This document shows, piece after piece, positions 1-64,000 of a DNA stretch of 64,000 nucleotides; position 1 is the first letter of the stretch, and each line of letters opens with the position of its first letter. The notes under the pieces were generated by a model. It had not been told where the DNA came from. It was given only the letters and a program-made list of their open reading frames with translations, and searched no databases. A program made the position numbers and the translations under genes. The stretch is taken from positions 183,249-247,248 of the forward strand of contig CALYLW010001013.1 of assembly GCA_944989445.1 (NCBI GenBank), in the 5' to 3' direction. The stretch is from Ampullaceana balthica. Taxonomy: Eukaryota > Mollusca > Gastropoda > Lymnaeidae.

Positions 1-590
1 TTTTTGATTTCAAGTGCAAACACAGAATAATATCCAAACCAACAAGAAGAACTAATGGAAATAAAAACAAATTATAATTAAAATTTCAAAAGTGGCTACC
101 AACAATTGTGGCTTGCATAATAAGAGATTCCTTCAACTTATCCTGAAATTAGGGATGTAACTCAAAATTCTATATTTCTTTTCCATGATAATTTTAGGGG
201 AAAATGTATTCAGTGTATGTAAAAAATAAAATTAAAAAATAACAAAAACATTCCAAATTCTTGATTGCAATGATTTCAGATAACAGCTGACGAAAATAGA
301 GCCGGGGATTACTAAATTAGATATCAGAACACCAGGTCCATTATTATAATTATGATCATTTTGAATTTTTACTTTTTTATGTTGTTTTTTTTTGTTGTTT
401 TTTTTGTATTGATTTTCTATTCTGAGTTAATTTTCATAATTGCAGATTTCAATTCTCTAATTATTACATTTCTTTAAATGTTGTACGAAAAATGTAAATA
501 CATTAATACATAAACTTTTCAGCTTAAGCGCTATTATTTTTATTATTTCTTAAGATAATGTTGGGTCTCTGATTAATATGTTTGTTTTCT
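1..590. other. AT-rich stretch without recognisable feature
   Basis: AT-rich sequence with poly-T and poly-A runs (for example around 368-410). I see no long open frame, no repeat array and no transposon motif here. Confidence 0.6.
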
Positions 591-631
591 GAAAAAGGTT
601 TGTTAGACCAAATAAGTTTTGGGAACCACTG
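591..631 (-). mobile_element. hAT transposon terminal relic
   Basis: Read on the minus strand the segment begins CAGTGGTTCCCAAAACTTAT, which matches the usual terminal inverted repeat start of ZBED/Charlie-type hAT elements. No partner end and no target duplication could be recognised, so only one terminus is claimed. Confidence 0.35.
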
Positions 632-821
632 ATGAAAAGAAATCTTAACAAATCAATTGGCCCATTGCTATTAGATTAAGTTACCTGTGTCTGACGTGTC
701 TATTTTAAACCATTTTAGAATTTCAAATTTGAACAAAATGTTCTACCTCCCTTCACAAAATAACTGTAACATTTAAAGGTATAATAATGTCATCGTTCGG
801 CTATGAAAGCGTAAAGAGAAA

Positions 822-1235
822 GTGACATCTTTGTGTGTGTATGTGTCTGTGTCTGTGTGTGTATGTGTGTGTCTGCGTGTGTGTATGTGTGTGTATGTGG
901 GTGTATGTGTGTGTATGTACGTGTGTATGTGTGTGTCTGTATGTACGTATGTGTGTGTGTTTGCGTGTGTGTGTCTGTATGTGTCTATATGTGTGTGTAT
1001 GTGTGTATATAGTGTGTGTCTGTTTGTGTTGTGTGTATATGTGTGTATGTGTGTGTGTATGTGTGTGTATGTGTGTGTCTGTTTCTGTATGTGTGTGTCT
1101 GTGTGTGTGTCTGTTTGTGTATGTGTTATGTGTGTATGTGTATGTGTGTCTGTGTGTGTATGTGTGTCTGTGTGTGTCTGTGTGTGCGTGTATGTGTGTC
1201 TATGTATGTGTATGTATGTGTATGTGTAAGTTGGT
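822..1235. repeat. GT-rich compound microsatellite
   Basis: About 400 bp of alternating TG with interspersed TATG, TCTG and CGTG words. It is open in several frames and yields Cys/Val-rich reading frames that are artefacts of the dinucleotide repeat. Alternating purine-pyrimidine sequence of this kind can adopt Z-DNA (general knowledge). Confidence 0.95.
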
Positions 1236-1634
1236 GGATGTTTGAATGATTGTTCCAGCCAACAACAAATTTATGAAGAGATGTTTATTATTTTATTGTT
1301 TAGTTCAGCAATGTTAAAGGTAATTAGTTGGATCTTTTTCTAGCCTATTTCTCAAATGTTTTTAGTTTTAAAAATGTTTTCATCGTAGAGATACAAGATG
1401 ATGACATGTGTAAAAACAAAGACGACAAAAGACACGGCCATTATGTTTGTAATACGGTTTTTATGAAAACAAAAACATTATAAAAAATAACTCAGCTATT
1501 ATTTTTTTATAATCGGCTGAAACATTTTTTTTTAGAAATTGGGTTAAAAGTCACCTTTGATTTTACCCTATTTATTTATTATAAGAAAATACAGATCTTA
1601 TAACTTTTAAAACTTAGGCTTTACATGTCAACAT
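1236..1634. other. AT-rich spacer
   Basis: AT-rich sequence between the GT microsatellite and a hAT element. No feature was recognised. Confidence 0.5.
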
Positions 1635-2706
1635 CAGTGTTTCTCAAACTTTTTGGGTAACGACACACTAAGATTATTCGAGAATTTTCGCGACACACAA
1701 AAATAATTATACGTTATTTTATAAAAAGGTAACATTTTTTACATATTACTGTGATATATATTACTGTGATATATCAGTGTCATGGATCTGCATGCTTAAG
1801 AAAACACATAATCGGGGCTCCAAAGTTGACAAGCAAACGCGTAACTCATCATCAACTGTAAGGCGTCTCTCGTTTTCTTTGACTTGCATTCAGTTAATGC
1901 CGAAAAGACAAATTCACAGAACCAATAAGATAAAAATGGCTACAGAGTTTTAACTGCTTTATAACTGACTTAAGGATAGACTTTCATGATTGCAAGTCAG
2001 AATTCTTCTAAAGTCGTGTTGGTGAACTTTGTTTGATAGAATTTGTTATGTCGTAATTCGATCAGCTGCTCCTCCTCTTCGGTCGTCAAATTGACTTCTT
2101 CACTGACTGCTAACGGATTGATCACCCAAGCAATTCCTCGATGACCAGTGATGAAAAATAATGTTGGACGATTAAAGTTGACTAAGAGTTTTTAAAATTT
2201 CATTACCTATTAACCATATATTCTTCTTATTTTGAAATTTGTTAACAGTTGCAAAGAAGTCGAATATTACTTTCGATATTTTACTTTTCCACAATGACAA
2301 TTTCTCATTAAATGACTTCAACTTCGATGAAGATGTAATGATGTTCTCAGATGGTTCTTGAAGACTTAAGTTTAGTAAATTCAGTTTATCGAATTATTTG
2401 GAAAGAAACTGAACCATCAACCACTAGGTTTCTTCATGAAGTTGAAATAAAACAATTTGTGATCATCAGTTTCAAGGAAAGAAATCACTTCTATTTTAAG
2501 ATGTACAAGTCTGTCAAGAATTTTTCCTCTTGAAGGCCAGCGAACTTCCACATGATAAAGTAGGCACTTGTAATTGGAGTCCATTGATTCACAAAGTTGT
2601 GCAAAGAGAACCCTTGAAATTTATTTTGTTTACTAAATCTCGCGAAACACCTGGAAATCTCTCACGACACACTAATTAGTCGTGACAGAAAGATTGAGAA
2701 CCACTG
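1635..2706 (-). mobile_element. Decayed ZBED5-type hAT transposon with transposase C-terminal half
   Basis: The ends are CAGTGTTTCTCAAACTTT at 1635 and, inverted, CAGTGGTTCTCAATCTTT at 2706. They are flanked by an imperfect 8-bp target duplication, gtcaacat at 1627-1634 and gtttacat at 2707-2714 (6/8). Minus-strand translation gives hAT transposase pieces in the expected order: LLYHVEVRWPSRG (about 2523-2566), then WVINPLAVSEE and TTEEEEQLIELR (about 2070-2140), then CEFVFSALTECKSKK (about 1860-1915). This is the ZBED5/SCAND3-like lineage known from many animals. The frame is broken by stops and shifts, and the BED finger and N-terminal half are absent, so the element carries an internal deletion and cannot make transposase. 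The 60-residue plus-strand frame at 2351-2533 is an antisense shadow. Confidence 0.88.
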
Positions 2707-2867
2707 GTTTACATATTGATTTAAGATGGTAAGAAGACTGTAGTAGATAGCTATCAATGTCCTTAATTTCATATCAAAGAAGGCAGTTCTTTAGATAAGA
2801 TTCTTCTTAAGAAGACGGCCATTTTATCAAATTAAACTGTTCTTGGATTAATATAGCAATATGAACA

Positions 2868-2945
2868 ATAAACGTATGAGCCGCAATGTGAACACACAGA
2901 AGCCGCATACGGCTCACACGCCGCGGTTTGGCCAACGTTGCTGTA
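2868..2945 (-). mobile_element. Possible hAT-derived fragment
   Basis: A GC-rich island reads on the minus strand AACGTTGGCCAAACCGCGG followed by a CCGTATGCGGCT stretch. Motifs of this type occur near the ends of hAT elements. No terminal repeat pair was found; the assignment is tentative. Confidence 0.25.
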
Positions 2946-3064
2946 ACACAATAACTTAAATGTTTAAACAAATAACAATAATTTGATATTCTAAAAAATA
3001 TATATGGATAGACTATTTAAATGTAATATCCCAGTCAAAAACCAAAATTATTTATTGTTATAAT

Positions 3065-3218
3065 ATAAGCTCGACGATTCCATTTTTTAATCCTTTATAT
3101 TAACTCGTGGTGTCTGTTTGGTTGATTGTTTGCTTACTTGTCGAAAAAACTTTGGATCGATTTTTAACCCACTTCCTTGTAAGCTAGCGAGCTGAAATTT
3201 TGCAGGCAGTTTTGTATC
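3065..3218 (-). mobile_element. Fragment of the element X repeat family
   Basis: The segment with TCCTTTATATTAACTCGTGG is the inverted counterpart of the right end of the element duplicated at 8152-9161, and also matches 15960-16065. It includes the shared stretch running through AACCCACTT and GCTGAAATTTTGCAGGCAG. Truncated where a 24-bp array begins. Confidence 0.7.
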
Positions 3219-3344
3219 GAAGGTAAATGTATACCTCGTTAAGAAAGTAAATGTATACCTCATTAAGAAGGTAAATGTATACCTCATTAAGAAGGTAAAT
3301 GTATACCTCATTTAGAAGATAAATATATACCTCATTAAGAAGCG
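3219..3344. repeat. 24-bp tandem repeat, about 5 copies
   Basis: Units of the form GAAGGTAAATGTATACCTCA plus TTAA, slightly diverged. The array abuts the end of the element X fragment and gives a spurious Tyr/Thr/Phe-rich reading frame on the minus strand. Confidence 0.9.
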
Positions 3345-3918
3345 AAGTAAAGTGCAGAACACTTTAAAGGAACAATAGACCTGTATCGCTAGTTTAGAAA
3401 GGATGCGCGAATTCTAAATCTGCAAAACACATAAACATATTTGAATGTCGGAAAGACAAAGTTTGCGATGAGTTAAAATAATGGTTAGAAAAACTATAAA
3501 ATTGACGTTGACGCCAAGGAATACTCTTAATTTATATAGTAATTGTAACTGCTAAAAATGTTAAAATTACTAAACTAAATTATAATAATCATTATAATTG
3601 TTAACTTTGGACAAGGAAATATTATATTATATAATAAATCGTTTCCCTTGATTCTATTGAAAATACAAAAATATAAGACCAAGAAATTTAGCTAAACAAT
3701 ACCTAAATGATAACATATGCGTTTTATTTGGATAACATAAAGCATCCATAACTATATTTTATCTAAAATCTAAATTTATAATTCCGTATAGTTAAAATAA
3801 ATTAAATATAAAGCAAAATGGATTATATTTTGTTTTTTGCTTTTTTAAATGACTCCATATTTATAAATGACGTCATTAGTTTAATTGTTCTCAGCTATTT
3901 TAAGAGTAATTATAATTA
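3345..3918. other. AT-rich spacer
   Basis: Mostly A and T with no recognisable element until the Helitron terminus at 3919. Confidence 0.5.
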
Positions 3919-4305
3919 CCAGACGCCCCGTGGCGTAGCATACGCCGCAGACTTGCTCATGGAGAGTTCTTTTACCCCTTTAATGCATCTTTTTTTAGGG
4001 CGCCTACGGCGCCGACCTTTTTCAAAAGCCCAACTAACTTGTCCTTGTTTGATCAATACGAAATATTAAATTTTCTGAAATGCACACAAAGTATTTTATA
4101 ATAGGGGTTCCCTTTTCAAAAATTAAAATATCAGCGAAAACAATGACGTCATATAATTTTTTTTACAGCGCATATTTAATTTGCACACCTTTTGATGCAT
4201 TGGTGCAGTAATTTGGTGCGCTGCTTTCTAAAATTAGTATCTGTTGCACATGCAGCTTCTTATTGCCTCGCAGGGTCCGACCACGAATAGAATTATATAT
4301 ATAGA
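3919..4305 (-). mobile_element. Short non-autonomous Helitron, both termini present
   Basis: On the minus strand the element starts TCTATATATATAATTCTATT (5' TC after a flanking A) and ends CTGG before a flanking T, the A|T insertion and CTRR end known for Helitrons. Near the 3' end is the expected hairpin: GGCGTA (3932-3937) pairs with TACGCC (3941-3946). Length 387 bp. The interior (about 3997-4240) is shared with 63260-63570. The 83-residue frame at 3818-4069 is a by-product of this sequence. Confidence 0.85.
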
Positions 4306-4449
4306 TTTGCAGTAAACTTGCAATAAAATTAAAATGATTAAATAATAAGAAACTTTAGCATACCGTTATTTCCACTTGTTTAAATACAAAACTATATAAT
4401 AAAGAAATAAGAGGCATAATAATAATAATAGTTTACACTTTTAATATTA

Positions 4450-5082
4450 ATCGTCATATTTCCATAAAGATGTATTTAGGATATTAATTTCACATATTTA
4501 TTTAGGATATTAATTTCACATTTATTTAGGATATTAATATCACATATTTATTTAGGATATTAATTTCACATATTTATTTAGAATATTAATTTCACATATT
4601 TATTTAGGATATTAATTTCACATTTTATTTAGGATATTAATTTCACATATTTATTTAGGATATTAATTTCACATATTTATTTAGGATATTAATTCCACAT
4701 ATTTATTTAGGATATTAATTTCACATATTTATTTAGGATATTAATTTCACATATTTATTTAGGATATTAATTTCACATATTTATTTAGGATATTATTTCA
4801 CATATTTATTTAGGATATTAATTTCACATATTTATTTAGGATATTATTTCAAAATTTGTTTAGGATATTAATTTCACATATTTATTTAGGATATTAATTT
4901 CACATATTTATTTAGGATATTAATTTCACATATTTATTATTTTTTTACTTAAATATCGTTTATTGACTTTTTTTTACAGAAAAACCAAGATTATGGCTAT
5001 TTTTAAATTAATAAAACCTAGAAACCTATACAAGGTAAAAAAAAACAAATCTAGGTTGAAAAACCTAGCGTTGGCAGCACTA
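4450..5082 (-). mobile_element. hAT terminal fragment containing an expanded internal minisatellite
   Basis: The part from 4936 to 5082, read on the minus strand, matches the left end of the hAT at 38826: TAGTGCTGCCAACGCTAGG, then CAACCTAGAT, then an ATAAACGAT stretch. The next segment in the 38826 element, GTGCAATTAATATCCTAAAT (about 38977-38996), corresponds to the unit of the array at 4455-4935. The array therefore lies inside the element. The other terminus is not identified. Confidence 0.7.
4455..4935. repeat. 26-bp minisatellite, about 18 copies, born from a hAT element
   Basis: Unit TTTAGGATATTAATTTCACA plus TATTTA, with scattered deletions and single-base variants. The same sequence occurs once, inverted, inside the hAT at 38826-40100, which identifies the single-copy ancestor. 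Confidence 0.92.
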
Positions 5083-5245
5083 ATCTTAACAGTATTTGCA
5101 ACGTAAATCAATGACGTAGCTAGTGTGTATTTACTCTTAACAGTATTTGCAACGTAAATCAATGACGTAGCTAGTGTGTATTTACTCTTAACAGTATTTG
5201 GAACGCAAATCAGTGACACTGCTAGTGTGTATTTTACAGTGTCGA
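5083..5245. repeat. 51-bp tandem repeat, 3 copies
   Basis: Copies begin AACAGTATTTG at 5088, 5139 and 5190. The unit contains AACGTAAATCAATGACGTAG. A single related copy lies at 28255-28295, so this is a local expansion of a segment shared with the 28 kb region. Confidence 0.88.
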
Positions 5246-5430
5246 TTAATGACTGTGTAGCCATTACCGCCCTCGCCTGATTCAAAAGATTATTTTTTTC
5301 TAATCAAATATAGTTCACAGTGGAAAATTCAAATTATATAAATTTATAAATGAAATCTTTTAAACAAATGAAATTTACAACGCATTATATAATGTTAATT
5401 TACTTTATTCATGCTTAAAATATAAAAATT
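5246..5430 (+). repeat. SINE-associated spacer block, homologous to 28296-28488
   Basis: Contains ordered matches to the 28.3 kb region, including GTAGCC and TACC words, GATTCAAA, a TATATAAAT stretch and ATTTACAACGC. It links the 51-bp repeats to the tRNA-like heads in both places. Confidence 0.7.
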
Positions 5431-5598
5431 AGGAGGCGCGGTGGTAGAAAGTCATGCGTGCTCAGTTGGTTTACAGAGAGTCACAGGTACAAACATTAGG
5501 AGGCACGGTGGTCGAAAAGCATGCGTGCTCAGTTGGTTTACAGAGAGTCACAGGTGCAAACATTAGGAGGCACGGTGGTCGAAAGGCATAAATATGAG
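5431..5598 (+). repeat. Tandem tRNA-derived SINE heads (67-bp period, 2.4 copies)
   Basis: Copies start AGGAGGCACGGTGGTCGA at 5431, 5498 and 5565. The CGGTGGTCGA part resembles the RNA polymerase III A box of a tRNA and CACAGGTGCAAAC is a decayed B-box region. The related copy at 28102-28175 keeps an intact GGTTCGAATC B box. The spacing and sequence fit a tRNA-derived SINE head that was itself tandemly duplicated. Confidence 0.65.
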
Positions 5599-5739
5599 CG
5601 AAATGCTTTGAATTTTTGATAATACATGTAGAAATGGATTACTCCTGTATACGGCTATAATAAAGATTTTATGCTTGCTACAAATACTTATTTGATTTTT
5701 CCCTTCATCACAGTTTGTGACATGTATTATTTTGTAGAA

Positions 5740-6545
5740 AAAATTTAAAAAGAAAAATGCAATATTTAAGTAACATCTTTTATGTTCTATTAAATCTACA
5801 AATAATAAAGTACTTAAATTGAAATGGTGTTAACATCATGCTGCACCACAATGTACCGTGAACATATTTAATGTGAGATTACTTGAGATAACTCATCTGC
5901 GAGAGAAACCCTTATTTGTGGTTTTATTCATATAAAAAAAAATAAAATTTACTGTAACAACCTAAATCAGGTAGTAAAATACAAAGGGACATTAACTAAT
6001 GTATTATATTTCAATGAGTCCTAAATCTAGGAAATAAAATGAAATTTAGAAGTGTAAAAATAGATTTTAATGTCTGTATTTTATTTTTATTAAAACAATG
6101 AAATTATTGCATTTTTATTACTTATATAATTGTCCAAATGCTAATAACACATGATTGCCTAACGGAGTTAGCACAAAATTTTATCTTATTCAAATGGCAT
6201 TCCCATTTGATTTCGATCCCTACAATTAGGGATACAATGTTAATGAATTGTTATTAATTTAGAAGCTTATAAATATGTTTTAATAATATTACTCAGAATG
6301 GCCTTCTAGCTAATACCAGCCAATGACATAGTTGTTATTAGAGATGGCAAACAACCAGCCTGCCAACATGGAAGAGAATACAACGCACCATCAAATAATG
6401 AAGTAGCATATTCATAGTTAATAAAGAATATACGTCACGTGATTATAGTTCTTCTTCAAAGAGATGGTAATGTTCATCTGGTCTCCAAAACTCATCGCTT
6501 TTATTATCGGTTGTAATGTCCAATATTATTCTGGTAAGGAAAAGA
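5740..6545 (+). repeat. Unit II copy 1 of the twin-hairpin repeat family
   Basis: Block A near 5836-5875 (CTGCACCACAATGTACCGTG). Block B begins at 6191 with stem CAAATGG pairing with CCATTTG, then a second hairpin ATCCCTA/TAGGGAT at 6216-6233. The downstream part 6320-6540 matches 29780-30000 closely, including AACATGGAAGAGAATACAAC. No open frame is conserved between copies, so conservation is at nucleotide level. Function unknown. Confidence 0.8.
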
Positions 6546-6838
6546 TGGATTTTAATTTTCAACATCAAATGAAAAACAAATGGGGAAAAAGTAGACCCAT
6601 AAAAAAGTCAGTGCCATGAATTATTATTCATAAACATTATCGATTCGTAAAAACCAAATCAATCACATTTGAAAATATCGTTCACTAATAAATAATATAT
6701 GTTTTCGAGATCAATGTCGAACGTGCGACCGCACAAATTCTCTTCATTTAATTACATCGAACCAAACTGAGGTCAGAAGAATTTATTCATTTACGTGACG
6801 CAGTTTCTACTGATGGGAATCTTAATCAATTTGGGAAA

Positions 6839-7785
6839 AGTGTCATACTGCCGGCTACAAGTGTCATACTGCCGGCTACAAGTGTCATACTGCCGGCTAC
6901 AAGTGTCATACTGCGGCTACAAGTGTCATACTGCCGGCTACAAGTGTCATACTGCCGGCTACAAGTGTCATACTGCCGGCTACAAGTGTCATACTGCCGG
7001 CTACAAGTGTCATACTGCCGCTACAAGTGTCATACTGCCGGCTACAAGTGTCATACTGCCGGCTACAAGTGTCATACTGCCGGCTACAAGTGTCATACTG
7101 CCGGCTACAAGTGTCATACTGCCGGCTACAAGTGTCATACTGCCGGCTACAAGTGTCATACTGCCGGCTACAAGTGTCATACTGCCGGCTACAAGTGTCA
7201 TACTGCCGGCTACAAGTGTCATACTGCCGGCTACAAGTGTCATACTGCCGGCTACAAGTGTCATACTGCCGTCTACAAGTGTCATACTGCCGGCTACAAG
7301 TGTCATACTGCCGTCTACAAGTGTCATACTGCCGGCTACAAGTGTCATACTGCCGCTACAAGTGTCATACTGCCGGCTACAAGTGTCATACTGCCGGCTA
7401 CAAGTGTCATACTGCCGGCTACAAGTGTCATACTGCCGTCTACAAGTGTCATACTGCCGTCTACAAGTGTCATACTGCCGTCTATAAGTGTCATACTGCC
7501 GTCTACAAGTGTCATACTGCCGTCTATAAGTGTCATACTGCCGGCTACAATTGTCATACTGCCGTCTACAAGTGTCATACTGCCGGCTACAAGTGTCATA
7601 CTGCCGTCTATAAGTGTCATACTGCCGTCTACAAGTGTCATACTGCCGGCTACAAGTGTCATACTGCCGTCTACAAGTGTCATACTGCCGGCTACAAGTG
7701 TCATACTGCCGTCTATAAGTGTCATACTGCCGTCTATAAGTGTCATACTGCTGGCTACAAGTGTCATACTGCCGTCTACATTTAC
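6839..7785. repeat. 21-bp minisatellite, about 45 copies
   Basis: Unit GTGTCATACTGCCGGCTACA plus A. A variant with GTC in place of GGC is confined to the second half of the array and alternates there with the main type. Because 21 is divisible by three, long repetitive frames exist on both strands; none is credible as a gene. Confidence 0.97.
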
Positions 7786-7799
7786 AGGAAGACCACTGC

Positions 7800-8015
7800 A
7801 CTTACCTAAATACACACAAGATAACAATGACTTAAATTCACAGAAAGTCACTTAAATGAAAACACACAAGTTACAATGGTTTAAACAGGAAAAACCAGTT
7901 GAAAGTCATCCGAATTTAGGTGATAATTATTCATTCAAGAAAAATAATGACCTAAAATGTATTATTATGATTATTTTTTTAAAATGTTCTTTTAACAATA
8001 CAAATTCTTTGTACG
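7800..8015 (+). repeat. Conserved linker after the minisatellite
   Basis: Contains two diverged copies of the 29-bp motif (ACACACAAGATAACAATGAC near 7811) that forms a large array at 30178-31062, followed by CCAGTTGAAAGTCATCCGAA near 7897, which recurs at 33332. This places 7.8-8.0 kb and 33.3 kb at equivalent positions of a larger repeat. Confidence 0.7.
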
Positions 8016-8151
8016 CAATGACGAATGTACGCTTTGAGATGATCTTTAAGCAAAGACAAATGTGCATTGTGTGTTGATCTTTAAGCAATGACGACTGTGC
8101 GCTCTAAGATCATCTTTATGCAATGATGAGTGCGCGCTATTAGTTGATCTT
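8016..8151. repeat. Degenerate repeats of about 38-43 bp
   Basis: Three to four diverged units of GCAATGACGAATGTGCGCT with GATGATCTTTAA. The series resumes at 9162-9260, so the element X tandem pair at 8152-9161 has interrupted it. Confidence 0.7.
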
Positions 8152-8651
8152 TAATAAGAAAAACCCGTAAAAAACCAAGTTTTTGACTATAAATCCTTTA
8201 TGTACGAGAAGTAATTAAAAGAATGTTCATTATAATACGCAGCGCCAGACCATCCAGAAAATACAAAATTGCAGTTGTGTCGTAAAACATGTTTAATATA
8301 ATGCGCACCGATCAGGAATATGTTTATAAAAAGAGCTGTCAATAAAATACGCACCTTATTGCGCGACAGAAAGGTTGTTCAATATAATACGCACCGCGAC
8401 GCTCTATCTCAAAAAATAGCATGATACATAGGAATAAATAAAATAATCTAAAAAATCAATAATTTAATTACGGTACATGCGATCGATCTGAAATTTTGAT
8501 ACATTGTTTTTATCATCGGTACGAAAACTGCCTGCAAAATTTCAGCTCGCTATCTTGCGAGCAAGTGGGTTAAAAATCGATCAAAAGTTTTGGCGACAAG
8601 CAAGCAAGCAAGGTCGGTCGGCCGCAGACACCACGAGTTAATATAAAGGAT
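8152..8651. mobile_element. Element X, copy 1 of a tandem pair
   Basis: About 500 bp that contains a short inverted pair, ATAAATCCTTTA (8189) and TAAAGGATTTA (8644-8654). It has a palindrome-rich interior with GATCGATCTGAAATTTTGAT and a right end with a short CAAG/GGTC tandem tract and GAGTTAATATAAAGG. No coding potential. Fragments of the right end occur at 3065 and 15960. Class unknown: a foldback or MITE-like element is possible. Confidence 0.75.
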
Positions 8652-9161
8652 TTAATAAGAAAAACCCGTAAAAAACCAAGTTTTTGACTATAAATCCTTT
8701 ATGTACGAGAAGTAACTAAAAGAATGTTCATTATAATACGCAGCGCCAGACCATCCAGAAATACAAAATTGCAGTTGTGTCGTAAAACATGTTTAATATA
8801 ATGCGCACCGATCAGGAATATGTTTATAAAAAGAGCTGTCAATAAAATACGCACCTTATTGCGCGACAGAAAGGTTGTTCAATATAATACGCACCGCGAC
8901 GCTCTATCTCAAAAAATAGCATGATACATAGGAATAAATAAAATAATCTAAAAAATCAATAATTTAATTACGGTACATGCGATCGATCTGAAATTTTGAT
9001 ACATTGTTTTTATCATCGGTACGAAACTGCCTGCAAAATTTCAGCTCGCTATCTTGCGAGCAAGTGGGTTAAAAATCGATCAAAAGTTTTGGCGACAACG
9101 TCGGTCGGTCGGTCGGTCGGTCGGCCGGCCGCAGACACCACGAGTTAATATAAAGGATTTA
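8652..9161. mobile_element. Element X, copy 2 of a tandem pair
   Basis: Nearly identical to the copy 501 bp upstream. The differences I see are an a/g-type substitution near 8717, two single-base deletions (near 8760 and 9025), and the simple repeat near the right end (GTCG units instead of CAAG units). The near identity indicates a recent tandem duplication. Confidence 0.8.
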
Positions 9162-9464
9162 AAAATGATGAATGTGCGCTTTGAGAGGATCTTTAAGTAA
9201 TTTCCATAGTGCGTTACAATTTGATCTTTTAGCAATGACGAATGTGAGCAGTGAGGTTCTATTGGGGGATCACTAAGTCAACAACTTAATTGTACAATTA
9301 TAATTATGTCATACAATCTTATTCGTATTTAATAAACTATCAACATATTTTGCTCAATGACGTCATTACAAGACAATTTTTTTTTATCAATGTCAAGAAT
9401 TGCGGTGATAGGGTTTATCTCTGTTATCAAATCTCTGTTTTATGTCAGAAATCAGTGGATAAGT
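9162..9464 (+). repeat. Conserved linker upstream of the TGTCTG tract
   Basis: Resumes the degenerate GATCTTTAA repeats, then carries ATTTTGCTCAATGACGTCAT and ACAAGACAATT, which recur at 33511-33545 and 57780-57815 in the same position before a TGTCTG tract. Short open frames here are not conserved between the copies. Confidence 0.65.
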
Positions 9465-10132
9465 TGGTGTTGGCTTTCAAGATTGTTTGTCTGTAAAAGT
9501 TGTCTGATTTTTATTGTTTACCGTCAGTTTGTAAGAATTGTCTGTTACATTTTCTTAGGTTAGTGTTGTCTTTTAGTTTGTAAGAGTATTTTTTTAAAAG
9601 TTTTCTGTCATATTGTAGGATATGTTTGATGCTTTGGTTTGTCTGTCTTTTAGAATTGTCTGATAGTTTGTTATTGTCTGTCACTTTGTAAATGTTTTTC
9701 TATTGTCAATGTTGTATGTCTATAAGATTTGTCTTATTGTTAAGGTTGTCTTTCAGTCAGAGATGTCTGATTATTTGTGTTTCCTAAATGTTAGATATGT
9801 ATTAGTGTTAGTATTGTATGTATGCAAAAGTTGTCTGTTTTTTAGTGTCTTTCATCTGCCTAAGTGTTGTAAGATTTATTTGATTAAAAGTGTTGTCTCT
9901 CAAGTGATTGAAAGTGGTGTCTCTCAGTTTGTTATAGTTTTCTGATTGTTAGTGTTGTATGTAAGCTTGATGTTGTTTGATTGAAAGTGGTGTCTCTCAG
10001 TTTGTTAGAGTTTTCTGATTTTTAGTGTTGTATGTAAGCTTGATGTTGTTTGATTGAAAGTTGTGTCTCTCAGTTTGTTAGAGTTTTCTGATTGTTAGTG
10101 TTGTATGTAAGCTTGATGTTGTTTGATTTTTT
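9465..10132. repeat. TGTCTG/TTAGTG-rich degenerate tract
   Basis: Irregular repeats of TGTCTG, TGTTAG and TTGTAAGA words. The last part has three copies of a 73-bp unit (AGCTTGATGTTGT at 9964, 10037 and 10110). Equivalent tracts precede Unit I at 27075, 33640, 57060 and 61755. Confidence 0.85.
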
Positions 10133-10780
10133 TTCAAGTAAATTCTATAATACATTGGACAAATAATTTTGGCATATTTAAATGCATATGAAACCATTTC
10201 CCCAAAATTGATCACACACACATTGAAAGGGACATTTACAAATTAAAAGAATTTTTTTTGTCATATCTGACGTGCAATCAAATTATATTTTCAATGAACA
10301 CCGCACTAAAAAGCACCGCTATCTACCTACTTTGTATAATATCATAATTCAGACATCTTAAGGGGCAAGATTAAACAAAAAGAGTGTAATATTATTTTCT
10401 TTTCCTTCGTTCTAATAAAACTTTAAATTCGATGTACACGTCTGTTGTACATAGTATTATTTATGTTTATTGTTTACACTTTGTACTGCATGTAGGTAAA
10501 TAGTATCAATATAAATATTTAATTCGAAGGAAAAATACATTTTTTTAATCCTAGTTATTTCAAAGTAAAAAGCTATACATTTTATAAATTTACCATCATG
10601 TATTGCTGTGGCTAATTGATGAAAACTGAACGTGCACCTTTGGCAGATACAAACATGTTTATTAAAGTGGCACGCTTCCTTTACTTCGATCTCTTTAGTA
10701 AGATATAACATTTCATTGAATCACTAGTATTTTCCAACCACCGATATCGATTGAACAAAATCATTTTTTGTGTCTGATTT
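10133..10780 (+). repeat. Unit I copy at 10.3 kb
   Basis: Block A at 10300-10320 (ACCGCACTAAAAAGCACCGC). Block B near 10663, where the first hairpin is weakened (TAAAGTGG and CTTCCTTTA). The second hairpin is also degenerate. A minus-strand frame at 10457-10711 crosses it, but the matching frame is interrupted in other copies, so it is not coding. Confidence 0.78.
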
Positions 10781-10880
10781 TTGAAATGTATATAAATAAT
10801 AAATCAAATTATGCACGTCTTACCTCTGATGATCACAGTTGCATTTGGAGTGCGGAGAGTAAATTTAAGGAGGTGGGGAC

Positions 10881-11855
10881 CAGGGCCAGCCCTAGAGTAT
10901 GCGGGGCCCAAGGAAGCAAACGATGAGCGGGGCCCCCTGACCAATGTTCCCTTTAAGGTTCGTTGGTCCATGTGCAAGGCAAAAAAAGCAACTTGTCTCC
11001 ATTGTAGTACACCATCCAGTTTTTGTGCAACATTTTACAAAATTTGCTGCGCGGTAATTCTAAACTGTTGCGCGTCTTTGCTCAGATATATGTGAGGCCA
11101 AGCAGTTTCTAAGGAACATTGCCCGCACCAAAGCCACAGACGATGAGCGGGCCTGGGTTCAAGGCAACAGACGAGAAGTGAGACCCATGCAAAAATGTCC
11201 ATTTCTTCTTATATTAAATAATGAGAAAAAATATTAAATTACTTAGATTTTTACTCTATAACAGCATTTACACATTACTAATTACAGTCTTTCTGTACTT
11301 AATACGGTAAAATACTCCATTGCGCCATAGAAATGATGACGAACAAATCGATGTACAGTAACATTATAATTACATGATAAGAGGTAAGACTGTAAGACAT
11401 GTCATAATATAATATATACATCTAGACACCACCCCCTTATAATGGGACCAATGGGGGCGGCGATTGACAAGTCAAAATGACTCTTAAATAGCGGATCTAC
11501 ATTAAGTTTTTCACTTTCTAAAGCAAGTTAAACCCTGAAAATGGCGTTTTCTTATTGAATATTTTCGCCTGAATTCATAAATGCTTACTTAATTGCTCTA
11601 CAAAAAAAAATACTTTTGGAATTAGGATTTAAGGTTATAATAATATTTTGTTATAATTTTAAACTATTTTTCTAATTATATAAAGATTTCTTAAAATGTT
11701 GTTAATTTTAAAAAAATAAAATAAAACACGAATTACGTAATAGAAGTAAAATTGTAAAAAAAATAGTAATAATATTTAGTCACATTGCGGGGACCTGAAA
11801 AGTGCGGGCCCCAATTCGGTTACATCGGTCACTTTGCCCTAAGGTCGGGGCCTTG
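10881..11855. mobile_element. hAT-like element with GGGGCCC-rich ends, host of a nested MITE
   Basis: Left end CAGGGCCAGCCCTAGAG and, inverted, right end CAAGGCCCCGACCTTAGGG. The flanking 8 bp, gtggggac and tcggggat, agree at 5 of 8 positions. GGGGCCC words near both ends are typical of a common hAT MITE type. The pairing of ends is imperfect and no transposase was seen. Confidence 0.4.
10942..11121 (-). mobile_element. hAT MITE, CAATGTTCCC family, copy 1
   Basis: About 180 bp with ends CAATGTTCCCTTTAAGG and, inverted, CAATGTTCCTTAGAAAC. It is the reverse-orientation relative of the 184-bp element at 45201-45384. The candidate 8-bp duplications (cccctgac, cccgcacc) are only partly similar. 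It sits inside the 10881-11855 element. The 94-residue frame at 10811-11095 merely runs across it. Confidence 0.75.
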
Positions 11856-12274
11856 TCGGGGATAGCAAGTACTGTCCAAATACTTTTAAATACAGTCAAC
11901 CTCCTGATAAATATAAGTCTCTGACCATGAGCATTTAAAGCAAAAGTCTATGTATAATTGAGTACAATGACAAGTATAGTCCAAGTACAATACAGATTCA
12001 ATTTCATTTTTTAAAAAAACAGCTAACTTCATGAATCCATTCTATCTAAGTACCGTACATGTCATATCTAAACCCAGTTAATGTTCATTCCACCTTCAGT
12101 TTGTTACTTAGTATTTTAAATTTATATACTCTCAAGTACCCAAACAACTTTCTGTAAATTTAAACACAAATGCATTTTTTAAAGTTGTTTGTTATTCTCC
12201 CATTGATGATTAACGCTATTTAAAAAAAAACAACTTTCTTCTGATATCATTTAAACGCCCGACGGGTCAGCTAG
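11856..12274 (+). mobile_element. Possible Helitron 3' end relic
   Basis: The stretch ends GCCCGACGGGTCAGCTAG before a T at 12275. This resembles the 3' ends of the Helitrons at 38779 and 42158 (CGACGGGTTTGCTAG). Upstream sequence up to 11856 has no other recognisable feature, and the 5' end is not identified. Confidence 0.4.
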
Positions 12275-12339
12275 TACGCTCTCAAACATTTAGTTTATTT
12301 TAAAAAAAAGAACATACAATTTTGCACTATTTAAATAAC

Positions 12340-12850
12340 ATGTTTTATTTTCTCTTAAATCTACCAATTAATATAGTACATAATTTAAATTTGTTTTCAC
12401 ATTAGTGCTGCACCACAAAGCACTGTTACGAATATATTTAATGTGTCAGTGCACTTGAGAAAAATTGCTTTTGTGATAAATAGTGTTTGTTTTTTTAAAT
12501 CAATTTTAAAAAAAAAGAAAAGTGTATGAAACATTGTACTAATAAATTTGTGTTACATACATGTTTCAATGTGTGTAATTTATAATTTAAATAAATAAAA
12601 GTTAAATTTAGAAAAAAAAATAGTTTAAAATGCTAACAATTTAAAAAAATTTGAAAACTATGGATTAAAATAATGTTTGCTTATTAAATTTTAATTTCAA
12701 TTGCAATACACAGCATTACGGTATTACGACAATCACAGGATTTTAACATTCTCAAGTGGCATGCCCCTTGATTTCGAACACTAAAAACTAGGGATATAGT
12801 GTATAAGAACTGCTAGTCTTATTGTAAGCTCTATAATTATTAAATTATTC
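12340..12850 (+). repeat. Unit II copy 2
   Basis: Block A at 12404-12424 forms a small stem, AGTGCT pairing with AGCACT. Block B at 12753-12770 is CAAGTGGCATGCCCCTTG with one mismatch in the stem. The second hairpin is degenerate here. Preceded by AACATGTTTTATTTTCT, as in the 29.2 kb copy. Confidence 0.72.
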
Positions 12851-13189
12851 ATACTATCGCTTCAAAACCTTTGGAAGTTGATTATATGAATATAATATAT
12901 TTAATCATTTTTTAGAGAAAACTTTGCTTTTTAAATACAAATATAGGAGGCCGCCTTCTTAAAATGTTGTTTTTCCTTACAAGAGCTGTACATAAAATAT
13001 TTTCAACATTTACTGCTAGGTTAATAGATGGATCTTGACCAAATTTGTTATATTATCAACTTGAATGCCTTTAATAAAATATTGTAGTTTATTGATCAAA
13101 ATAATCATTGACGTGACTGTGTTGATAGACTAAAATAATAGGTAAGAAGTTAATAGAATAATAGTGTACTAACGTATAGCACTGTCGAA
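12851..13189. other. AT-rich spacer
   Basis: No repeat or element recognised between Unit II copy 2 and the TGTACTAGAG array. Confidence 0.5.
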
Positions 13190-13400
13190 TGTGTACACTA
13201 TTGTACGACTGTATCGTGTGTACGTGAGTGTAGGACTGTAGAGTGTGTACTAGAGTNNNNNTGTACTAGAGTGTATGCTAGAGTGTGTACTAGAGTGTGC
13301 ACTAGAGTGTGTACTAGAGTGTGTACTAGATTGTGCACTAGAGTGTATACTACAGTGTAGTACTCGTCAAGTGTACCAAAGTGCTAAGAACAGTCCAGTA
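13190..13400. repeat. 12-14 bp degenerate array with an assembly gap
   Basis: Repeats of GTGTGTACTAGAGT and related words. Five Ns at 13257-13261 fall inside the array, so its true length is unknown. Confidence 0.9.
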
Positions 13401-14430
13401 TGTACCAGAGTGTAGTAGTACGAAATAAATTTAAACACTATTCGAATTTAAGTTTTCGTAATTAGTTATAAAATCAATCAAAGGAAATAAAGAGAATATT
13501 CATTACAAACTACATCGCAAATGCACAAAAAAATTAAAATGTATTAATTAGTCTAAAAAACGTTAAAATCTAAAGCAATATTACATGATACTATCTGACT
13601 TATTTACGTTTTTCAATGTAATTTTATGTGTAGAATATTTAAAAGTTTAATTTATTTCCTTGAACTAAGAATATCCTGTAGTCAATGATGTTTCATAAAT
13701 AATGTTCAAACAATGGACTGCTTTCTAAATGTTTTGATTTGCGTGAATGTGTACTAAATAAGAGGAACATACCTCAGATCATTTCTATTACAAACAGCAT
13801 TTATAAGTTTTATGAAATAAAAAATGTTTTAAAAATAAAATTTATATTGTTCATTGGCAAGGAATTTTCAAATATATTATTACCATCTTTTAACCATAGC
13901 GTTTACAAAAGATACATTAGAATATTCATTAAATTATTGTAGTATTTATTATTTGTCAAAGCATTAAAATTTTAAATTTCTTTTAAAATCGAGTGAAATT
14001 AACTGTAGAAAGAGCTTTTAACGGATATTACACGGTATCTGTTTCAGAACACACAACACGAGTCAATTAGTAAACTTTATAAAAATCAGGTCACACGTTT
14101 AAACAATCAGTCGTGTAGTTAGGGTTAGTGTCAATCATATCTAAAAATCATGGTATAGCCCCAAACCCTAATTCCCTACTTGCAATGAATATTTATTTTT
14201 TATTAAAATACGTTTACAGTATAACAATAAGAAGGACATGCATTCATTGATGGCCCGAATTAAAGCATTCAATAAAGATATATGAGGATCATTAAGTTTT
14301 TAGAATTATACATTATTTTAACTTGATTGAAAAACATTATCTTGGTAAACCTTTGTTTTTTTTTAGCTAGCACACATCCCCTTAAGCCTGTTTGTCTTAA
14401 CTTCTCACTACACATCTGTCCTTAAGTTAG
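13401..14430. other. AT-rich region without recognised features
   Basis: About 1 kb, strongly AT-rich. The 67-residue frame at 13739-13942 has no recognisable motif and a composition expected of random AT-rich sequence. Confidence 0.5.
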
Positions 14431-14434
14431 TTAT

Positions 14435-14745
14435 TTAGTTAGTTCCTCTCTGGCCGAAGACGGCACATAGGGCAGAAGTCATTGATTAACATTTACGACG
14501 ACCCGTCTCCAATTGTATTAGGTCTTGATTATTTCTTAGACCCATGGTTGAGCTTTCTCTTTTGATTGTCTCTCTTAGGGTTTCTTTTGGTCTTCCTTGT
14601 TTTCTTTTGGTGTCCATAGGAAGGCATGACGTGGTAGTCTTCTCTCATCGATTCTAAGAACATGACCGATATAATTCCAACGTCTTCTCCTTAGAAAGGT
14701 TGACACATATTCTTGGTTGGTTTCTTCTCTTATTGTCCTTTAGTT
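14435..14745 (-). pseudogene. LINE ORF2 C-terminal fragment (RTE/jockey-like)
   Basis: Minus-strand translation gives RRWNYIGHVLRIDE (about 14655-14700), then LPRHAFLWTP, then after a one-base shift a QGRPKETLRET motif. The order R-R-x-W-x-x-I-G-H, W-x-P and G-R-P-x-x-x-x-R is the usual region after the reverse transcriptase domain in animal LINEs. Stops and the frameshift make it a dead fragment, and the polymerase domain is missing. Confidence 0.75.
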
Positions 14746-14869
14746 ACGGAACTTATCTGGAAATAAACATTGTTTAGCCATTAAATTTTTTAATACATTA
14801 TAATTTAAAAAAAACGTTCAGCATACATTAATGGTAATTAAAATTATTGAATAATTCTTGAACTGCCAT

Positions 14870-15420
14870 ATACATAAAATGGTAAATTTATGAATTAAAA
14901 GACTTTCTGTTGTCATATCTAGCGTGCAATTACATTGAATTTCCCCATTAACGCTGCACTAAAAAGCACCGCAATTAACATACAGTAATATGAGGTTGAA
15001 TAATTGAGACAATTTAAGTGGCAAGTTTAATGAGAAAATCCTATTATTTTCTTAACATCAGTTAAATTGCAATCTACAAGTCTATGCGACATAGTATTAT
15101 ATATATGTATTGCTTGCACTTTGTATTGCATTTAACTAAGTACGATTTATAGAAATATTTAAATTTGAAGAAAAAATACATTTTTAGAATCCAAGTGACA
15201 TCAAGTTTAGAAAACTGTTAATTTAATACTTTTACCGTCATGTATTTCTTTGCGAGATTGATGACCTCTGTGTGCATCTATATTAACATTCTTGATTATT
15301 TGTATCTAAGTGGCACGCTACTTGACTTCGATCTCTTTAATAAGGGATAACTTTTCAATGAATTGCCAACATGTCTTTACCACCAGATTAAATTAAGTTC
15401 ACAAATAACAATACTTTGTC
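14870..15420 (+). repeat. Unit I copy at 14.9 kb
   Basis: Block A at 14951-14972 (CGCTGCACTAAAAAGCACCG). Block B from 15306 has TAAGTGG, loop CACG, and CTACTT with a G-T pair, allowed as G-U in RNA. The second hairpin ATCTCTT/AAGGGAT follows. Spacing between blocks is about 354 bp. Confidence 0.8.
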
Positions 15421-15492
15421 ACTACTTAATTTTCTTTTATATCAATCTCTCTCTCTCTATATATATATATAGATCTAGATATATATATATAT
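15421..15492. repeat. CT then TA microsatellite
   Basis: TCTCTCTC followed by TATATATA and a short palindrome AGATCTAGATAT, directly before the hAT terminus at 15493. Confidence 0.85.
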
Positions 15493-16570
15493 TAGGGCTG
15501 CGGAAATTAACGATTAATTTCTAGATTAATCGCTAAAAAATGTTAACGATTATATTATATTTAACCGATCAATTGCCCCATCACTTACACATTATTGGAA
15601 GTCAAAAAGTAATTTTTAAAGAATAATTTTAAAAAGTGGCCGATTACACGAACATATTGGTTTTTAACTATTGACTGGCGAGAATATTCAAAATGTTGAT
15701 AAAGTTTTCCTACCATGGTTCTAACACTTCGCATATTTATCATCAAACCAAATAAAACGCGTATAAAGCTAATGGCAGTAATGGAGTCTTACTCAGAGTC
15801 TAAAAATGACGACATCTCTTCTGATGAATTTCTGCGTAATAACTAGTAACCAGCATCTGACATAACATCTTCACACCACAACTACTTGCGATCAACCACA
15901 TTTAAATAGAAAAAACGTGCTATTTGAAAACCGTCTCAATATCTTAATATTTACTATTTTTAAATCCTTTATATTAACTCGTGGCGTCTGCTTGATTGCT
16001 TGTCGCAAAAGTTTTGAATCGACTTGGAACCCACTTTCCCGTATGCTAGCTACTTTCCCACCATTTTTGTTGGCTGCTCCCTTTTATAAACGTTTTGTGA
16101 CCCGCGAGCCCCATGCAATTGAAAGCAGTATTTTAAATAAGGTTGTATTTTTTTTAAATATAGGGCTGGTTTTGATTTTAAAAAAAATATCTTTTCAATA
16201 ATCATGAAAAGTTTCAATCGATTAATCGATTAATTGCGATGACTTATATCTTTATAATGCATATATAAATCCCGTTTAGTTGCGATTCATTATTTCGCGA
16301 AATTTGTTAAGTCGCGGTAATATCATGGCTCCCATATTTTGTGACGTAACCCAACAAATTCGTTCTGCTAAGCATAAAATAAAGAAGAAAAACCCTTTGT
16401 TTGAGTATTCACGTCTAAAAAAATAATACTAATACGAGGGAAAAGTATGTAAGTAATAAAAAAATGTGAATTATTAATAAATTTGAAAACAAAATTGGAA
16501 ATTGTTTCTTAAATTTTGATCGATCAAATTCATTTTAATCAATTAATTAATATTTAATTTCACCAGCCAT
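15493..16570. mobile_element. hAT relic of the TAGGGCTG family, long copy
   Basis: Left end TAGGGCTGCGGAAATTAACG. The right end near 16570 is degraded (AATTTCACCAGCC). The interior 16205-16420 matches 52310-52530 (ATTATTTCGCGAAAT, CAAATTCGTTCTGCTA). The family has shorter relatives at 34198-34643 and 52300-52722. No intact frame. Confidence 0.7.
15960..16065 (-). mobile_element. Element X fragment nested in the hAT
   Basis: Starts TAAATCCTTTATATTAACTC and continues through a GGCGTCTGC stretch and AACCCACTT, in the order found at 3065 and, inverted, at 8520-8654. It is inserted into the TAGGGCTG-family element. Confidence 0.65.
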
Positions 16571-16911
16571 GACACAAATGTACTTTTTTTTCAAAACAAG
16601 TTTATTTATTAATTTTCACGACGACCAATAACTGAACACAGTTCTGTACATTGTAAAACCTTGATATCATTCTAAATCTGCTCTTTGACATCTACGGACA
16701 TGTCTGATATTCGCCGCAAAAAAATTAATTGTTGGACAGAGATATTCGTTACATCTTTTCTTTACTGGAATCACCAAGAAATAATTTCACCATCCCCAAC
16801 ATGCATGGTTTGATGAGCTATTTACTAACAGAGTCAGGTTTTGTTTTGTTTTGTTTTGTTTTCTATTTTGTTTTTTTTTCTTGGCGAATTCCATAGTGAC
16901 GTCATATGACG
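16571..16911. other. Spacer with TTTTG simple repeat
   Basis: Mostly unremarkable. A short TTTTG repeat lies at 16838-16862, just before the 36-bp array. Confidence 0.5.
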
Positions 16912-17586
16912 CACAATGATAGAACTGCTCAGTGGTAAAGACTGCCACACAATGATAGAACTGCTCAGTGATAAAGACTGCCACACAATGATAGAACTGC
17001 TCAGTGGTAAAGACTGCCACACAATGATAGAACTGCTCAGTGGTAAAGACTGCCACACAATGATAGAACTGCTCAGTGGTAAAGACTGCCACACAATGAT
17101 AGAACTGCTCAGTGGTAAAGACTGTCACACAATGATAGAACTGCTCAGTGGTAAAGACTGTCACACAATGATAGAACTGCTCAGTGGTAAAGACTGCCAC
17201 ACAATGATAGAACTGCTCAGTGGTAAAGACTGCCACACAATGATAGAACTGCTCAGTGGTAAAGACTGCCACACAATGATAGAACTGCTCAGTGGTAAAG
17301 ACTGCCACACAATGATAGAACTGCTCAGTGGTAAAGACTGCCACACAATGATAGAACTGCTCAGTGGTAAAGACTGTCACACAATGATAGAACTGCTCAG
17401 TGGTAAAGACTGTCACACAATGATAGAACAGCTCAGTGGTAAAGACTGCCACACAATGATAGAACTGCTCAGTGGTAAAGACTGCCACACAATGATAGAA
17501 CTGCTCAGTGATAAAGACTGTCTCACAATGATAGAACTGCTCAGTGGTAAAGACTGTCACACAATGATAGAAATGCTCAGTCACAC
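16912..17586. repeat. 36-bp minisatellite, about 19 copies
   Basis: Unit begins CACAATGATAGAACTGCTCA and includes a GTGGTAAAGACTG stretch. Variation is limited to a few single-base substitutions (CCACAC or TCACAC; GTGG or GTGA). The 36-bp period explains the 86 to 273-residue frames on both strands. Confidence 0.97.
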
Positions 17587-17734
17587 GAGAAAATGCAACA
17601 CAACTCAACTGCGATGCACCATCGTCTCTCGAGACGGAAGGATGCCGATGATTTTGTACTTGTTACTTTTAAATCAGTATTATTGTTATAAATATTGGCT
17701 TCGGGCGAGCTACTTTTTAAAATACCTCTAAATA

Positions 17735-18010
17735 TTGGATTTTTTAATTACTGTAAATCAAGCGAAACACAATCAAGGACACATTAATGATTTGGTGTTG
17801 CACAGGTCTGATCATTGTATTGTTAAATCCTCACCTATAACTAAAGAGCTGTCCTCAAATCACTGTTTTATTATTTGTGACCTTAGGTTGGTCCCCCCCC
17901 CTCCTCCCACTGAGTTCAAATGTACGCTAATTCGTGACATGAACCGTGACGTCTTCCAACACGATGTGAGTGTAGCAGTGACCCCTGACCTCGGCTCCCT
18001 TGCATGATCC
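17735..18010 (+). pseudogene. LINE endonuclease-domain fragment (CR1/L2-like)
   Basis: The plus-strand product contains HINDLVLHRSDHC followed by SSNHCFIICDLRL. This is the spacing of the C-terminal part of the APE-type endonuclease in animal LINEs, where the last motif is normally S-D-H followed by hydrophobic residues; here the Asp is replaced by Asn. The linker that follows is proline-rich (from GGTCCCCCCCCC), then the frame shifts. The upstream catalytic residues and the reverse transcriptase are absent. Confidence 0.65.
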
Positions 18011-18880
18011 TATCATTCATCACAACGTTTCGTTGTCTGGGCTAGCTCACCTCCAGCAATTATTACAGCTCGTTATTTCTAAGACCGGAAAACGTCAAAC
18101 TTCTTCGGTCGTATTAAATGTTTAGATACCCATGTACCCGTATTAAACTTTCCACTCATGACTGGCAACAGTGTGTTTCTAACAGTAGAATTGTTGTAGC
18201 TGAAAACGACATTACATGTGCCATTGTCGGTAAAAATGTTATTTAATTGAACATTACGATAGGCAACATAAACACTCAACTATAGTTATTTATTGCTGAT
18301 GCGTTTCCAGGAAATGAAATATTAGTTTAAAAACTGAGCACATATTTCGTTTCGTTTTACACTACTGCTATTTTGAAAAGTTAAAACAAATGTTCTTCTC
18401 ATAATACAGAACAATTATTTACAAATTTAATGAATACTTAATATTATAAATTAATAACTTGCAGTCTCAACATAGTAATTTTAATGAACAGTTATACTAG
18501 AGAAAAGAAATAAAGAAATAACATTCATTAAATGGCGTTATACTGTGTTTATCTCCGTTTTTTAATATCTTTATTATTTGGTTTTTAACCTTTATCAGTT
18601 TTTTTCTTAGCTATGAGTAAATCATGACAACTAGATAATTAAACATTTGATGATGTCTGTAACCCCATCTTAAAAAATAAACATATGACTAAAACTTAAA
18701 CAAGAGAAATAGTTAGAAATACAAGTTTTGTTGGTTTTGTTTCTTTTTTTTTCTTAGAATTTTATCTTAATTAGGCTAAATGAGACTATTATATCATATA
18801 GAATGGGACTGCCATAAAGCTTTTAAATAAAATACAAAATACACAAACAAAATTCTGCAATGAAAACAAATTTGAGCGTT
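18011..18880. other. Region without recognised feature
   Basis: A 66-residue minus-strand frame (18079-18279) has near-average composition but no motif I recognise. The rest is AT-rich. Confidence 0.45.
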
Positions 18881-18887
18881 TTTTTAA

Positions 18888-18942
18888 ACCAACACGACAG
18901 TAGACGTTTCGGGTAATGCCGTCATCGTGTTAGTTTAATAAC
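18888..18942. repeat. Inverted-repeat motif AACACGA ... TCGTGTT
   Basis: AACACGACAG at 18890 and CATCGTGTTAG near 18924 flank ACGTTTCGGGTAATGCCGTC. Motifs with CGTTTCGG and TGCCGTCATC are common in 3' parts of animal retroelements; the exact family is not determined. Confidence 0.35.
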
Positions 18943-18996
18943 TCAATTTTATTTTTTCCATTGGACAATTTGTTGTTTTTTGGTTGGTATTCATAG

Positions 18997-19545
18997 GAGA
19001 CTATATGAGACTAAATGAGGCTATATGAGACTATATGAGACTATATGAGACTAAATGAGGTTATATGAGACTATTGGAGACTATATGAGACTATATGAGA
19101 CTATATGAGACTATATGAGACTAAATGAGGCTATATGAGACTATATGAGACTATATGAGACTATATGAGACTATATGAGACTATATGATACTAAATGAGG
19201 CTATATGAGACTATATGAGACTATATGAGACTAAATGAGGTTATATGAGACTATTGGAGACTATATGAGACTATATGAGACTATATGAGACTATATGAGA
19301 CTAAATGAGGCTATATGAGACTATATGAGACTATATGAGACTAAATGAGGTTATATGAGACTATATGAGACTAAATGAGGCTATATGAGACTATATGAGA
19401 CTATATGAGACTATATGAGACTATATGAGACTAAATGAGGCTATATGAGACTATATGAGACTATATGAGACTAAATGAGGTTATATGAGACTATTGGAGA
19501 CTATATGAGACTATATGAGACTATATGAGACTAAATAACACTAGA
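18997..19545. repeat. 10-bp minisatellite in unbroken register, about 54 copies
   Basis: Decamers of GACTATATGA with variants GACTAAATGA, GGCTATATGA, GGTTATATGA and GACTATTGGA. The decamer register appears unbroken over the entire array. Blocks of variant decamers recur at offsets of 180 and 240 bp (19021, 19201, 19441). Confidence 0.95.
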
Positions 19546-19575
19546 CTAAGTGAATATATGGCTTAAAATTCAAAT

Positions 19576-21664
19576 CACAGCTCAAATGTAGTTAAGAGAT
19601 AGCACTACACTGACACAGCTCAAATGTAGTTAAGAGATAGCACTACACTGACACAGCTCAAATGTAGTTAAGAGATAGCACTACACTGACACAGCTCAAA
19701 TGTAGTTAAGAGATAGCACTACACTGACACAGCTCAAATGTAGTTAAGAGATAGCACTACACTGGCACAGCTCAAATGTAGTTAAGAGATAGCACTACAC
19801 TGGCACAGCTCAAATGTAGTTAAGAGATAGCACTACACTGGCACAGCTCAAATGTAGTTAAGAGATAGCACTACACTGACACAGCTCAAATGTAGTTAAG
19901 AGATAGCACTACACTGACACAGCTCAAATGTAGTTAAGAGATAGCACTACACTGACACAGCTCAAATGTAGTTAAGAGATAGCACTACACTGACACAGCT
20001 CAAATGTAGTTAAGAGATAGCACTACACTGACACAGCTCAAATGTAGTTAAGAGATAGCACTACACTGACACAGCTCAAATGTAGTTAAGAGATAGCACT
20101 ACACTGACACAGCTCAAATGTAGTTAAGAGATAGCACTACACTGACACAGCTCAAATGTAGTTAAGAGATAGCACTACACTGACACAGCTCAAATGTAGT
20201 TAAGAGATAGCACTACACTGACACAGCTCAAATGTAGTTAAGAGATAGCACTACACTGACACAGCTCAAATGTAGTTAAGAGATAGCACTACACTGACAC
20301 AGCTCAAATGTAGTTAAGAGATAGCACTACACTGACACAGCTCAAATGTAGTTAAGAGATAGCACTACACTGACACAGCTCAAATGTAGTTAAGAGATAG
20401 CACTACACTGACACAGCTCAAATGTAGTTAAGAGATAGCACTACACTGACACAGCTCAAATGTAGTTAAGAGATAGCACTACACTGACACAGCTCAAATG
20501 TAGTTAAGAGATAGCACTACACTGACACAGCTCAAATGTAGTTAAGAGATAGCACTACACTGACACAGCTCAAATGTAGTTAAGAGATAGCACTACACTG
20601 ACACAGCTCAAATGTAGTTAAGAGATAGCACTACACTGACACAGCTCAAATGTAGTTAAGAGATAGCACTACACTGACACAGCTCAAATGTAGTTAAGAG
20701 ATAGCACTACACTGACACAGCTCAAATGTAGTTAAGAGATAGCACTACACTGACACAGCTCAAATGTAGTTAAGAGATAGCACTACACTGACACAGCTCA
20801 AATGTAGTTAAGAGATAGCACTACACTGACACAGCTCAAATGTAGTTAAGAGAAAGCACTACACTGACACAGCTCAAATGTAGTTAAGAGATAGCACTAC
20901 ACTGACACAGCTCAAATGTAGTTAAGAGATAGCACTACACTGACACAGCTCAAATGTAGTTAAGAGATAGCACTACACTGACACAGCTCAAATGTAGTTA
21001 AGAGATAGCACTACACTGACACAGCTCAAATGTAGTTAAGAGATAGCACTACACTGACACAGCTCAAATGTAGTTAAGAGATAGCACTACACTGACACAG
21101 CTCAAATGTAGTTAAGAGATAGCACTACACTGACACAGCTCAAATGTAGTTAAGAGATAGCACTACACTGACACAGCTCAAATGTAGTTAAGAGATAGCA
21201 CTACACTGACACAGCTCAAATGTAGTTAAGAGATAGCACTACACTGACACAGCTCAAATGTAGTTAAGAGATAGCACTACACTGACACAGCTCAAATGTA
21301 GTTAAGAGATAGCACTACACTGACACAGCTCAAATGTAGTTAAGAGATAGCACTACACTGACACAGCTCAAATGTAGTTAAGAGATAGCACTACACTGAC
21401 ACAGCTCAAATGTAGTTAAGAGATAGCACTACACTGACACAGCTCAAATGTAGTTAAGAGATAGCACTACACTGACACAGCTCAAATGTAGTTAAGAGAT
21501 AGCACTACACTGACACAGCTCAAATGTAGTTAAGAGATAGCACTACACTGACACAGCTCAAATGTAGTTAAGAGATAGCACTACACTGACACAGCTCAAA
21601 TGTAGTTAAGAGATAGCACTACACTGACACAGCTCAAATGTAGTTAAGAGATAGCACTACACTG
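19576..21664. repeat. 38-bp minisatellite, about 55 nearly identical copies
   Basis: Unit starts ACAGCTCAAATGTAGTTAAG and includes AGATAGCACTACACTG. Variants seen are GGC for GAC in a few units near the left end (19760-19850) and a single AGAAAG near 20853. It is the most uniform array in the window. Confidence 0.98.
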
Positions 21665-21794
21665 GATTTCTTGCTTACATAAATATCAACGTCTACATTT
21701 ACTGGGGAGACTTTCTTTAATACATAAGTTGCTGAGGGATATCCGGAGAAAACCTACGTCATGATGTAAGGATGTTGTGTGGTTGTGGTTGTGT

Positions 21795-22084
21795 GTGAGA
21801 GAGAGAAATAGAGAGCGAGAGAGTTAGAGAGAGAGAGAGAGTGAAAGAGAGAGAGAAGGGGTGAAAGAGAGAGATAGAAGGAAAGAGAGAGAGAGTTAGA
21901 GAGAGAGAGTGTGAAAGAGAGAGATAGAAGGAAAGAGAGAAAGAGAGAGTTAGAGAGAGAGAGAGAGTGAAAGAGAGAAAGAGAGAGAGGGGGTGAAAGA
22001 GAGAGAGAGAGAAAGAAAGAGAAAGAGAGTGAAAAAAGAGATAGAGAGTGAATAAGAGAGAGAGAGAGAGAGTAAAAAGGGAGA

Positions 22085-22116
<32 letters not shown>

Positions 22117-22899
22117 AGGATAGAGAGAGAGAGAGAGCGAGAATGAAAGAAATACAGATAGAGAGAAAGGGAGAGAGAGGGGGCGTAAAAAAGATAGAGT
22201 AAAAGAGAGAGAGAGAGTGAAAGAGAAAGCGAGGGTGAAAGAGAGGAAGAGAGTGAAAGAGGGAGAGAGAGTAAAAGAGAGAGAGATTGAAAGACAGAGA
22301 GAGGGTGTGTGGAAGAGAGAGAGAAGAGAGAGAGAATAATGGAAAGAGAGAGTGAAAGAGAGAGATAGAGTGAAAGAGAAAGAGAGCGAGGCTGTAAAAG
22401 AGAGAAAGAGAGAAAGAGAGAGCGAGCGTGAAAGAGAGAGAGTGAAAGATAGAGAGTGAATGAGAGAGAGTGAAAGAGAAAGAGTGAAAGAGAGAGCGAG
22501 AGTGTGTGAAAAAAAAGAGAGACATACAATGAGAGAGAGAGTGAAATAAAGAGAAAAGAAGTGAAATAGGGGAGTGAAATTGAGAGAGAGAGAGAGTAAA
22601 AGAGACATGGTGAAATAGAGAGAGTGAAAGATACAAAGACTGAGAGATAAAGAGAGAGAGAGTGAATGAGGGAGAGAGAGTGAAAGAGAAATCGAGGGTG
22701 AAAGAGAGGGAGAGAGTGAAAGAGAGAGAGAGAGAAAAAAGAGATGGATTGATAGAAAGAGAGAGAGTCTTTGAAAAAGAGAGAGAAGAGAGAAAGAGAA
22801 TTAATAGAAAGAGAGAGAAAAAGCGAGAAATAGAGTGAAACAGAAAGAGAGCAAGGCTGAAAATGTGAGAAAGAGAGCGAAAGAGAAAGATAGAGAGTG

Positions 22900-22937
<38 letters not shown>

Positions 22938-25465
22938 AATAGTTAACCAGAGAGAGTGAAACAAAGAAAGAGAGTGAAAGAGAGGGGGAAAGCGTGAAAG
23001 AGAAAGAGAGTGAAAGAGAGAGATAGTGTGTGAAAAAAAGAGAGACAGACAATGAGAGAGAGTGAAATAAATAGAAAGAGAATGAAATAGGGGAGTGAAA
23101 TTGAGAGAGAGAGAGTGAAAGAGAGAGAGAAAGAGAGATAGTGAAATAGAGAGAGAGTGAAATATAAAGAGAGAGAGAGAGATAAAGAGAGAGAGGGTGA
23201 ATGAGGGAGAGAGAGTGAAAGAGAGAGAGAGAGATTGAAAAAGAGAGAGAATAAAGAGAAAGAAAATTAAAAAATTGAGAGAGAAAGAGAGAGCGCATGA
23301 GAAACAGAGTGAAAGCGAAAGACAGTGAAAAGAGAGAGAGAGAGAGAGAGAGTTAAAGAGAAATATTTAAAAAGAAAGAGAATGAGAGAGAGAGATAGAG
23401 AGAAAGAGAGAGAGAAAGAGAGGGAGTGAATGAAAGGTAGATAAATTGAAAGAGAAAGAGATTGAAAAAAGAGAGATACAGTGAAAAACACATAGAGTAA
23501 AAAGCAGAGAGAGTGAAAGAGAGAGAGAGTGAAAGAGAGATAGAGTAAAAAGGGAGAGAGAAAGAGAGACAGAAAGAGAGAGAGAAAGAAATAGAGAGAG
23601 AGAAAGAGAGAGAGAGTGAAAGAGAGAGTGTGAAAGAGAAAGATAGTGAAAAAAAATTGGAGATAAAAAGTGAGAGAGATTGAAAGAGAGAGAGACTGAA
23701 TGAGAGAGATAGTGAAAGAGAGATATACTAAAAGAGAGAGAGAGAGCGAAAGAGAGTGAGTGAAAGAGAGACCGGAAGAAAGAGAGTGAGAAAGAGAGAT
23801 ATTGTGAAAGAGAGAGAAATGGAGATAGTGAAAGAGAAAGAGAGAGTGAAAGAGAGATGGTAAGAGAAAGAGGTTGAAGAGAGAGAATGAAAGAGAGAGA
23901 GCATGAGAGAGAGAGAGAAAGAAAGAGAGAGTAAAAGAGAGTTAAATGATAGAGGATGAAAGAGAGAGAGTGAAAGATAGAGAGTGAATGAGAGAGAGAG
24001 AAAGTGTGAAACAGAAAGAGAGTGAAAGAGAGAGAAGGGAGTGTTAAAAAGACAGAGTGAAACAGAGAGAGATAGAGAGAGTGAAAGAGAGTGAGAGCGC
24101 GTGAAAGAGAAAGAGCGTGAAATAGAGAGAGTTTGTGAAAAAAAGAGAGACTGACAATGAGACAGAGAGTGAAATAAAGAGAGAGTGAAATAGGGGCTTG
24201 AAATTGAGAGAGAGAGAGTGAAAGAGAGAGAGAAAGAGAGATAGTGAAATAGAGAGAGATTGAAAGAGAGATGGTGATATAGGGAGAGTGAAAGATAAAG
24301 AGAGAGAGAGAGAGAGAGATATAAAGAGAGAGAATAAAGACAAAAGTAAGTGAAAAAATTGAGAGAGAAAGAGAATGAGAAACAGAGTGAAAGCGAAAGA
24401 CAGTGCAAAGAGAGAGAGAGAGAGAGTTAAAGTGAAATATTTAAAAAGAAAGAAATTTAGAGAGAGAAAGAGAGAGAGAGAAAAAAAAAGAGAGAGAGAG
24501 TGAAAGACACATAGAGTAAAAGGGAGAGAGAGTGAAAGAGAGAGAGAGAGAGTAAAAAGGGAGAGAGAAAGAAAGAGAGAGAGAAAGAGAAAGAAATAGA
24601 GAGAGAGAAAGAGAGAGAGAATGAAAGAGAGAGCGTGAAAGAGAAAGATAGTGAAAAATAAGGGAGAGAAAAAGAGAGAGAGAGATTGAAAGAGAGAGAC
24701 TGAATGAGAGAGATAGTGAAAGAGAGATATACTAAAAGAGAGATAGAGAGAGTGATGAAAGAGTGAGTGAAAGAGAGACAGGAAGAAAGAGAGTGAGAAA
24801 GAGAGATATTGTGAAAGAGAGACAAATGGGGAGAGATAGTGAAAGAGAAAGAGAGAGTGAAAGAGAGATGGTAAGAGAAAGAGTTCGAAGAGAGAGAATG
24901 AAAGAGAGAGAGAGTGAAATAGAGAGAGAGTGTGAAAGAGAAATAGAATGAGAGAGAGAGGGAGAAAGAATAAGAGAGTAAAAGAGAGTAAAAGAGATAG
25001 AGGGTGAAAGAGACAGAGAGAGCGTGAAAGAGAGACAGTGAAAGATAGAAAGTGAATGAGAGAGAGAGAGAGAAAGTATGAAAGAGAGAGAGTGAAAGTT
25101 TGAGAGTGAATGAGAGAGAGAAAGTGGGAAAGAGAAAGAGAGTGAAAGAGTGAGAGAGTGTTTGAAAAAAAGAGAGACAGACAATGAGATAGAGAGTGAA
25201 ATAAAGAGAAAGTGAAATAGGGGAGTGAAATTGAGAGAGAGAGAGTGAAAGAGAGAGAGATAGAGTGAGATAGTGAAATAGAGAGAGAGAGTGAAAGAGA
25301 GATGTTGAAATAGAGAGAGTGAAATATAAAGAGAGAGAGAGAGAGAGAGAGATTGAAAAAGAGAAAGAAAGTGAAAAAAAGTGAGAGAGAAAGAGAGAGA
25401 GATAGATAAAGAGAGTGAAAATGAGAAACAGAGTAAAAGCGAAAGACAGTGAAAAGAGAAGGAGA
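21795..25465 (+). repeat. Polypurine GA tract, left part
   Basis: Almost entirely purine on the plus strand with sparse T and C, built from GAGAGTGAAAGAGAGA-like words of changing length. The Ser/Leu/Phe-rich frames of up to 401 residues on the minus strand are artefacts of CTCTTTC composition. Long mirror-symmetric purine tracts can form triplex DNA (general knowledge). Confidence 0.97.
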
Positions 25466-25472
25466 GAGTTGG

Positions 25473-25557
25473 TTGAGAATACGTATTTTGTAAAATTATT
25501 ATCGCGTTCTAATGATATATCAAATATTTAATAACAACCATTAAATTATACTTATTT
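25473..25557 (+). repeat. Non-purine island duplicated from the right flank
   Basis: An 80-85 bp mixed sequence (TTGAGAATACGTATTTTG and onward) interrupts the purine tract. It reappears at 26965-27047 at the right edge of the tract, offset 1492 bp, with only about two base differences. Confidence 0.93.
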
Positions 25558-25559
25558 AT

Positions 25560-26950
25560 GTGAAAAAAAGAGAGACAGACAATGAGGCAGAGAGTGAAAT
25601 AAAGAGAGAGTGAAATAGGGGAGTGAATTGGGAGAGAGAGAGTGAAAGAGAGAGAGAGAGAAATAGAGATAATGAAATAGAGAGAGAGAGAGAGTGAAAG
25701 AGAGATGGTGAAATAGAGAGAGTGAAATATAAAGAGAGAGATATATAAAGAGAGAGATTGAAAGAGAGAGAGAGAGAGAGAGAGTAAAGAGAAAGAAAGT
25801 GAAAAAAAGTGAGAGAGAACGAGAGATAGATAGATAAAGAGAGAGAGAATGAGAAACAGTGTGAAAGCGAAAGACAGTGAAAAGAGAAGTAGAGAATTAA
25901 AGAGATTTTTTTTAAAGAATGAGAGAGAGAGAAAGAGACAGAAAGAGAGAGAGTGAAAGAGAGAGAGTGAAAGAGAAAGATATTGAAGAGAGAGTGAGAG
26001 AGTGAAAGATTGAGTAAAAAGGGAGAGAGAGAAAGAGAGAGAGAAAGAGAGAGGGAAAGAAATAGAGAGAGAGAAAGAAAGAGAGAGAGTGAAAGAGAGT
26101 GTGATAGAGAAAGATAGTGGTAAATGAGGGAGAGAAAAAGAGAGAGATTGAAAGAGAGAGAGACTGAATGAGAGATAGTGAAATAGAGAGAGAGAGTGAA
26201 AGTGAGATGGTGAAATAGAGAGAGTGAAATATAAAGAGAGAGAGAGAGGGATAAAGAGATTAATTGAAAAAGAGAGAGAACTAAGAGAAAGAAATTGAAA
26301 AAAAAGTGAGAGAGAAAGAGAGATAGATAGATAAAGAGAGAGAGAATGTAAAACAGAGTGAAAGCGAAAGACAGTGAAAAGAGAAAGAGAGTTAGAGAGA
26401 TTTTTTTTTAAAAGAAATAGAATGAGATAGAGAGAGAAATAGACAGAAAGAGAGAGAGTGAAAGAGAGAGAGTGAAAGAGAAAGAGATTGAAGAGAGAGT
26501 GAAAGAGAGAGAGTAAAAAGGGAGAGAGAGAAAGAGAGAGGGAAAGAAATAGAGAGAGAAAGAGAGAGAGAGTGAAAGAGAGAGTGTGAAAGAGAAAGAT
26601 AGTGGTAAATGAGGGAGAGAAAAAGAGAGAGAGCGAAAGAGAGAGAGTGAAAGAGAGAGAGAGACTGGAAGAAAGAGAGAGAGAAAGGGAGATATTGTGA
26701 AAGAGAGAGAGAGCAAAAGGGAGAGAGAGTGAAAGAGAGAGAGAGAGAGTGAAAGAGGGATAGTAAGAGAAAGAGGTCGAAGAGAGAGAATGAAAGAGAG
26801 AGAGTGAAATAGAGAGAGAGAGTGAAATAGAGAGAGAGTGTGAAAGAGAAAGAGAATGCGAGAGAGAGAGTGAAAGAAAGAGAGATATTGTGAAAGAGAG
26901 AGAGAGAGAGAGTCAAAGAGGAGATGGAGATAGAAGTAAAGGGGATAGAG
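25560..26950 (+). repeat. Polypurine GA tract, right part
   Basis: Continuation of the purine tract after the island. Several phrases of the left part recur, for example GAGACAGACAATGAG (25185 and 25570) and GTGAAATAGGGGAGTGAA (25211 and 25610). Confidence 0.97.
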
Positions 26951-27074
26951 CAACATGAAGTAGTTTGAGAATACGTATTTTGTAAAATTATTATCGCGTA
27001 CTAATGATATATCAAATATTTAATAACAACCATTAAATTATATTTATATTAAATAAATTATTGAACTAATGAAT

Positions 27075-27415
27075 TTTTGTTTTCATCTATCAGATTGTAA
27101 GATATGTATGATTGTATGATTGTTACGTTAGTCTTGCTTGTAGATAGTTCTGATGGTGTGTCTTGTCTCTCTCTTTGTAAATGTTATCCTATTGTCAGTG
27201 TTGTCTGTCTATAAGATTGGTCTGATTGTTAAAGTTGTCTTTTTGTCATAGTTGTATGTTTGTTTGTGTTTCCTAAATGTTAGAGATTTCTGATTGTTAG
27301 TATTGTCTGTGTGTAAAAGTTGTCTGTAAATAAGGGTGGTCTGTCTGACTGTAAGAGTTGTCTGATTGTTAAAGTTGTCGATAGTTTGATAGTGCTGTTT
27401 GGTTGTTATTGTTGT
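27075..27415. repeat. TGTCTG-rich degenerate tract
   Basis: Same word set as 9465-10132 and 33640-34135, in the same position immediately upstream of a Unit I copy. Confidence 0.8.
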
Positions 27416-27740
27416 TTTGCCAGAAAATTCTATAATACATTAGACAATATTCGTTCAGCAATTTTTAAATGAATTTGAAACAATTTCCCAAAGTATGAAC
27501 TAACATATATATAAAAGGGAAAGTTTACAAATCAAAAGACTTTCTATTGTTAAATTCGACGTGCAATTAAATTGTATATATCATGAACGTCAGACTAAAC
27601 AGCACAGCTATCGACAAACGAAATATCCTGTTGTAATTCAGACATATTAAGTGGCATGATTTAAATAAAAGAGTACAATATTATTTTATTTGACTTAAGT
27701 TAAATTTCAATCTACACGTTTTTATGACATACTTAAAACG
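27416..27740 (+). repeat. Unit I copy at 27.6 kb, truncated
   Basis: Shares AATTCTATAATACATTAGAC and a decayed block A (GTCAGACTAAACAGCACAGC near 27589). Block B with its hairpins is not found, so this copy is 3'-truncated. Confidence 0.65.
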
Positions 27741-27914
27741 CGTCTTTTAAACTTTTTTTTTCCTTGATAAACAATAAAAAATTACCCTGACGTATAAATT
27801 TCTTTGATGTGTACCATTAAGGTCATTGTATGTTTTTACGAACAACGTTTTGAATGGTTTATATTGACTTTCTTTGACAATAAGTATATGTCACCAATTT
27901 TTAAACTTTTAATC

Positions 27915-27990
27915 TAAAGCGCTGTTTGCTTGCTGTTGTACCGCGCTACATAAGTTCTGAAATAGTAATTATTATAATTAATAAATTACA
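27915..27990 (+). mobile_element. Possible LINE 3' tail
   Basis: TAAAGCGCTGTTTGC followed by GTACCGCGCTACATAAGTTC and an ATTATAATTA run resembles the 3' end of some LINEs with a short A/T repeat tail. No coding part adjoins it. Confidence 0.3.
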
Positions 27991-28101
27991 TAGTTAGCTA
28001 CCTGCTGGTAAGTTGTCGGTCTAAAACGATTTGTTAGAGTTAAAAAACGTAGTACTGGTTGTGTTCTCTTCCTCTTTAACTGAAAAAAACAACATTTTCT
28101 G

Positions 28102-28175
28102 AGGGAACTGCGGTCGTGCCTCATGCGCTTTTGGCTCACGAACAGAGAGTCGTGGGTTCGAATCTACGTGAATTC
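28102..28175 (+). repeat. tRNA-derived SINE head with intact B box
   Basis: GGAACTGCGGTCGTGCC with a GGCTCACG stretch is followed by GGTTCGAATC at 28155-28164, a perfect RNA polymerase III B box. A functional tRNA is unlikely because I cannot close an acceptor stem. Confidence 0.65.
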
Positions 28176-28488
28176 ACCCTTTACATCAACAGCACACATT
28201 AACCAACTTAAAATGTTAGTATATCAAGGCCTAATGTTCATCTGAATTACTTATAACGTAAATCAGTGACGTAGCAGTATGTATTTTACCCGTGTCGTTA
28301 GACAATGGTGTAGCCCTTACCTCCCTTTGCCCGATTCAAACGATTAATTTCTTCTACTAAAATGAAGTCCACAGTAGAAATGACAGAATATATAAATGTA
28401 TAAATAAAAGCTTTAGAACACATGGCATTTACAACGCCTCATATAATATTAACTTACTTTATATAATGTTGTTTATGATATGTAAATT
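28176..28488 (+). repeat. SINE-associated spacer block
   Basis: Homologous to 5090-5430: AACGTAAATCAGTGACGTAG near 28255, GTGTAGCCCTTACC near 28310, ATTTACAACGCCTC near 28430. One copy here of the segment that is tripled at 5088-5240. Confidence 0.7.
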
Positions 28489-28560
28489 AGGGGGCAAGGT
28501 GGTCGAGCGGCATGCGTGCTCAGCTGGCGTACAGAGAGTCATAGGAACAAAGTTTAGAGA
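28489..28560 (+). repeat. tRNA-derived SINE head, second copy
   Basis: AGGGGGCAAGGTGGTCGAGC with GGCATGCGTGCTCAGCTGG, matching the heads at 5431-5598. The B-box region is decayed (CATAGGAACAAAG). Confidence 0.65.
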
Positions 28561-28570
28561 AGTCAGTTAA

Positions 28571-28935
28571 TACAACGGCATAGAAAGCAATAATCCTCTA
28601 TAATACAAGAGCGTAGAAAGCAATAATCCTGTGTAATACAAGAGTGTGGATAGCAATAATTTTGTGTAATACAAGAGTGTGGATAGCAATAATCCTGTGT
28701 AATACAAGAGTGTGGATAGCAATAATCCTGTGTAATACAAGAGTGTGTATAGCAATAATCCTGTGTAATACAAGAGTGTGGATAGCAATAATCCTGTGTA
28801 ATACAAGAGTGTGGAAAGCAATAATCCTGTGTAATACAAGAGTTTGGATAGCAATAATCCTGTGTAATACAAGAGTGTGGATAGCAATAATCCTGTGTAA
28901 TACAAGAGTGTGGATAGCAATAATCCTCTGTAAAG
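28571..28935. repeat. 33-bp minisatellite, about 11 copies
   Basis: Unit GTGGATAGCAATAATCCTGT plus GTAATACAAGAGT. Open in four frames because 33 is a multiple of three. A minus-strand frame enters it from unique sequence at 29042 (see findings). Confidence 0.95.
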
Positions 28936-29214
28936 AACGGTCGTCTGTAATGTCCACGGGTCGCTCCTTCACGTTCTACTTTGACCTCCCCTGTGTTCGT
29001 AAACCCTGCCTTGAACATTGGAATTGGTTGTTGATATTCCATTCAGTAAATACAGAAAACCTCCATCTTGTGAAGTAGTTTGATTTACTTCCGTGTAGGT
29101 TTCTGGCATTGTTTGGAAAATTACCACTCATAAGTTTCTTTGAATTACCTGTCTTCCGAATAAAATTTAGTATATTTTAAAGAAACGAAAGAAGAAATAT
29201 ATACAATTTAAGAA
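28936..29214. other. Unique spacer
   Basis: Mixed-composition sequence between the 33-bp array and Unit II. About 120 bp (28930-29042) is open on the minus strand. Not recognised. Confidence 0.4.
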
Positions 29215-30000
29215 ACATGTTTTATTTTCTACTAAAAATAAAGTACTTAAGTTTAATTTTTATTCACATCAGTGCTGCACCATAAAGCACCGGTAAGGAC
29301 GTATTTAATGTGCCGATATACTTGAGAAAACTTAAATACTGCGATAAATAACAAGATTAGATCTATTATATATTTATATATTAAATCACTTTTAAAAGTA
29401 AATTAAAATGATATACAACTTTGGACTAATAATTGTATTACTTAAAATTTTCAGTGCGTGTAACATAAATTTCGTTAATGAAGTGAACTTTTTAAGATTA
29501 AATAACAATTTTAATGTCTTTATTTTATAATTATTAAAACAATGACACTATTTCATTTTTTTATATAGTTTCTCTAATTGTTTGAAGGAGCTACATTGTG
29601 TTTGTTTAATTTGAATAAGACAAAATTTTATCATATTCAATTGGCATACCACTTGATTTCGCTTCCTACAATAAGGAATACAAAGGTAATTAATTGCTAT
29701 TAGTATATTAGCTTCATATGAGCTTTATAAATATGTTTTAATAATACTAGTCAGAATTGCCTTCGAGCGAAAAACAGCTAATGAATACGTTGTTATAATT
29801 AGAATTGGCAAACAACCAGCCTGCTAACATGGAAGAGAATACAACGCACTATCAAAAAATGATGTAGTATATTCATAGTTAATGAAGAATATACATCACG
29901 TGATATAGTTCTACTTGGCAGAGATGGTAATGTTCATCTGGTCTCCAAAACTCGTCGCTTTTATAATCGGTTGTAATGTCCAATATTATTCTGGCAATCA
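29215..30000 (+). repeat. Unit II copy 3
   Basis: Block A at 29271-29292 (AGTGCTGCACCATAAAGCAC) has stem GTGCT/AGCAC. Block B at 29638-29655 has CAATTGG and CCACTTG with one mismatch, followed by TTCCT/AGGAA, which pairs again although its sequence differs from the other copies. The following 200 bp match 6320-6540. Confidence 0.8.
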
Positions 30001-30177
30001 ATCACATTTTAATTGTTGTTAATTGTTTCATCAATATGGTGTCGATATAAATGATAAAATTGCGACTGAACGACTTTTCTTAATTTTATAGCATTTAACC
30101 AAACTAAGGTCAGAATAATATATTCAGTTTGGTGACGTAGTTTCAACTGACGTGAATCCGATAAATTGGGGAAAATT

Positions 30178-31062
30178 GCCAATACACACAAGATACAATG
30201 ACTTACATGAATACACACACGATACAATGACTTACATGAATACACACAAGATACAATGACTTACATGAATACACACAAGATACAATGACTTACATGAATA
30301 CACACAAGATACAATGACTTACATGAATACACACAAGATACAATGACTTACATGAATACACACAAGATACAATGACTTACATGAATACACACAAGATACA
30401 ATGACTTACATGAATACACACAAGATACAATGACTTACATGAATACACACAAGATACAATGACTTACATGAAATACACACAAGATACAATGACTTACATA
30501 AATACACACAAGATACAATGACTTACATGAATACACACAAGATACAATGACTTACATGAATACACACAAGATACAATGACTTACATGAATACACACAAGA
30601 TACAATGACTTACATGAATACACACAAGATACAATGACTTACATGAATACACACAAGATACAATGACTTACATGAATACACACAAGATACAATGACTTAC
30701 ATAAATACACACAAGATACAATGACTTACATAAATACACACAAGATACAATGACTTACATAAATACACACAAGATACAATGACTTACATAAATACACACA
30801 AGATACAATGACTTACATGAATACACACAAGATACAATGACTTACATGAATACACACAAGATACAATGACTTACATGAATACACACAAGATACAATGACT
30901 TACATGAATACACACAAGATACAATGACTTACATGAATACACACAAGATACAATGACTTACATGAATACACACAAGATACAATGACTTACATGAATACAC
31001 ACAAGATACAATGACTTACATGAATACACACAAGATACAATGACTTACATGAATACACACAA
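30178..31062. repeat. 29-bp minisatellite, about 30 copies
   Basis: Unit ACACACAAGATACAATGACT plus TACATGAAT, with a TACATAAAT variant clustered near 30690-30800. Two diverged copies at 7811-7880 show what the unexpanded sequence looked like. Confidence 0.97.
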
Positions 31063-31895
31063 AATACAATTGTATTATGATCACCATGACAATTGTATTA
31101 TGATCCACATGTCAATTGTATTATGATCACCATGACAATTGTATTATGATCACCATGACAATTGTAAAATGATCACATGACAATTGTATTATGATCACCA
31201 TGACAATTATATTATGATCACATGGCAATTGTATTATGATCACATGACAATTGTATTATGATCACCATGACAATTGTATTATGATCACCATGACAATTGT
31301 ATAATGATCACATGACAATTGTATTATGATCATCATGACAATTGTATTATGATCCACATGTCAATTGTATTATGATCACCATGACAATTGTATTATGATC
31401 ACAATGACAATTGTAAAATGATCACATGACAATTGTATTATGATCACCATGACAATTATATTATGATCACATGGCAATTGTATTATGATCACATGACAAT
31501 TGTATTATGATCATCATGACAATTGTATTATGATCACCATGACAATTGTATAATGATCACATGACAATTGTATTATGATCACCATGACAATTATATTATG
31601 ATCACATGGCAATTGTATTATGATCACATAACAATTGTATTATGATCATCTTGACAATTGTATTATGATTACCATGACAATTGTATTATGATCACCATAA
31701 CAATTTAATTTTGTTCACCATGACAATTGTATTATGATCATCATGACAATTGTTTTATTATCACCATGACAATTGTATTATGATCACCATGACAATTTTA
31801 TTATGATCACCATGACAAATGCATTATGATCACCATGACAATTGTATTATGATCACCATGACAATTGTATTATGATCACAAATGACATTGTATTA
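31063..31895. repeat. 23-bp minisatellite, about 36 copies
   Basis: Unit ACAATTGTATTATGATCACC plus ATG, with 21-22 bp variants lacking one or two bases of CACC. A block of variants around 31090-31330 recurs about 250 bp downstream, indicating block duplication. It abuts the 29-bp array with no spacer. Confidence 0.96.
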
Positions 31896-32346
31896 TGATT
31901 GTCAGGACATCATAGCACGTGTGTTCAAATAAGAAATATCAATGTGTGATTGATTTCATTGTGTGATGTAATTATTTTGTTGAGTCACGCTGTAGGGTGT
32001 ATGCCATTCAATTGAAAAAAAGAAGATTACCGCATGCACACATTATCATTTAGTTTAATGATAATATTACACAATAATAATTGATGAAGTCAGTTCAGCA
32101 GAAATATCAAGACACTGACATTGATCCAGACTTATTAGAAATTTTTACAAAAACATGATATCAGGTATATGTGGAGATATAAACTGGATTTCTTCTAGCA
32201 TGAAGGATGGACAATGAACTAAACGCTGTACAAGAGACTTACACGCTGAAAACAGCACTGAAAATTGTGTATATCTTTATTATCATCGTCGATCAACTGA
32301 AGATGGTGGCGAATTCATTCTCTAAAAGATGCGTAACAATTAAACT
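31896..32346. other. Unique spacer between arrays
   Basis: No recognised element. A 108-residue frame from 32207 runs into the following array and is not supported. Confidence 0.45.
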
Positions 32347-32905
32347 GAAGTCTATAATCATTGTTTTGTGTTGTATTCAACATTACTGTCAAAGACGTCA
32401 CAATGACACTGGAGTCTATAATCATTGTTTTGTGTTGTATTCAACATTACTGTCAAAGAGTAAATATGACACTGAAGTCTATAATCACTGTTTTGTGTTG
32501 TATTCAACATTACTGTCAAAGACGTCACAATGACACTGGAGTCTATAATCATTGTTTTGTGTTGTATTCAACATTACTGTCAAAGACGTCACAATGACAC
32601 TGAAGTCTATAATCATTGTTTTGTGTTGTATTCAACATTACTGTCAAAGACGTCACAATGACACATGAAGTCTATAATCATTGTTTTGTGTTGTATTCAA
32701 CATTACTGTCAAAGACGTCACAATGACACTGACGTCTATAATCATTGTTTTGTGTTGTATTCAACATTACTGTCAAAGACGTCACAATGACACTGAGTCT
32801 ATAATCATTGTTTTGTGTTGTATTCAACATTACTGTCAAAGACGTCACAATGACACTGAAGTCTATAATCATTGTTTTGTGTTGTATTCAACATTACTGT
32901 CAAAG
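32347..32905. repeat. 64-bp minisatellite, about 9 copies
   Basis: Unit contains GTCTATAATCATTGTTTTGT and CAAAGACGTCACAATGACAC. One copy has a GAGTAAATATGACAC variant at 32457. Small indels shift the frame between copies. Confidence 0.95.
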
Positions 32906-33300
32906 ATGTTCTAGACGCATATTAATGTCAAGTATTGCAATTCAGTTAAATCCATTATATACATTTGCAAATATTTCAACAAAGGTAGTGATGTGGATTG
33001 TTTTTGAGTAAGGAATGCATCTGTCCAAAACGATGACATCGAATGATATTACAGGGAACAGTACATTGGTAGCTATGAAGTTGTTTGGATAATTTCCAAT
33101 TCATTAACGTAATCAAACATTTGTTCATTTTACTGTGAAACTGGAATTTGGACTTCGCGTATATTTTACAACGGGAAATGTACAAACGATATCATTTTAA
33201 ACACTTCAAACAACGTTAACTGCGTTTCTTTTCATTGTGCATGTATGATTTGTTCGCAAGAAAGTTATTTTACCAAAATACTGCAGATGGAACGAACAGC
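32906..33300. other. Unique spacer
   Basis: No recognised repeat or coding signal. Confidence 0.45.
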
Positions 33301-33639
33301 CAAAACGTTTCAAAGTTGTAAAATGGGCAAACCAGTTGAAGGTCATCCGAATTTAGATGATACTTAAATTTTAGAAAAAATGATTACCTGCATACATTTT
33401 TAAAGATATATTAAGTTGATATTGTAAATTTATTTTGTGTACAAATATACTTAGATATATACCTGTCATAAAATTCTATTAGTCTTTAATAAAATATCAA
33501 CATCTTTTTTTCTCATTGAGGTCATCACAAGACAATTATTTTTGATCAATATAAAAGTCTAGGTGATAAAGGTTATTTATATATGTTATCAATAATTTGG
33601 TTTCATGTCAGAAACCAAAGGATAAGTTTGTGTATTCTG
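33301..33639 (+). repeat. Conserved linker upstream of the TGTCTG tract, copy 2
   Basis: CCAGTTGAAGGTCATCCGAA at 33332 and ATTGAGGTCATCACAAGAC near 33517 match 7897 and 9357 in the same order. The element X pair and the degenerate repeats of copy 1 are missing here. Confidence 0.7.
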
Positions 33640-34135
33640 ACCAGATTGTTTGTCTGTAAGAGGTGTCTGATGTTATTATTGTCTGTAAGTTTGTAATAGT
33701 TATTTGTCGGTTTCTGTAGTCTGTTAGTGTTGTCTGTATGTTACATTTTCTTATAACAGTTTTGTCTGTTAGTTTGTAAGAGTTATCTGATTGTTAATGT
33801 TGCCTGTCAGATTGTAAGATATAACTGATTGTTAGGGCTGTCTGGCTGTCTGTCTGATGAATTGTGTTGTCTGTCACTTTGTAATTGTTGTCCTATTTTC
33901 ACTGTTGTCTTTCTATAAGATTGGTCTCATTGTTCAGTTTGTCTTTATGTCAGAGGTGTTTGATTGTTTGTGTTTCCTAAAGCTGTCTGTTTGTTAGTGT
34001 TGTGTGTCTACCTGAAAGACTTGTTTGATTTTAAGTGTTATCTCTCAGTTTGTAAGATGTGTATAATTGTTAGTGTTGTCTGTGTGTAAGAGTTTTCTGA
34101 TTCTATTGTTGTCTGTCAATTTGTTATTGTTGTTT
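33640..34135. repeat. TGTCTG-rich degenerate tract
   Basis: Irregular repeats of TGTCTG, TTGTTAGTG and GTTTGTAAGA, ending at TTGTTGTTTTGGCAG directly before Unit I. Confidence 0.85.
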
Positions 34136-34197
34136 TGGCAGTAAATTTCTATAATACATTTGAAAAACCCTTTTAGCATATTTAAATGGAAATAAAA

Positions 34198-34643
34198 TAG
34201 GGCTGCGGAAATTAACGATTAATTTCTCGATTAATTTGTTAAAAATAAATTTTAAAAATATTTTTTTTTCAAGATTAATCGACCCACCACTTATTAATGT
34301 ACTGGAAGTCAAAAAGTAAAATATATCGGCCGATAAATATCAAACTAATTTCCGTACGATTACACGAACATTTTGGTTTTAAAATATTGACTGACGTGCA
34401 TGTTCAAAATGTTGATTAAGGTTATTGTGTCCATTGAGAGAAATCGTTTGCCTATCATGCAATGTTCCCTCAAAGTCTAAGCTTCGTTAGTCCGTGTACA
34501 AAGTCAAACAAAAAACGTTTAATAAATGTTACTTATGACACAATAAATTTCAATTTTTGGCTTTAATCGAAATTAACGAGTAATTAATCGTTTTTATTTT
34601 CAAAAGTTTTCGATTAAATTTAAATTAATCGTTAAAAGCCCTA
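34198..34643. mobile_element. hAT MITE of the TAGGGCTG family, 446 bp
   Basis: Ends TAGGGCTGCGGAAATTAACG and, inverted, TAGGGCTTTTAACGATTAAT. Target duplication aaataaaa at 34190-34197 and aattaaaa at 34644-34651 (7/8). The uninterrupted form of the target is seen at about 58367-58390, which confirms the insertion. Confidence 0.88.
34451..34515. mobile_element. Fragment of the CAATGTTCCC hAT MITE
   Basis: CAATGTTCCCTCAAAGTC followed by CTTCGTTAGTCCGTGTACAA matches one end of the MITEs at 10942 and 45384, here nested in the 34198-34643 element. Only about 65 bp remain. Confidence 0.65.
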
Positions 34644-35255
34644 AATTAAAATCGTTGACTAAAGTTTGAACTCTTACATAAAAGGGAAAATTTATAGATA
34701 GATATACTATCTATTGTCTTAACTGACGTGCAATTAAATTGTATTTTCAATGAACGCCGCGCTAAAAAGCACCACTATCGACATATTTATTATGAGATTA
34801 CAATTGAGACAACTTAATTAAGCGGTAAGATTGATGAGAAAATCATATTATCGGGTCTTAACTTCGGTTAAATTGCAATCTACAAGTCTATGCTGACATA
34901 GAATTAATTATTTCTATTGCTTACAGTTTGTATTGCATGTAATTAAGTATATTTTATAGAAATAGTTAATTCGAAGGAAAAATAAATATTGAATTCAAAT
35001 TGTTAGAATCCTAGTTACTTCAAATTTAGAAAACTATAAATTTAATACTTTTATCGTCATATATTCCTTTCGTAATTGATGAAAATTGTGTAGTAAATAT
35101 CGATAGTTTGAATTACATTTATCTAAGTGGCATTCCACTTGACTTCGATCTCTTCAATAAGGGATACCATTTCAATGAACTTCTAGGATTCTCCTACCAC
35201 CAGAAAAGACTGAGTTCGATTTAAACAATATCCTCTCACTAGCTAATTTTTGTTA

Positions 35256-36971
35256 TCTATATATATATATAGAAATCAAAGTATGCTTGTGTGTGTGTGT
35301 GTGCATGTCCTTTATAGCAGACTAAACGATTCATCCGATCGTCATGAAATTTTTGGAGACTGTTTAGTTCCTACCTGGGATGGTTACTTGCAACTTTGTT
35401 TTCTAAATTTAACACTCATGGGGCGCCGGGTTCCATAATGTCATTTTTTGCCAATATGAGCTATATAAAAATTAGTTTAAGCGCTAGCTACTGTGTAAAT
35501 TGTTGGATCTTAGCCAAACTTTGTATATGACAACTTGATAGCCAATATTAAAATACTACAGGGAACTGAACTGCAAATAGTCATTATTTTGGGGCTGGGG
35601 GCCCAAAAATTCACATTTCTTAAACGTTTAAGATTGTATTCACCATTCAGTCATTAACAATCTTGACAAATAATGACACATGTATCCATTATTATACAAA
35701 TTGAAATGAACAGGGGTTTTGAACTTTATATCTTGCACTGAATGGGCCCGGGGCCCTTAATGTCTTTTTTTGGTAATGTATGATATATAAAAATTAGTTT
35801 ATGCGTTAGCTACTGAGTAAATGAATGGATCTAAACCAAAAATTGAATACAAAAACTTGGTAGCCCATATTGAAATACTATAGGGCACATAACTGCAAAT
35901 ACCCATTCTTTCGGGGCCGGGGTACCCCAATGTCTTTTCTTCGTGTATGTTTAATGTATTTTCAACCATTCAGTTTTTCACGATCTTGAGGAATATATCT
36001 ATGAGGAAAGTTAATTACATTAAATGGTTTTTGAAATTTACATCTATCACCAAATGGGCCCAAGGGCCCTAAATGTCTTTTTTTCTTATATCTTCTATCT
36101 ATATATATAAAATCAAAGTATGTCTCTGTGTGTGTGTGTGTGTGTGTGTGTGCATGTCCTTTATAGCTGACTAAACCATTCATCCGATCGTCATGAAATT
36201 TTTGGAGACTGTAAAGTACCTACCTGGGATGGTAAATGGCAACTTTGTTTTCTAAATTTAACACTCATGGGGCGCCGGGTTCCATAATGTCATTTTTTGC
36301 CTATATGAGCTATATAAAAATTAGTTTTAGCGCTAGCTACTGTGTAAATGGTTGAATCTTAACCAAACTTTATATATGACAACTTGCTAGCCAATATCAA
36401 AATACTATAAGGGACTGAACTTCAAATAATCATTCCTTTTGGGCTGGGGGCCCAAAAATTCACATTTCTTAAACGTTTAAGATTGTATTCACCATTCAGT
36501 CGTTAACGATCTTAACAAGTAATGACACATGTATCCGTTATTATACAAATTGAAATGAACATGGGTTTTGAACTTTATATCTTGCACTGAATGGGCCCCG
36601 GGGCCCTTAATGTCTTTTTTTAGTTACATATGATATATGAAAATTAGTTTATGCGTTAGCTACTGAGTAAATGAATGGATCTAAACCAAAAATTGAATAC
36701 AAAAACATGGTTGCCCATATTGAAATACTATAAGGCACATAACTTCAAAAGTTTATTATTTCGAGGCTGGGGGCCCCCCATGTCTTTTCTTCGTGTATGT
36801 TTAATGTATTTTCCCCCATTCAATTTTTTCACGATCTAGAGGAAAATATATATGAGGAAACTTAATTAAATCAAAAGTTTTTTGAAAGTTACATCTAACA
36901 CCAAATGGGCCCATGGGCCCTAAATGTCTTTTTTCTTATATCTTCTATCTACATATATAAAATTCAAAGTA

Positions 36972-37006
<35 letters not shown>

Positions 37007-38779
37007 ATGTCCTTTATAGCTATTAATCCGATGGTCGTGAAATTTTTGGAGACAGTTGAGTACCCACCTGGGATGGTAACTGGCAAATTTTTTCTAAATT
37101 TAACACTCTTGGGGCACCGGGGGCCCATAATTTTATTTGTTGTTTACATGAGCTATATAAAAATTAGTTTAAGCGCTAGCTACTGTGTAAATTGTTGGAT
37201 CTTATCCAAACTTTGTATATGACAATTTGATAGCCAATATTAAAATACTATTGGGCACTAAACTGCAAATAGTCATTCCTTTGGGGCTGGGGCCCCAAAA
37301 ATTCACATTTCTTAAACGTTTTAGATTTTATTCACCATTCAGTCATTAACAATCTTGACAAATAATTACACATGTTTCAATTATTATACAAATTGAAATG
37401 AACAGGGGTTTTGAACTTTATATCTTGCACAGAATGGGCCCCAAGGCCCTTAATGTATTTTTGGTTATATATATATATATATATCTATATATATAAAAAT
37501 CAAAGTATGTCTGTGTGTGTCTGTGTGTGCATGTCCTTTATAGCTGACTAAACCATTCACCCGATCGTCATGAAACTTTTCGAGACTGTTGAGTAGGCTC
37601 CCGGGATGATAACTGGCTACTTTGTTTCAAAATTTAACACTCATGGGGCACCGGGGCCCATATAGTCATATTTTGCTTATACGAGCTATATAAAAATTAG
37701 TTTAAGCGTTATCTACTGATTAAAAATGAATAGATTTTAACCAAACTTTGTATACAAAAACTTGGTAGCCCATACTATAATACTATAGGGACATTGACTC
37801 CTAATGGCCACTCCTTCGAGGCTGGGGGCTTAAAATACCTTTTTTACTTAAACTTTTAAGATTTTATTCCTCAATTCAATTATTAAAAAACTTGACAAGT
37901 AATGGTAAAAATATCCAATATTATCCATATTGAAATGAACAGGTTGCTGAACTTCATCCCTAGCCTTAAATGGGCCCCGGGGCCCTTAGTTTAGTTTTTT
38001 GCTTATATGAGCTATATAAATATTAGTTTTTGCGTTAGCTACTTAGTAAATGAATAGATCTTCACCAAACTTTGTATACAAAACCTTGGTAGCCCATTTT
38101 AAAATGCTATAGGGCACTGAACTTCTGATGTCAATATCTTTGGGCCGGGGGACCCCAAATGTATTTTTTTCGTATATATTTAAGATATTTTTCCTTTTCA
38201 ATTTTTAAAGATCTTGAGAAATATATCCACAATAAAACTGAAATAAAATGAACAGGATTTTTAAGTTGAAATCTTGCACCGAATGGGCAGCGGGCCTCCT
38301 AATGTCATTTTACCCCTATATTAGCTATATAAAAAGTAGTTTAAGCGTTAGATAATAAGAACATAACTGGATTTTGACCAAACTTAGAATATAAAATCGT
38401 AAGAGCCTATATTACTATAGTGCACTGAACTCCTAATGTCCATTCCCTCGGAGCTGGGGGCCCCAAATATCTTTTTATTGAACTTTAATCATTGTATTCC
38501 CTATTCAATTTTACACGATATTGAGGAATATAGCTTGAGTACAATGGCAATAAAAAAAGTATATTATCACTATTTTTGGGGCCGGGGCCCTTAATATCGT
38601 TCCTTCTTTTGTACGCTATTTAATTATTTATTTATTTATCCGTTTGCTATGAAACTTAGAATTTTTTCCACTCATCCGCGAAGGTTTCTGCATAATTGTT
38701 TTTAAACATAACACTCATTGGTTTCTTTAAATTTGTTCATTTTTACTGAGATCGTTGCAACGCACGACGGGTTTGCTAG
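35256..38779 (+). mobile_element. Composite Helitron with four successive 5' ends and one 3' end
   Basis: Helitron-type 5' starts (A then TCTATATATATA) followed by ATCAAAGTATG and a TGTG microsatellite occur at 35256, 36098, 36948 and 37484. Only one 3' terminus is present: palindrome CGTTGCAACG at 38753, then CACGACGGGTTTG and CTAG at 38776-38779 before a T. The interior is itself built from ~300-bp subrepeats with GGGCCC-rich motifs (such as GGGCCCCGGGGCCC). No Rep/helicase frame, so non-autonomous. Confidence 0.75.
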
Positions 38780-38807
38780 TATATATATATATATATATAT
38801 ATATATA
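38780..38807. repeat. TA microsatellite between two Helitron 3' ends
   Basis: About 28 bp of alternating TA separating CTAG of a plus-strand Helitron from CTAG of a minus-strand Helitron. Confidence 0.9.
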
Positions 38808-39301
38808 CTAGCAGACCCGTCGTCGCAGTGCTGCCAGCGCTAGGTTTTTCAACCTAGATCTAGGTTTTTTCGACCTTGTCTAGGTTTCTAGGTCTTTTAT
38901 TTTACAAATAGCCCTAATCTAGGTTTTTCTTTAAAAAAAAATAAACGATGTTAAAGTACAAACATTAATAAATATGTGCAATTAATATCCTAAATAAATT
39001 CGGTTTTTCAAAAATGGTATTAAGCATTAGGTGGCAAAAGATTTTTTCAGCCGCTCTGTCATGTTGCATTATGATATCTATGGCTTTATCCCACTAAATT
39101 CGAAAGGTGGCGCTGCTGCGGTCCCATCTGTCTGGTGAAATTTGATTAAAAATAAAACAGTTTGAATGAGCCAAAATATTAATATTTATTTGACTTCATG
39201 ACAAACTTAACAGCTCTACCATTTGATTCTGCTTGCGTTGAGAGAATATTCTCCCACGTATACATGGTATAATCTAAAGATAACTTAATACAACCTTCAG
39301 A

Positions 39302-39445
39302 TAGACATAGTTTTAAACAAACTTTTCTTATTCCGTATTCAAGAACAAATACATACAAATTGTCGTTCTTTCCGTCCGGAATGTGGAATGGGTTGCCTGA
39401 TCAACCGAGGAGAACCAAAACTCTATCAACATTTAAAATTTAAAT
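39302..39445 (+). pseudogene. LINE ORF2 C-terminal tail nested in hAT
   Basis: Plus-strand translation gives RHSFKQTFLIPYSRTN and SFFPSGMWNGLPDQ, ending with STFKI and a stop. The pattern Y/F-x-x-S-F-F-P-x-x-x-x-x-W-N-x-L-P is the well-known tail of CR1/jockey-type LINE ORF2 proteins. Confidence 0.7.
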
Positions 39446-39649
39446 TAAAAAAAAGAAGAGACATAACATTTTTTTAAGGGTAGGACTCAATAATCTTCTG
39501 TATAAGAGGAGCGTCTGTAATAGATAAAATAAGAATGATAATGATTCCAAGAATGCTGATAAGATTGTCATTATAAGGAAGATGACATAAGTGATGAATA
39601 AATGCAGATGTAAGTATATTTTATAATACTTATGTAGAACATACTGGTA

Positions 39650-39790
39650 CCTTAGGGGCCGTCTATAAGTGAATACATGCATCTTCTGGGGTGGGGGTGG
39701 GGGTGGAGGAAGGGGGTCATACTTTAGTGATCTATGTGACAAGGGGGAGGGGGATGTTTGAGAACTGTGACGTCACATCAAAAGCGCGCA
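39650..39790. mobile_element. GGGGG-rich transposon-like motif
   Basis: TTAGGGGCCGTCTATAAGTG, a run of GGGGTGG units, then TGTGACGTCACATC. This arrangement is common at ends of DNA transposon remnants in animals. The 100-residue minus-strand frame with polyproline is its artefact. Confidence 0.3.
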
Positions 39791-41003
39791 ACTTTAAACG
39801 AAAGTTCCACTTAAATATTTGATAGCTTACAAATTAGTTAATGACGTTTTAAATGGCTTCGCTTGGTTACGATATTAGAATGTAGCTCACACTAAATACA
39901 CAATTAAATGACAATAAAATGATTTGAAACAAGCTAATTATCAAATAGGAAATACGGCTTTTTAAATATATTTTTTTAAATTTGAGTCTTTATGACGTCA
40001 TATTTGTTTATTTTTAGCGTGTCTAGGTTTTTTCTTTCGGATCTATGTTTTTTTCGACATGTTGGCTAGGTTTTTCCCAAAAATGTCACTTGCAGCACTG
40101 GTCGTGCGTTGCAACGATCTCAGTAAAAAGGAATACATTTGTTAAAAAAGGAATTAATTTAAGGGTCACCGTACCCATATGTATAACATATGAAGTTTGA
40201 AAATCTGTTTATTTTAATCAATTTCATAACAAATATATAAATAATTTTTGTCTATATTTCCCAATATCGTGTAAAATTGAATGGGGAATACAATTTTAAA
40301 AGTTTAGTTATAAAAAAGAAATGTAAGGCCCCCGGCCCCGAGGAAATCGACATTATGAGTTTAGTGCCCTATTGTAATTTACTATAGTCTCTTAAGTTTT
40401 TAAATATGGAGTTTGATCAAAATCCAGTTATTTTCTCATTATCTAACACTTAAACTATTTTTATATAGCTAATATGAGGAAAAAATGCATTAAGATCCCC
40501 TTGGCCCATTCAGTTCAAGATGTACATTTTGAAACCTGTTCATTTAAATTCTGTTTCATAAATGATATAGTTCTGAAGTTCTTTAAAAACTGAGTGGGAG
40601 ATAATATCTTAGAGTATACAAAAAAAAAGACTTCTGGGGCCCCCGACCCTTTCGATGTAAGATGTCATATTCAACATACTCGTAAATTCCGCGTAAATTT
40701 GTTCAACAGAGAAATGAGGTTAAATGTTTTTATTCTTTGTCTCTGCATTTTCTCATTATTTAATTTACGGCATTCGGGCAAAAGGGACAATTACAAAAAC
40801 TAACTTAAAACCACCTTCAGGGTAAAAGGAACCGTCCTGCCAAATTTGGTCCCAGTCCGTCATTTGGTTTTTCCGTGCCTGTATAACAGAAAGTCGAAAA
40901 GTGAAACATACAAACATACAAGCATACAAACATACAAACATACAAAAATACAAACATACAAACATACAAACATACAAACACTAACTGAGCTTTATATATT
41001 AGA

Positions 41004-41351
41004 TTAAAAATGTTGACATTATTTATTACAAGCGTTCCTTCTTTACACAAGATTATTGAGCACCACGCTTAGTCATTTTTGTGTATACAATACATCTTGT
41101 TGTCCCTCTGTGGTGTCCTCAGTGGGTTTATTATTTAATTAATTGTACAATACCACAAAGACATTTAGTATACAAGTACAAGACCTCAGAGTTCACATTG
41201 ATAACGCCATATTTACTATTTTACACACTGCCGGAATTGACACCTTTCATTTTTTACATAATTATTTGTCCGGTGTTCACATTCCGTAATACACTATACC
41301 ATCTCTCCTCAAAAGAAAATGTCATTACGTACATTCATATCAAACACACAT
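41004..41351. other. Possible long terminal repeat or 3' flank of the gypsy fragment
   Basis: Lies directly after the integrase stop on the minus strand. No LTR pair or primer site could be recognised. Confidence 0.25.
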
Positions 41352-41866
41352 TTAACGTTCATTAATGAGCCTTTTTGTGGGCTTTGGTTGTCTCGTCGAT
41401 CTTCTCAAGACATTTTCAGATGCGTTTGTTGACTCTAATGTCATTTGAATTGTTGGTTCCTTGACTGCTGAGGTGTCAGGAACAGATGAATTCGGCACGC
41501 TATCTTTACTTGTTGAGGCTGGTTCTGCGACCTGAAGAGGAGGGAACCATTTCGGTAAATATTCCCTTTAAATAGTTGAAGGGATGTGTGCCGATGATGA
41601 TCTTATCTTATCTAATTTTCTGCGAAATGTTATCCCTTGATACGTTTCGACAATGTAGGAGAGCGGAAAAGATCTCTCTACAATTGTTCCACTGATCCAT
41701 TTATCTAGATTCCTGTAGTCCCTTATGAGGATGGTTTGTCTGGACTAAATTCGTGGAATTGTCCTTTGTTGAATCTATGTTGCTCAGCTTGTTGCTTGAA
41801 TACTGTTTCGTCAACACCTGTTTTGACCAATGAATGTCTGGTACGAAGTTGTCTGCCAAAAATTAG
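41352..41866 (-). pseudogene. Ty3/gypsy integrase C-terminal fragment
   Basis: Minus-strand translation begins LIFGRQLRTRHSLVK, continues (after a one-base shift) with DKWISGTIVERSFPLSYIV and RRKLDKIRSSS, and ends RSTRQPKPTKRL before a stop at 41352-41354. This is the order seen at the end of Ty3/gypsy pol: end of the catalytic core, the GPY/F-like module, then a basic tail with R-R-S-T-R-x-x-K-P-x-x-x. Frameshifts and a stop show it is dead; protease, RT, RNase H and the integrase catalytic triad are absent. Confidence 0.85.
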
Positions 41867-42061
41867 TATTTATATTTTTGTTTACGTTTTTTTGTTTCAA
41901 ATATAAATTGTATACTAGTTGTTTCACTCTTGACTTTAACAATTCATAAGTATTTTTATTTGGATAAATGTTAATACATATATATATATATATATTTAAA
42001 AGTTGTTTTTTTCAGCATGTAAAGGATTATAGTATTTTAGATTGATTTGTATGGGAATTTT

Positions 42062-42138
42062 TTTTTCGCATAACGAGTGTTTCGCTTAACGAGTAAGTCT
42101 CTGGAACGAAAATAAACTCGTTATGAGAGGTTGCACTG
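42062..42138. mobile_element. pogo/Tigger-like terminal fragment
   Basis: Inverted, the end reads CAGTGCAACCTCTCATAACG, followed by an AACGAG-rich stretch, and abuts TA at 42139-42140, the pogo target. Only one end was found. Confidence 0.6.
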
Positions 42139-42157
42139 TATACAATTATATTAATAA

Positions 42158-43486
42158 CTAGCAGACCCATCGTGCGTTGCAACGATCTCAGTAAAAATGA
42201 ATACATAGAGATAAAAATGGAATTACATTAAGGGTCACCGGGCCCATCAGTTTAACAAGTGAAGTTCGAAAATCTGTTCATTTCAATCAATTTCATAACA
42301 AATATATCTATGTATCTATATTTCTCAATATCGTGTAAAATTGAATGGAGAATACAATATTAAAAGTTTAGTAAAAAAACACATTTAGGGCCCCCAGCCC
42401 CGGGGAAATGGACATTAGGAGTTCAGTGCCCTATAGTAATTTAATATAGGCTCTTAAGTTTTTATCTACCAAGTTTGGTGAAAAACTGTTATTTTCTTAT
42501 TATCTAACAATTAAACTAACTTTTATATAGCTAATATAAGGAAAAAAATACATTAAGGGCCCCTGGGCACATTCGGTTCAAGTTGTATATTTTGAAAACC
42601 TGTTCATTTAAATTCAGTTTCATCATGGATATGTTTCTCAAGGTCGTTAAAATCTAAGTGAAAAATAATATCTTAGAGTATACCAAAAAAAAGTTTTAAA
42701 AATTGGTGCCCCTGGCCCTTCGATGTAAGATGTAAATTTTAAAATGCTGTTCATTTTAATTCAGTTTCATAATATATATATTTCTCAAGATCGTTAAAAA
42801 TAGAATGACACATAATATCTCAAACTTATAAGAAACAAAGACATGTGTGGCCCCCAGCCCTGAACGATTGGACATTAGAAGTGCAGTGCCCTTTGTTATT
42901 TTAATATGGGCTACCAAATTTTTATATACAAAGTTTGGTTAAGATCCATTCATTTACTAAGTAGCTATCACATAAACTAATTTTTATATAGCTCATATAA
43001 GCAAAAAAACGACATTAAGGGCCCCAGGGCCCAATTATTGCAAGTTGTCAAGTTCAAAACACCTGTTTATTTCAATCAATTTCATAGCGATATATTTCTC
43101 TATTTTTATCTAGATTCTCAATACTTCAATGGGGAATAAAATCTTAAACGTTTATGAAAAAAGACAGTTTGAGCCCCCAGCCCCGAAGAAATGGACATTA
43201 GGAAATTAGTGCCATATATTATTTCAATATTGGCTACCAAGTTGTTAGATACAAAGTTTGGTTAAGATCCATCAATTTACCTAATAGCTAACGCTTAATT
43301 AAACTAAATTTTATATAGCTCATATTAGAAAAAAATCATATAATGGGCACCCGACGCCCCAAAGTAGCCAGTTACCATCCCAGGAGCGTACTCAAAAGTC
43401 TCCAAAAGTTTCATGGTGATCGGATGAATGGTTTAGTCGGCTATAAAGGACATACATACATACATACTTTGATTTTTATATATAGA
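42158..43486 (-). mobile_element. Helitron with both termini, 1329 bp
   Basis: Minus-strand 5' TCTATATATAAAAATCAAAG at 43486 after a flanking A; 3' end ATGGGTCTG then CTAG at 42158-42161 before a flanking T. It includes the same CGTTGCAACG palindrome. The interior has four or five ~300-bp subrepeats with GGGCCC-like motifs and the phrase GATCGGATGAATGGTTTAG near the 5' end. Non-autonomous. Confidence 0.82.
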
Positions 43487-43821
43487 TAATCGTTTTGTTA
43501 TTATTTTTAAATTTATGTATTTTTTTAAATTTTAATGGACTCAAGCTAAGGCTACATAAATTTATTTTTAAAAAATATATTTGAAGCTCGATTAGGGACT
43601 ATGTTTGTTTGCTTTTCAACGTTTGAGAACCTTTGATCCCTTTGATATCTTGACCTCGCTTAATAATCGAATAATTATATTTCATTATACTAAGTTTAGC
43701 GATAAAGATTTGTTTAATATTTATTTATTAAATAATGAAGTTTTTTAAAGGGATTTAGGGGGGGGGGTTAATGCCACAAATATTTGCATGCTACTGGTGA
43801 CAACGGAATAGAGCTTTTTTT
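43487..43821. other. AT-rich spacer
   Basis: No recognised element; contains a G run at 43759. Confidence 0.5.
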
Positions 43822-44405
43822 ATAGGTTTGATACAGAAACATATCATGGCGACTGTAACTTTCTTTATTGGTTTGATACAGAAACATATCATGGCGACTG
43901 TAACTTTCTTTATTGGTTTGATACAGAAACATATCATGGCGACTGTAACTTTCTTTAATGTTTTGATACAGAAACATATCATGGCGACTGTAACTTTCTT
44001 TATTGGTTTGATACAGAAACATATCATGGCGACTGTAACTTTCTTTATTGGTTTGATACAGAAACATATCATGGCGACTGTAACTTTCTTTATTGGTTTG
44101 ATACAGAAACATATCATGGTGACTGTAACTTTCTTTATTGGTTTGATACAGAAACATATCATGGCGACTGTAACTTTCTTTATTGGTTTTGATACAGAAA
44201 CATATCATGGCGACTGTAACTTTCTTTATTGGTTTGATACAGAAACATATCATGGCGACTGTAACTTTCTTTATTGGTTTGATACAGAAACATATCATGG
44301 CGACTGTAACTTTCTTTATTGGTTTGATACAGAAACATATCATGGCGACTGTAACTTTCTTTATTGGTTTGATACAGAAACATATCATGGCGACTGTAAC
44401 TTTTT
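43822..44405. repeat. 45-bp minisatellite, 13 copies
   Basis: Unit contains TTTGATACAGAAACATATCA and GGCGACTGTAACTTTC. Very uniform: one A-T change at 43956, one G-T at 44119 and one extra T at 44190 that shifts the frame. The frames on both strands derive from the 45-bp period. Confidence 0.97.
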
Positions 44406-45200
44406 TTAATCTAATTAAATATATGCTGATCTGAGTAATAATTAAAAGTGCAAGATTAAAATTGTTGGAAACAGTAATTGACTTCCCGAATTTTGTTTTC
44501 GTCGTGTTTCCAAAACTTTATCTGTAGCGCGGTTTGCTTTCGGTGACGCGGCGTTCGAGCTCGTTCCAAAGAAACCTCTGTTCCTGTAGCACACATCATT
44601 TTTATTTTAAAATCAGCGCAATTCGTTTGTTTCTTTGTAACCCTTACAGGTATGAAGCGAGAGAAACTGTAAGGTTAACCCTGCTGGATTTTGCTTATGT
44701 TTATTTGTCAGCTGCCCATGTCTTCATCTATTATAATTAATGAAGGACAGTTAATGTTCCGTGACGCGGTGTCTAATATGCATTCACAATCCTTATAACA
44801 GATATTTTATGAGATGACTAATGTATTTAATCGTGATATTATGATACATTACTAAAGCAGTTTTAAACATTTATGAAGCTTGTCCTAAGGTTATTAAAGT
44901 TACTGGTTGATACATAATAAATTCATTAGTTCTCACTTAACATTCTAATTGTCTAATTATTTATTACTTGAGATTTTGACTTTATGACACGGTTTAATTC
45001 ATTTCAGAATATTGTTTTTCTTTCTTGAGTAGATAATGGGAGAAAATAGAGAGAGATAGAAAGAGGGAGGGGGTGTAGCATGACACTAAAAAAGGTTTAT
45101 TTCTTTAATCTGATATTTTTCTCTACTTCACTATTATGTTTCATTTTGTCAAACATCAAATCTTATATCTTGCCTGTCATTGTTTTAATAAAGACATTAC
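44406..45200. other. Region without recognised feature
   Basis: Includes a GC-richer patch at 44525-44575 and a short purine tract near 45045-45075. No motif recognised. Confidence 0.45.
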
Positions 45201-45384
45201 GAATGTTCCCTTTAAGATGCGTGGCTGCGCGGTCGCGCAGATATTTGACAGACGCCGCGCAGCAGTTTATAATTACCATGCAGCAAATTTTGTAAAATAT
45301 TGCACAAAAAATAGACATTGCGCAACTTTGCACACGAAGCTTTTCACTTTGCACACGGACCAACGAACCTTAGAGGGAACATTG
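45201..45384. mobile_element. hAT MITE of the CAATGTTCCC family, 184 bp, perfect target duplication
   Basis: Ends GAATGTTCCCTTTAAG and, inverted, CAATGTTCCCTCTAAGG. Perfect 8-bp duplication gacattac at 45193-45200 and 45385-45392. GC-rich left interior (GCGGTCGCGCAG). Overlapping short frames on both strands are not genes. Confidence 0.93.
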
Positions 45385-45392
45385 GACATTAC

Positions 45393-45795
45393 TTATTTTA
45401 GTCAAAACAGAAAAGATCGTATTTAAAGTCAAACAAAATAAATATTATCCTGATATTAATACTCAAATATCTTGAATGAAGCCATCCATGTTTACAATGT
45501 TGATTTCAATTTGTGTGGGAAGTATTTAAAAGCGTTATTTTTATTTAACCGTTGGTTTTTATTCGTCTCGTATTTGTAGAGGTTTGTTTGGCACCTATAC
45601 TTCTTGTTTTAAACGTTTTTCTTAACTGAATAAATACAATGATTGTCTAAAGTCTATAGGTTATGTTCCAATAATCAAACTTTCTTCTTTCCCTTATTAA
45701 CGTTTACAAGTTTAATGACATAAAGACTAAAGGGTAGAGTTTATTATAAAACATGTCCATAAAATAGACGTTAAATGTCTCCTAGCATTTGGGAT
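45393..45795. other. AT-rich spacer
   Basis: No recognised feature. Confidence 0.5.
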
Positions 45796-46600
45796 ACACT
45801 GAGATAATATAAGTGGGTCATGGTTGTCGACTGGCACTGAGATAATATAAGTGGGTCATGGTTGTCGACTGGCACTGAGATAATATAAGTGGGTCATGGT
45901 TGTCGACTGACACTGAGATAATATAAGTGGGTCATGGTTGTCGACTGACACTGAGATAATATAAGTGGGTCATGGTTGTCGACTGGCACTGAGATAATAT
46001 AAGTGGGTCATGGTTGTCGACTGGCACTGAGATAATATAAGTGGGTCATGGTTGTCGACTGGCACTGAGATAATATAAGTGGGTCATGGTTGTCGACTGG
46101 CACTGAGATAATATAAGTGGGTCATGGTTGTCGACTGGCACTGAGATAATATAAGTGGGTCATGGTTGTCGACTGGCACTGAGATAATATAAGTGGGTCA
46201 TGGTTGTCGACTGGCACTGAGATAATATAAGTGGGTCATGGTTGTCGACTGGCACTGAGATAATATAAGTGGGTCATGGTTGTCAACTGGCACTGAGATA
46301 ATATAAGTGGGTCATGGTTGTCGACTGACACTGAGATAATATAAGTGGGTCATGGTTGTCGACTGACACTGAGATAATATAAGTGGGTTATGGTTGTCGA
46401 CTGACACTGAGATAATATAAGTGGGTCATGGTTGCAGACTGGTACAGAGATAATATAAGTGGGATATGGTTGTCGACTGGCACTGAGATAATATAAGTGG
46501 GTCATGGTTGTCGACTGGCACTGTTATAATTTAAGTGGGTCATGGTTGTCGACTGGCACAGAGATAATATAAGTGGGTCATGGTTATCGACTGGCAATCG
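45796..46600. repeat. 38-bp minisatellite, about 21 copies
   Basis: Unit CACTGAGATAATATAAGTGG plus a GTCATGGTTGTCGACTG part. Variation increases toward the right end (46380-46590). Confidence 0.97.
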
Positions 46601-46777
46601 CGCTTAGCTTGTGTACCGGTGGTGTAGGTCACATCATTATTCGTATAATAAAATTTAATTTGTTCTGTAAATATGAAAACTGGACAGAGTTGTGTAAATT
46701 TATATAAATATTGCTTCTGAAATTATCTGAATGTGTAATTTATTACGGTAACCTTTATTGTCAAAAAAGTTAAAGTC

Positions 46778-47040
46778 TTTATATTTTCATTGTGTCATTT
46801 GGTAACATTTTTAAATTATATTTTATTTTCATTGTGTCATTTGGTAACATGTGTAAATTATATTTTATTTTCATTGTGTCATTTGGTAACATGTTTAAAT
46901 TATATTTTATTTTCATTATGTCATTTGGTAACATGTTTAAATTATATTTTAATTTCATTGTGTCATTTGGTAACATGTTTAAATTATATTTTATTTTCAT
47001 TGTGTCATTTAGTAACATGTTTAAATTATATTTTATTTTA
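46778..47040. repeat. 42-bp minisatellite, about 6 copies
   Basis: Unit contains TTTTCATTGTGTCATTTGGT and AACATGTTTAAATTATA. The frames on both strands reflect the period. Confidence 0.95.
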
Positions 47041-47059
47041 CATTGGCTTGTTTGTTTGT

Positions 47060-47570
47060 TAAGTTTTTAATGCCGCACTAAAAAGCACCGGTATTGACCT
47101 ATGTAATATGATGTTGTAATTAAGACAAATTAAGCGGCATGATTAGTGAGAACATCATATTATATTTTTCTTAAACTTCAGTTAAATTGTTATCTCCAAT
47201 CATATGTGACGTAGTATTACTTATTTGTATTACTTATTTGTATTGCTTACACTTTGTATTGCACTTCACTTAATATTATGTAAAGAAACATTTAATTCGA
47301 AAAAATTAATTTGTTTTTATCCTAGTTATTTCAAATCCACGAAACTATAAATTTAATACACTTGCTGTAAAGTTTTGCTTTGCCTAAATGATATTAATCA
47401 GTTGTAACTTTACTGATTTTGTGTCCGACAAATTCTGTTTATCCAAGTGGCATGCCACTTGACTTCGATCTCTTTAATAAGGGATAACATCTCAATGAAT
47501 CGTTAGGAATCTCCTACCACCATTATAGTCTGGGTTCGAATATAACAATGTCTTGTCACTTGTTCATTTA
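47060..47570 (+). repeat. Unit I copy at 47.1 kb
   Basis: Block A at 47072-47091 (GCCGCACTAAAAAGCACCGG). Block B: perfect hairpin CAAGTGGCATGCCACTTG at 47444-47461, second hairpin ATCTCTT/AAGGGAT at 47468-47485, third hairpin TAGGA/TCCTA near 47503. Preceded directly by the 42-bp array instead of a TGTCTG tract. Confidence 0.85.
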
Positions 47571-47579
47571 TTCAATTTA

Positions 47580-47670
47580 CGAAATGGGCGCTACCGCCCC
47601 TAATGGGCGCTCAAACGATGGGGGGGGGGCGCGGTTATGGCCAAAAATTCATTTGGGGGGTAGGGCGAAG
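47580..47670. other. GC-rich patch with GGGCGCT repeats
   Basis: AATGGGCGCTACCGCCCCTA and a G run. It may be a DNA-transposon end, but no partner was found. Confidence 0.25.
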
Positions 47671-47759
47671 AATTACTTTAAAGTGTGGTGAACACATAAA
47701 GAGGGAAGAGAGGATTTTGAAACAAAAATGATTTTGTATTGCGGAAAGATATAAATATA

Positions 47760-48718
47760 CAGTTGGCCCCCGGGATACGGCGTCCCCAGCTTATGTTTTC
47801 TTTCACGATACAATGTGATATTCGAAGTTTTCTCGGCCCCCCCTTTACGACATTCTCACCGCCTTATGTCATCAACTTCCAAACTTCAAATGTGGCGGTC
47901 GGCGCGTGTAGGACTGTTTGAGTTCACTCGCCTAGCATCTAGATGTCTACCAATATATCGTTACCGATATCAGGATATCGGCAATATCGGTATCGATAGC
48001 GTGTATAGGTACCGATATTGACGTCACCGACATTTCATAAGGACATTTTGACCACCCCCTCTTAAAATGTATATATATAAAAAAAAATATATATATATAT
48101 AACACTACATTTAGATCCCATGAGGACGGACGGTTGCCATACATTTAGATCAAGGTTTTTAAGACCGCTCTTTTCTAAGGACCAGTTAACGGTATGTCCG
48201 TATTTTTACCAACAAGCTAATGGATAAAATTTTCACCGCGTGGCGTCCGATTGGACATCAAAGAGCCTGTGATGTACCGACGCTAGTTAGTGTTCATCTC
48301 TCTGCCGCGATCTCGTCAAAACAGCGAATTTAAACATTGTTCCAACAAAGCCCGTACAAAGGAAACCGTAATGATTAAATTCAAATTTTAATATTTATGT
48401 ATTAAAAGAACTAAAATGGCATATTCTCAAATGTCGTCATGTAATTTTGTTTTGGAGGACCAGTTAACCGTTAAAAAAAAAGACTTTTTACTGTCCGGTC
48501 CGTATTTTGAAAATAATTTTTGAGAACCAACAAGAGACTTTATCAAATGTTCGCCTCGCGCCGTCCGATGGTGACATCAAAATGCACGTGACGTCATCGC
48601 CCGCTTGTGTTCAGCTCTCTTGCGCTGTGCTCCTTTTCTATTCCCCACCATACGACGATTTTCAGCCATACGATACCAACTCCAGGACGGATTAATGTCG
48701 TATCACGAGGGTCCACTG
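47760..48718. mobile_element. pogo/Tigger-like element, TA-flanked, internally duplicated
   Basis: Ends CAGTTGGCCCCCGGGATACG and, inverted, CAGTGGACCCTCGTGATACG. TA at 47758-47759 and 48719-48720. Two related halves (from about 48180 and 48460) share GGACCAGTTAAC, then GCGTGGCGTCCGAT or GCGCCGTCCGAT, then a CTCT-rich stretch. A palindromic TATCGGTATCG patch lies near 47955-48020. No transposase frame. Confidence 0.72.
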
Positions 48719-48724
48719 TACTTC

Positions 48725-48965
48725 CAGAATACAAGAAAATGTTACTACCATTCATGGTCATAAAATGATTAGGATTTATTATATTTTAATGTTACTAACA
48801 TTCATGGTCAGAAAATGATAAGGATTTATTATATTTTAATGTTACTAACATTCATGGTCATAAAATGATTAGGATTTATTATATTTTAATGTTACTAACA
48901 TTCATGGTCAGAAAATGATAAGGATTTATTATATTTTAATGTTACTAACATTCATGGTGATAAAA
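48725..48965. repeat. 50-bp tandem repeat, 4.7 copies
   Basis: Unit contains ATGTTACTAACATTCATGGT and ATTATATTTTA. Two versions (CATAAAATGATTAGG and CAGAAAATGATAAGG) alternate, implying that a 100-bp pair was duplicated. Confidence 0.93.
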
Positions 48966-49330
48966 TTTTTCAAATCTACCAACGTAAAATTAAACCACGT
49001 CTGATGGTCCTAGAGATCTCAAAATTGTACCACAGATAGATCTTGGATGACAATGCATTGTATCAAAATTTCAGATCGATCGAATTTACTGTTTTTAAAG
49101 TATTTAATTTTTTAGTTTAACTATATATAAGCATATGTATTATCCGTCTGCTCTTGTTTACATTACATTCACGTGCCGAGTTTACTCTAACCCCGACCAT
49201 ATCAACCATGTTCAATATCAAGGGGATATCAGTCATTTCCAGTCTGTAAATGTTTGTCGGTCAATGCGTATTATATTTGAACATAATCAATACTTCAAAA
49301 CTCACCATAGCTTCCACTTAGACTAAAAAT
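48966..49330. repeat. Dispersed repeat Y, copy 1
   Basis: Starts TCAAATCTACCAACGTAAAA and includes AGATCGATCGAATTTACTG. A diverged second copy begins at 49497. The GATCGATC part resembles element X (8470-8510). The 63-residue frame at 49135 lies in it and is not conserved in copy 2. Confidence 0.65.
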
Positions 49331-49496
49331 AATAAAATAAATAGAAGTTAAAAACAAAAATAAAAAAAACACGTTTTTATTAGCGGACTAAAAAGAAGAA
49401 AATATTTATTTTCACAGCATTGTGAAGGAAAAATCTTGTTTTAACCACGTTTGAATAACTCGCTTTCGTTCCTGTGGATTTGTCAATCTTCAATTA

Positions 49497-49715
49497 TTCA
49501 AATCTGCTAACGTAAAATTAAACCATTTCTGATGGTCCTAGAGAGCTCAACATTTTACCACAAATAGATCTTGGATGGCAATGCATTGTATCAAAATGTA
49601 AGATCGATCGAATGTACCGTTATTAAATAATTTAACTTTTTAGTTTATCTATATATAAGCATCTGTACCGTCTGCTTTTGTTGACATCCATGAGTTCACC
49701 CCGTGACCACATCAC
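49497..49715. repeat. Dispersed repeat Y, copy 2
   Basis: TTCAAATCTGCTAACGTAAA with ATAGATCTTGGATGGCAATG and GATCGATCGAATGTACCGTT, in the same order as copy 1, offset about 530 bp. Confidence 0.65.
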
Positions 49716-49724
49716 AGTGTTTTT

Positions 49725-50067
49725 AAAACGTTGGGCGGGCGCTTATGAGGTGTTTGGTATAAAAAAAAATAGAGATAAAAAATATTTTTAAAACCACGTT
49801 TTTGTAAGAGGACTAAAAAGAATAAAATAAAAAGAGGTAAACAAAAGATTTTTTTTTAAAAACACGTTTTTATAAGTGTACTAAAAAGTAGAAAATAATT
49901 TAAAACTACTAAGTTTAAATACTTTCATATAATGTGACTAAAAACTTGGCGCGGGTGTTCGGTCTATAATTTAATGACTTATAATTAAGACGGCAAAAAA
50001 GATGTCTATAAGTGAGAGAATGAGTGAACTGCATATGTAAAACCTCATAAGCGCCCGCCAACGTTTT
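49725..50067. mobile_element. Unclassified MITE with ~27-bp inverted ends
   Basis: Left AAAACGTTGGGCGGGCGCTT with ATGAGGT, right ACCTCATAAGCGCCCGCCAA with CGTTTT, almost perfect inverse complements. The interior has two CACGTTTTT/ACTAAAAAG repeats related to 49370-49400. No frame; superfamily unknown. Confidence 0.65.
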
Positions 50068-50084
50068 TAGTCATATTATGTTTT

Positions 50085-50503
50085 TTTCTATATTTATCAA
50101 GATCATTAATATTATTGAATGGGAAATAATATCTTAAACGTTTAAGGAAAAAAAGAGAATTTTAGCCCACAACCCCGAAGAAATGAAAATTTTGAAAACA
50201 TTGTCCTATAGTATTATAATATTGACTTCCAAGTTTTTCTAAAGACTCTTTGATTAAGATCCATCAATCTACCCTGTAGCTAACGCTTAAACTAATTTTT
50301 ACATTGCTGGTATATGAAAAAAATCACATTATGGGCCCCGGCACCCCATGAGTGTTACATTTTAAAATAAAGTTTCCAGTTACCATCCCGGGAGCGTGCT
50401 CAAAAGTATCCAAAAGTTTCATGGCGTTCAGATGAATGACATGGTTTAGTCAGCTATATAGGACATGCCTACACACATACATAAATACTTTTATTTTTAT
50501 AGA
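50085..50503 (-). mobile_element. Helitron 5' part, 3' truncated
   Basis: Minus-strand 5' end TCTATAAAAATAAAAGTATT at 50503; the interior matches the 5' third of the 42158-43486 element (CAGTTACCATCCCGGGAGCG at 50376). It stops next to the MITE at 50067; no 3' end. Confidence 0.7.
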
Positions 50504-50511
50504 TAAAGTTA

Positions 50512-51045
50512 TGTGACGTGCAATCAATGTGTATTTTTCATGAACGCGGCACTAAAAAGCACCGCTATCGACCTATTGCATATGAGGTTGTATTTAAGAC
50601 AATTTAAGTGACATGTTTTGTGAGAACATCATATTATTATTTTCTTTAACTTCAGTTAAATTTCTATCTTCAATTATGTGTGACATAGTATTACTTATTT
50701 TTACTGCTTTCACTTTGTACTGCAATTCAGTTAATATATGTAAAGAAACATTTAAGGTTGAAGGAAAAATATATGTTTTTAATCCTAGTTATTTCAAAAT
50801 AAGAAAACTATAAATGTAATACATTTACCGTCACGTAGGGCTTTGCCTAATTGATAATAACCGATAGGTAAACATCAAAGAAAGTGTCCACACATTTTTT
50901 TTTATCCAAGTGGCACGCCACTTGACTTCGATCTCTTTAATAAGGGATAACATTTCAATGAATTTTTAGCATTCTCCTACCACCAGTGTAGACTGAATTC
51001 TTTGATAACAATGTCTTGTCACTTGTTTATTTGTTTGAATTTGTA
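50512..51045 (+). repeat. Unit I copy at 50.5 kb
   Basis: Block A at 50545-50565 (GCGGCACTAAAAAGCACCGC). Block B: perfect hairpin CAAGTGGCACGCCACTTG at 50907-50924 and second hairpin ATCTCTT/AAGGGAT. The third hairpin has one mismatch. No TGTCTG tract upstream; a Helitron fragment ends immediately before. Confidence 0.85.
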
Positions 51046-51054
51046 TATATATAA

Positions 51055-51447
51055 TCGTCAACATCTAGTTACATTCACAGTACATTGTATCATCTATCGT
51101 CAACATCTAGTTACATTCACAGTACATTGTATCATCTATCGTCAACATCTAGTTACATTCACAGTACATTGTATCATCTATCGTCAACATCTAGTTACAT
51201 TCACAGTACATTGTATCATCTATCGTCAACATCTAGTTACATTCACAGTACATTGTATCATCTATCGTCAACATCTAGTTACATTCACAGTACATTGTAT
51301 CATCTATCGTCAACATCTAGTTACATTCACAGTACATTGTATCATCTATCGTCAACATCTAGTTACATTCACAGTACATTGTATCATCTATCGTCAACAT
51401 CTAGTTACATTCACAGTACATTGTATCATCTATCGTCAACATCTAGT
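51055..51447. repeat. 42-bp minisatellite, 9.4 copies
   Basis: Unit TCGTCAACATCTAGTTACAT plus TCACAGTACATTGTATCATC and TA. I see no variation among the copies. It begins at the right edge of Unit I. Confidence 0.97.
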
Positions 51448-52299
51448 AGCAAAACTTTTAAAAGTGCACGACTACAAATGTCATTACAATATGTAAGTTA
51501 ACATATTAAGACAATCAAAAGCAAATCATAAATGTATGTTTAGGTGAATATATATTTCCCTTAAAATAGTGTGATTGGTAGTAGCTAAGGACATTTGTAC
51601 TTATTTTGATGATCATTATCGTAGATTAATTAAAAGATGTTTCGCGTTGAAAAAGAGAGCGACAGAGAGAGAGAGAGAGAGAGGTTTATTTCTGATTGCA
51701 ATGATACCAAGAGTGATACCGATTGTAATAAAGTATTTATTTTTGGTGAAACTTAACGATTATTTTCATCTATGTATTTGGTCCTTGCTTGCTACTGATT
51801 ACCATAAAGCCACAGACATAAATCTAAATTAATGTTAACAATTGATGCCACTATTACTACAGGTGGACATTAGGACAAACATATTATCTATGATAATATA
51901 AGATAATTTTATAAGATAATTTTACTACAGCAAAATGCAATGAGAATCACATTTTCATAGTTATATAAAATTATGTTACTACAACAAAAGGAAAGACACA
52001 TATTTTATAGATGAAAATAATGTATTATTACAACATTTTTTGCATAATCAGGATTGAATATCAGCATATTAGAATTTATGTCCGTTCTTTTCATAATATA
52101 TGTATACTAAACTTCATCCCATTTACCACCAAGATTTCTTAACATAGAATACTTTTAAAAACTTAGTTGACAGTAAATCAAGGATTGGTGGTAATGTAAT
52201 AAGGTGGAATACCAATTAGTAGTAGGAAAAAGAAAATTCAATTGCGGTGTGGCTCTCTCCTTTATTAGAGTTGACCTGGTAGTGTTAGTAGCCTATTGA
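51448..52299. other. Region without recognised feature
   Basis: AT-rich, with a short GAGA microsatellite at 51660-51683. A 85-residue frame (51575-51832) has no recognisable motif. Confidence 0.45.
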
Positions 52300-52722
52300 T
52301 TAAAATAATTTTACTAGATCAATCGGTTAACAATTTAATCAATTAATTTCGATTAATTATATGTTATAACGCATATATAGATCCCGAAAGTTGCTATTCA
52401 TTATTTCGAGAAATCGGTTTATTCGCGGTAATTCCATGGTTCCTAAATTGTTTGACGTGTCAGAGCAAATTCGTTCTACTATGCAAGAAATAAGGAAGAA
52501 AAACCTTTTTGTTAATGTATGCACGTCTAAATAAATAATAAAAAAACAAGGGAAAAATATGTTATTAACAAAAATATAAGTTATAAATAAATTTGAAAAA
52601 AAAACAAATATTAGAAATATATTCTTGAATTTTAATCAAATTTTAATCGATCAAATTCATATGAATGGATTTAAATTTTTAACCATTAATCGATTTATTG
52701 ATCGTAAATTTCCACAGCCCTA
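52300..52722. mobile_element. hAT relic of the TAGGGCTG family
   Basis: Right end, inverted, TAGGGCTGTGGAAATTTACG at 52722. The interior shares ATTATTTCGAGAAAT and GAGCAAATTCGTTCTACT with the 15493 copy. Left end not clear, probably truncated. Confidence 0.7.
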
Positions 52723-53032
52723 GAAAATTATTACGAGATTGTTTATGTATATTTCCTATTTCAATCCTCTAGATTCCTTGTAGCATGGCTCTGTCTTATA
52801 GTTCGTTGTTTACTCTGTCAGGTGCTGATAAGAGATTGACAAAGACAGGTTCTCACAGACAGTACAATGCTAATAGGAAGAAATAAGTTATCAGTTTTAT
52901 AGTTGAGACCGTTATCAAGGATGAGTATGACTTTTTAAAAATTTAATAAAATTTGGAATCGTCAAAAAGTATAATGTTAGTTTTTTTGCATGTACCCAAA
53001 AGTTATAGTTTTCTGATAATTAAATCTTATAT
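52723..53032. other. AT-rich spacer
   Basis: No recognised feature. Confidence 0.45.
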
Positions 53033-56000
53033 AAGCTGTGACTGAGTATTGAATAAAACAAACCTAATGTTTGCTGTGACTGAGTATTGAATGAAACAAA
53101 CCTTATGTTGGCTGTGACTGAGTATTGAATAAAACAAACCTTATGTTGGCTGTGACTGAGTATTAAATAAAACAAACCTTATGTTGGCTGTGACTGAGTA
53201 TTGAATAAAACAAACCTTATGTTGGCTGTGACTGAGTATTGAATAAAACAATCCTTATGTTGGCTGTGACTGAGTATTAAATAAACAAACCTTATGTTGG
53301 CTGTGACTGAGTATTGAATAAAACAAACCTTATGTTGGCTGTGACTGAGTATTAAATAAAACAAACCTTATGTTGGCTGTGACTGAGTATTGAATAAAAC
53401 AAACCTTATGTTGGCTGTAACTGAGTATTAAATAAAACAAACCTTATGTTGGATGTGACTGAGTATTGAATAAAACAAACCTTATGTTGGCTGTGACTGA
53501 GTGTTGAATAAAACACACCCTATGTTGGCTGTGACTGAGTATTGAATAAAACAAACATTATGTTGGCTGTGACTGAGTATTGAATAAGACAAACATTATG
53601 TTGGCTGTGACTGAGTATTGAATAAAACAAACCTTATGTTGGCTGTGACTGAGTATTGAAAAAAACAAACATTATGTTGGCTGTGACTGAGTATTGAATA
53701 AAACAAACCTTATGTTGGCTGTGACTGAGTATTGAATAAAACAAACATTATGTTGGCTGTGACTGAGTATTGAATAAAACAAACATTATGTTGGCTGTGA
53801 CTGAGTATTGAATAAAACAAACATTATGTTGGCCGTGACTGAGTATTGAATAAAACAAACCTTATGTTGGCCGTGACTGAGTATTGAATAAAACAAACCT
53901 TATGTAGGCTGTGACTGAGAATTCAATAAAACAAACATTATGTTGGCTGTGACTGAGTATTGAATAAAACAAACATTATGTTGGCTGTAACTGAGTATTG
54001 AATAAAACAAACATTATGTTGGCTGTGCATGAGTATTGAATAAAACAAACCTTATGTTGGCTGTGACTGAGTATTGAATAATACAAACCTTATGTTGGCT
54101 GTGACTGAGTATTGAATAAAACAAACCTTATGATGGCTGTGACTGAGTATTGAATAAAACACACCTTATGTTGGCTGTGACTGAGTATTGAATAAAACAA
54201 ACCTTATGTTGGCTGTGACTGAGTATTGAATAAAACAAACATTATGTTGGCTGTGACTGAGTATTGAATAAAACAAACATTATATTGGCTGTGACTGAGT
54301 ATTGAATAAAACAAACCTTATGTTGGCTGTGACTGAGTATTGAATAAAACAAACCTTATATTGGCTGTGACTGAGTATTGAATAAAACAAACCTTATGTT
54401 GGCTGTGACTGAGTATTGAATAAAACAAACCTAATGTTGGCTGTGACTGAGTATTGAATAAAACAAACCTTATGTTGGCTGTGACTGAGTATTGAATAAA
54501 ACAAACCTTATGTTGGCTGTGACTGAGTATTGAATAAAACAAACCTTATGTTGGCTGTGACTGAGTATTGAATAAAACAAACCTTATGTTGGCTGTGACT
54601 GAGTATTGAATAAAACAAACCTAATGTTGGCTGTGACTGAGTATTGAATAAAACAAACCTAATGTTGGCTGTGACTGAGTATTGAATAAAACAAACCTTA
54701 TGTTGGCTGTGACTGAGTATTGAATAAAACAAACCTAATGTTGGCTGTGACTGAGTATTGAATAAAACAAACCTTATGTTGGCTGTGACTGAGTATTGAA
54801 TAAAACAAACCTTATGTTGGCTGTGACTGAGTATTGAAATAAAACAAACCTTATGTTGGCTGTGACAGAGTATTGAATAAGACAAACATTATGTTGGCTG
54901 TGACTGAGTATTGAATAAAACAAACATTATGTTGGCTGTGACTGAGTATTGAATAAAACAAACCTTATGTTGGCTGTGACTGAGTATTGAATAAAACAAA
55001 CCTTATGTTGGCTGTGACTGAGTATTGAATAAAACAAACATTTATGTTGGCTGTGACTGAGTATTGAATAAAACAAACATTATGTTGGCTGTGACTGAGT
55101 ATTGAATAAAACAAACATTATGTTGGCTGTGACTGAGTAATGAATAAAACAAACCTAATGTTGGCTGTGACTGAGTATTGAATAAAACAAACCTTATGTT
55201 GGCTGTGACTGAGTATTGAATAAAACAAACATTATGTTGGCTGTGACTGAGTATTGAATAAAACAAACCTTATGTTGGCTGTGACTGAGTATTGAATAAA
55301 ACAAACATTATGTTGGCTGTGACTGAGTATTGAATAAAACAAACATTATGTTGGCTGTGACTGAGTATTGAATAAAACTAACATTATGTTGGCTGTGACT
55401 GAGTATTGAATAAAACAAACCTTATGTTGGCCGTGACTGAGTATTGAATAAAACAAACCTTATGTAGGCTGTGACTGAGAATTCAATAAAACAAACATTA
55501 TGTTGGCTGTGACTGAGTATTGAATAAAACAAACATTATGTTGGCTGTAACTGAGTATTGAATAAAACAAACATTATGTTGGCTGTGCATGAGTATTGAA
55601 TAAAACAAACCTTATGTTGGCTGTGACTGAGTATTGAATAATACAAACCTTATGTTGGCTGTGACTGAGTATTGAATAAAACAAACCTTATGATGGCTGT
55701 GACTGAGTATTGAATAAAACAAACCTAATGTTGGCTGTGACTGAGTATTGAATAAAACAAACCTTATGTTGGCTGTGACTGAGGATTGAATAAAACAAAC
55801 CTTATGTTGGCTGTGACTTAGTATTGAATAATACAAACCTTATGTTGGCTGTGACTGAGTATTGAATAAAACAAACCTAATGTTAGCTGTGACTGAGTAT
55901 TGAATAAAACAAACCTTATGTTGGCTGTGACTGAATATTGAATAAAACAAACCTTATGTTGTCTGTGACTGAGTATTGAATAAAACAAACCTTATGTTGG

Positions 56001-56695
56001 CTGTGATGAGTATTGAATAAAACAAACCTTATGTTGGCTGTGACTGAGTATTGAATAAAACACACCTTATGTTGGCTGTGACTGAGTATTGAATAAAACA
56101 AACCTTATGTTGGCTGTGACTGAGTATTGAATAAAACAAACCTAATGTTGGCTGTGACTGAGTATTGAATAAAACAAACCTTATGTTGGCTGTGACTGAG
56201 TATTGAATAAAACAAACATTATGTTGGCTGTAACTGAGTATTGAATAAAACAAACATTATGTTGGCTGTGACTGAGTAATGAATAAAACAAACCTAATGT
56301 TGGCTGTGACTGAGTATTGAATAAAACAAACCTTATGTTGGCTGTGACTGAGGATTGAATAAAACAAACCTTTGTTTGCTGTGACTTAGTATTGAATAAT
56401 ACAAACCTTATGTTGGCTGTGACTGAGTATTGAATAAAACAAACCTAATGTTAGCTGTGACTGAGTATTGAATAAAACAAACCTTATGTTGGCTGTGACT
56501 GAATATTGAATAAAACAAACCTTATGTTGTCTGTGACTGAGTATTGAATAAAACAAACCTTATGTTGGCTGTGATTGAGTATTGAATAAAACAAACCTTA
56601 TGTTGGCTGTGACTGAGTATTGAATAAAACACACCTTATGTTGGCTGTGACTGAGTATTGAATAAAACAAACCTTATGTTGGCTGTGTCAAGATT
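53033..56695. repeat. 38-bp minisatellite, about 96 copies, with higher-order structure
   Basis: Unit TTGGCTGTGACTGAGTATTG plus AATAAAACAAACCTTATG. Variants CATTATG and CTAATG are interspersed. Groups of rare variants recur together: GGCCGTG, GTAGGCTG, GAGAATTC and GTGCATGAG at 53870-54040 and again 1560 bp later; GAGGATTG, GTTAGCTG and GTTGTCTG at 55780-55970 and again about 570 bp later. Confidence 0.98.
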
Positions 56696-56885
56696 TAAAG
56701 AAAGGGTTTGGGTTTAACGTTTTTGTTTTAAAATCACGTAAACTTATTGTTAACGGTATCATGAGAGTTTACGATATTCCATTACTAAATAACTGTACGT
56801 CATTAACACTGAGTTATCGCTGTGAGGAGTTATCGTAAAGACATTTACACTAAGTTGTCGCTACTGTAAGACATTAACACAAGGT

Positions 56886-57030
56886 TAAAGCCGTTCATGG
56901 CAAGCTAATAAACGTTTGATTAAAGGCAGTTCATGGCAAGCTAATAAACGTTTGATTAAAGGCAGTTCATGGCAAGCTAATAAACGTTTGATTAAAGGCA
57001 ATTCATGGCAAGCTAATAAACGTTTGATTT
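56886..57030. repeat. 36-bp tandem repeat, 4 copies
   Basis: Unit GTTCATGGCAAGCTAATAAA plus CGTTTGATTAAAGGCA. Confidence 0.95.
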
Positions 57031-57061
57031 ACGGTAATAATTTTACAATATTTCTATTATT

Positions 57062-57415
57062 TTTTAAAAATATTTGTATTGTCTGTCTGTTAGTGTTTTC
57101 TGTCTGATAGGGTTGTCTGTCTGTTAGTGTTGTCTGTCTGATAGGGTTGTCTGTCTGTTAGTGTTTTCTGTCTGATAGGGTTGTCTGTCTGTTAGTGTTT
57201 TCTGTCTGATAGGGTATTCTGTCTGTTAGTGTTTTCTGTCTGATAGGGTTGTCTGTCTGTTAGTGTTTTCTGTCTGATAGGGTTGTCTGTCTGTTTGTTT
57301 CTTCTGTCTGATAGGGTTGTCTGTCTGTTAGTGTTTTCTGTCTGATAGGGTTGTATGTCTGTTAGTGTTTTCTGTCTGATAGGGTTGTCTGTCTATTATT
57401 GTTATCGCTCTCTGT
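57062..57415. repeat. 34-bp TGTCTG minisatellite, about 10 copies
   Basis: Unit TGTCTGTCTGTTAGTGTTTT plus CTGTCTGATAGGGT. A regular version of the words that are scattered in the other TGTCTG tracts. Confidence 0.95.
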
Positions 57416-57880
57416 TATCGTTGTCTGTTACATTTTTCACCGACAGAAAAGTAAACTTGTAAGGTTTATAAAATTGTATGGCTAGATATTCACAGATGTC
57501 CCCAGACAACGGGATTCGCTGATAGCTATCAACATAATAAACATCGTATGAATTTTAACGCTAACGTTTGATTTATTTAAAGCACAATTATATAAATGCA
57601 GTTTAAATTTAAAAGTGACCCTTACTAGGACGTGAACTGCTCATCTTTTGACTAGCAATGTTGTGAGTTGATCTTTATACAATGACAAATATGCGCTGTG
57701 GTTGGCCTAACTCTGGGTACTAAGTCAAATATACAATTATTTAATACAATTCTCTTACTTTTAATAAAATATCAACATATGTTGCTCAATGAGGTAATTA
57801 CAAGACAATTGATTTTGGTAAAGCTAAAAAGCTGGTGCGATATGGGTTATCGCTGTCTGTTATTAATTCTCAGTTTTATG
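57416..57880 (+). repeat. Conserved linker, copy 3
   Basis: GTTGAGTTGATCTTTA-like words near 57660, ATGTTGCTCAATGAGGTAAT near 57779 and ACAAGACAATT correspond to 9240-9400 and 33500-33560. Confidence 0.6.
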
Positions 57881-58304
57881 TCAGAAACTAATGGACACGT
57901 GAGTGTTGTCTGTCCTGATTGCCTTTAAAAATGGTCTGATGTTATGGTTGTCTGTCAGTTTTAGGATGTCTATTATTATTAGGGTTGCCTGTCTCTTAGA
58001 TTCGTCTGATGGTTGGTGTTGTCTGTCTATAAGATTGATCTGATTGTTAAGGTGTTCTATCTGTCAGAGATGGCTGAATGTTTGTGTTTCCTAAATGTCA
58101 GATATGTCTACGTGTTAGTATTGCTTGTATGTAAATTTGTATGCTTGTGTTGTCTTGCTGCCTGCAAGATTTGTCTGATTGTTAGTGTTGTCTGTCATTT
58201 AGATTGTGTTCTAATACTGTTAGTGTTGTCTGTCATTTAGATTGTGTTCTAATATTGTTAGTGTTGTCTGTCATTTAGATTGTGTTTTAATATTGTTAGT
58301 GTTA
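57881..58304. repeat. TGTCTG-rich degenerate tract
   Basis: Irregular TGTCTG/TTAGTG words; three copies of a TGTCATTTAGATTGTGTT unit at 58190-58300. Confidence 0.8.
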
Positions 58305-58965
58305 TTTTGCCAGTTAAATCTATAATAAATTACAAAACAACACTTTTAGCATATTTAAATGGAAATACAATCATTGATTGATCCAAGTTTGAAATGACAT
58401 ATGTATAAAAGGAACAATTTACAAACTAAAAATCCTTCTATTTCATATATGACGCGCAATTAAGTTGTATTGTCCATGAACGCCGCACTAAAAAGCACCG
58501 CTATCGACATACATAAAGTGGGATGGTAATTGAGACAACTTAATCAGCAAGATTTATGAGTAGTTCATAATATTACTTTATTTAACTTCGGTGAAATTGC
58601 AATCTACAAGTCTATGTGACATTGTATTACTTATTTGTAATGTTTACACTTTGTATTACATCTAAATAAATGTCATGTATAGAAATATTGAATTTCTATA
58701 CAAATTATATTTTCATAATGCTAGTTATTTTTAACTAAGAAAACTAAATATTTAATACATTTAATGTCACGTATTACCATACGTAATTCATGATATTTTG
58801 ATTTTGACATGCACTAAATTGGAACATTTATTTATCCATGTGGCATGCCACTTGACTTCGAAGTCTTTCATAATGGATAAACTTTCAATGAATTGCTAGG
58901 ATTCTCCTACCACCAGTGTAGACTGAGTTCGATTTAAACAATTTCTATCACTATTCATCTTGTTC
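58305..58965 (+). repeat. Unit I copy at 58.5 kb
   Basis: Block A at 58481-58501 (GCCGCACTAAAAAGCACCGC). Block B at 58837-58854: CATGTGG, CATG, CCACTTG with one mismatch. The second hairpin is weakened (AGTCTTTCATAATGGAT). The third hairpin TAGGA/TCCTA near 58898 is intact. Confidence 0.85.
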
Positions 58966-59400
58966 GCTATAAAAATATATAATATATACCTATATATATG
59001 AAAACTATGCATGTCTGGTATGCATACCTTTTATGGCCTAGTTATTGCTTAGGGTGTAGCCCTACCTCTTTGTCCCATTCAAATAATTATTATTATTTTT
59101 TTAAAATTGTTATAATTTGTTTTTTCTTTTGGTTGTAAATCTAACTCTACAGTATAAAAGGCAATTCTATAAATGAAGAAATTGAAGGCCTTTATTGCCA
59201 ACATGGCTGACCCTCGCTAGGGTTGGCAATCACAGTTTATGGTTGGCAAGCTAATGTGGTAAAGGATGGTGGGCAGGTAGATAACCACAGTGCGAATGTC
59301 TCGAAACCAGCAATGAGTCGGCAGTCAACAGACGTTCACTCGCGTTGTTTTGATTTCTTCGTGCTGTTGTTTGTGTCCGTTCTTTCTCCACTTTCTTTTC
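58966..59400. other. Spacer with decayed SINE-spacer similarity
   Basis: Near 59050-59080 the words GGTGTAGCCCTACCTC and CCCATTCAAATAATT resemble 28310 and 5255. Otherwise unrecognised. Confidence 0.4.
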
Positions 59401-59449
59401 ACACTCCATGCGCAAGTCTGCGGCGTATGCTACGCCGCGGGGTGTCTAG
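59401..59449 (+). mobile_element. Helitron 3' terminus
   Basis: Stem GCGGCGTA (59420-59427), loop TGC, TACGCCGC (59428+3 to 59438), then GGGGTGT and CTAG (59446-59449) before T. Near-identical to the 3' end of the Helitron at 3919. The 5' end is not identified, though the element may extend back to about 59215. Confidence 0.7.
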
Positions 59450-59690
59450 TAGTAAATATTGTTACAATCCAGACACACACAAGGGACATAAGACATTTTG
59501 CACAACTGAACGAAGCTATTGAAACAATTAAATACATTTTAATTTAAAATTTTGAAAATAAATGTAATTTGAACAAAATCCCTAATTAAAATAATCAAAT
59601 CTTAATCCCTTTTAGCCTATATAATCATACCTAGCCTGCCACCATCATGTTTCGATCCGTGTAAATACTTTAATTTTTATCTCCTGGAAG
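59450..59690. other. Spacer
   Basis: No recognised feature. Confidence 0.4.
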
Positions 59691-60410
59691 GATGTACCTC
59701 CTTAAGGGGAGCGGTATATCGCTCTAGCGCACGTGGTGTTCTTCTGTGACGTGTAGTCGTGTAGTTGTGACCATTTCGCTTGATAGCTGCCTCCCCCCCC
59801 CTCTTCTGCGTGAATCCACGTGAAAGAAAATACTGTTCCGCTTCAGCAGGCAAGGAAGCTGCAAACTTAGTGCAGAAACACGTGGTGTTCCTGGGTGATG
59901 GGAGCGCTGACTCTCCCATATGAGTGATGCTAGTCAATTGGACGGCCTCGCTCCTTGTGTGTATAATACAGGGTAGGGGAAAGAATCCCGTCTGTTGAAC
60001 CAGTTGAACTTTCCGACACAGACTGGATGACGACACGTGATTCTGTGTCCAGTTGTCACAGGGGGTAGTTCCAAAACGACAATGTAACAGTAAGGGCGTG
60101 CTTGATGGGCGTCCTGTGGTCACATGGGCGTAGTTCCAATACGGATATGTAACAATACAGGCGTGATGGATGGCGTCCAGTTGTCACGCAGTAAACCGTG
60201 ACTATAAACAGAGATTGAATACTGGTAGATGTTAACCAAAAACCAGCAAATCAAAATGCCAGGTAGAACGGGAATTGCCGATCTTTTGTCTCGTGAGGCA
60301 GTGAGGTTACCTTTCCTGCGATATCGTATGCTCGCTGTGGGTGACCAAATCTCCAGTACCGTTCTTGTCCAAAGGATAACATTCATTTACTGGATTTTAT
60401 ACGCTTATTG
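59691..60410. other. GC-richer unknown block with a 62-65 bp imperfect tandem pair
   Basis: Base composition is markedly less AT-rich than its surroundings. GTAGTTCCAAAACGACAATG (60064) and GTAGTTCCAATACGGATATG (60129) start two imperfect copies of a ~65-bp unit that ends with TCCTGTGGTCAC or TCCAGTTGTCAC. Minus-strand frames of 148 and 88 residues show no motif I know. A long terminal repeat or UTR of a retroelement is one possibility. Confidence 0.4.
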
Positions 60411-60619
60411 TTAATTAACGCCGATTGGATATTATCTAATTTCACTTTGTTTCAGCCAACCGTGCTAGTACATTTTTGCCCCCCCCCCTTAGGAATAGGA
60501 TCGAGAATTTTTCCTCCGATATAAAAAGGGGGAAGATTGGGATTTTGTCATGTTTTATTATCTTCCTTGATTTTTATGTTAAGGTTCACAGAACAGACAA
60601 TTTAACACGAGGCTTTAGA

Positions 60620-60748
60620 GTCTCATAATTGTTGTCACATGTGATAGGGGTCATCTCTGTCTGTTATTAATTGTCACAGGTGATAGAGGTTATCTCTGTC
60701 TGTTATAAACTGTCGTCACAGGTGATATGGGTTATCTCTGTTTGTTAT
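60620..60748. repeat. Degenerate repeats with GGTGATATGGGTTATCTCTG
   Basis: Three diverged units of about 50 bp (GTCACA, GGTGATA, GGTTATCTCTG, TGTTAT). Further units lie at 61613-61690, so the LINE fragment inserted into the array. Confidence 0.8.
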
Positions 60749-61612
60749 CACTATTAAATAAATAAATAAATAAATTGATTATTTATATAGCGCTGTATCC
60801 CAGTAAGGAACTGGGCTCACAGCGCTTTACATGAAAGAAATAACATACCTATAAATATTAATTTAACTTTCATATCATAACAAACACAAAAATTACAGTA
60901 CATTATACATAAGCAACGTTAATCATTTACAAGAAATGTTGTTTCATTAATTTTGAAAATAAATGTTGAAAAGATGTGTCTTTAATGCAGTCTTGAAGGA
61001 CTTGGTTGTTTGAATACTACGTATGTGTAATGGTAGATAATTCCATTGTTTGGCTGCACAAAAAGAGAACGACCTTTCACCAAATGTTTTGGTGCGTGTC
61101 GAAGGAACAGAGAGAACGCGTGTGTCTGCAGAAGATCGTAGCTGGCGAGTGGGTGAGTAGACCGACAAAAGTTCAGTAAGATACGATGGGCATGAGTCCG
61201 AAAAGAAGTTGTGACAGAGAACGGCCAGTTTGTAATCAATACGGGCTTGTATAGGCAGCCAATGAAGTGAGTGAAGAAGTGGAGTAACATGGTCATGTTT
61301 TTTTGCCTTGAGCACCAGTCTGGCAGCTGAAGTTTTGAACTTTCTGTAGTTTTTCAATGCATTGTTTTGGCGCACCTGACAGAAGAGAATTGCAGTAATC
61401 CATACGAGCTAGTACAAGAGCACAGACTAGAGTTTTTGTTGCACTAACTGTTAAGTAATGACGTATTGAGCTGATCTGACGAATGGCAGTGTAGGCAGAG
61501 CGACAGATGTGATTGATAAAGTTGTTAATAGACATGTTGTCAGAAATAATGTAGCCAAGATTCTTTGTCGATGTTGTGAACAGAATATACGAACTGGCTA
61601 CCTGAGTTGACT
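60749..61612 (-). pseudogene. LINE ORF2 C-terminal part with 3' UTR and TTTA tail (CR1/L2-like)
   Basis: Minus-strand translation shows YCNSLLSGAP, then (after a frameshift near 61340-61370) LHSLHWLPIQARIDYKL, CPSYLTELL, SFSFCAAKQWNYLPLHIR and a stop near 60947. This is the standard post-polymerase region of CR1/L2/Rex-type LINEs. The 3' UTR has GCGCTGTGAGCCC-type and AGCGCTATATAA words, then a TTTA repeat tail at 60750-60772. It is 5'-truncated, as is usual for LINEs, and non-functional. Confidence 0.87.
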
Positions 61613-61754
61613 TCGTCACAGGTGATATGGGTTATTTCTGTTTGTTATCAATTGTCGTCACAGGTGATATGGGTTATCTCTGTTTGTTATCACTATATAT
61701 ATCACTTTTATATGCCATATATTTCTTACTTTTGTATACCATAAATAATAGAGA
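61613..61754. repeat. GGTGATATGGGTTAT repeats, right part
   Basis: Two more units of the array interrupted by the LINE, then a short ATATAT stretch. Confidence 0.75.
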
Positions 61755-61950
61755 TGTTAGAATTGTCAGGTTGTAAAATGTGTCTGTTTGTTAGTATTGC
61801 CTGTCTGTTTCTAAGAGTTGTTTGATTGTAGGTGTTGTCTCTCATTTTTATTTAGGCATGTAAGTTTCATTGATGTTTTATAATGTGAAAGTTTTGCTAA
61901 ATAGATATTGTTGTTTTGTAATTTGATAGTGTTGTTAGATATTTATTGTT
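61755..61950. repeat. TGTCTG-rich degenerate tract, short
   Basis: TGTCTGTTTGTTAG, CTGTCTG and TTGTTTAGCCAG words preceding Unit I, as in the other linkers. Confidence 0.65.
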
Positions 61951-62580
61951 GTTTAGCCAGTAAACTCAATAAAACAAATTATTAAAAAATTCAGTTCAGC
62001 ATATATGAAATCATTGACACCATTTTGAAGATATAAGGGACAATTTACAAATTAAAATATGATGTATTGTAATATCTTAAGTGCAATGAATCTGTACTTT
62101 CCATGCACGCCGCACTAAAAAGCACCGCTATAAACTTAGTTAATACGAGATTGTAATTGAGACAACTTAAGCGGCAGTACTAATGAGAAGAAAGTGATAT
62201 TATCTTCTTTAACTTCGTTTTAATTGCAATCTATAAGTCCTTACGACACAGTATTACTTATTTGTATTGTCTAAACTTTGCATTGCAGGTACATACATAT
62301 CATGCACAGAATTTGGTTTATTTGAAGGAAAAATAATTTTTTAGAAACCTTGTTTCCTAAAATTAAGACAACTATAAATATAATGCATTTACTTTCATGT
62401 ATCACTTAGCCTCATAGATGTACATCCGCCCATTGACGCCATCAGTTACTCTTTTGTTTATCTAAGTGGCATGCCACTTGTCTTCGATCCCTTTATAAGG
62501 GATAACGTTTCAATGAATTCCTAGCTTTCTTCTACCACCGGTATAGACGGAGTTCGATTTAAACAATTTCTTGTGGTTAT
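61951..62580 (+). repeat. Unit I copy at 62.1 kb
   Basis: Block A at 62109-62128 (GCCGCACTAAAAAGCACCGC). Block B: AAGTGG (62464-62469), CATG, CCACTT (62474-62479); second hairpin ATCCCTT/AAGGGAT at 62487-62503 is perfectly paired, where most Unit I copies have a T-G pair. Confidence 0.85.
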
Positions 62581-62607
62581 TTCATTTTGGTCCTTTATGG
62601 CTTAGCA

Positions 62608-63200
62608 CAGTGGTGGGTGCTGCAGCAATCCATGGGGTGCGGCGACGCAGTTTAAAAGAGGAGGTGCGGATAATAACTTTAAAGAGGTGGTAATACCATC
62701 ATATAAAGAAGAAAGTATTTAGAAAATTAAATTTTCGTATTCGCGAAGTTATAAAGCCTTTCACGCTACAAATGAACATTTGAATAAAATTTATGGTGAT
62801 AGAAAAGAAATGGCTTTGTCATCTTTTCGAACTCTAAAAGATAAACAAAAATTTAAATAACTGACTTTGACAAAAATCTTTTCAACCGCAACACACAAGA
62901 AGGCTATAGCCTGCTGGATTTATAGGAAATTTCGTTAATGATTGTTAAATCGGAAAAAACCTCATACTATTGATTTAAAACTAATTATACCGGCTGTAAG
63001 TGAAGTAATACGTCCCGAGATACACAAGCCGGCATCTGATAATATCAAGAAAATGTGGTTCAGCAAAAATTGCACTGCAAAAAAGAATTAATGAATTTGA
63101 TAACTATGTTGTAGATTCATTGTGCAGCTGTTTAAAAACATTTTCCATGTATTGCATGAGTTGTTGTTTTTTAAAGAAAGCCTCGGCGAAATATATTATC
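62608..63200 (+). mobile_element. ZBED5-type hAT relic with N-terminal transposase part
   Basis: Left end CAGTGGTGGGTGCTGCAGCA at 62608. Plus-strand translation gives fragments in the order of a ZBED5-like transposase: FHATNEHLNKIYGD, a lysine-rich KDKQKFK end, then IIPAVSEVIRPEIHKPASD, then after a shift RINEFDNYVVDSL. Several stops and frameshifts. The BED zinc finger cysteines are not visible. The 3' part is cut off by the Helitron inserted at 63202. Confidence 0.75.
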
Positions 63201-63201
63201 A

Positions 63202-63587
63202 CTAGCGTATCACCCGTCAAAAATGACGGAAGTTTTCAGCTGAAATCTATTTATTTTGAAAAAAATGCTATTTTTTTAGGGTGCCTACGGCGCCGACCTT
63301 TTTCAAAAACCCAACTAACTTGTCCTTGTTTGATAAATGCTAAATATTAAACTTTCTGAAATGCACACAAAGTATTTTATAATAGCAGTTGTTTTTTTAC
63401 TTTATAATTAACCATCATCAAACTCTCTTTTTACATTGCTCCCTTTTCAAAATTAAAATATGAGCTAAAACAATGATGTCTTACAAATTTTTTTTACAGC
63501 GTATCTTTAATTTGCACACCTTTTGATGCATTGGTGCAGTAATTTGGTGCGCTGCTTTCTAAAATTAGTAGCGACACGGACAGACAT
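63202..63587 (-). mobile_element. Non-autonomous Helitron, related to 3919-4305
   Basis: Minus-strand 3' end: stem CCGTCA (63224-63229 inverted) and TGACGG (63214-63219 inverted), then GTGATACG and CTAG (63202-63205) before T. The interior GGTGCCTACGGCGCCGACC and CTTGTCCTTGTTTGAT match the 3919 copy. Toward the 5' end it reads TCTGTCCGTGTCGCTACTAA; it lacks the TATATATA start, so the 5' end may be truncated. Confidence 0.75.
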
Positions 63588-64000
63588 TGGAAATTATATT
63601 GTTTAATATTAGTCACAAATGATGCTCTAGCGATGGTAGGGCGCCAAATGGTTTTCATGGATATTTAAAAAAAAACAAGGTGCTCATTGCATTCACGGTA
63701 CACTGTATAATGGCAAGAATCTAGTTGTGACACATTTAAGTGAATGCCTTCATTATTCATTACAATATTTAATTAAAATCTATTAACATAATAAAAAAAA
63801 AGTCAATCATTGACTGACAGATTATTTACACAGTTTTGTATTGAAGGGATGAATAATTCAAAAGTTTTCTGCTTTATACAGAAATTCTTCTGTTGTCTAA
63901 AGGGAGTTTGTTTAGAAAGGTTTTATAAAATGTTTAACTCAGTGTTGGATTTCTTGAGAGTCAAAAATGATTCTTACCGATCTAATTTAATGCAACCTAA
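63588..64000. other. AT-rich end of window
   Basis: No recognised feature. Confidence 0.5.

Follow-up and report, generated by a model that had tools for sequence, protein, structure and literature searches.

What is the unit that recurs eleven times on one strand of this 64,000-nucleotide stretch of Ampullaceana balthica DNA (the window), a short conserved block (block A) followed in ten cases by two adjacent hairpins (block B)? We favor, with a probability of about 0.4 and judging from the sequence, a large family of noncoding-RNA genes in which a fast-diversifying, guide-like address would lie beside a constant hairpin handle. The initial annotation had listed block A at eleven places, and these were borne out: a 20-mer search allowing up to three mismatches recovered 7 of the 11 sites (none in shuffles), and a profile search all 11, as ten full copies and one 5′ half (27554-27731). 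As presented in Table 1, all of them lie on the + strand. There was no separate minus-strand copy in the window (best minus-strand profile score E=0.035), and the single minus-strand match of the hairpin model (47386-47468, E=0.001) overlapped the palindrome of a plus copy. The distance from A to B, described earlier as nearly fixed, was 348-374 in the ten full copies, but its spread was not below the random-indel expectation (P=0.20).

Table 1. Coordinates of the repeat units and related features in the window (Unit I and Unit II are sequence forms I and II; A and B, blocks A and B).
Feature	Coordinates	Strand	Remarks
Unit II copy	5794..6278	+	A ~5836-5855; B hairpins ~6191-6235; presumed variable segment 6149-6176, placed by analogy, without comparison to a close relative
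Unit I copy	10263..10782	+	A 10300-10319; segment 10622-10649 (by analogy); B from 10664; hairpin 1 degenerate
Unit II copy	12360..12837	+	A ~12405-12424; presumed variable segment 12711-12738; B from 12753
Unit I copy	14915..15435	+	A 14953-14972; variable segment 15265-15292 (by analogy); B from 15307
Unit I copy, 5′ half	27554..27731	+	block A decayed (5/20); without block B
Unit II copy	29227..29724	+	A ~29272-29291; presumed variable segment 29596-29623; B from 29638
Unit I copy	34719..35253	+	A 34756-34775; variable segment 35082-35109 (by analogy); B from 35124
Unit I copy	47067..47572	+	A 47072-47091; variable segment 47402-47429; B from 47444
Unit I copy	50510..51036	+	A 50546-50565; variable segment 50865-50892; B from 50907
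Unit I copy	58445..58964	+	A 58482-58501; variable segment 58795-58822; B from 58837
Unit I copy	62072..62590	+	A 62109-62128; variable segment 62421-62448; B from 62463
Hypervariable segment	58795..58822	+	near relatives L031, L036; versus L036, 16/28 differ, rest of unit 63/534
Hypervariable segment	62421..62448	+	versus near relative L037, 14/28 differ, rest of unit 40/534
Block B, two adjacent RNA hairpins	58837..58884	+	TTCG linker between them, invariant in the ten window copies
Composite II+I block	5202..10814	+	collinear with 28255-35286; segmental duplication
Composite II+I block, second copy	28255..35286	+	collinear with 5202-10814

The common orientation had been taken as a sign that the copies were not independent insertions. 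This holds for the window, where the single-strand arrangement is due to segmental duplication, the composite block of one form II and one form I copy being present twice. Beyond the window, by contrast, two copies, both diverged, occupy the minus strand ~18 and 26 kb after the window ends (L044, 8295-7855; L045, 6615-6107), and among the 100 places listed genome-wide, 9 of the 25 neighbour pairs within 50 kb were on opposite strands; the common orientation is confined to the window. Overall, what the initial annotation had observed was partly confirmed. The block duplication, a third sequence form and the hypervariable segment were absent from it, and it had treated as unremarkable the spacer before block B, where the most unusual feature sits.

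In the 1.1-billion-base genome, an exact search with the hairpin block gave 1173 matches (640 forward and 533 reverse; reversed control, 0). In 56 of 60 copies, block A precedes the start of block B by 316-383 nt in the same orientation (reverse-complement control, 0).

Within the unit, we observed a hypervariable segment of ~28 nt, at -44 to -17 relative to hairpin 1. In 36 close pairs drawn from 21 copies, its 4-nt bins showed a mismatch of 0.32-0.54, whereas the mean elsewhere was 0.068. Six pairs were 94-99.6% identical over the remaining unit, and in five of these 21-57% of the segment positions differed. The excess was absent in one pair (2/28, P=0.19) and in the very recent pair L032/L033. 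For 12 pairs sharing no copy, a set that leaves out L032/L033 (segment identical) and the identical tandem copies of L036/L037, 136/336 segment positions differed versus 664/6408 in the remaining unit. The segment also outpaced its surroundings: in seven pairs, 68/196 segment positions had diverged, versus 173/3738 in the remaining unit and 1150/21328 in the flanks (segment versus flanks, P=1.3e-35), the flank value, from BLAST local alignments, being somewhat too low and the pairs not all independent on the tree. These are seven of ten pairs, the others being L034/L047 (without left homology), L032/L033 and 47446/50909 (without flank homology). Outside the segment, the unit had diverged only a little less than the flanks (P=0.028; three of the seven pairs gave values below 0.02).

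In the closest pair the segment changes are in-place substitutions that preserve length, and transitions (4/7 and 8/14) reveal no special spectrum, as would suit a mutational hotspot at which the hairpin-bearing unit provokes error-prone repair or conversion and the segment varies without any guide function. We consider this improbable, because ~12-16 more constant nucleotides set the segment apart from the hairpins, with limits that are sharp in single pairs (e.g., L041/L042), and because its GC content (0.41 in form I, 0.38 in form III) is unlike that of the adjoining stretches, for which the respective values are 0.21 and 0.20 (positions -120 to -70) and, over the 16 nt following the segment, 0.25 and 0.23. 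The raised GC is not confined to the segment, reaching 0.36 at -70 to -55 in form I and 0.39-0.43 in the hairpins. With 25 of the 27 form I copies anchored, the left limit of the segment had no T bias. For form III, 20 of 24 copies were anchored, and one position, 30 nt before the hairpin, is T in 0.75 of them. The segment was no less structured than shuffles, giving no sign of selection for an unpaired state, and no pairing partner was found inside the unit. The one address searched genome-wide, through an 18-mer of L017, occurs once, at its own place, and so revealed no target; within the 328 kb compared there was no segment match longer than 15 nt, recent duplicates aside.

The dispersal over so many places and on both strands, in at least three sequence forms, is also what a non-autonomous, retroposon-like mobile-element family would produce, in which block A would act as promoter, the structure of block B would be recognized for copying and the segment would change at or between jumps; segmental duplication would then have further multiplied the window copies. 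The limits of the unit speak on both sides. The left limits of the shared stretches vary and some stretches end just past block B (relative to the start of hairpin 1, L021 spans -382 to +45, L024 -402 to +91 and L026 -379 to +60), and the mutual homology of the seven window form I copies ends at about one place, ~80-100 nt past hairpin 2, as a common right end would. However, near relatives share DNA beyond the unit limits, and while three form III copies end at +45 to +91, several others run on past +400. An inverted repeat common to five units was absent among those listed (at most the five longest for each stretch), in contrast to the subterminal inverted repeat of oyster non-autonomous Helentrons (HINE). 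Unlike the 3′-terminal palindrome of Helentrons and HINE, the hairpins lie ~80-100 nt inside the shared stretch of form I, and farther inside that of the form III copies running past +400. A SINE family would have common ends with a tail and target-site duplications; here the left limits vary, some copies stop at +45 to +91 and the form I copies of the window stop at about one place.

Two further results stand against mobility. Block A, the 20-nt block that alone gave P<0.05 among four stretches compared, carries 6 changes in 140 positions in the intact form I copies versus 5 in 20 in the copy without block B (P=0.005), its constraint thus being lost with block B. Furthermore, L039 and L040 are tandem duplicates 14.5 kb apart with matching flanks, and their segments differ at 7/28 positions, compared to 2/534 in the rest of the unit and 133/3946 in the flanks; no jump was therefore needed for the segment to change. 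We regard a mobile-element family as the main rival, possible but doubtful.

We then return to the handle of the putative RNA genes. Both hairpins are present in the consensus of the ten window copies. Double changes occurred in 4 of 14 pairs versus 0.9 in shuffles, with P=0.005 against a tree-aware null, the structure tested having been derived from the same ten copies, which favors that structure; 12 of 140 cells were unpaired, all in the copies at 10659 (2), 12745 (3), 29631 (3) and 58830 (4). The covariation of the stems, proposed earlier, is thus modest in the window and becomes clearer over 57 distinct copies (of 60 located by a tolerant pattern, which favors intact ones). Among these, stem 2 has 358/399 standard pairs, with A-T in 20 copies swapped for T-A in 27 or the reverse, and G-U outnumbers A-C by 25 to 7, although the distribution of the swap, and of 20 G-U cells, largely reflects the forms, so that few events are counted many times. 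In stem 1 the ratio is 6 to 0, counted on 29 copies, L011-L030 and L048-L050 having been left out as chosen by their stem-1 pattern. Against shuffles, which here and for the window pairs ignore relatedness, the A-C deficit in stem 2 was not significant over the 57 copies (7 versus 8.8, P=0.11). In the ten window copies no A-C cell occurred (P=0.009) and the excess of G-U over A-C was not significant (P=0.37). Because the wobble pairs favor G-U over A-C, the conserved structure looks like RNA of the + strand. The conserved nucleic-acid structure proposed earlier is supported, and the earlier interpretation as a whole partly so. Elsewhere in the unit no convincing conserved structure was found, z-scores being unusable where the shuffled energy is near zero.

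Block B, which in several copies is an almost perfect palindrome at the DNA level, could instead be a protein-binding site with CANNTG half-sites, forming with block A a DNA-level regulatory element arrayed by duplication. CANNTG is kept on both sides in the copies at 6186, 29631 and 58830 despite a broken or altered stem 1, but it is missing from one or both sides in those at 10659, 12745 and 15301. In many copies, T-G pairs make stem 2 an imperfect palindrome, which RNA of the + strand tolerates, and a spacer between DNA sites should not outpace its flanks. We find this explanation very unlikely.

Several other identities were considered. Protein coding, also in the form of tandem exons, was rejected, with 7-20 stops in each of the six frames of the ten copies, in agreement with the absence of a shared reading frame noted earlier; a splice-site reading of the AG before hairpin 1 was dropped, the AG being missing in some copies. 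Pfam gave no match above the curated cut-off for the 20 stretches tested of 101 listed. Rfam covariance models, applied to the window and three loci, gave nothing at the gathering score, and the family still goes unrecognized; at a lax limit only SNORA12 appeared (E=4.6), on the opposite strand of 58200-59100. In viral and prokaryote collections, a 17-mer of block A had two matches, both in unrelated DNA, and block B had none. Strand skew, a sign of long transcription, was not significant with all arrays masked, a looser mask having hinted at one. The unit sequence was not found as text in published papers, nor was a description of such a family in the literature searched.

On the noncoding-RNA reading, each unit would be a gene of ~450 bp that does not code for protein, extending from block A to shortly beyond block B and transcribed from the given (+) strand. 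The double hairpin would be its constant part, probably a handle bound by a protein, and the ~28-nt stretch ending ~16 nt before the hairpins would serve as a guide-like address toward targets. Copies would multiply by segmental duplication and dispersal, after which A and the hairpins would stay constant and the address change, kept different between copies by diversifying selection or targeted mutation.

The closest parallel may be the nematode type I piRNA (21U-RNA) genes, described in PMC6317315 and PMC9683057 as thousands of small, clustered noncoding genes with a constant architecture and extremely divergent 21-nt guides. As in the genes so described, a constant frame at many noncoding loci accompanies a divergent stretch of guide length. 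Their constant part is given as an upstream 8-nt motif, CTGTTTCA, whereas here a downstream double hairpin is conserved; in the window that motif occurred 5 times (expectation, 4.0), never closer than 850 bp to a unit. The divergence of the nematode guides is read in PMC9683057 as weak selection, not diversifying selection. Drosophila roX RNAs and other lncRNAs with repeated modules carry repeated short motifs in stem-loops within otherwise poorly conserved RNA (PMC4719309). For roX, that account concerns two genes and describes no hypervariable address, whereas the present units are separate and dispersed. Among other RNAs, kinetoplast minicircle guide RNA genes and U7-type snRNAs combine a constant frame with a guide stretch, which in U7 precedes the 3′ hairpin; neither is known to be a nuclear family with a hypervariable guide. 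No Sm consensus lies between the segment and the hairpins in the window units, and the one match inside a unit (10776-10784) is located after its hairpins.

More specifically, the family could comprise more than 1000 nuclear guide-RNA genes that carry individual ~28-nt addresses, renewed either through strong diversifying selection or by a dedicated mutator, and so represent an undescribed RNA-guided system outside the nematode piRNA genes; we hold this to be distinctly doubtful. The segment has the length of a guide, a fixed place in a constant structured frame, more than 1000 family members and about six times the divergence of its flanks, a combination for which we know of few precedents. 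Even if the family were a mobile element, the accelerated internal segment would still need explaining. If the segment encodes guides, the origin of new guide genes, the diversification of their repertoire and the targets they recognize would become testable.

With a profile of the whole unit (the ~450-bp noncoding repeat running from block A to just past the two adjacent hairpins of block B), we recovered ten full copies and one 5' half copy, all on the + strand, for the 11 places at which the initial annotation had listed block A; its 20-mer, with up to 3 mismatches, matched 7 of these 11 places and nothing in shuffles. A tree of the ten full copies separated seven of form I from three of form II. 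The A-to-B distance was 348-374 bp (345-371 bp in the initial annotation), and no open frame was observed, with 7-20 stops in every one of the six frames of each of the ten copies. On the minus strand of the window, the top score of the whole-unit profile (E=0.035) spanned 19 nt of the palindrome itself, and the single match to the hairpin model (E=0.001) overlapped a plus copy. The statement that all copies lie on one strand held inside the window but not beyond its end, where two diverged minus-strand copies, L044 and L045, were found ~18 and 26 kb away.

The form II surroundings at 5202-6845 are homologous to 28255-30181, i.e. beyond the unit limits, and the form I region 9299-10814, with an old minisatellite (34-38 bp unit) upstream, matches 33464-35286 and 57732-58981 piecewise. 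Since the II+I block is collinear between 5202-10814 and 28255-35286 and 3982-4239 matches 63264-63570, the repeat array probably extends past the window. Duplication, rather than orientation-specific insertion, most simply accounts for all copies being on one strand. However, the mutual similarity of the seven form I copies of the window ends at roughly one common point, 80-100 nt past hairpin 2, and this shared right limit argues against that reading and for a mobile element. Two Unit II copies share ~200 bp downstream, possibly a further conserved block, and a tRNA-like repeat unit in their surroundings, with a putative resemblance to a Pol III A box.

In the genome assembly (1,097,344,711 bases), in which the window occupies G000:C1013:183249-247248, a 500-base query gave 1245 candidates, 40 of them scored, and 40 genome stretches were taken for comparison. 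The exact block B pattern matched 640 times forward and 533 times in reverse (control: 0), a dispersal that also favors a mobile-element family, a serious rival to the RNA gene family considered below. Among 100 places listed, 25 neighbor pairs lay within 50 kb, 16 of them on the same strand. A third form (III) shares the hairpins of the other forms but differs from them in block A, and it accounted for 19 of the 23 loci chosen by the exact pattern. Block A preceded the B-block start by 316-383 nt on the same strand in 56 of 60 copies (reverse-complement control: 0). Compared to permuted columns, form I was conserved in block A (P=0.0005 and 0.001 in 15- and 20-column windows) and in the hairpin block (P<=0.002 in 30- and 60-column windows). 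Block A was changed at 5/20 positions in the half copy without block B vs 6/140 in intact copies (P=0.005, one half copy only), and the upstream stretch of this half copy was no more decayed than in intact copies.

Concerning the stems, 128 of the 140 cells in the window copies were standard pairs, with double changes at 4 of 14 pairs, ten G-U and no A-C cells, and all 12 unpaired cells confined to four copies. Under a null that distributed equally many changes over the tree, standard pairs (P=0.004), double changes (P=0.005) and A-C absence (P=0.009) were significant, but G-U minus A-C was not (P=0.37). Stem 2, part of no selection pattern for the genome copies, showed 358/399 standard pairs, 25 G-U and 7 A-C cells (8.8 in shuffles, P=0.11), and 24 double-change cells vs 11.7 in shuffles, none of 2000 being as high; stem 1 showed 161/174 standard pairs, six G-U and no A-C in 29 unselected copies. 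Much of this pairing signal tracks the forms, and the underlying events are therefore fewer than the cells counted. The paired changes announced for the two stems were partly confirmed. On balance, the sequences favor a structure in RNA of the + strand.

Near-identical copies differed in one place, a hypervariable segment ("address") of ~28 nt lying 17-44 nt upstream of hairpin 1, where mismatch per 4-nt bin was 0.32-0.54, against a mean of 0.068 elsewhere (36 close pairs, 21 copies). In 12 pairs sharing no copy, 136/336 segment positions differed vs 664/6408, with an excess at P<0.03 in 11 pairs; the remaining one had 2/28 (P not below 0.03). Taking flanking DNA as divergence yardstick in seven pairs, we counted differences at 68/196 segment positions, 173/3738 positions elsewhere in the unit and 1150/21328 flanking positions, which puts the segment ~6-fold above the flanks. 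L041 and L042 differ at 14/28 segment positions and are alike on both sides. In a 14.5-kb tandem duplication (G000:C54), the units L039+3831 and L040+8448, 14.5 kb apart, are the cleanest case (7/28 in the segment, 2/534 in the rest); the other unit pair showed no excess in the segment. The units of L036/L037 (G000:C1438) are identical, with a period of 5.57 kb. In window copies other than those in the table, the segment was positioned by analogy.

Features of the window
Feature	Position	Strand	Remark
Hypervariable segment	58795-58822	+	vs near relatives
Hypervariable segment	62421-62448	+	vs near relatives
Hypervariable segments	47402-47429, 50865-50892	+	vs each other, more weakly
Half copy	27554-27731	+	5' half of Unit I copy
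Downstream of Unit II	6352-6551, ~29813-29995		90-94% identity; surrounding 50-bp bins 42-84%
tRNA-like unit	5424-5589, 28486-28557
Minisatellites (among others)	53035-56687, 19576-21664, 21797-26912
~0.84-kb tandem repeat	35254-38540	+
Inverted copies of ~0.84-kb repeat	42200-43488, 50073-50512	-
Retrotransposon-like fragment	60950-61631	-	153-aa frame, 170 relatives in protein collection
0.5-kb tandem duplication	8150-8658, 8651-9165		96% identity

The window is without dense genes and very rich in diverse minisatellites (65 TRF rows, one with a 38-bp unit repeated 96 times), among which lies a 5-kb purine-rich tract. The ~0.84-kb repeat, perhaps a transposon, adjoins unit ends in TA-rich sequence; the retrotransposon-like frame presumably resembles animal LINEs. 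Taken together, this frame, the sparse genes and the many minisatellites suggest an animal genome.

Segment GC was 0.41 (form I) and 0.38 (form III), vs 0.20-0.25 in most adjoining stretches; form I, however, reached 0.36 between 70 and 55 nt upstream of hairpin 1. The segment had no pairing partner within the unit and no tendency to be unpaired. Apart from recent duplicates, nothing longer than 15 nt matched the segments in 328 kb of DNA, and 18 nt of the L017 address, the single address searched in the whole genome, matched only their own place. In form III, one position of the otherwise variable segment, 30 nt before hairpin 1, carries T at a frequency of 0.75 (20 anchored copies); it may mark a start or processing site, or reflect chance, given that 34 positions were considered.

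The defining motif of nematode 21U-RNA genes is absent near the window's units, so that these are not members of that group. The likeness is one of logic: these genes have a constant architecture and divergent guides (PMC9683057, PMC6317315), to which the putative address is analogous. The divergence of the segment may be driven by selection or by targeted mutation. Overall, the reading judged most likely is a noncoding RNA gene family, in which the constant double hairpin would serve as a handle and the variable segment as an address.
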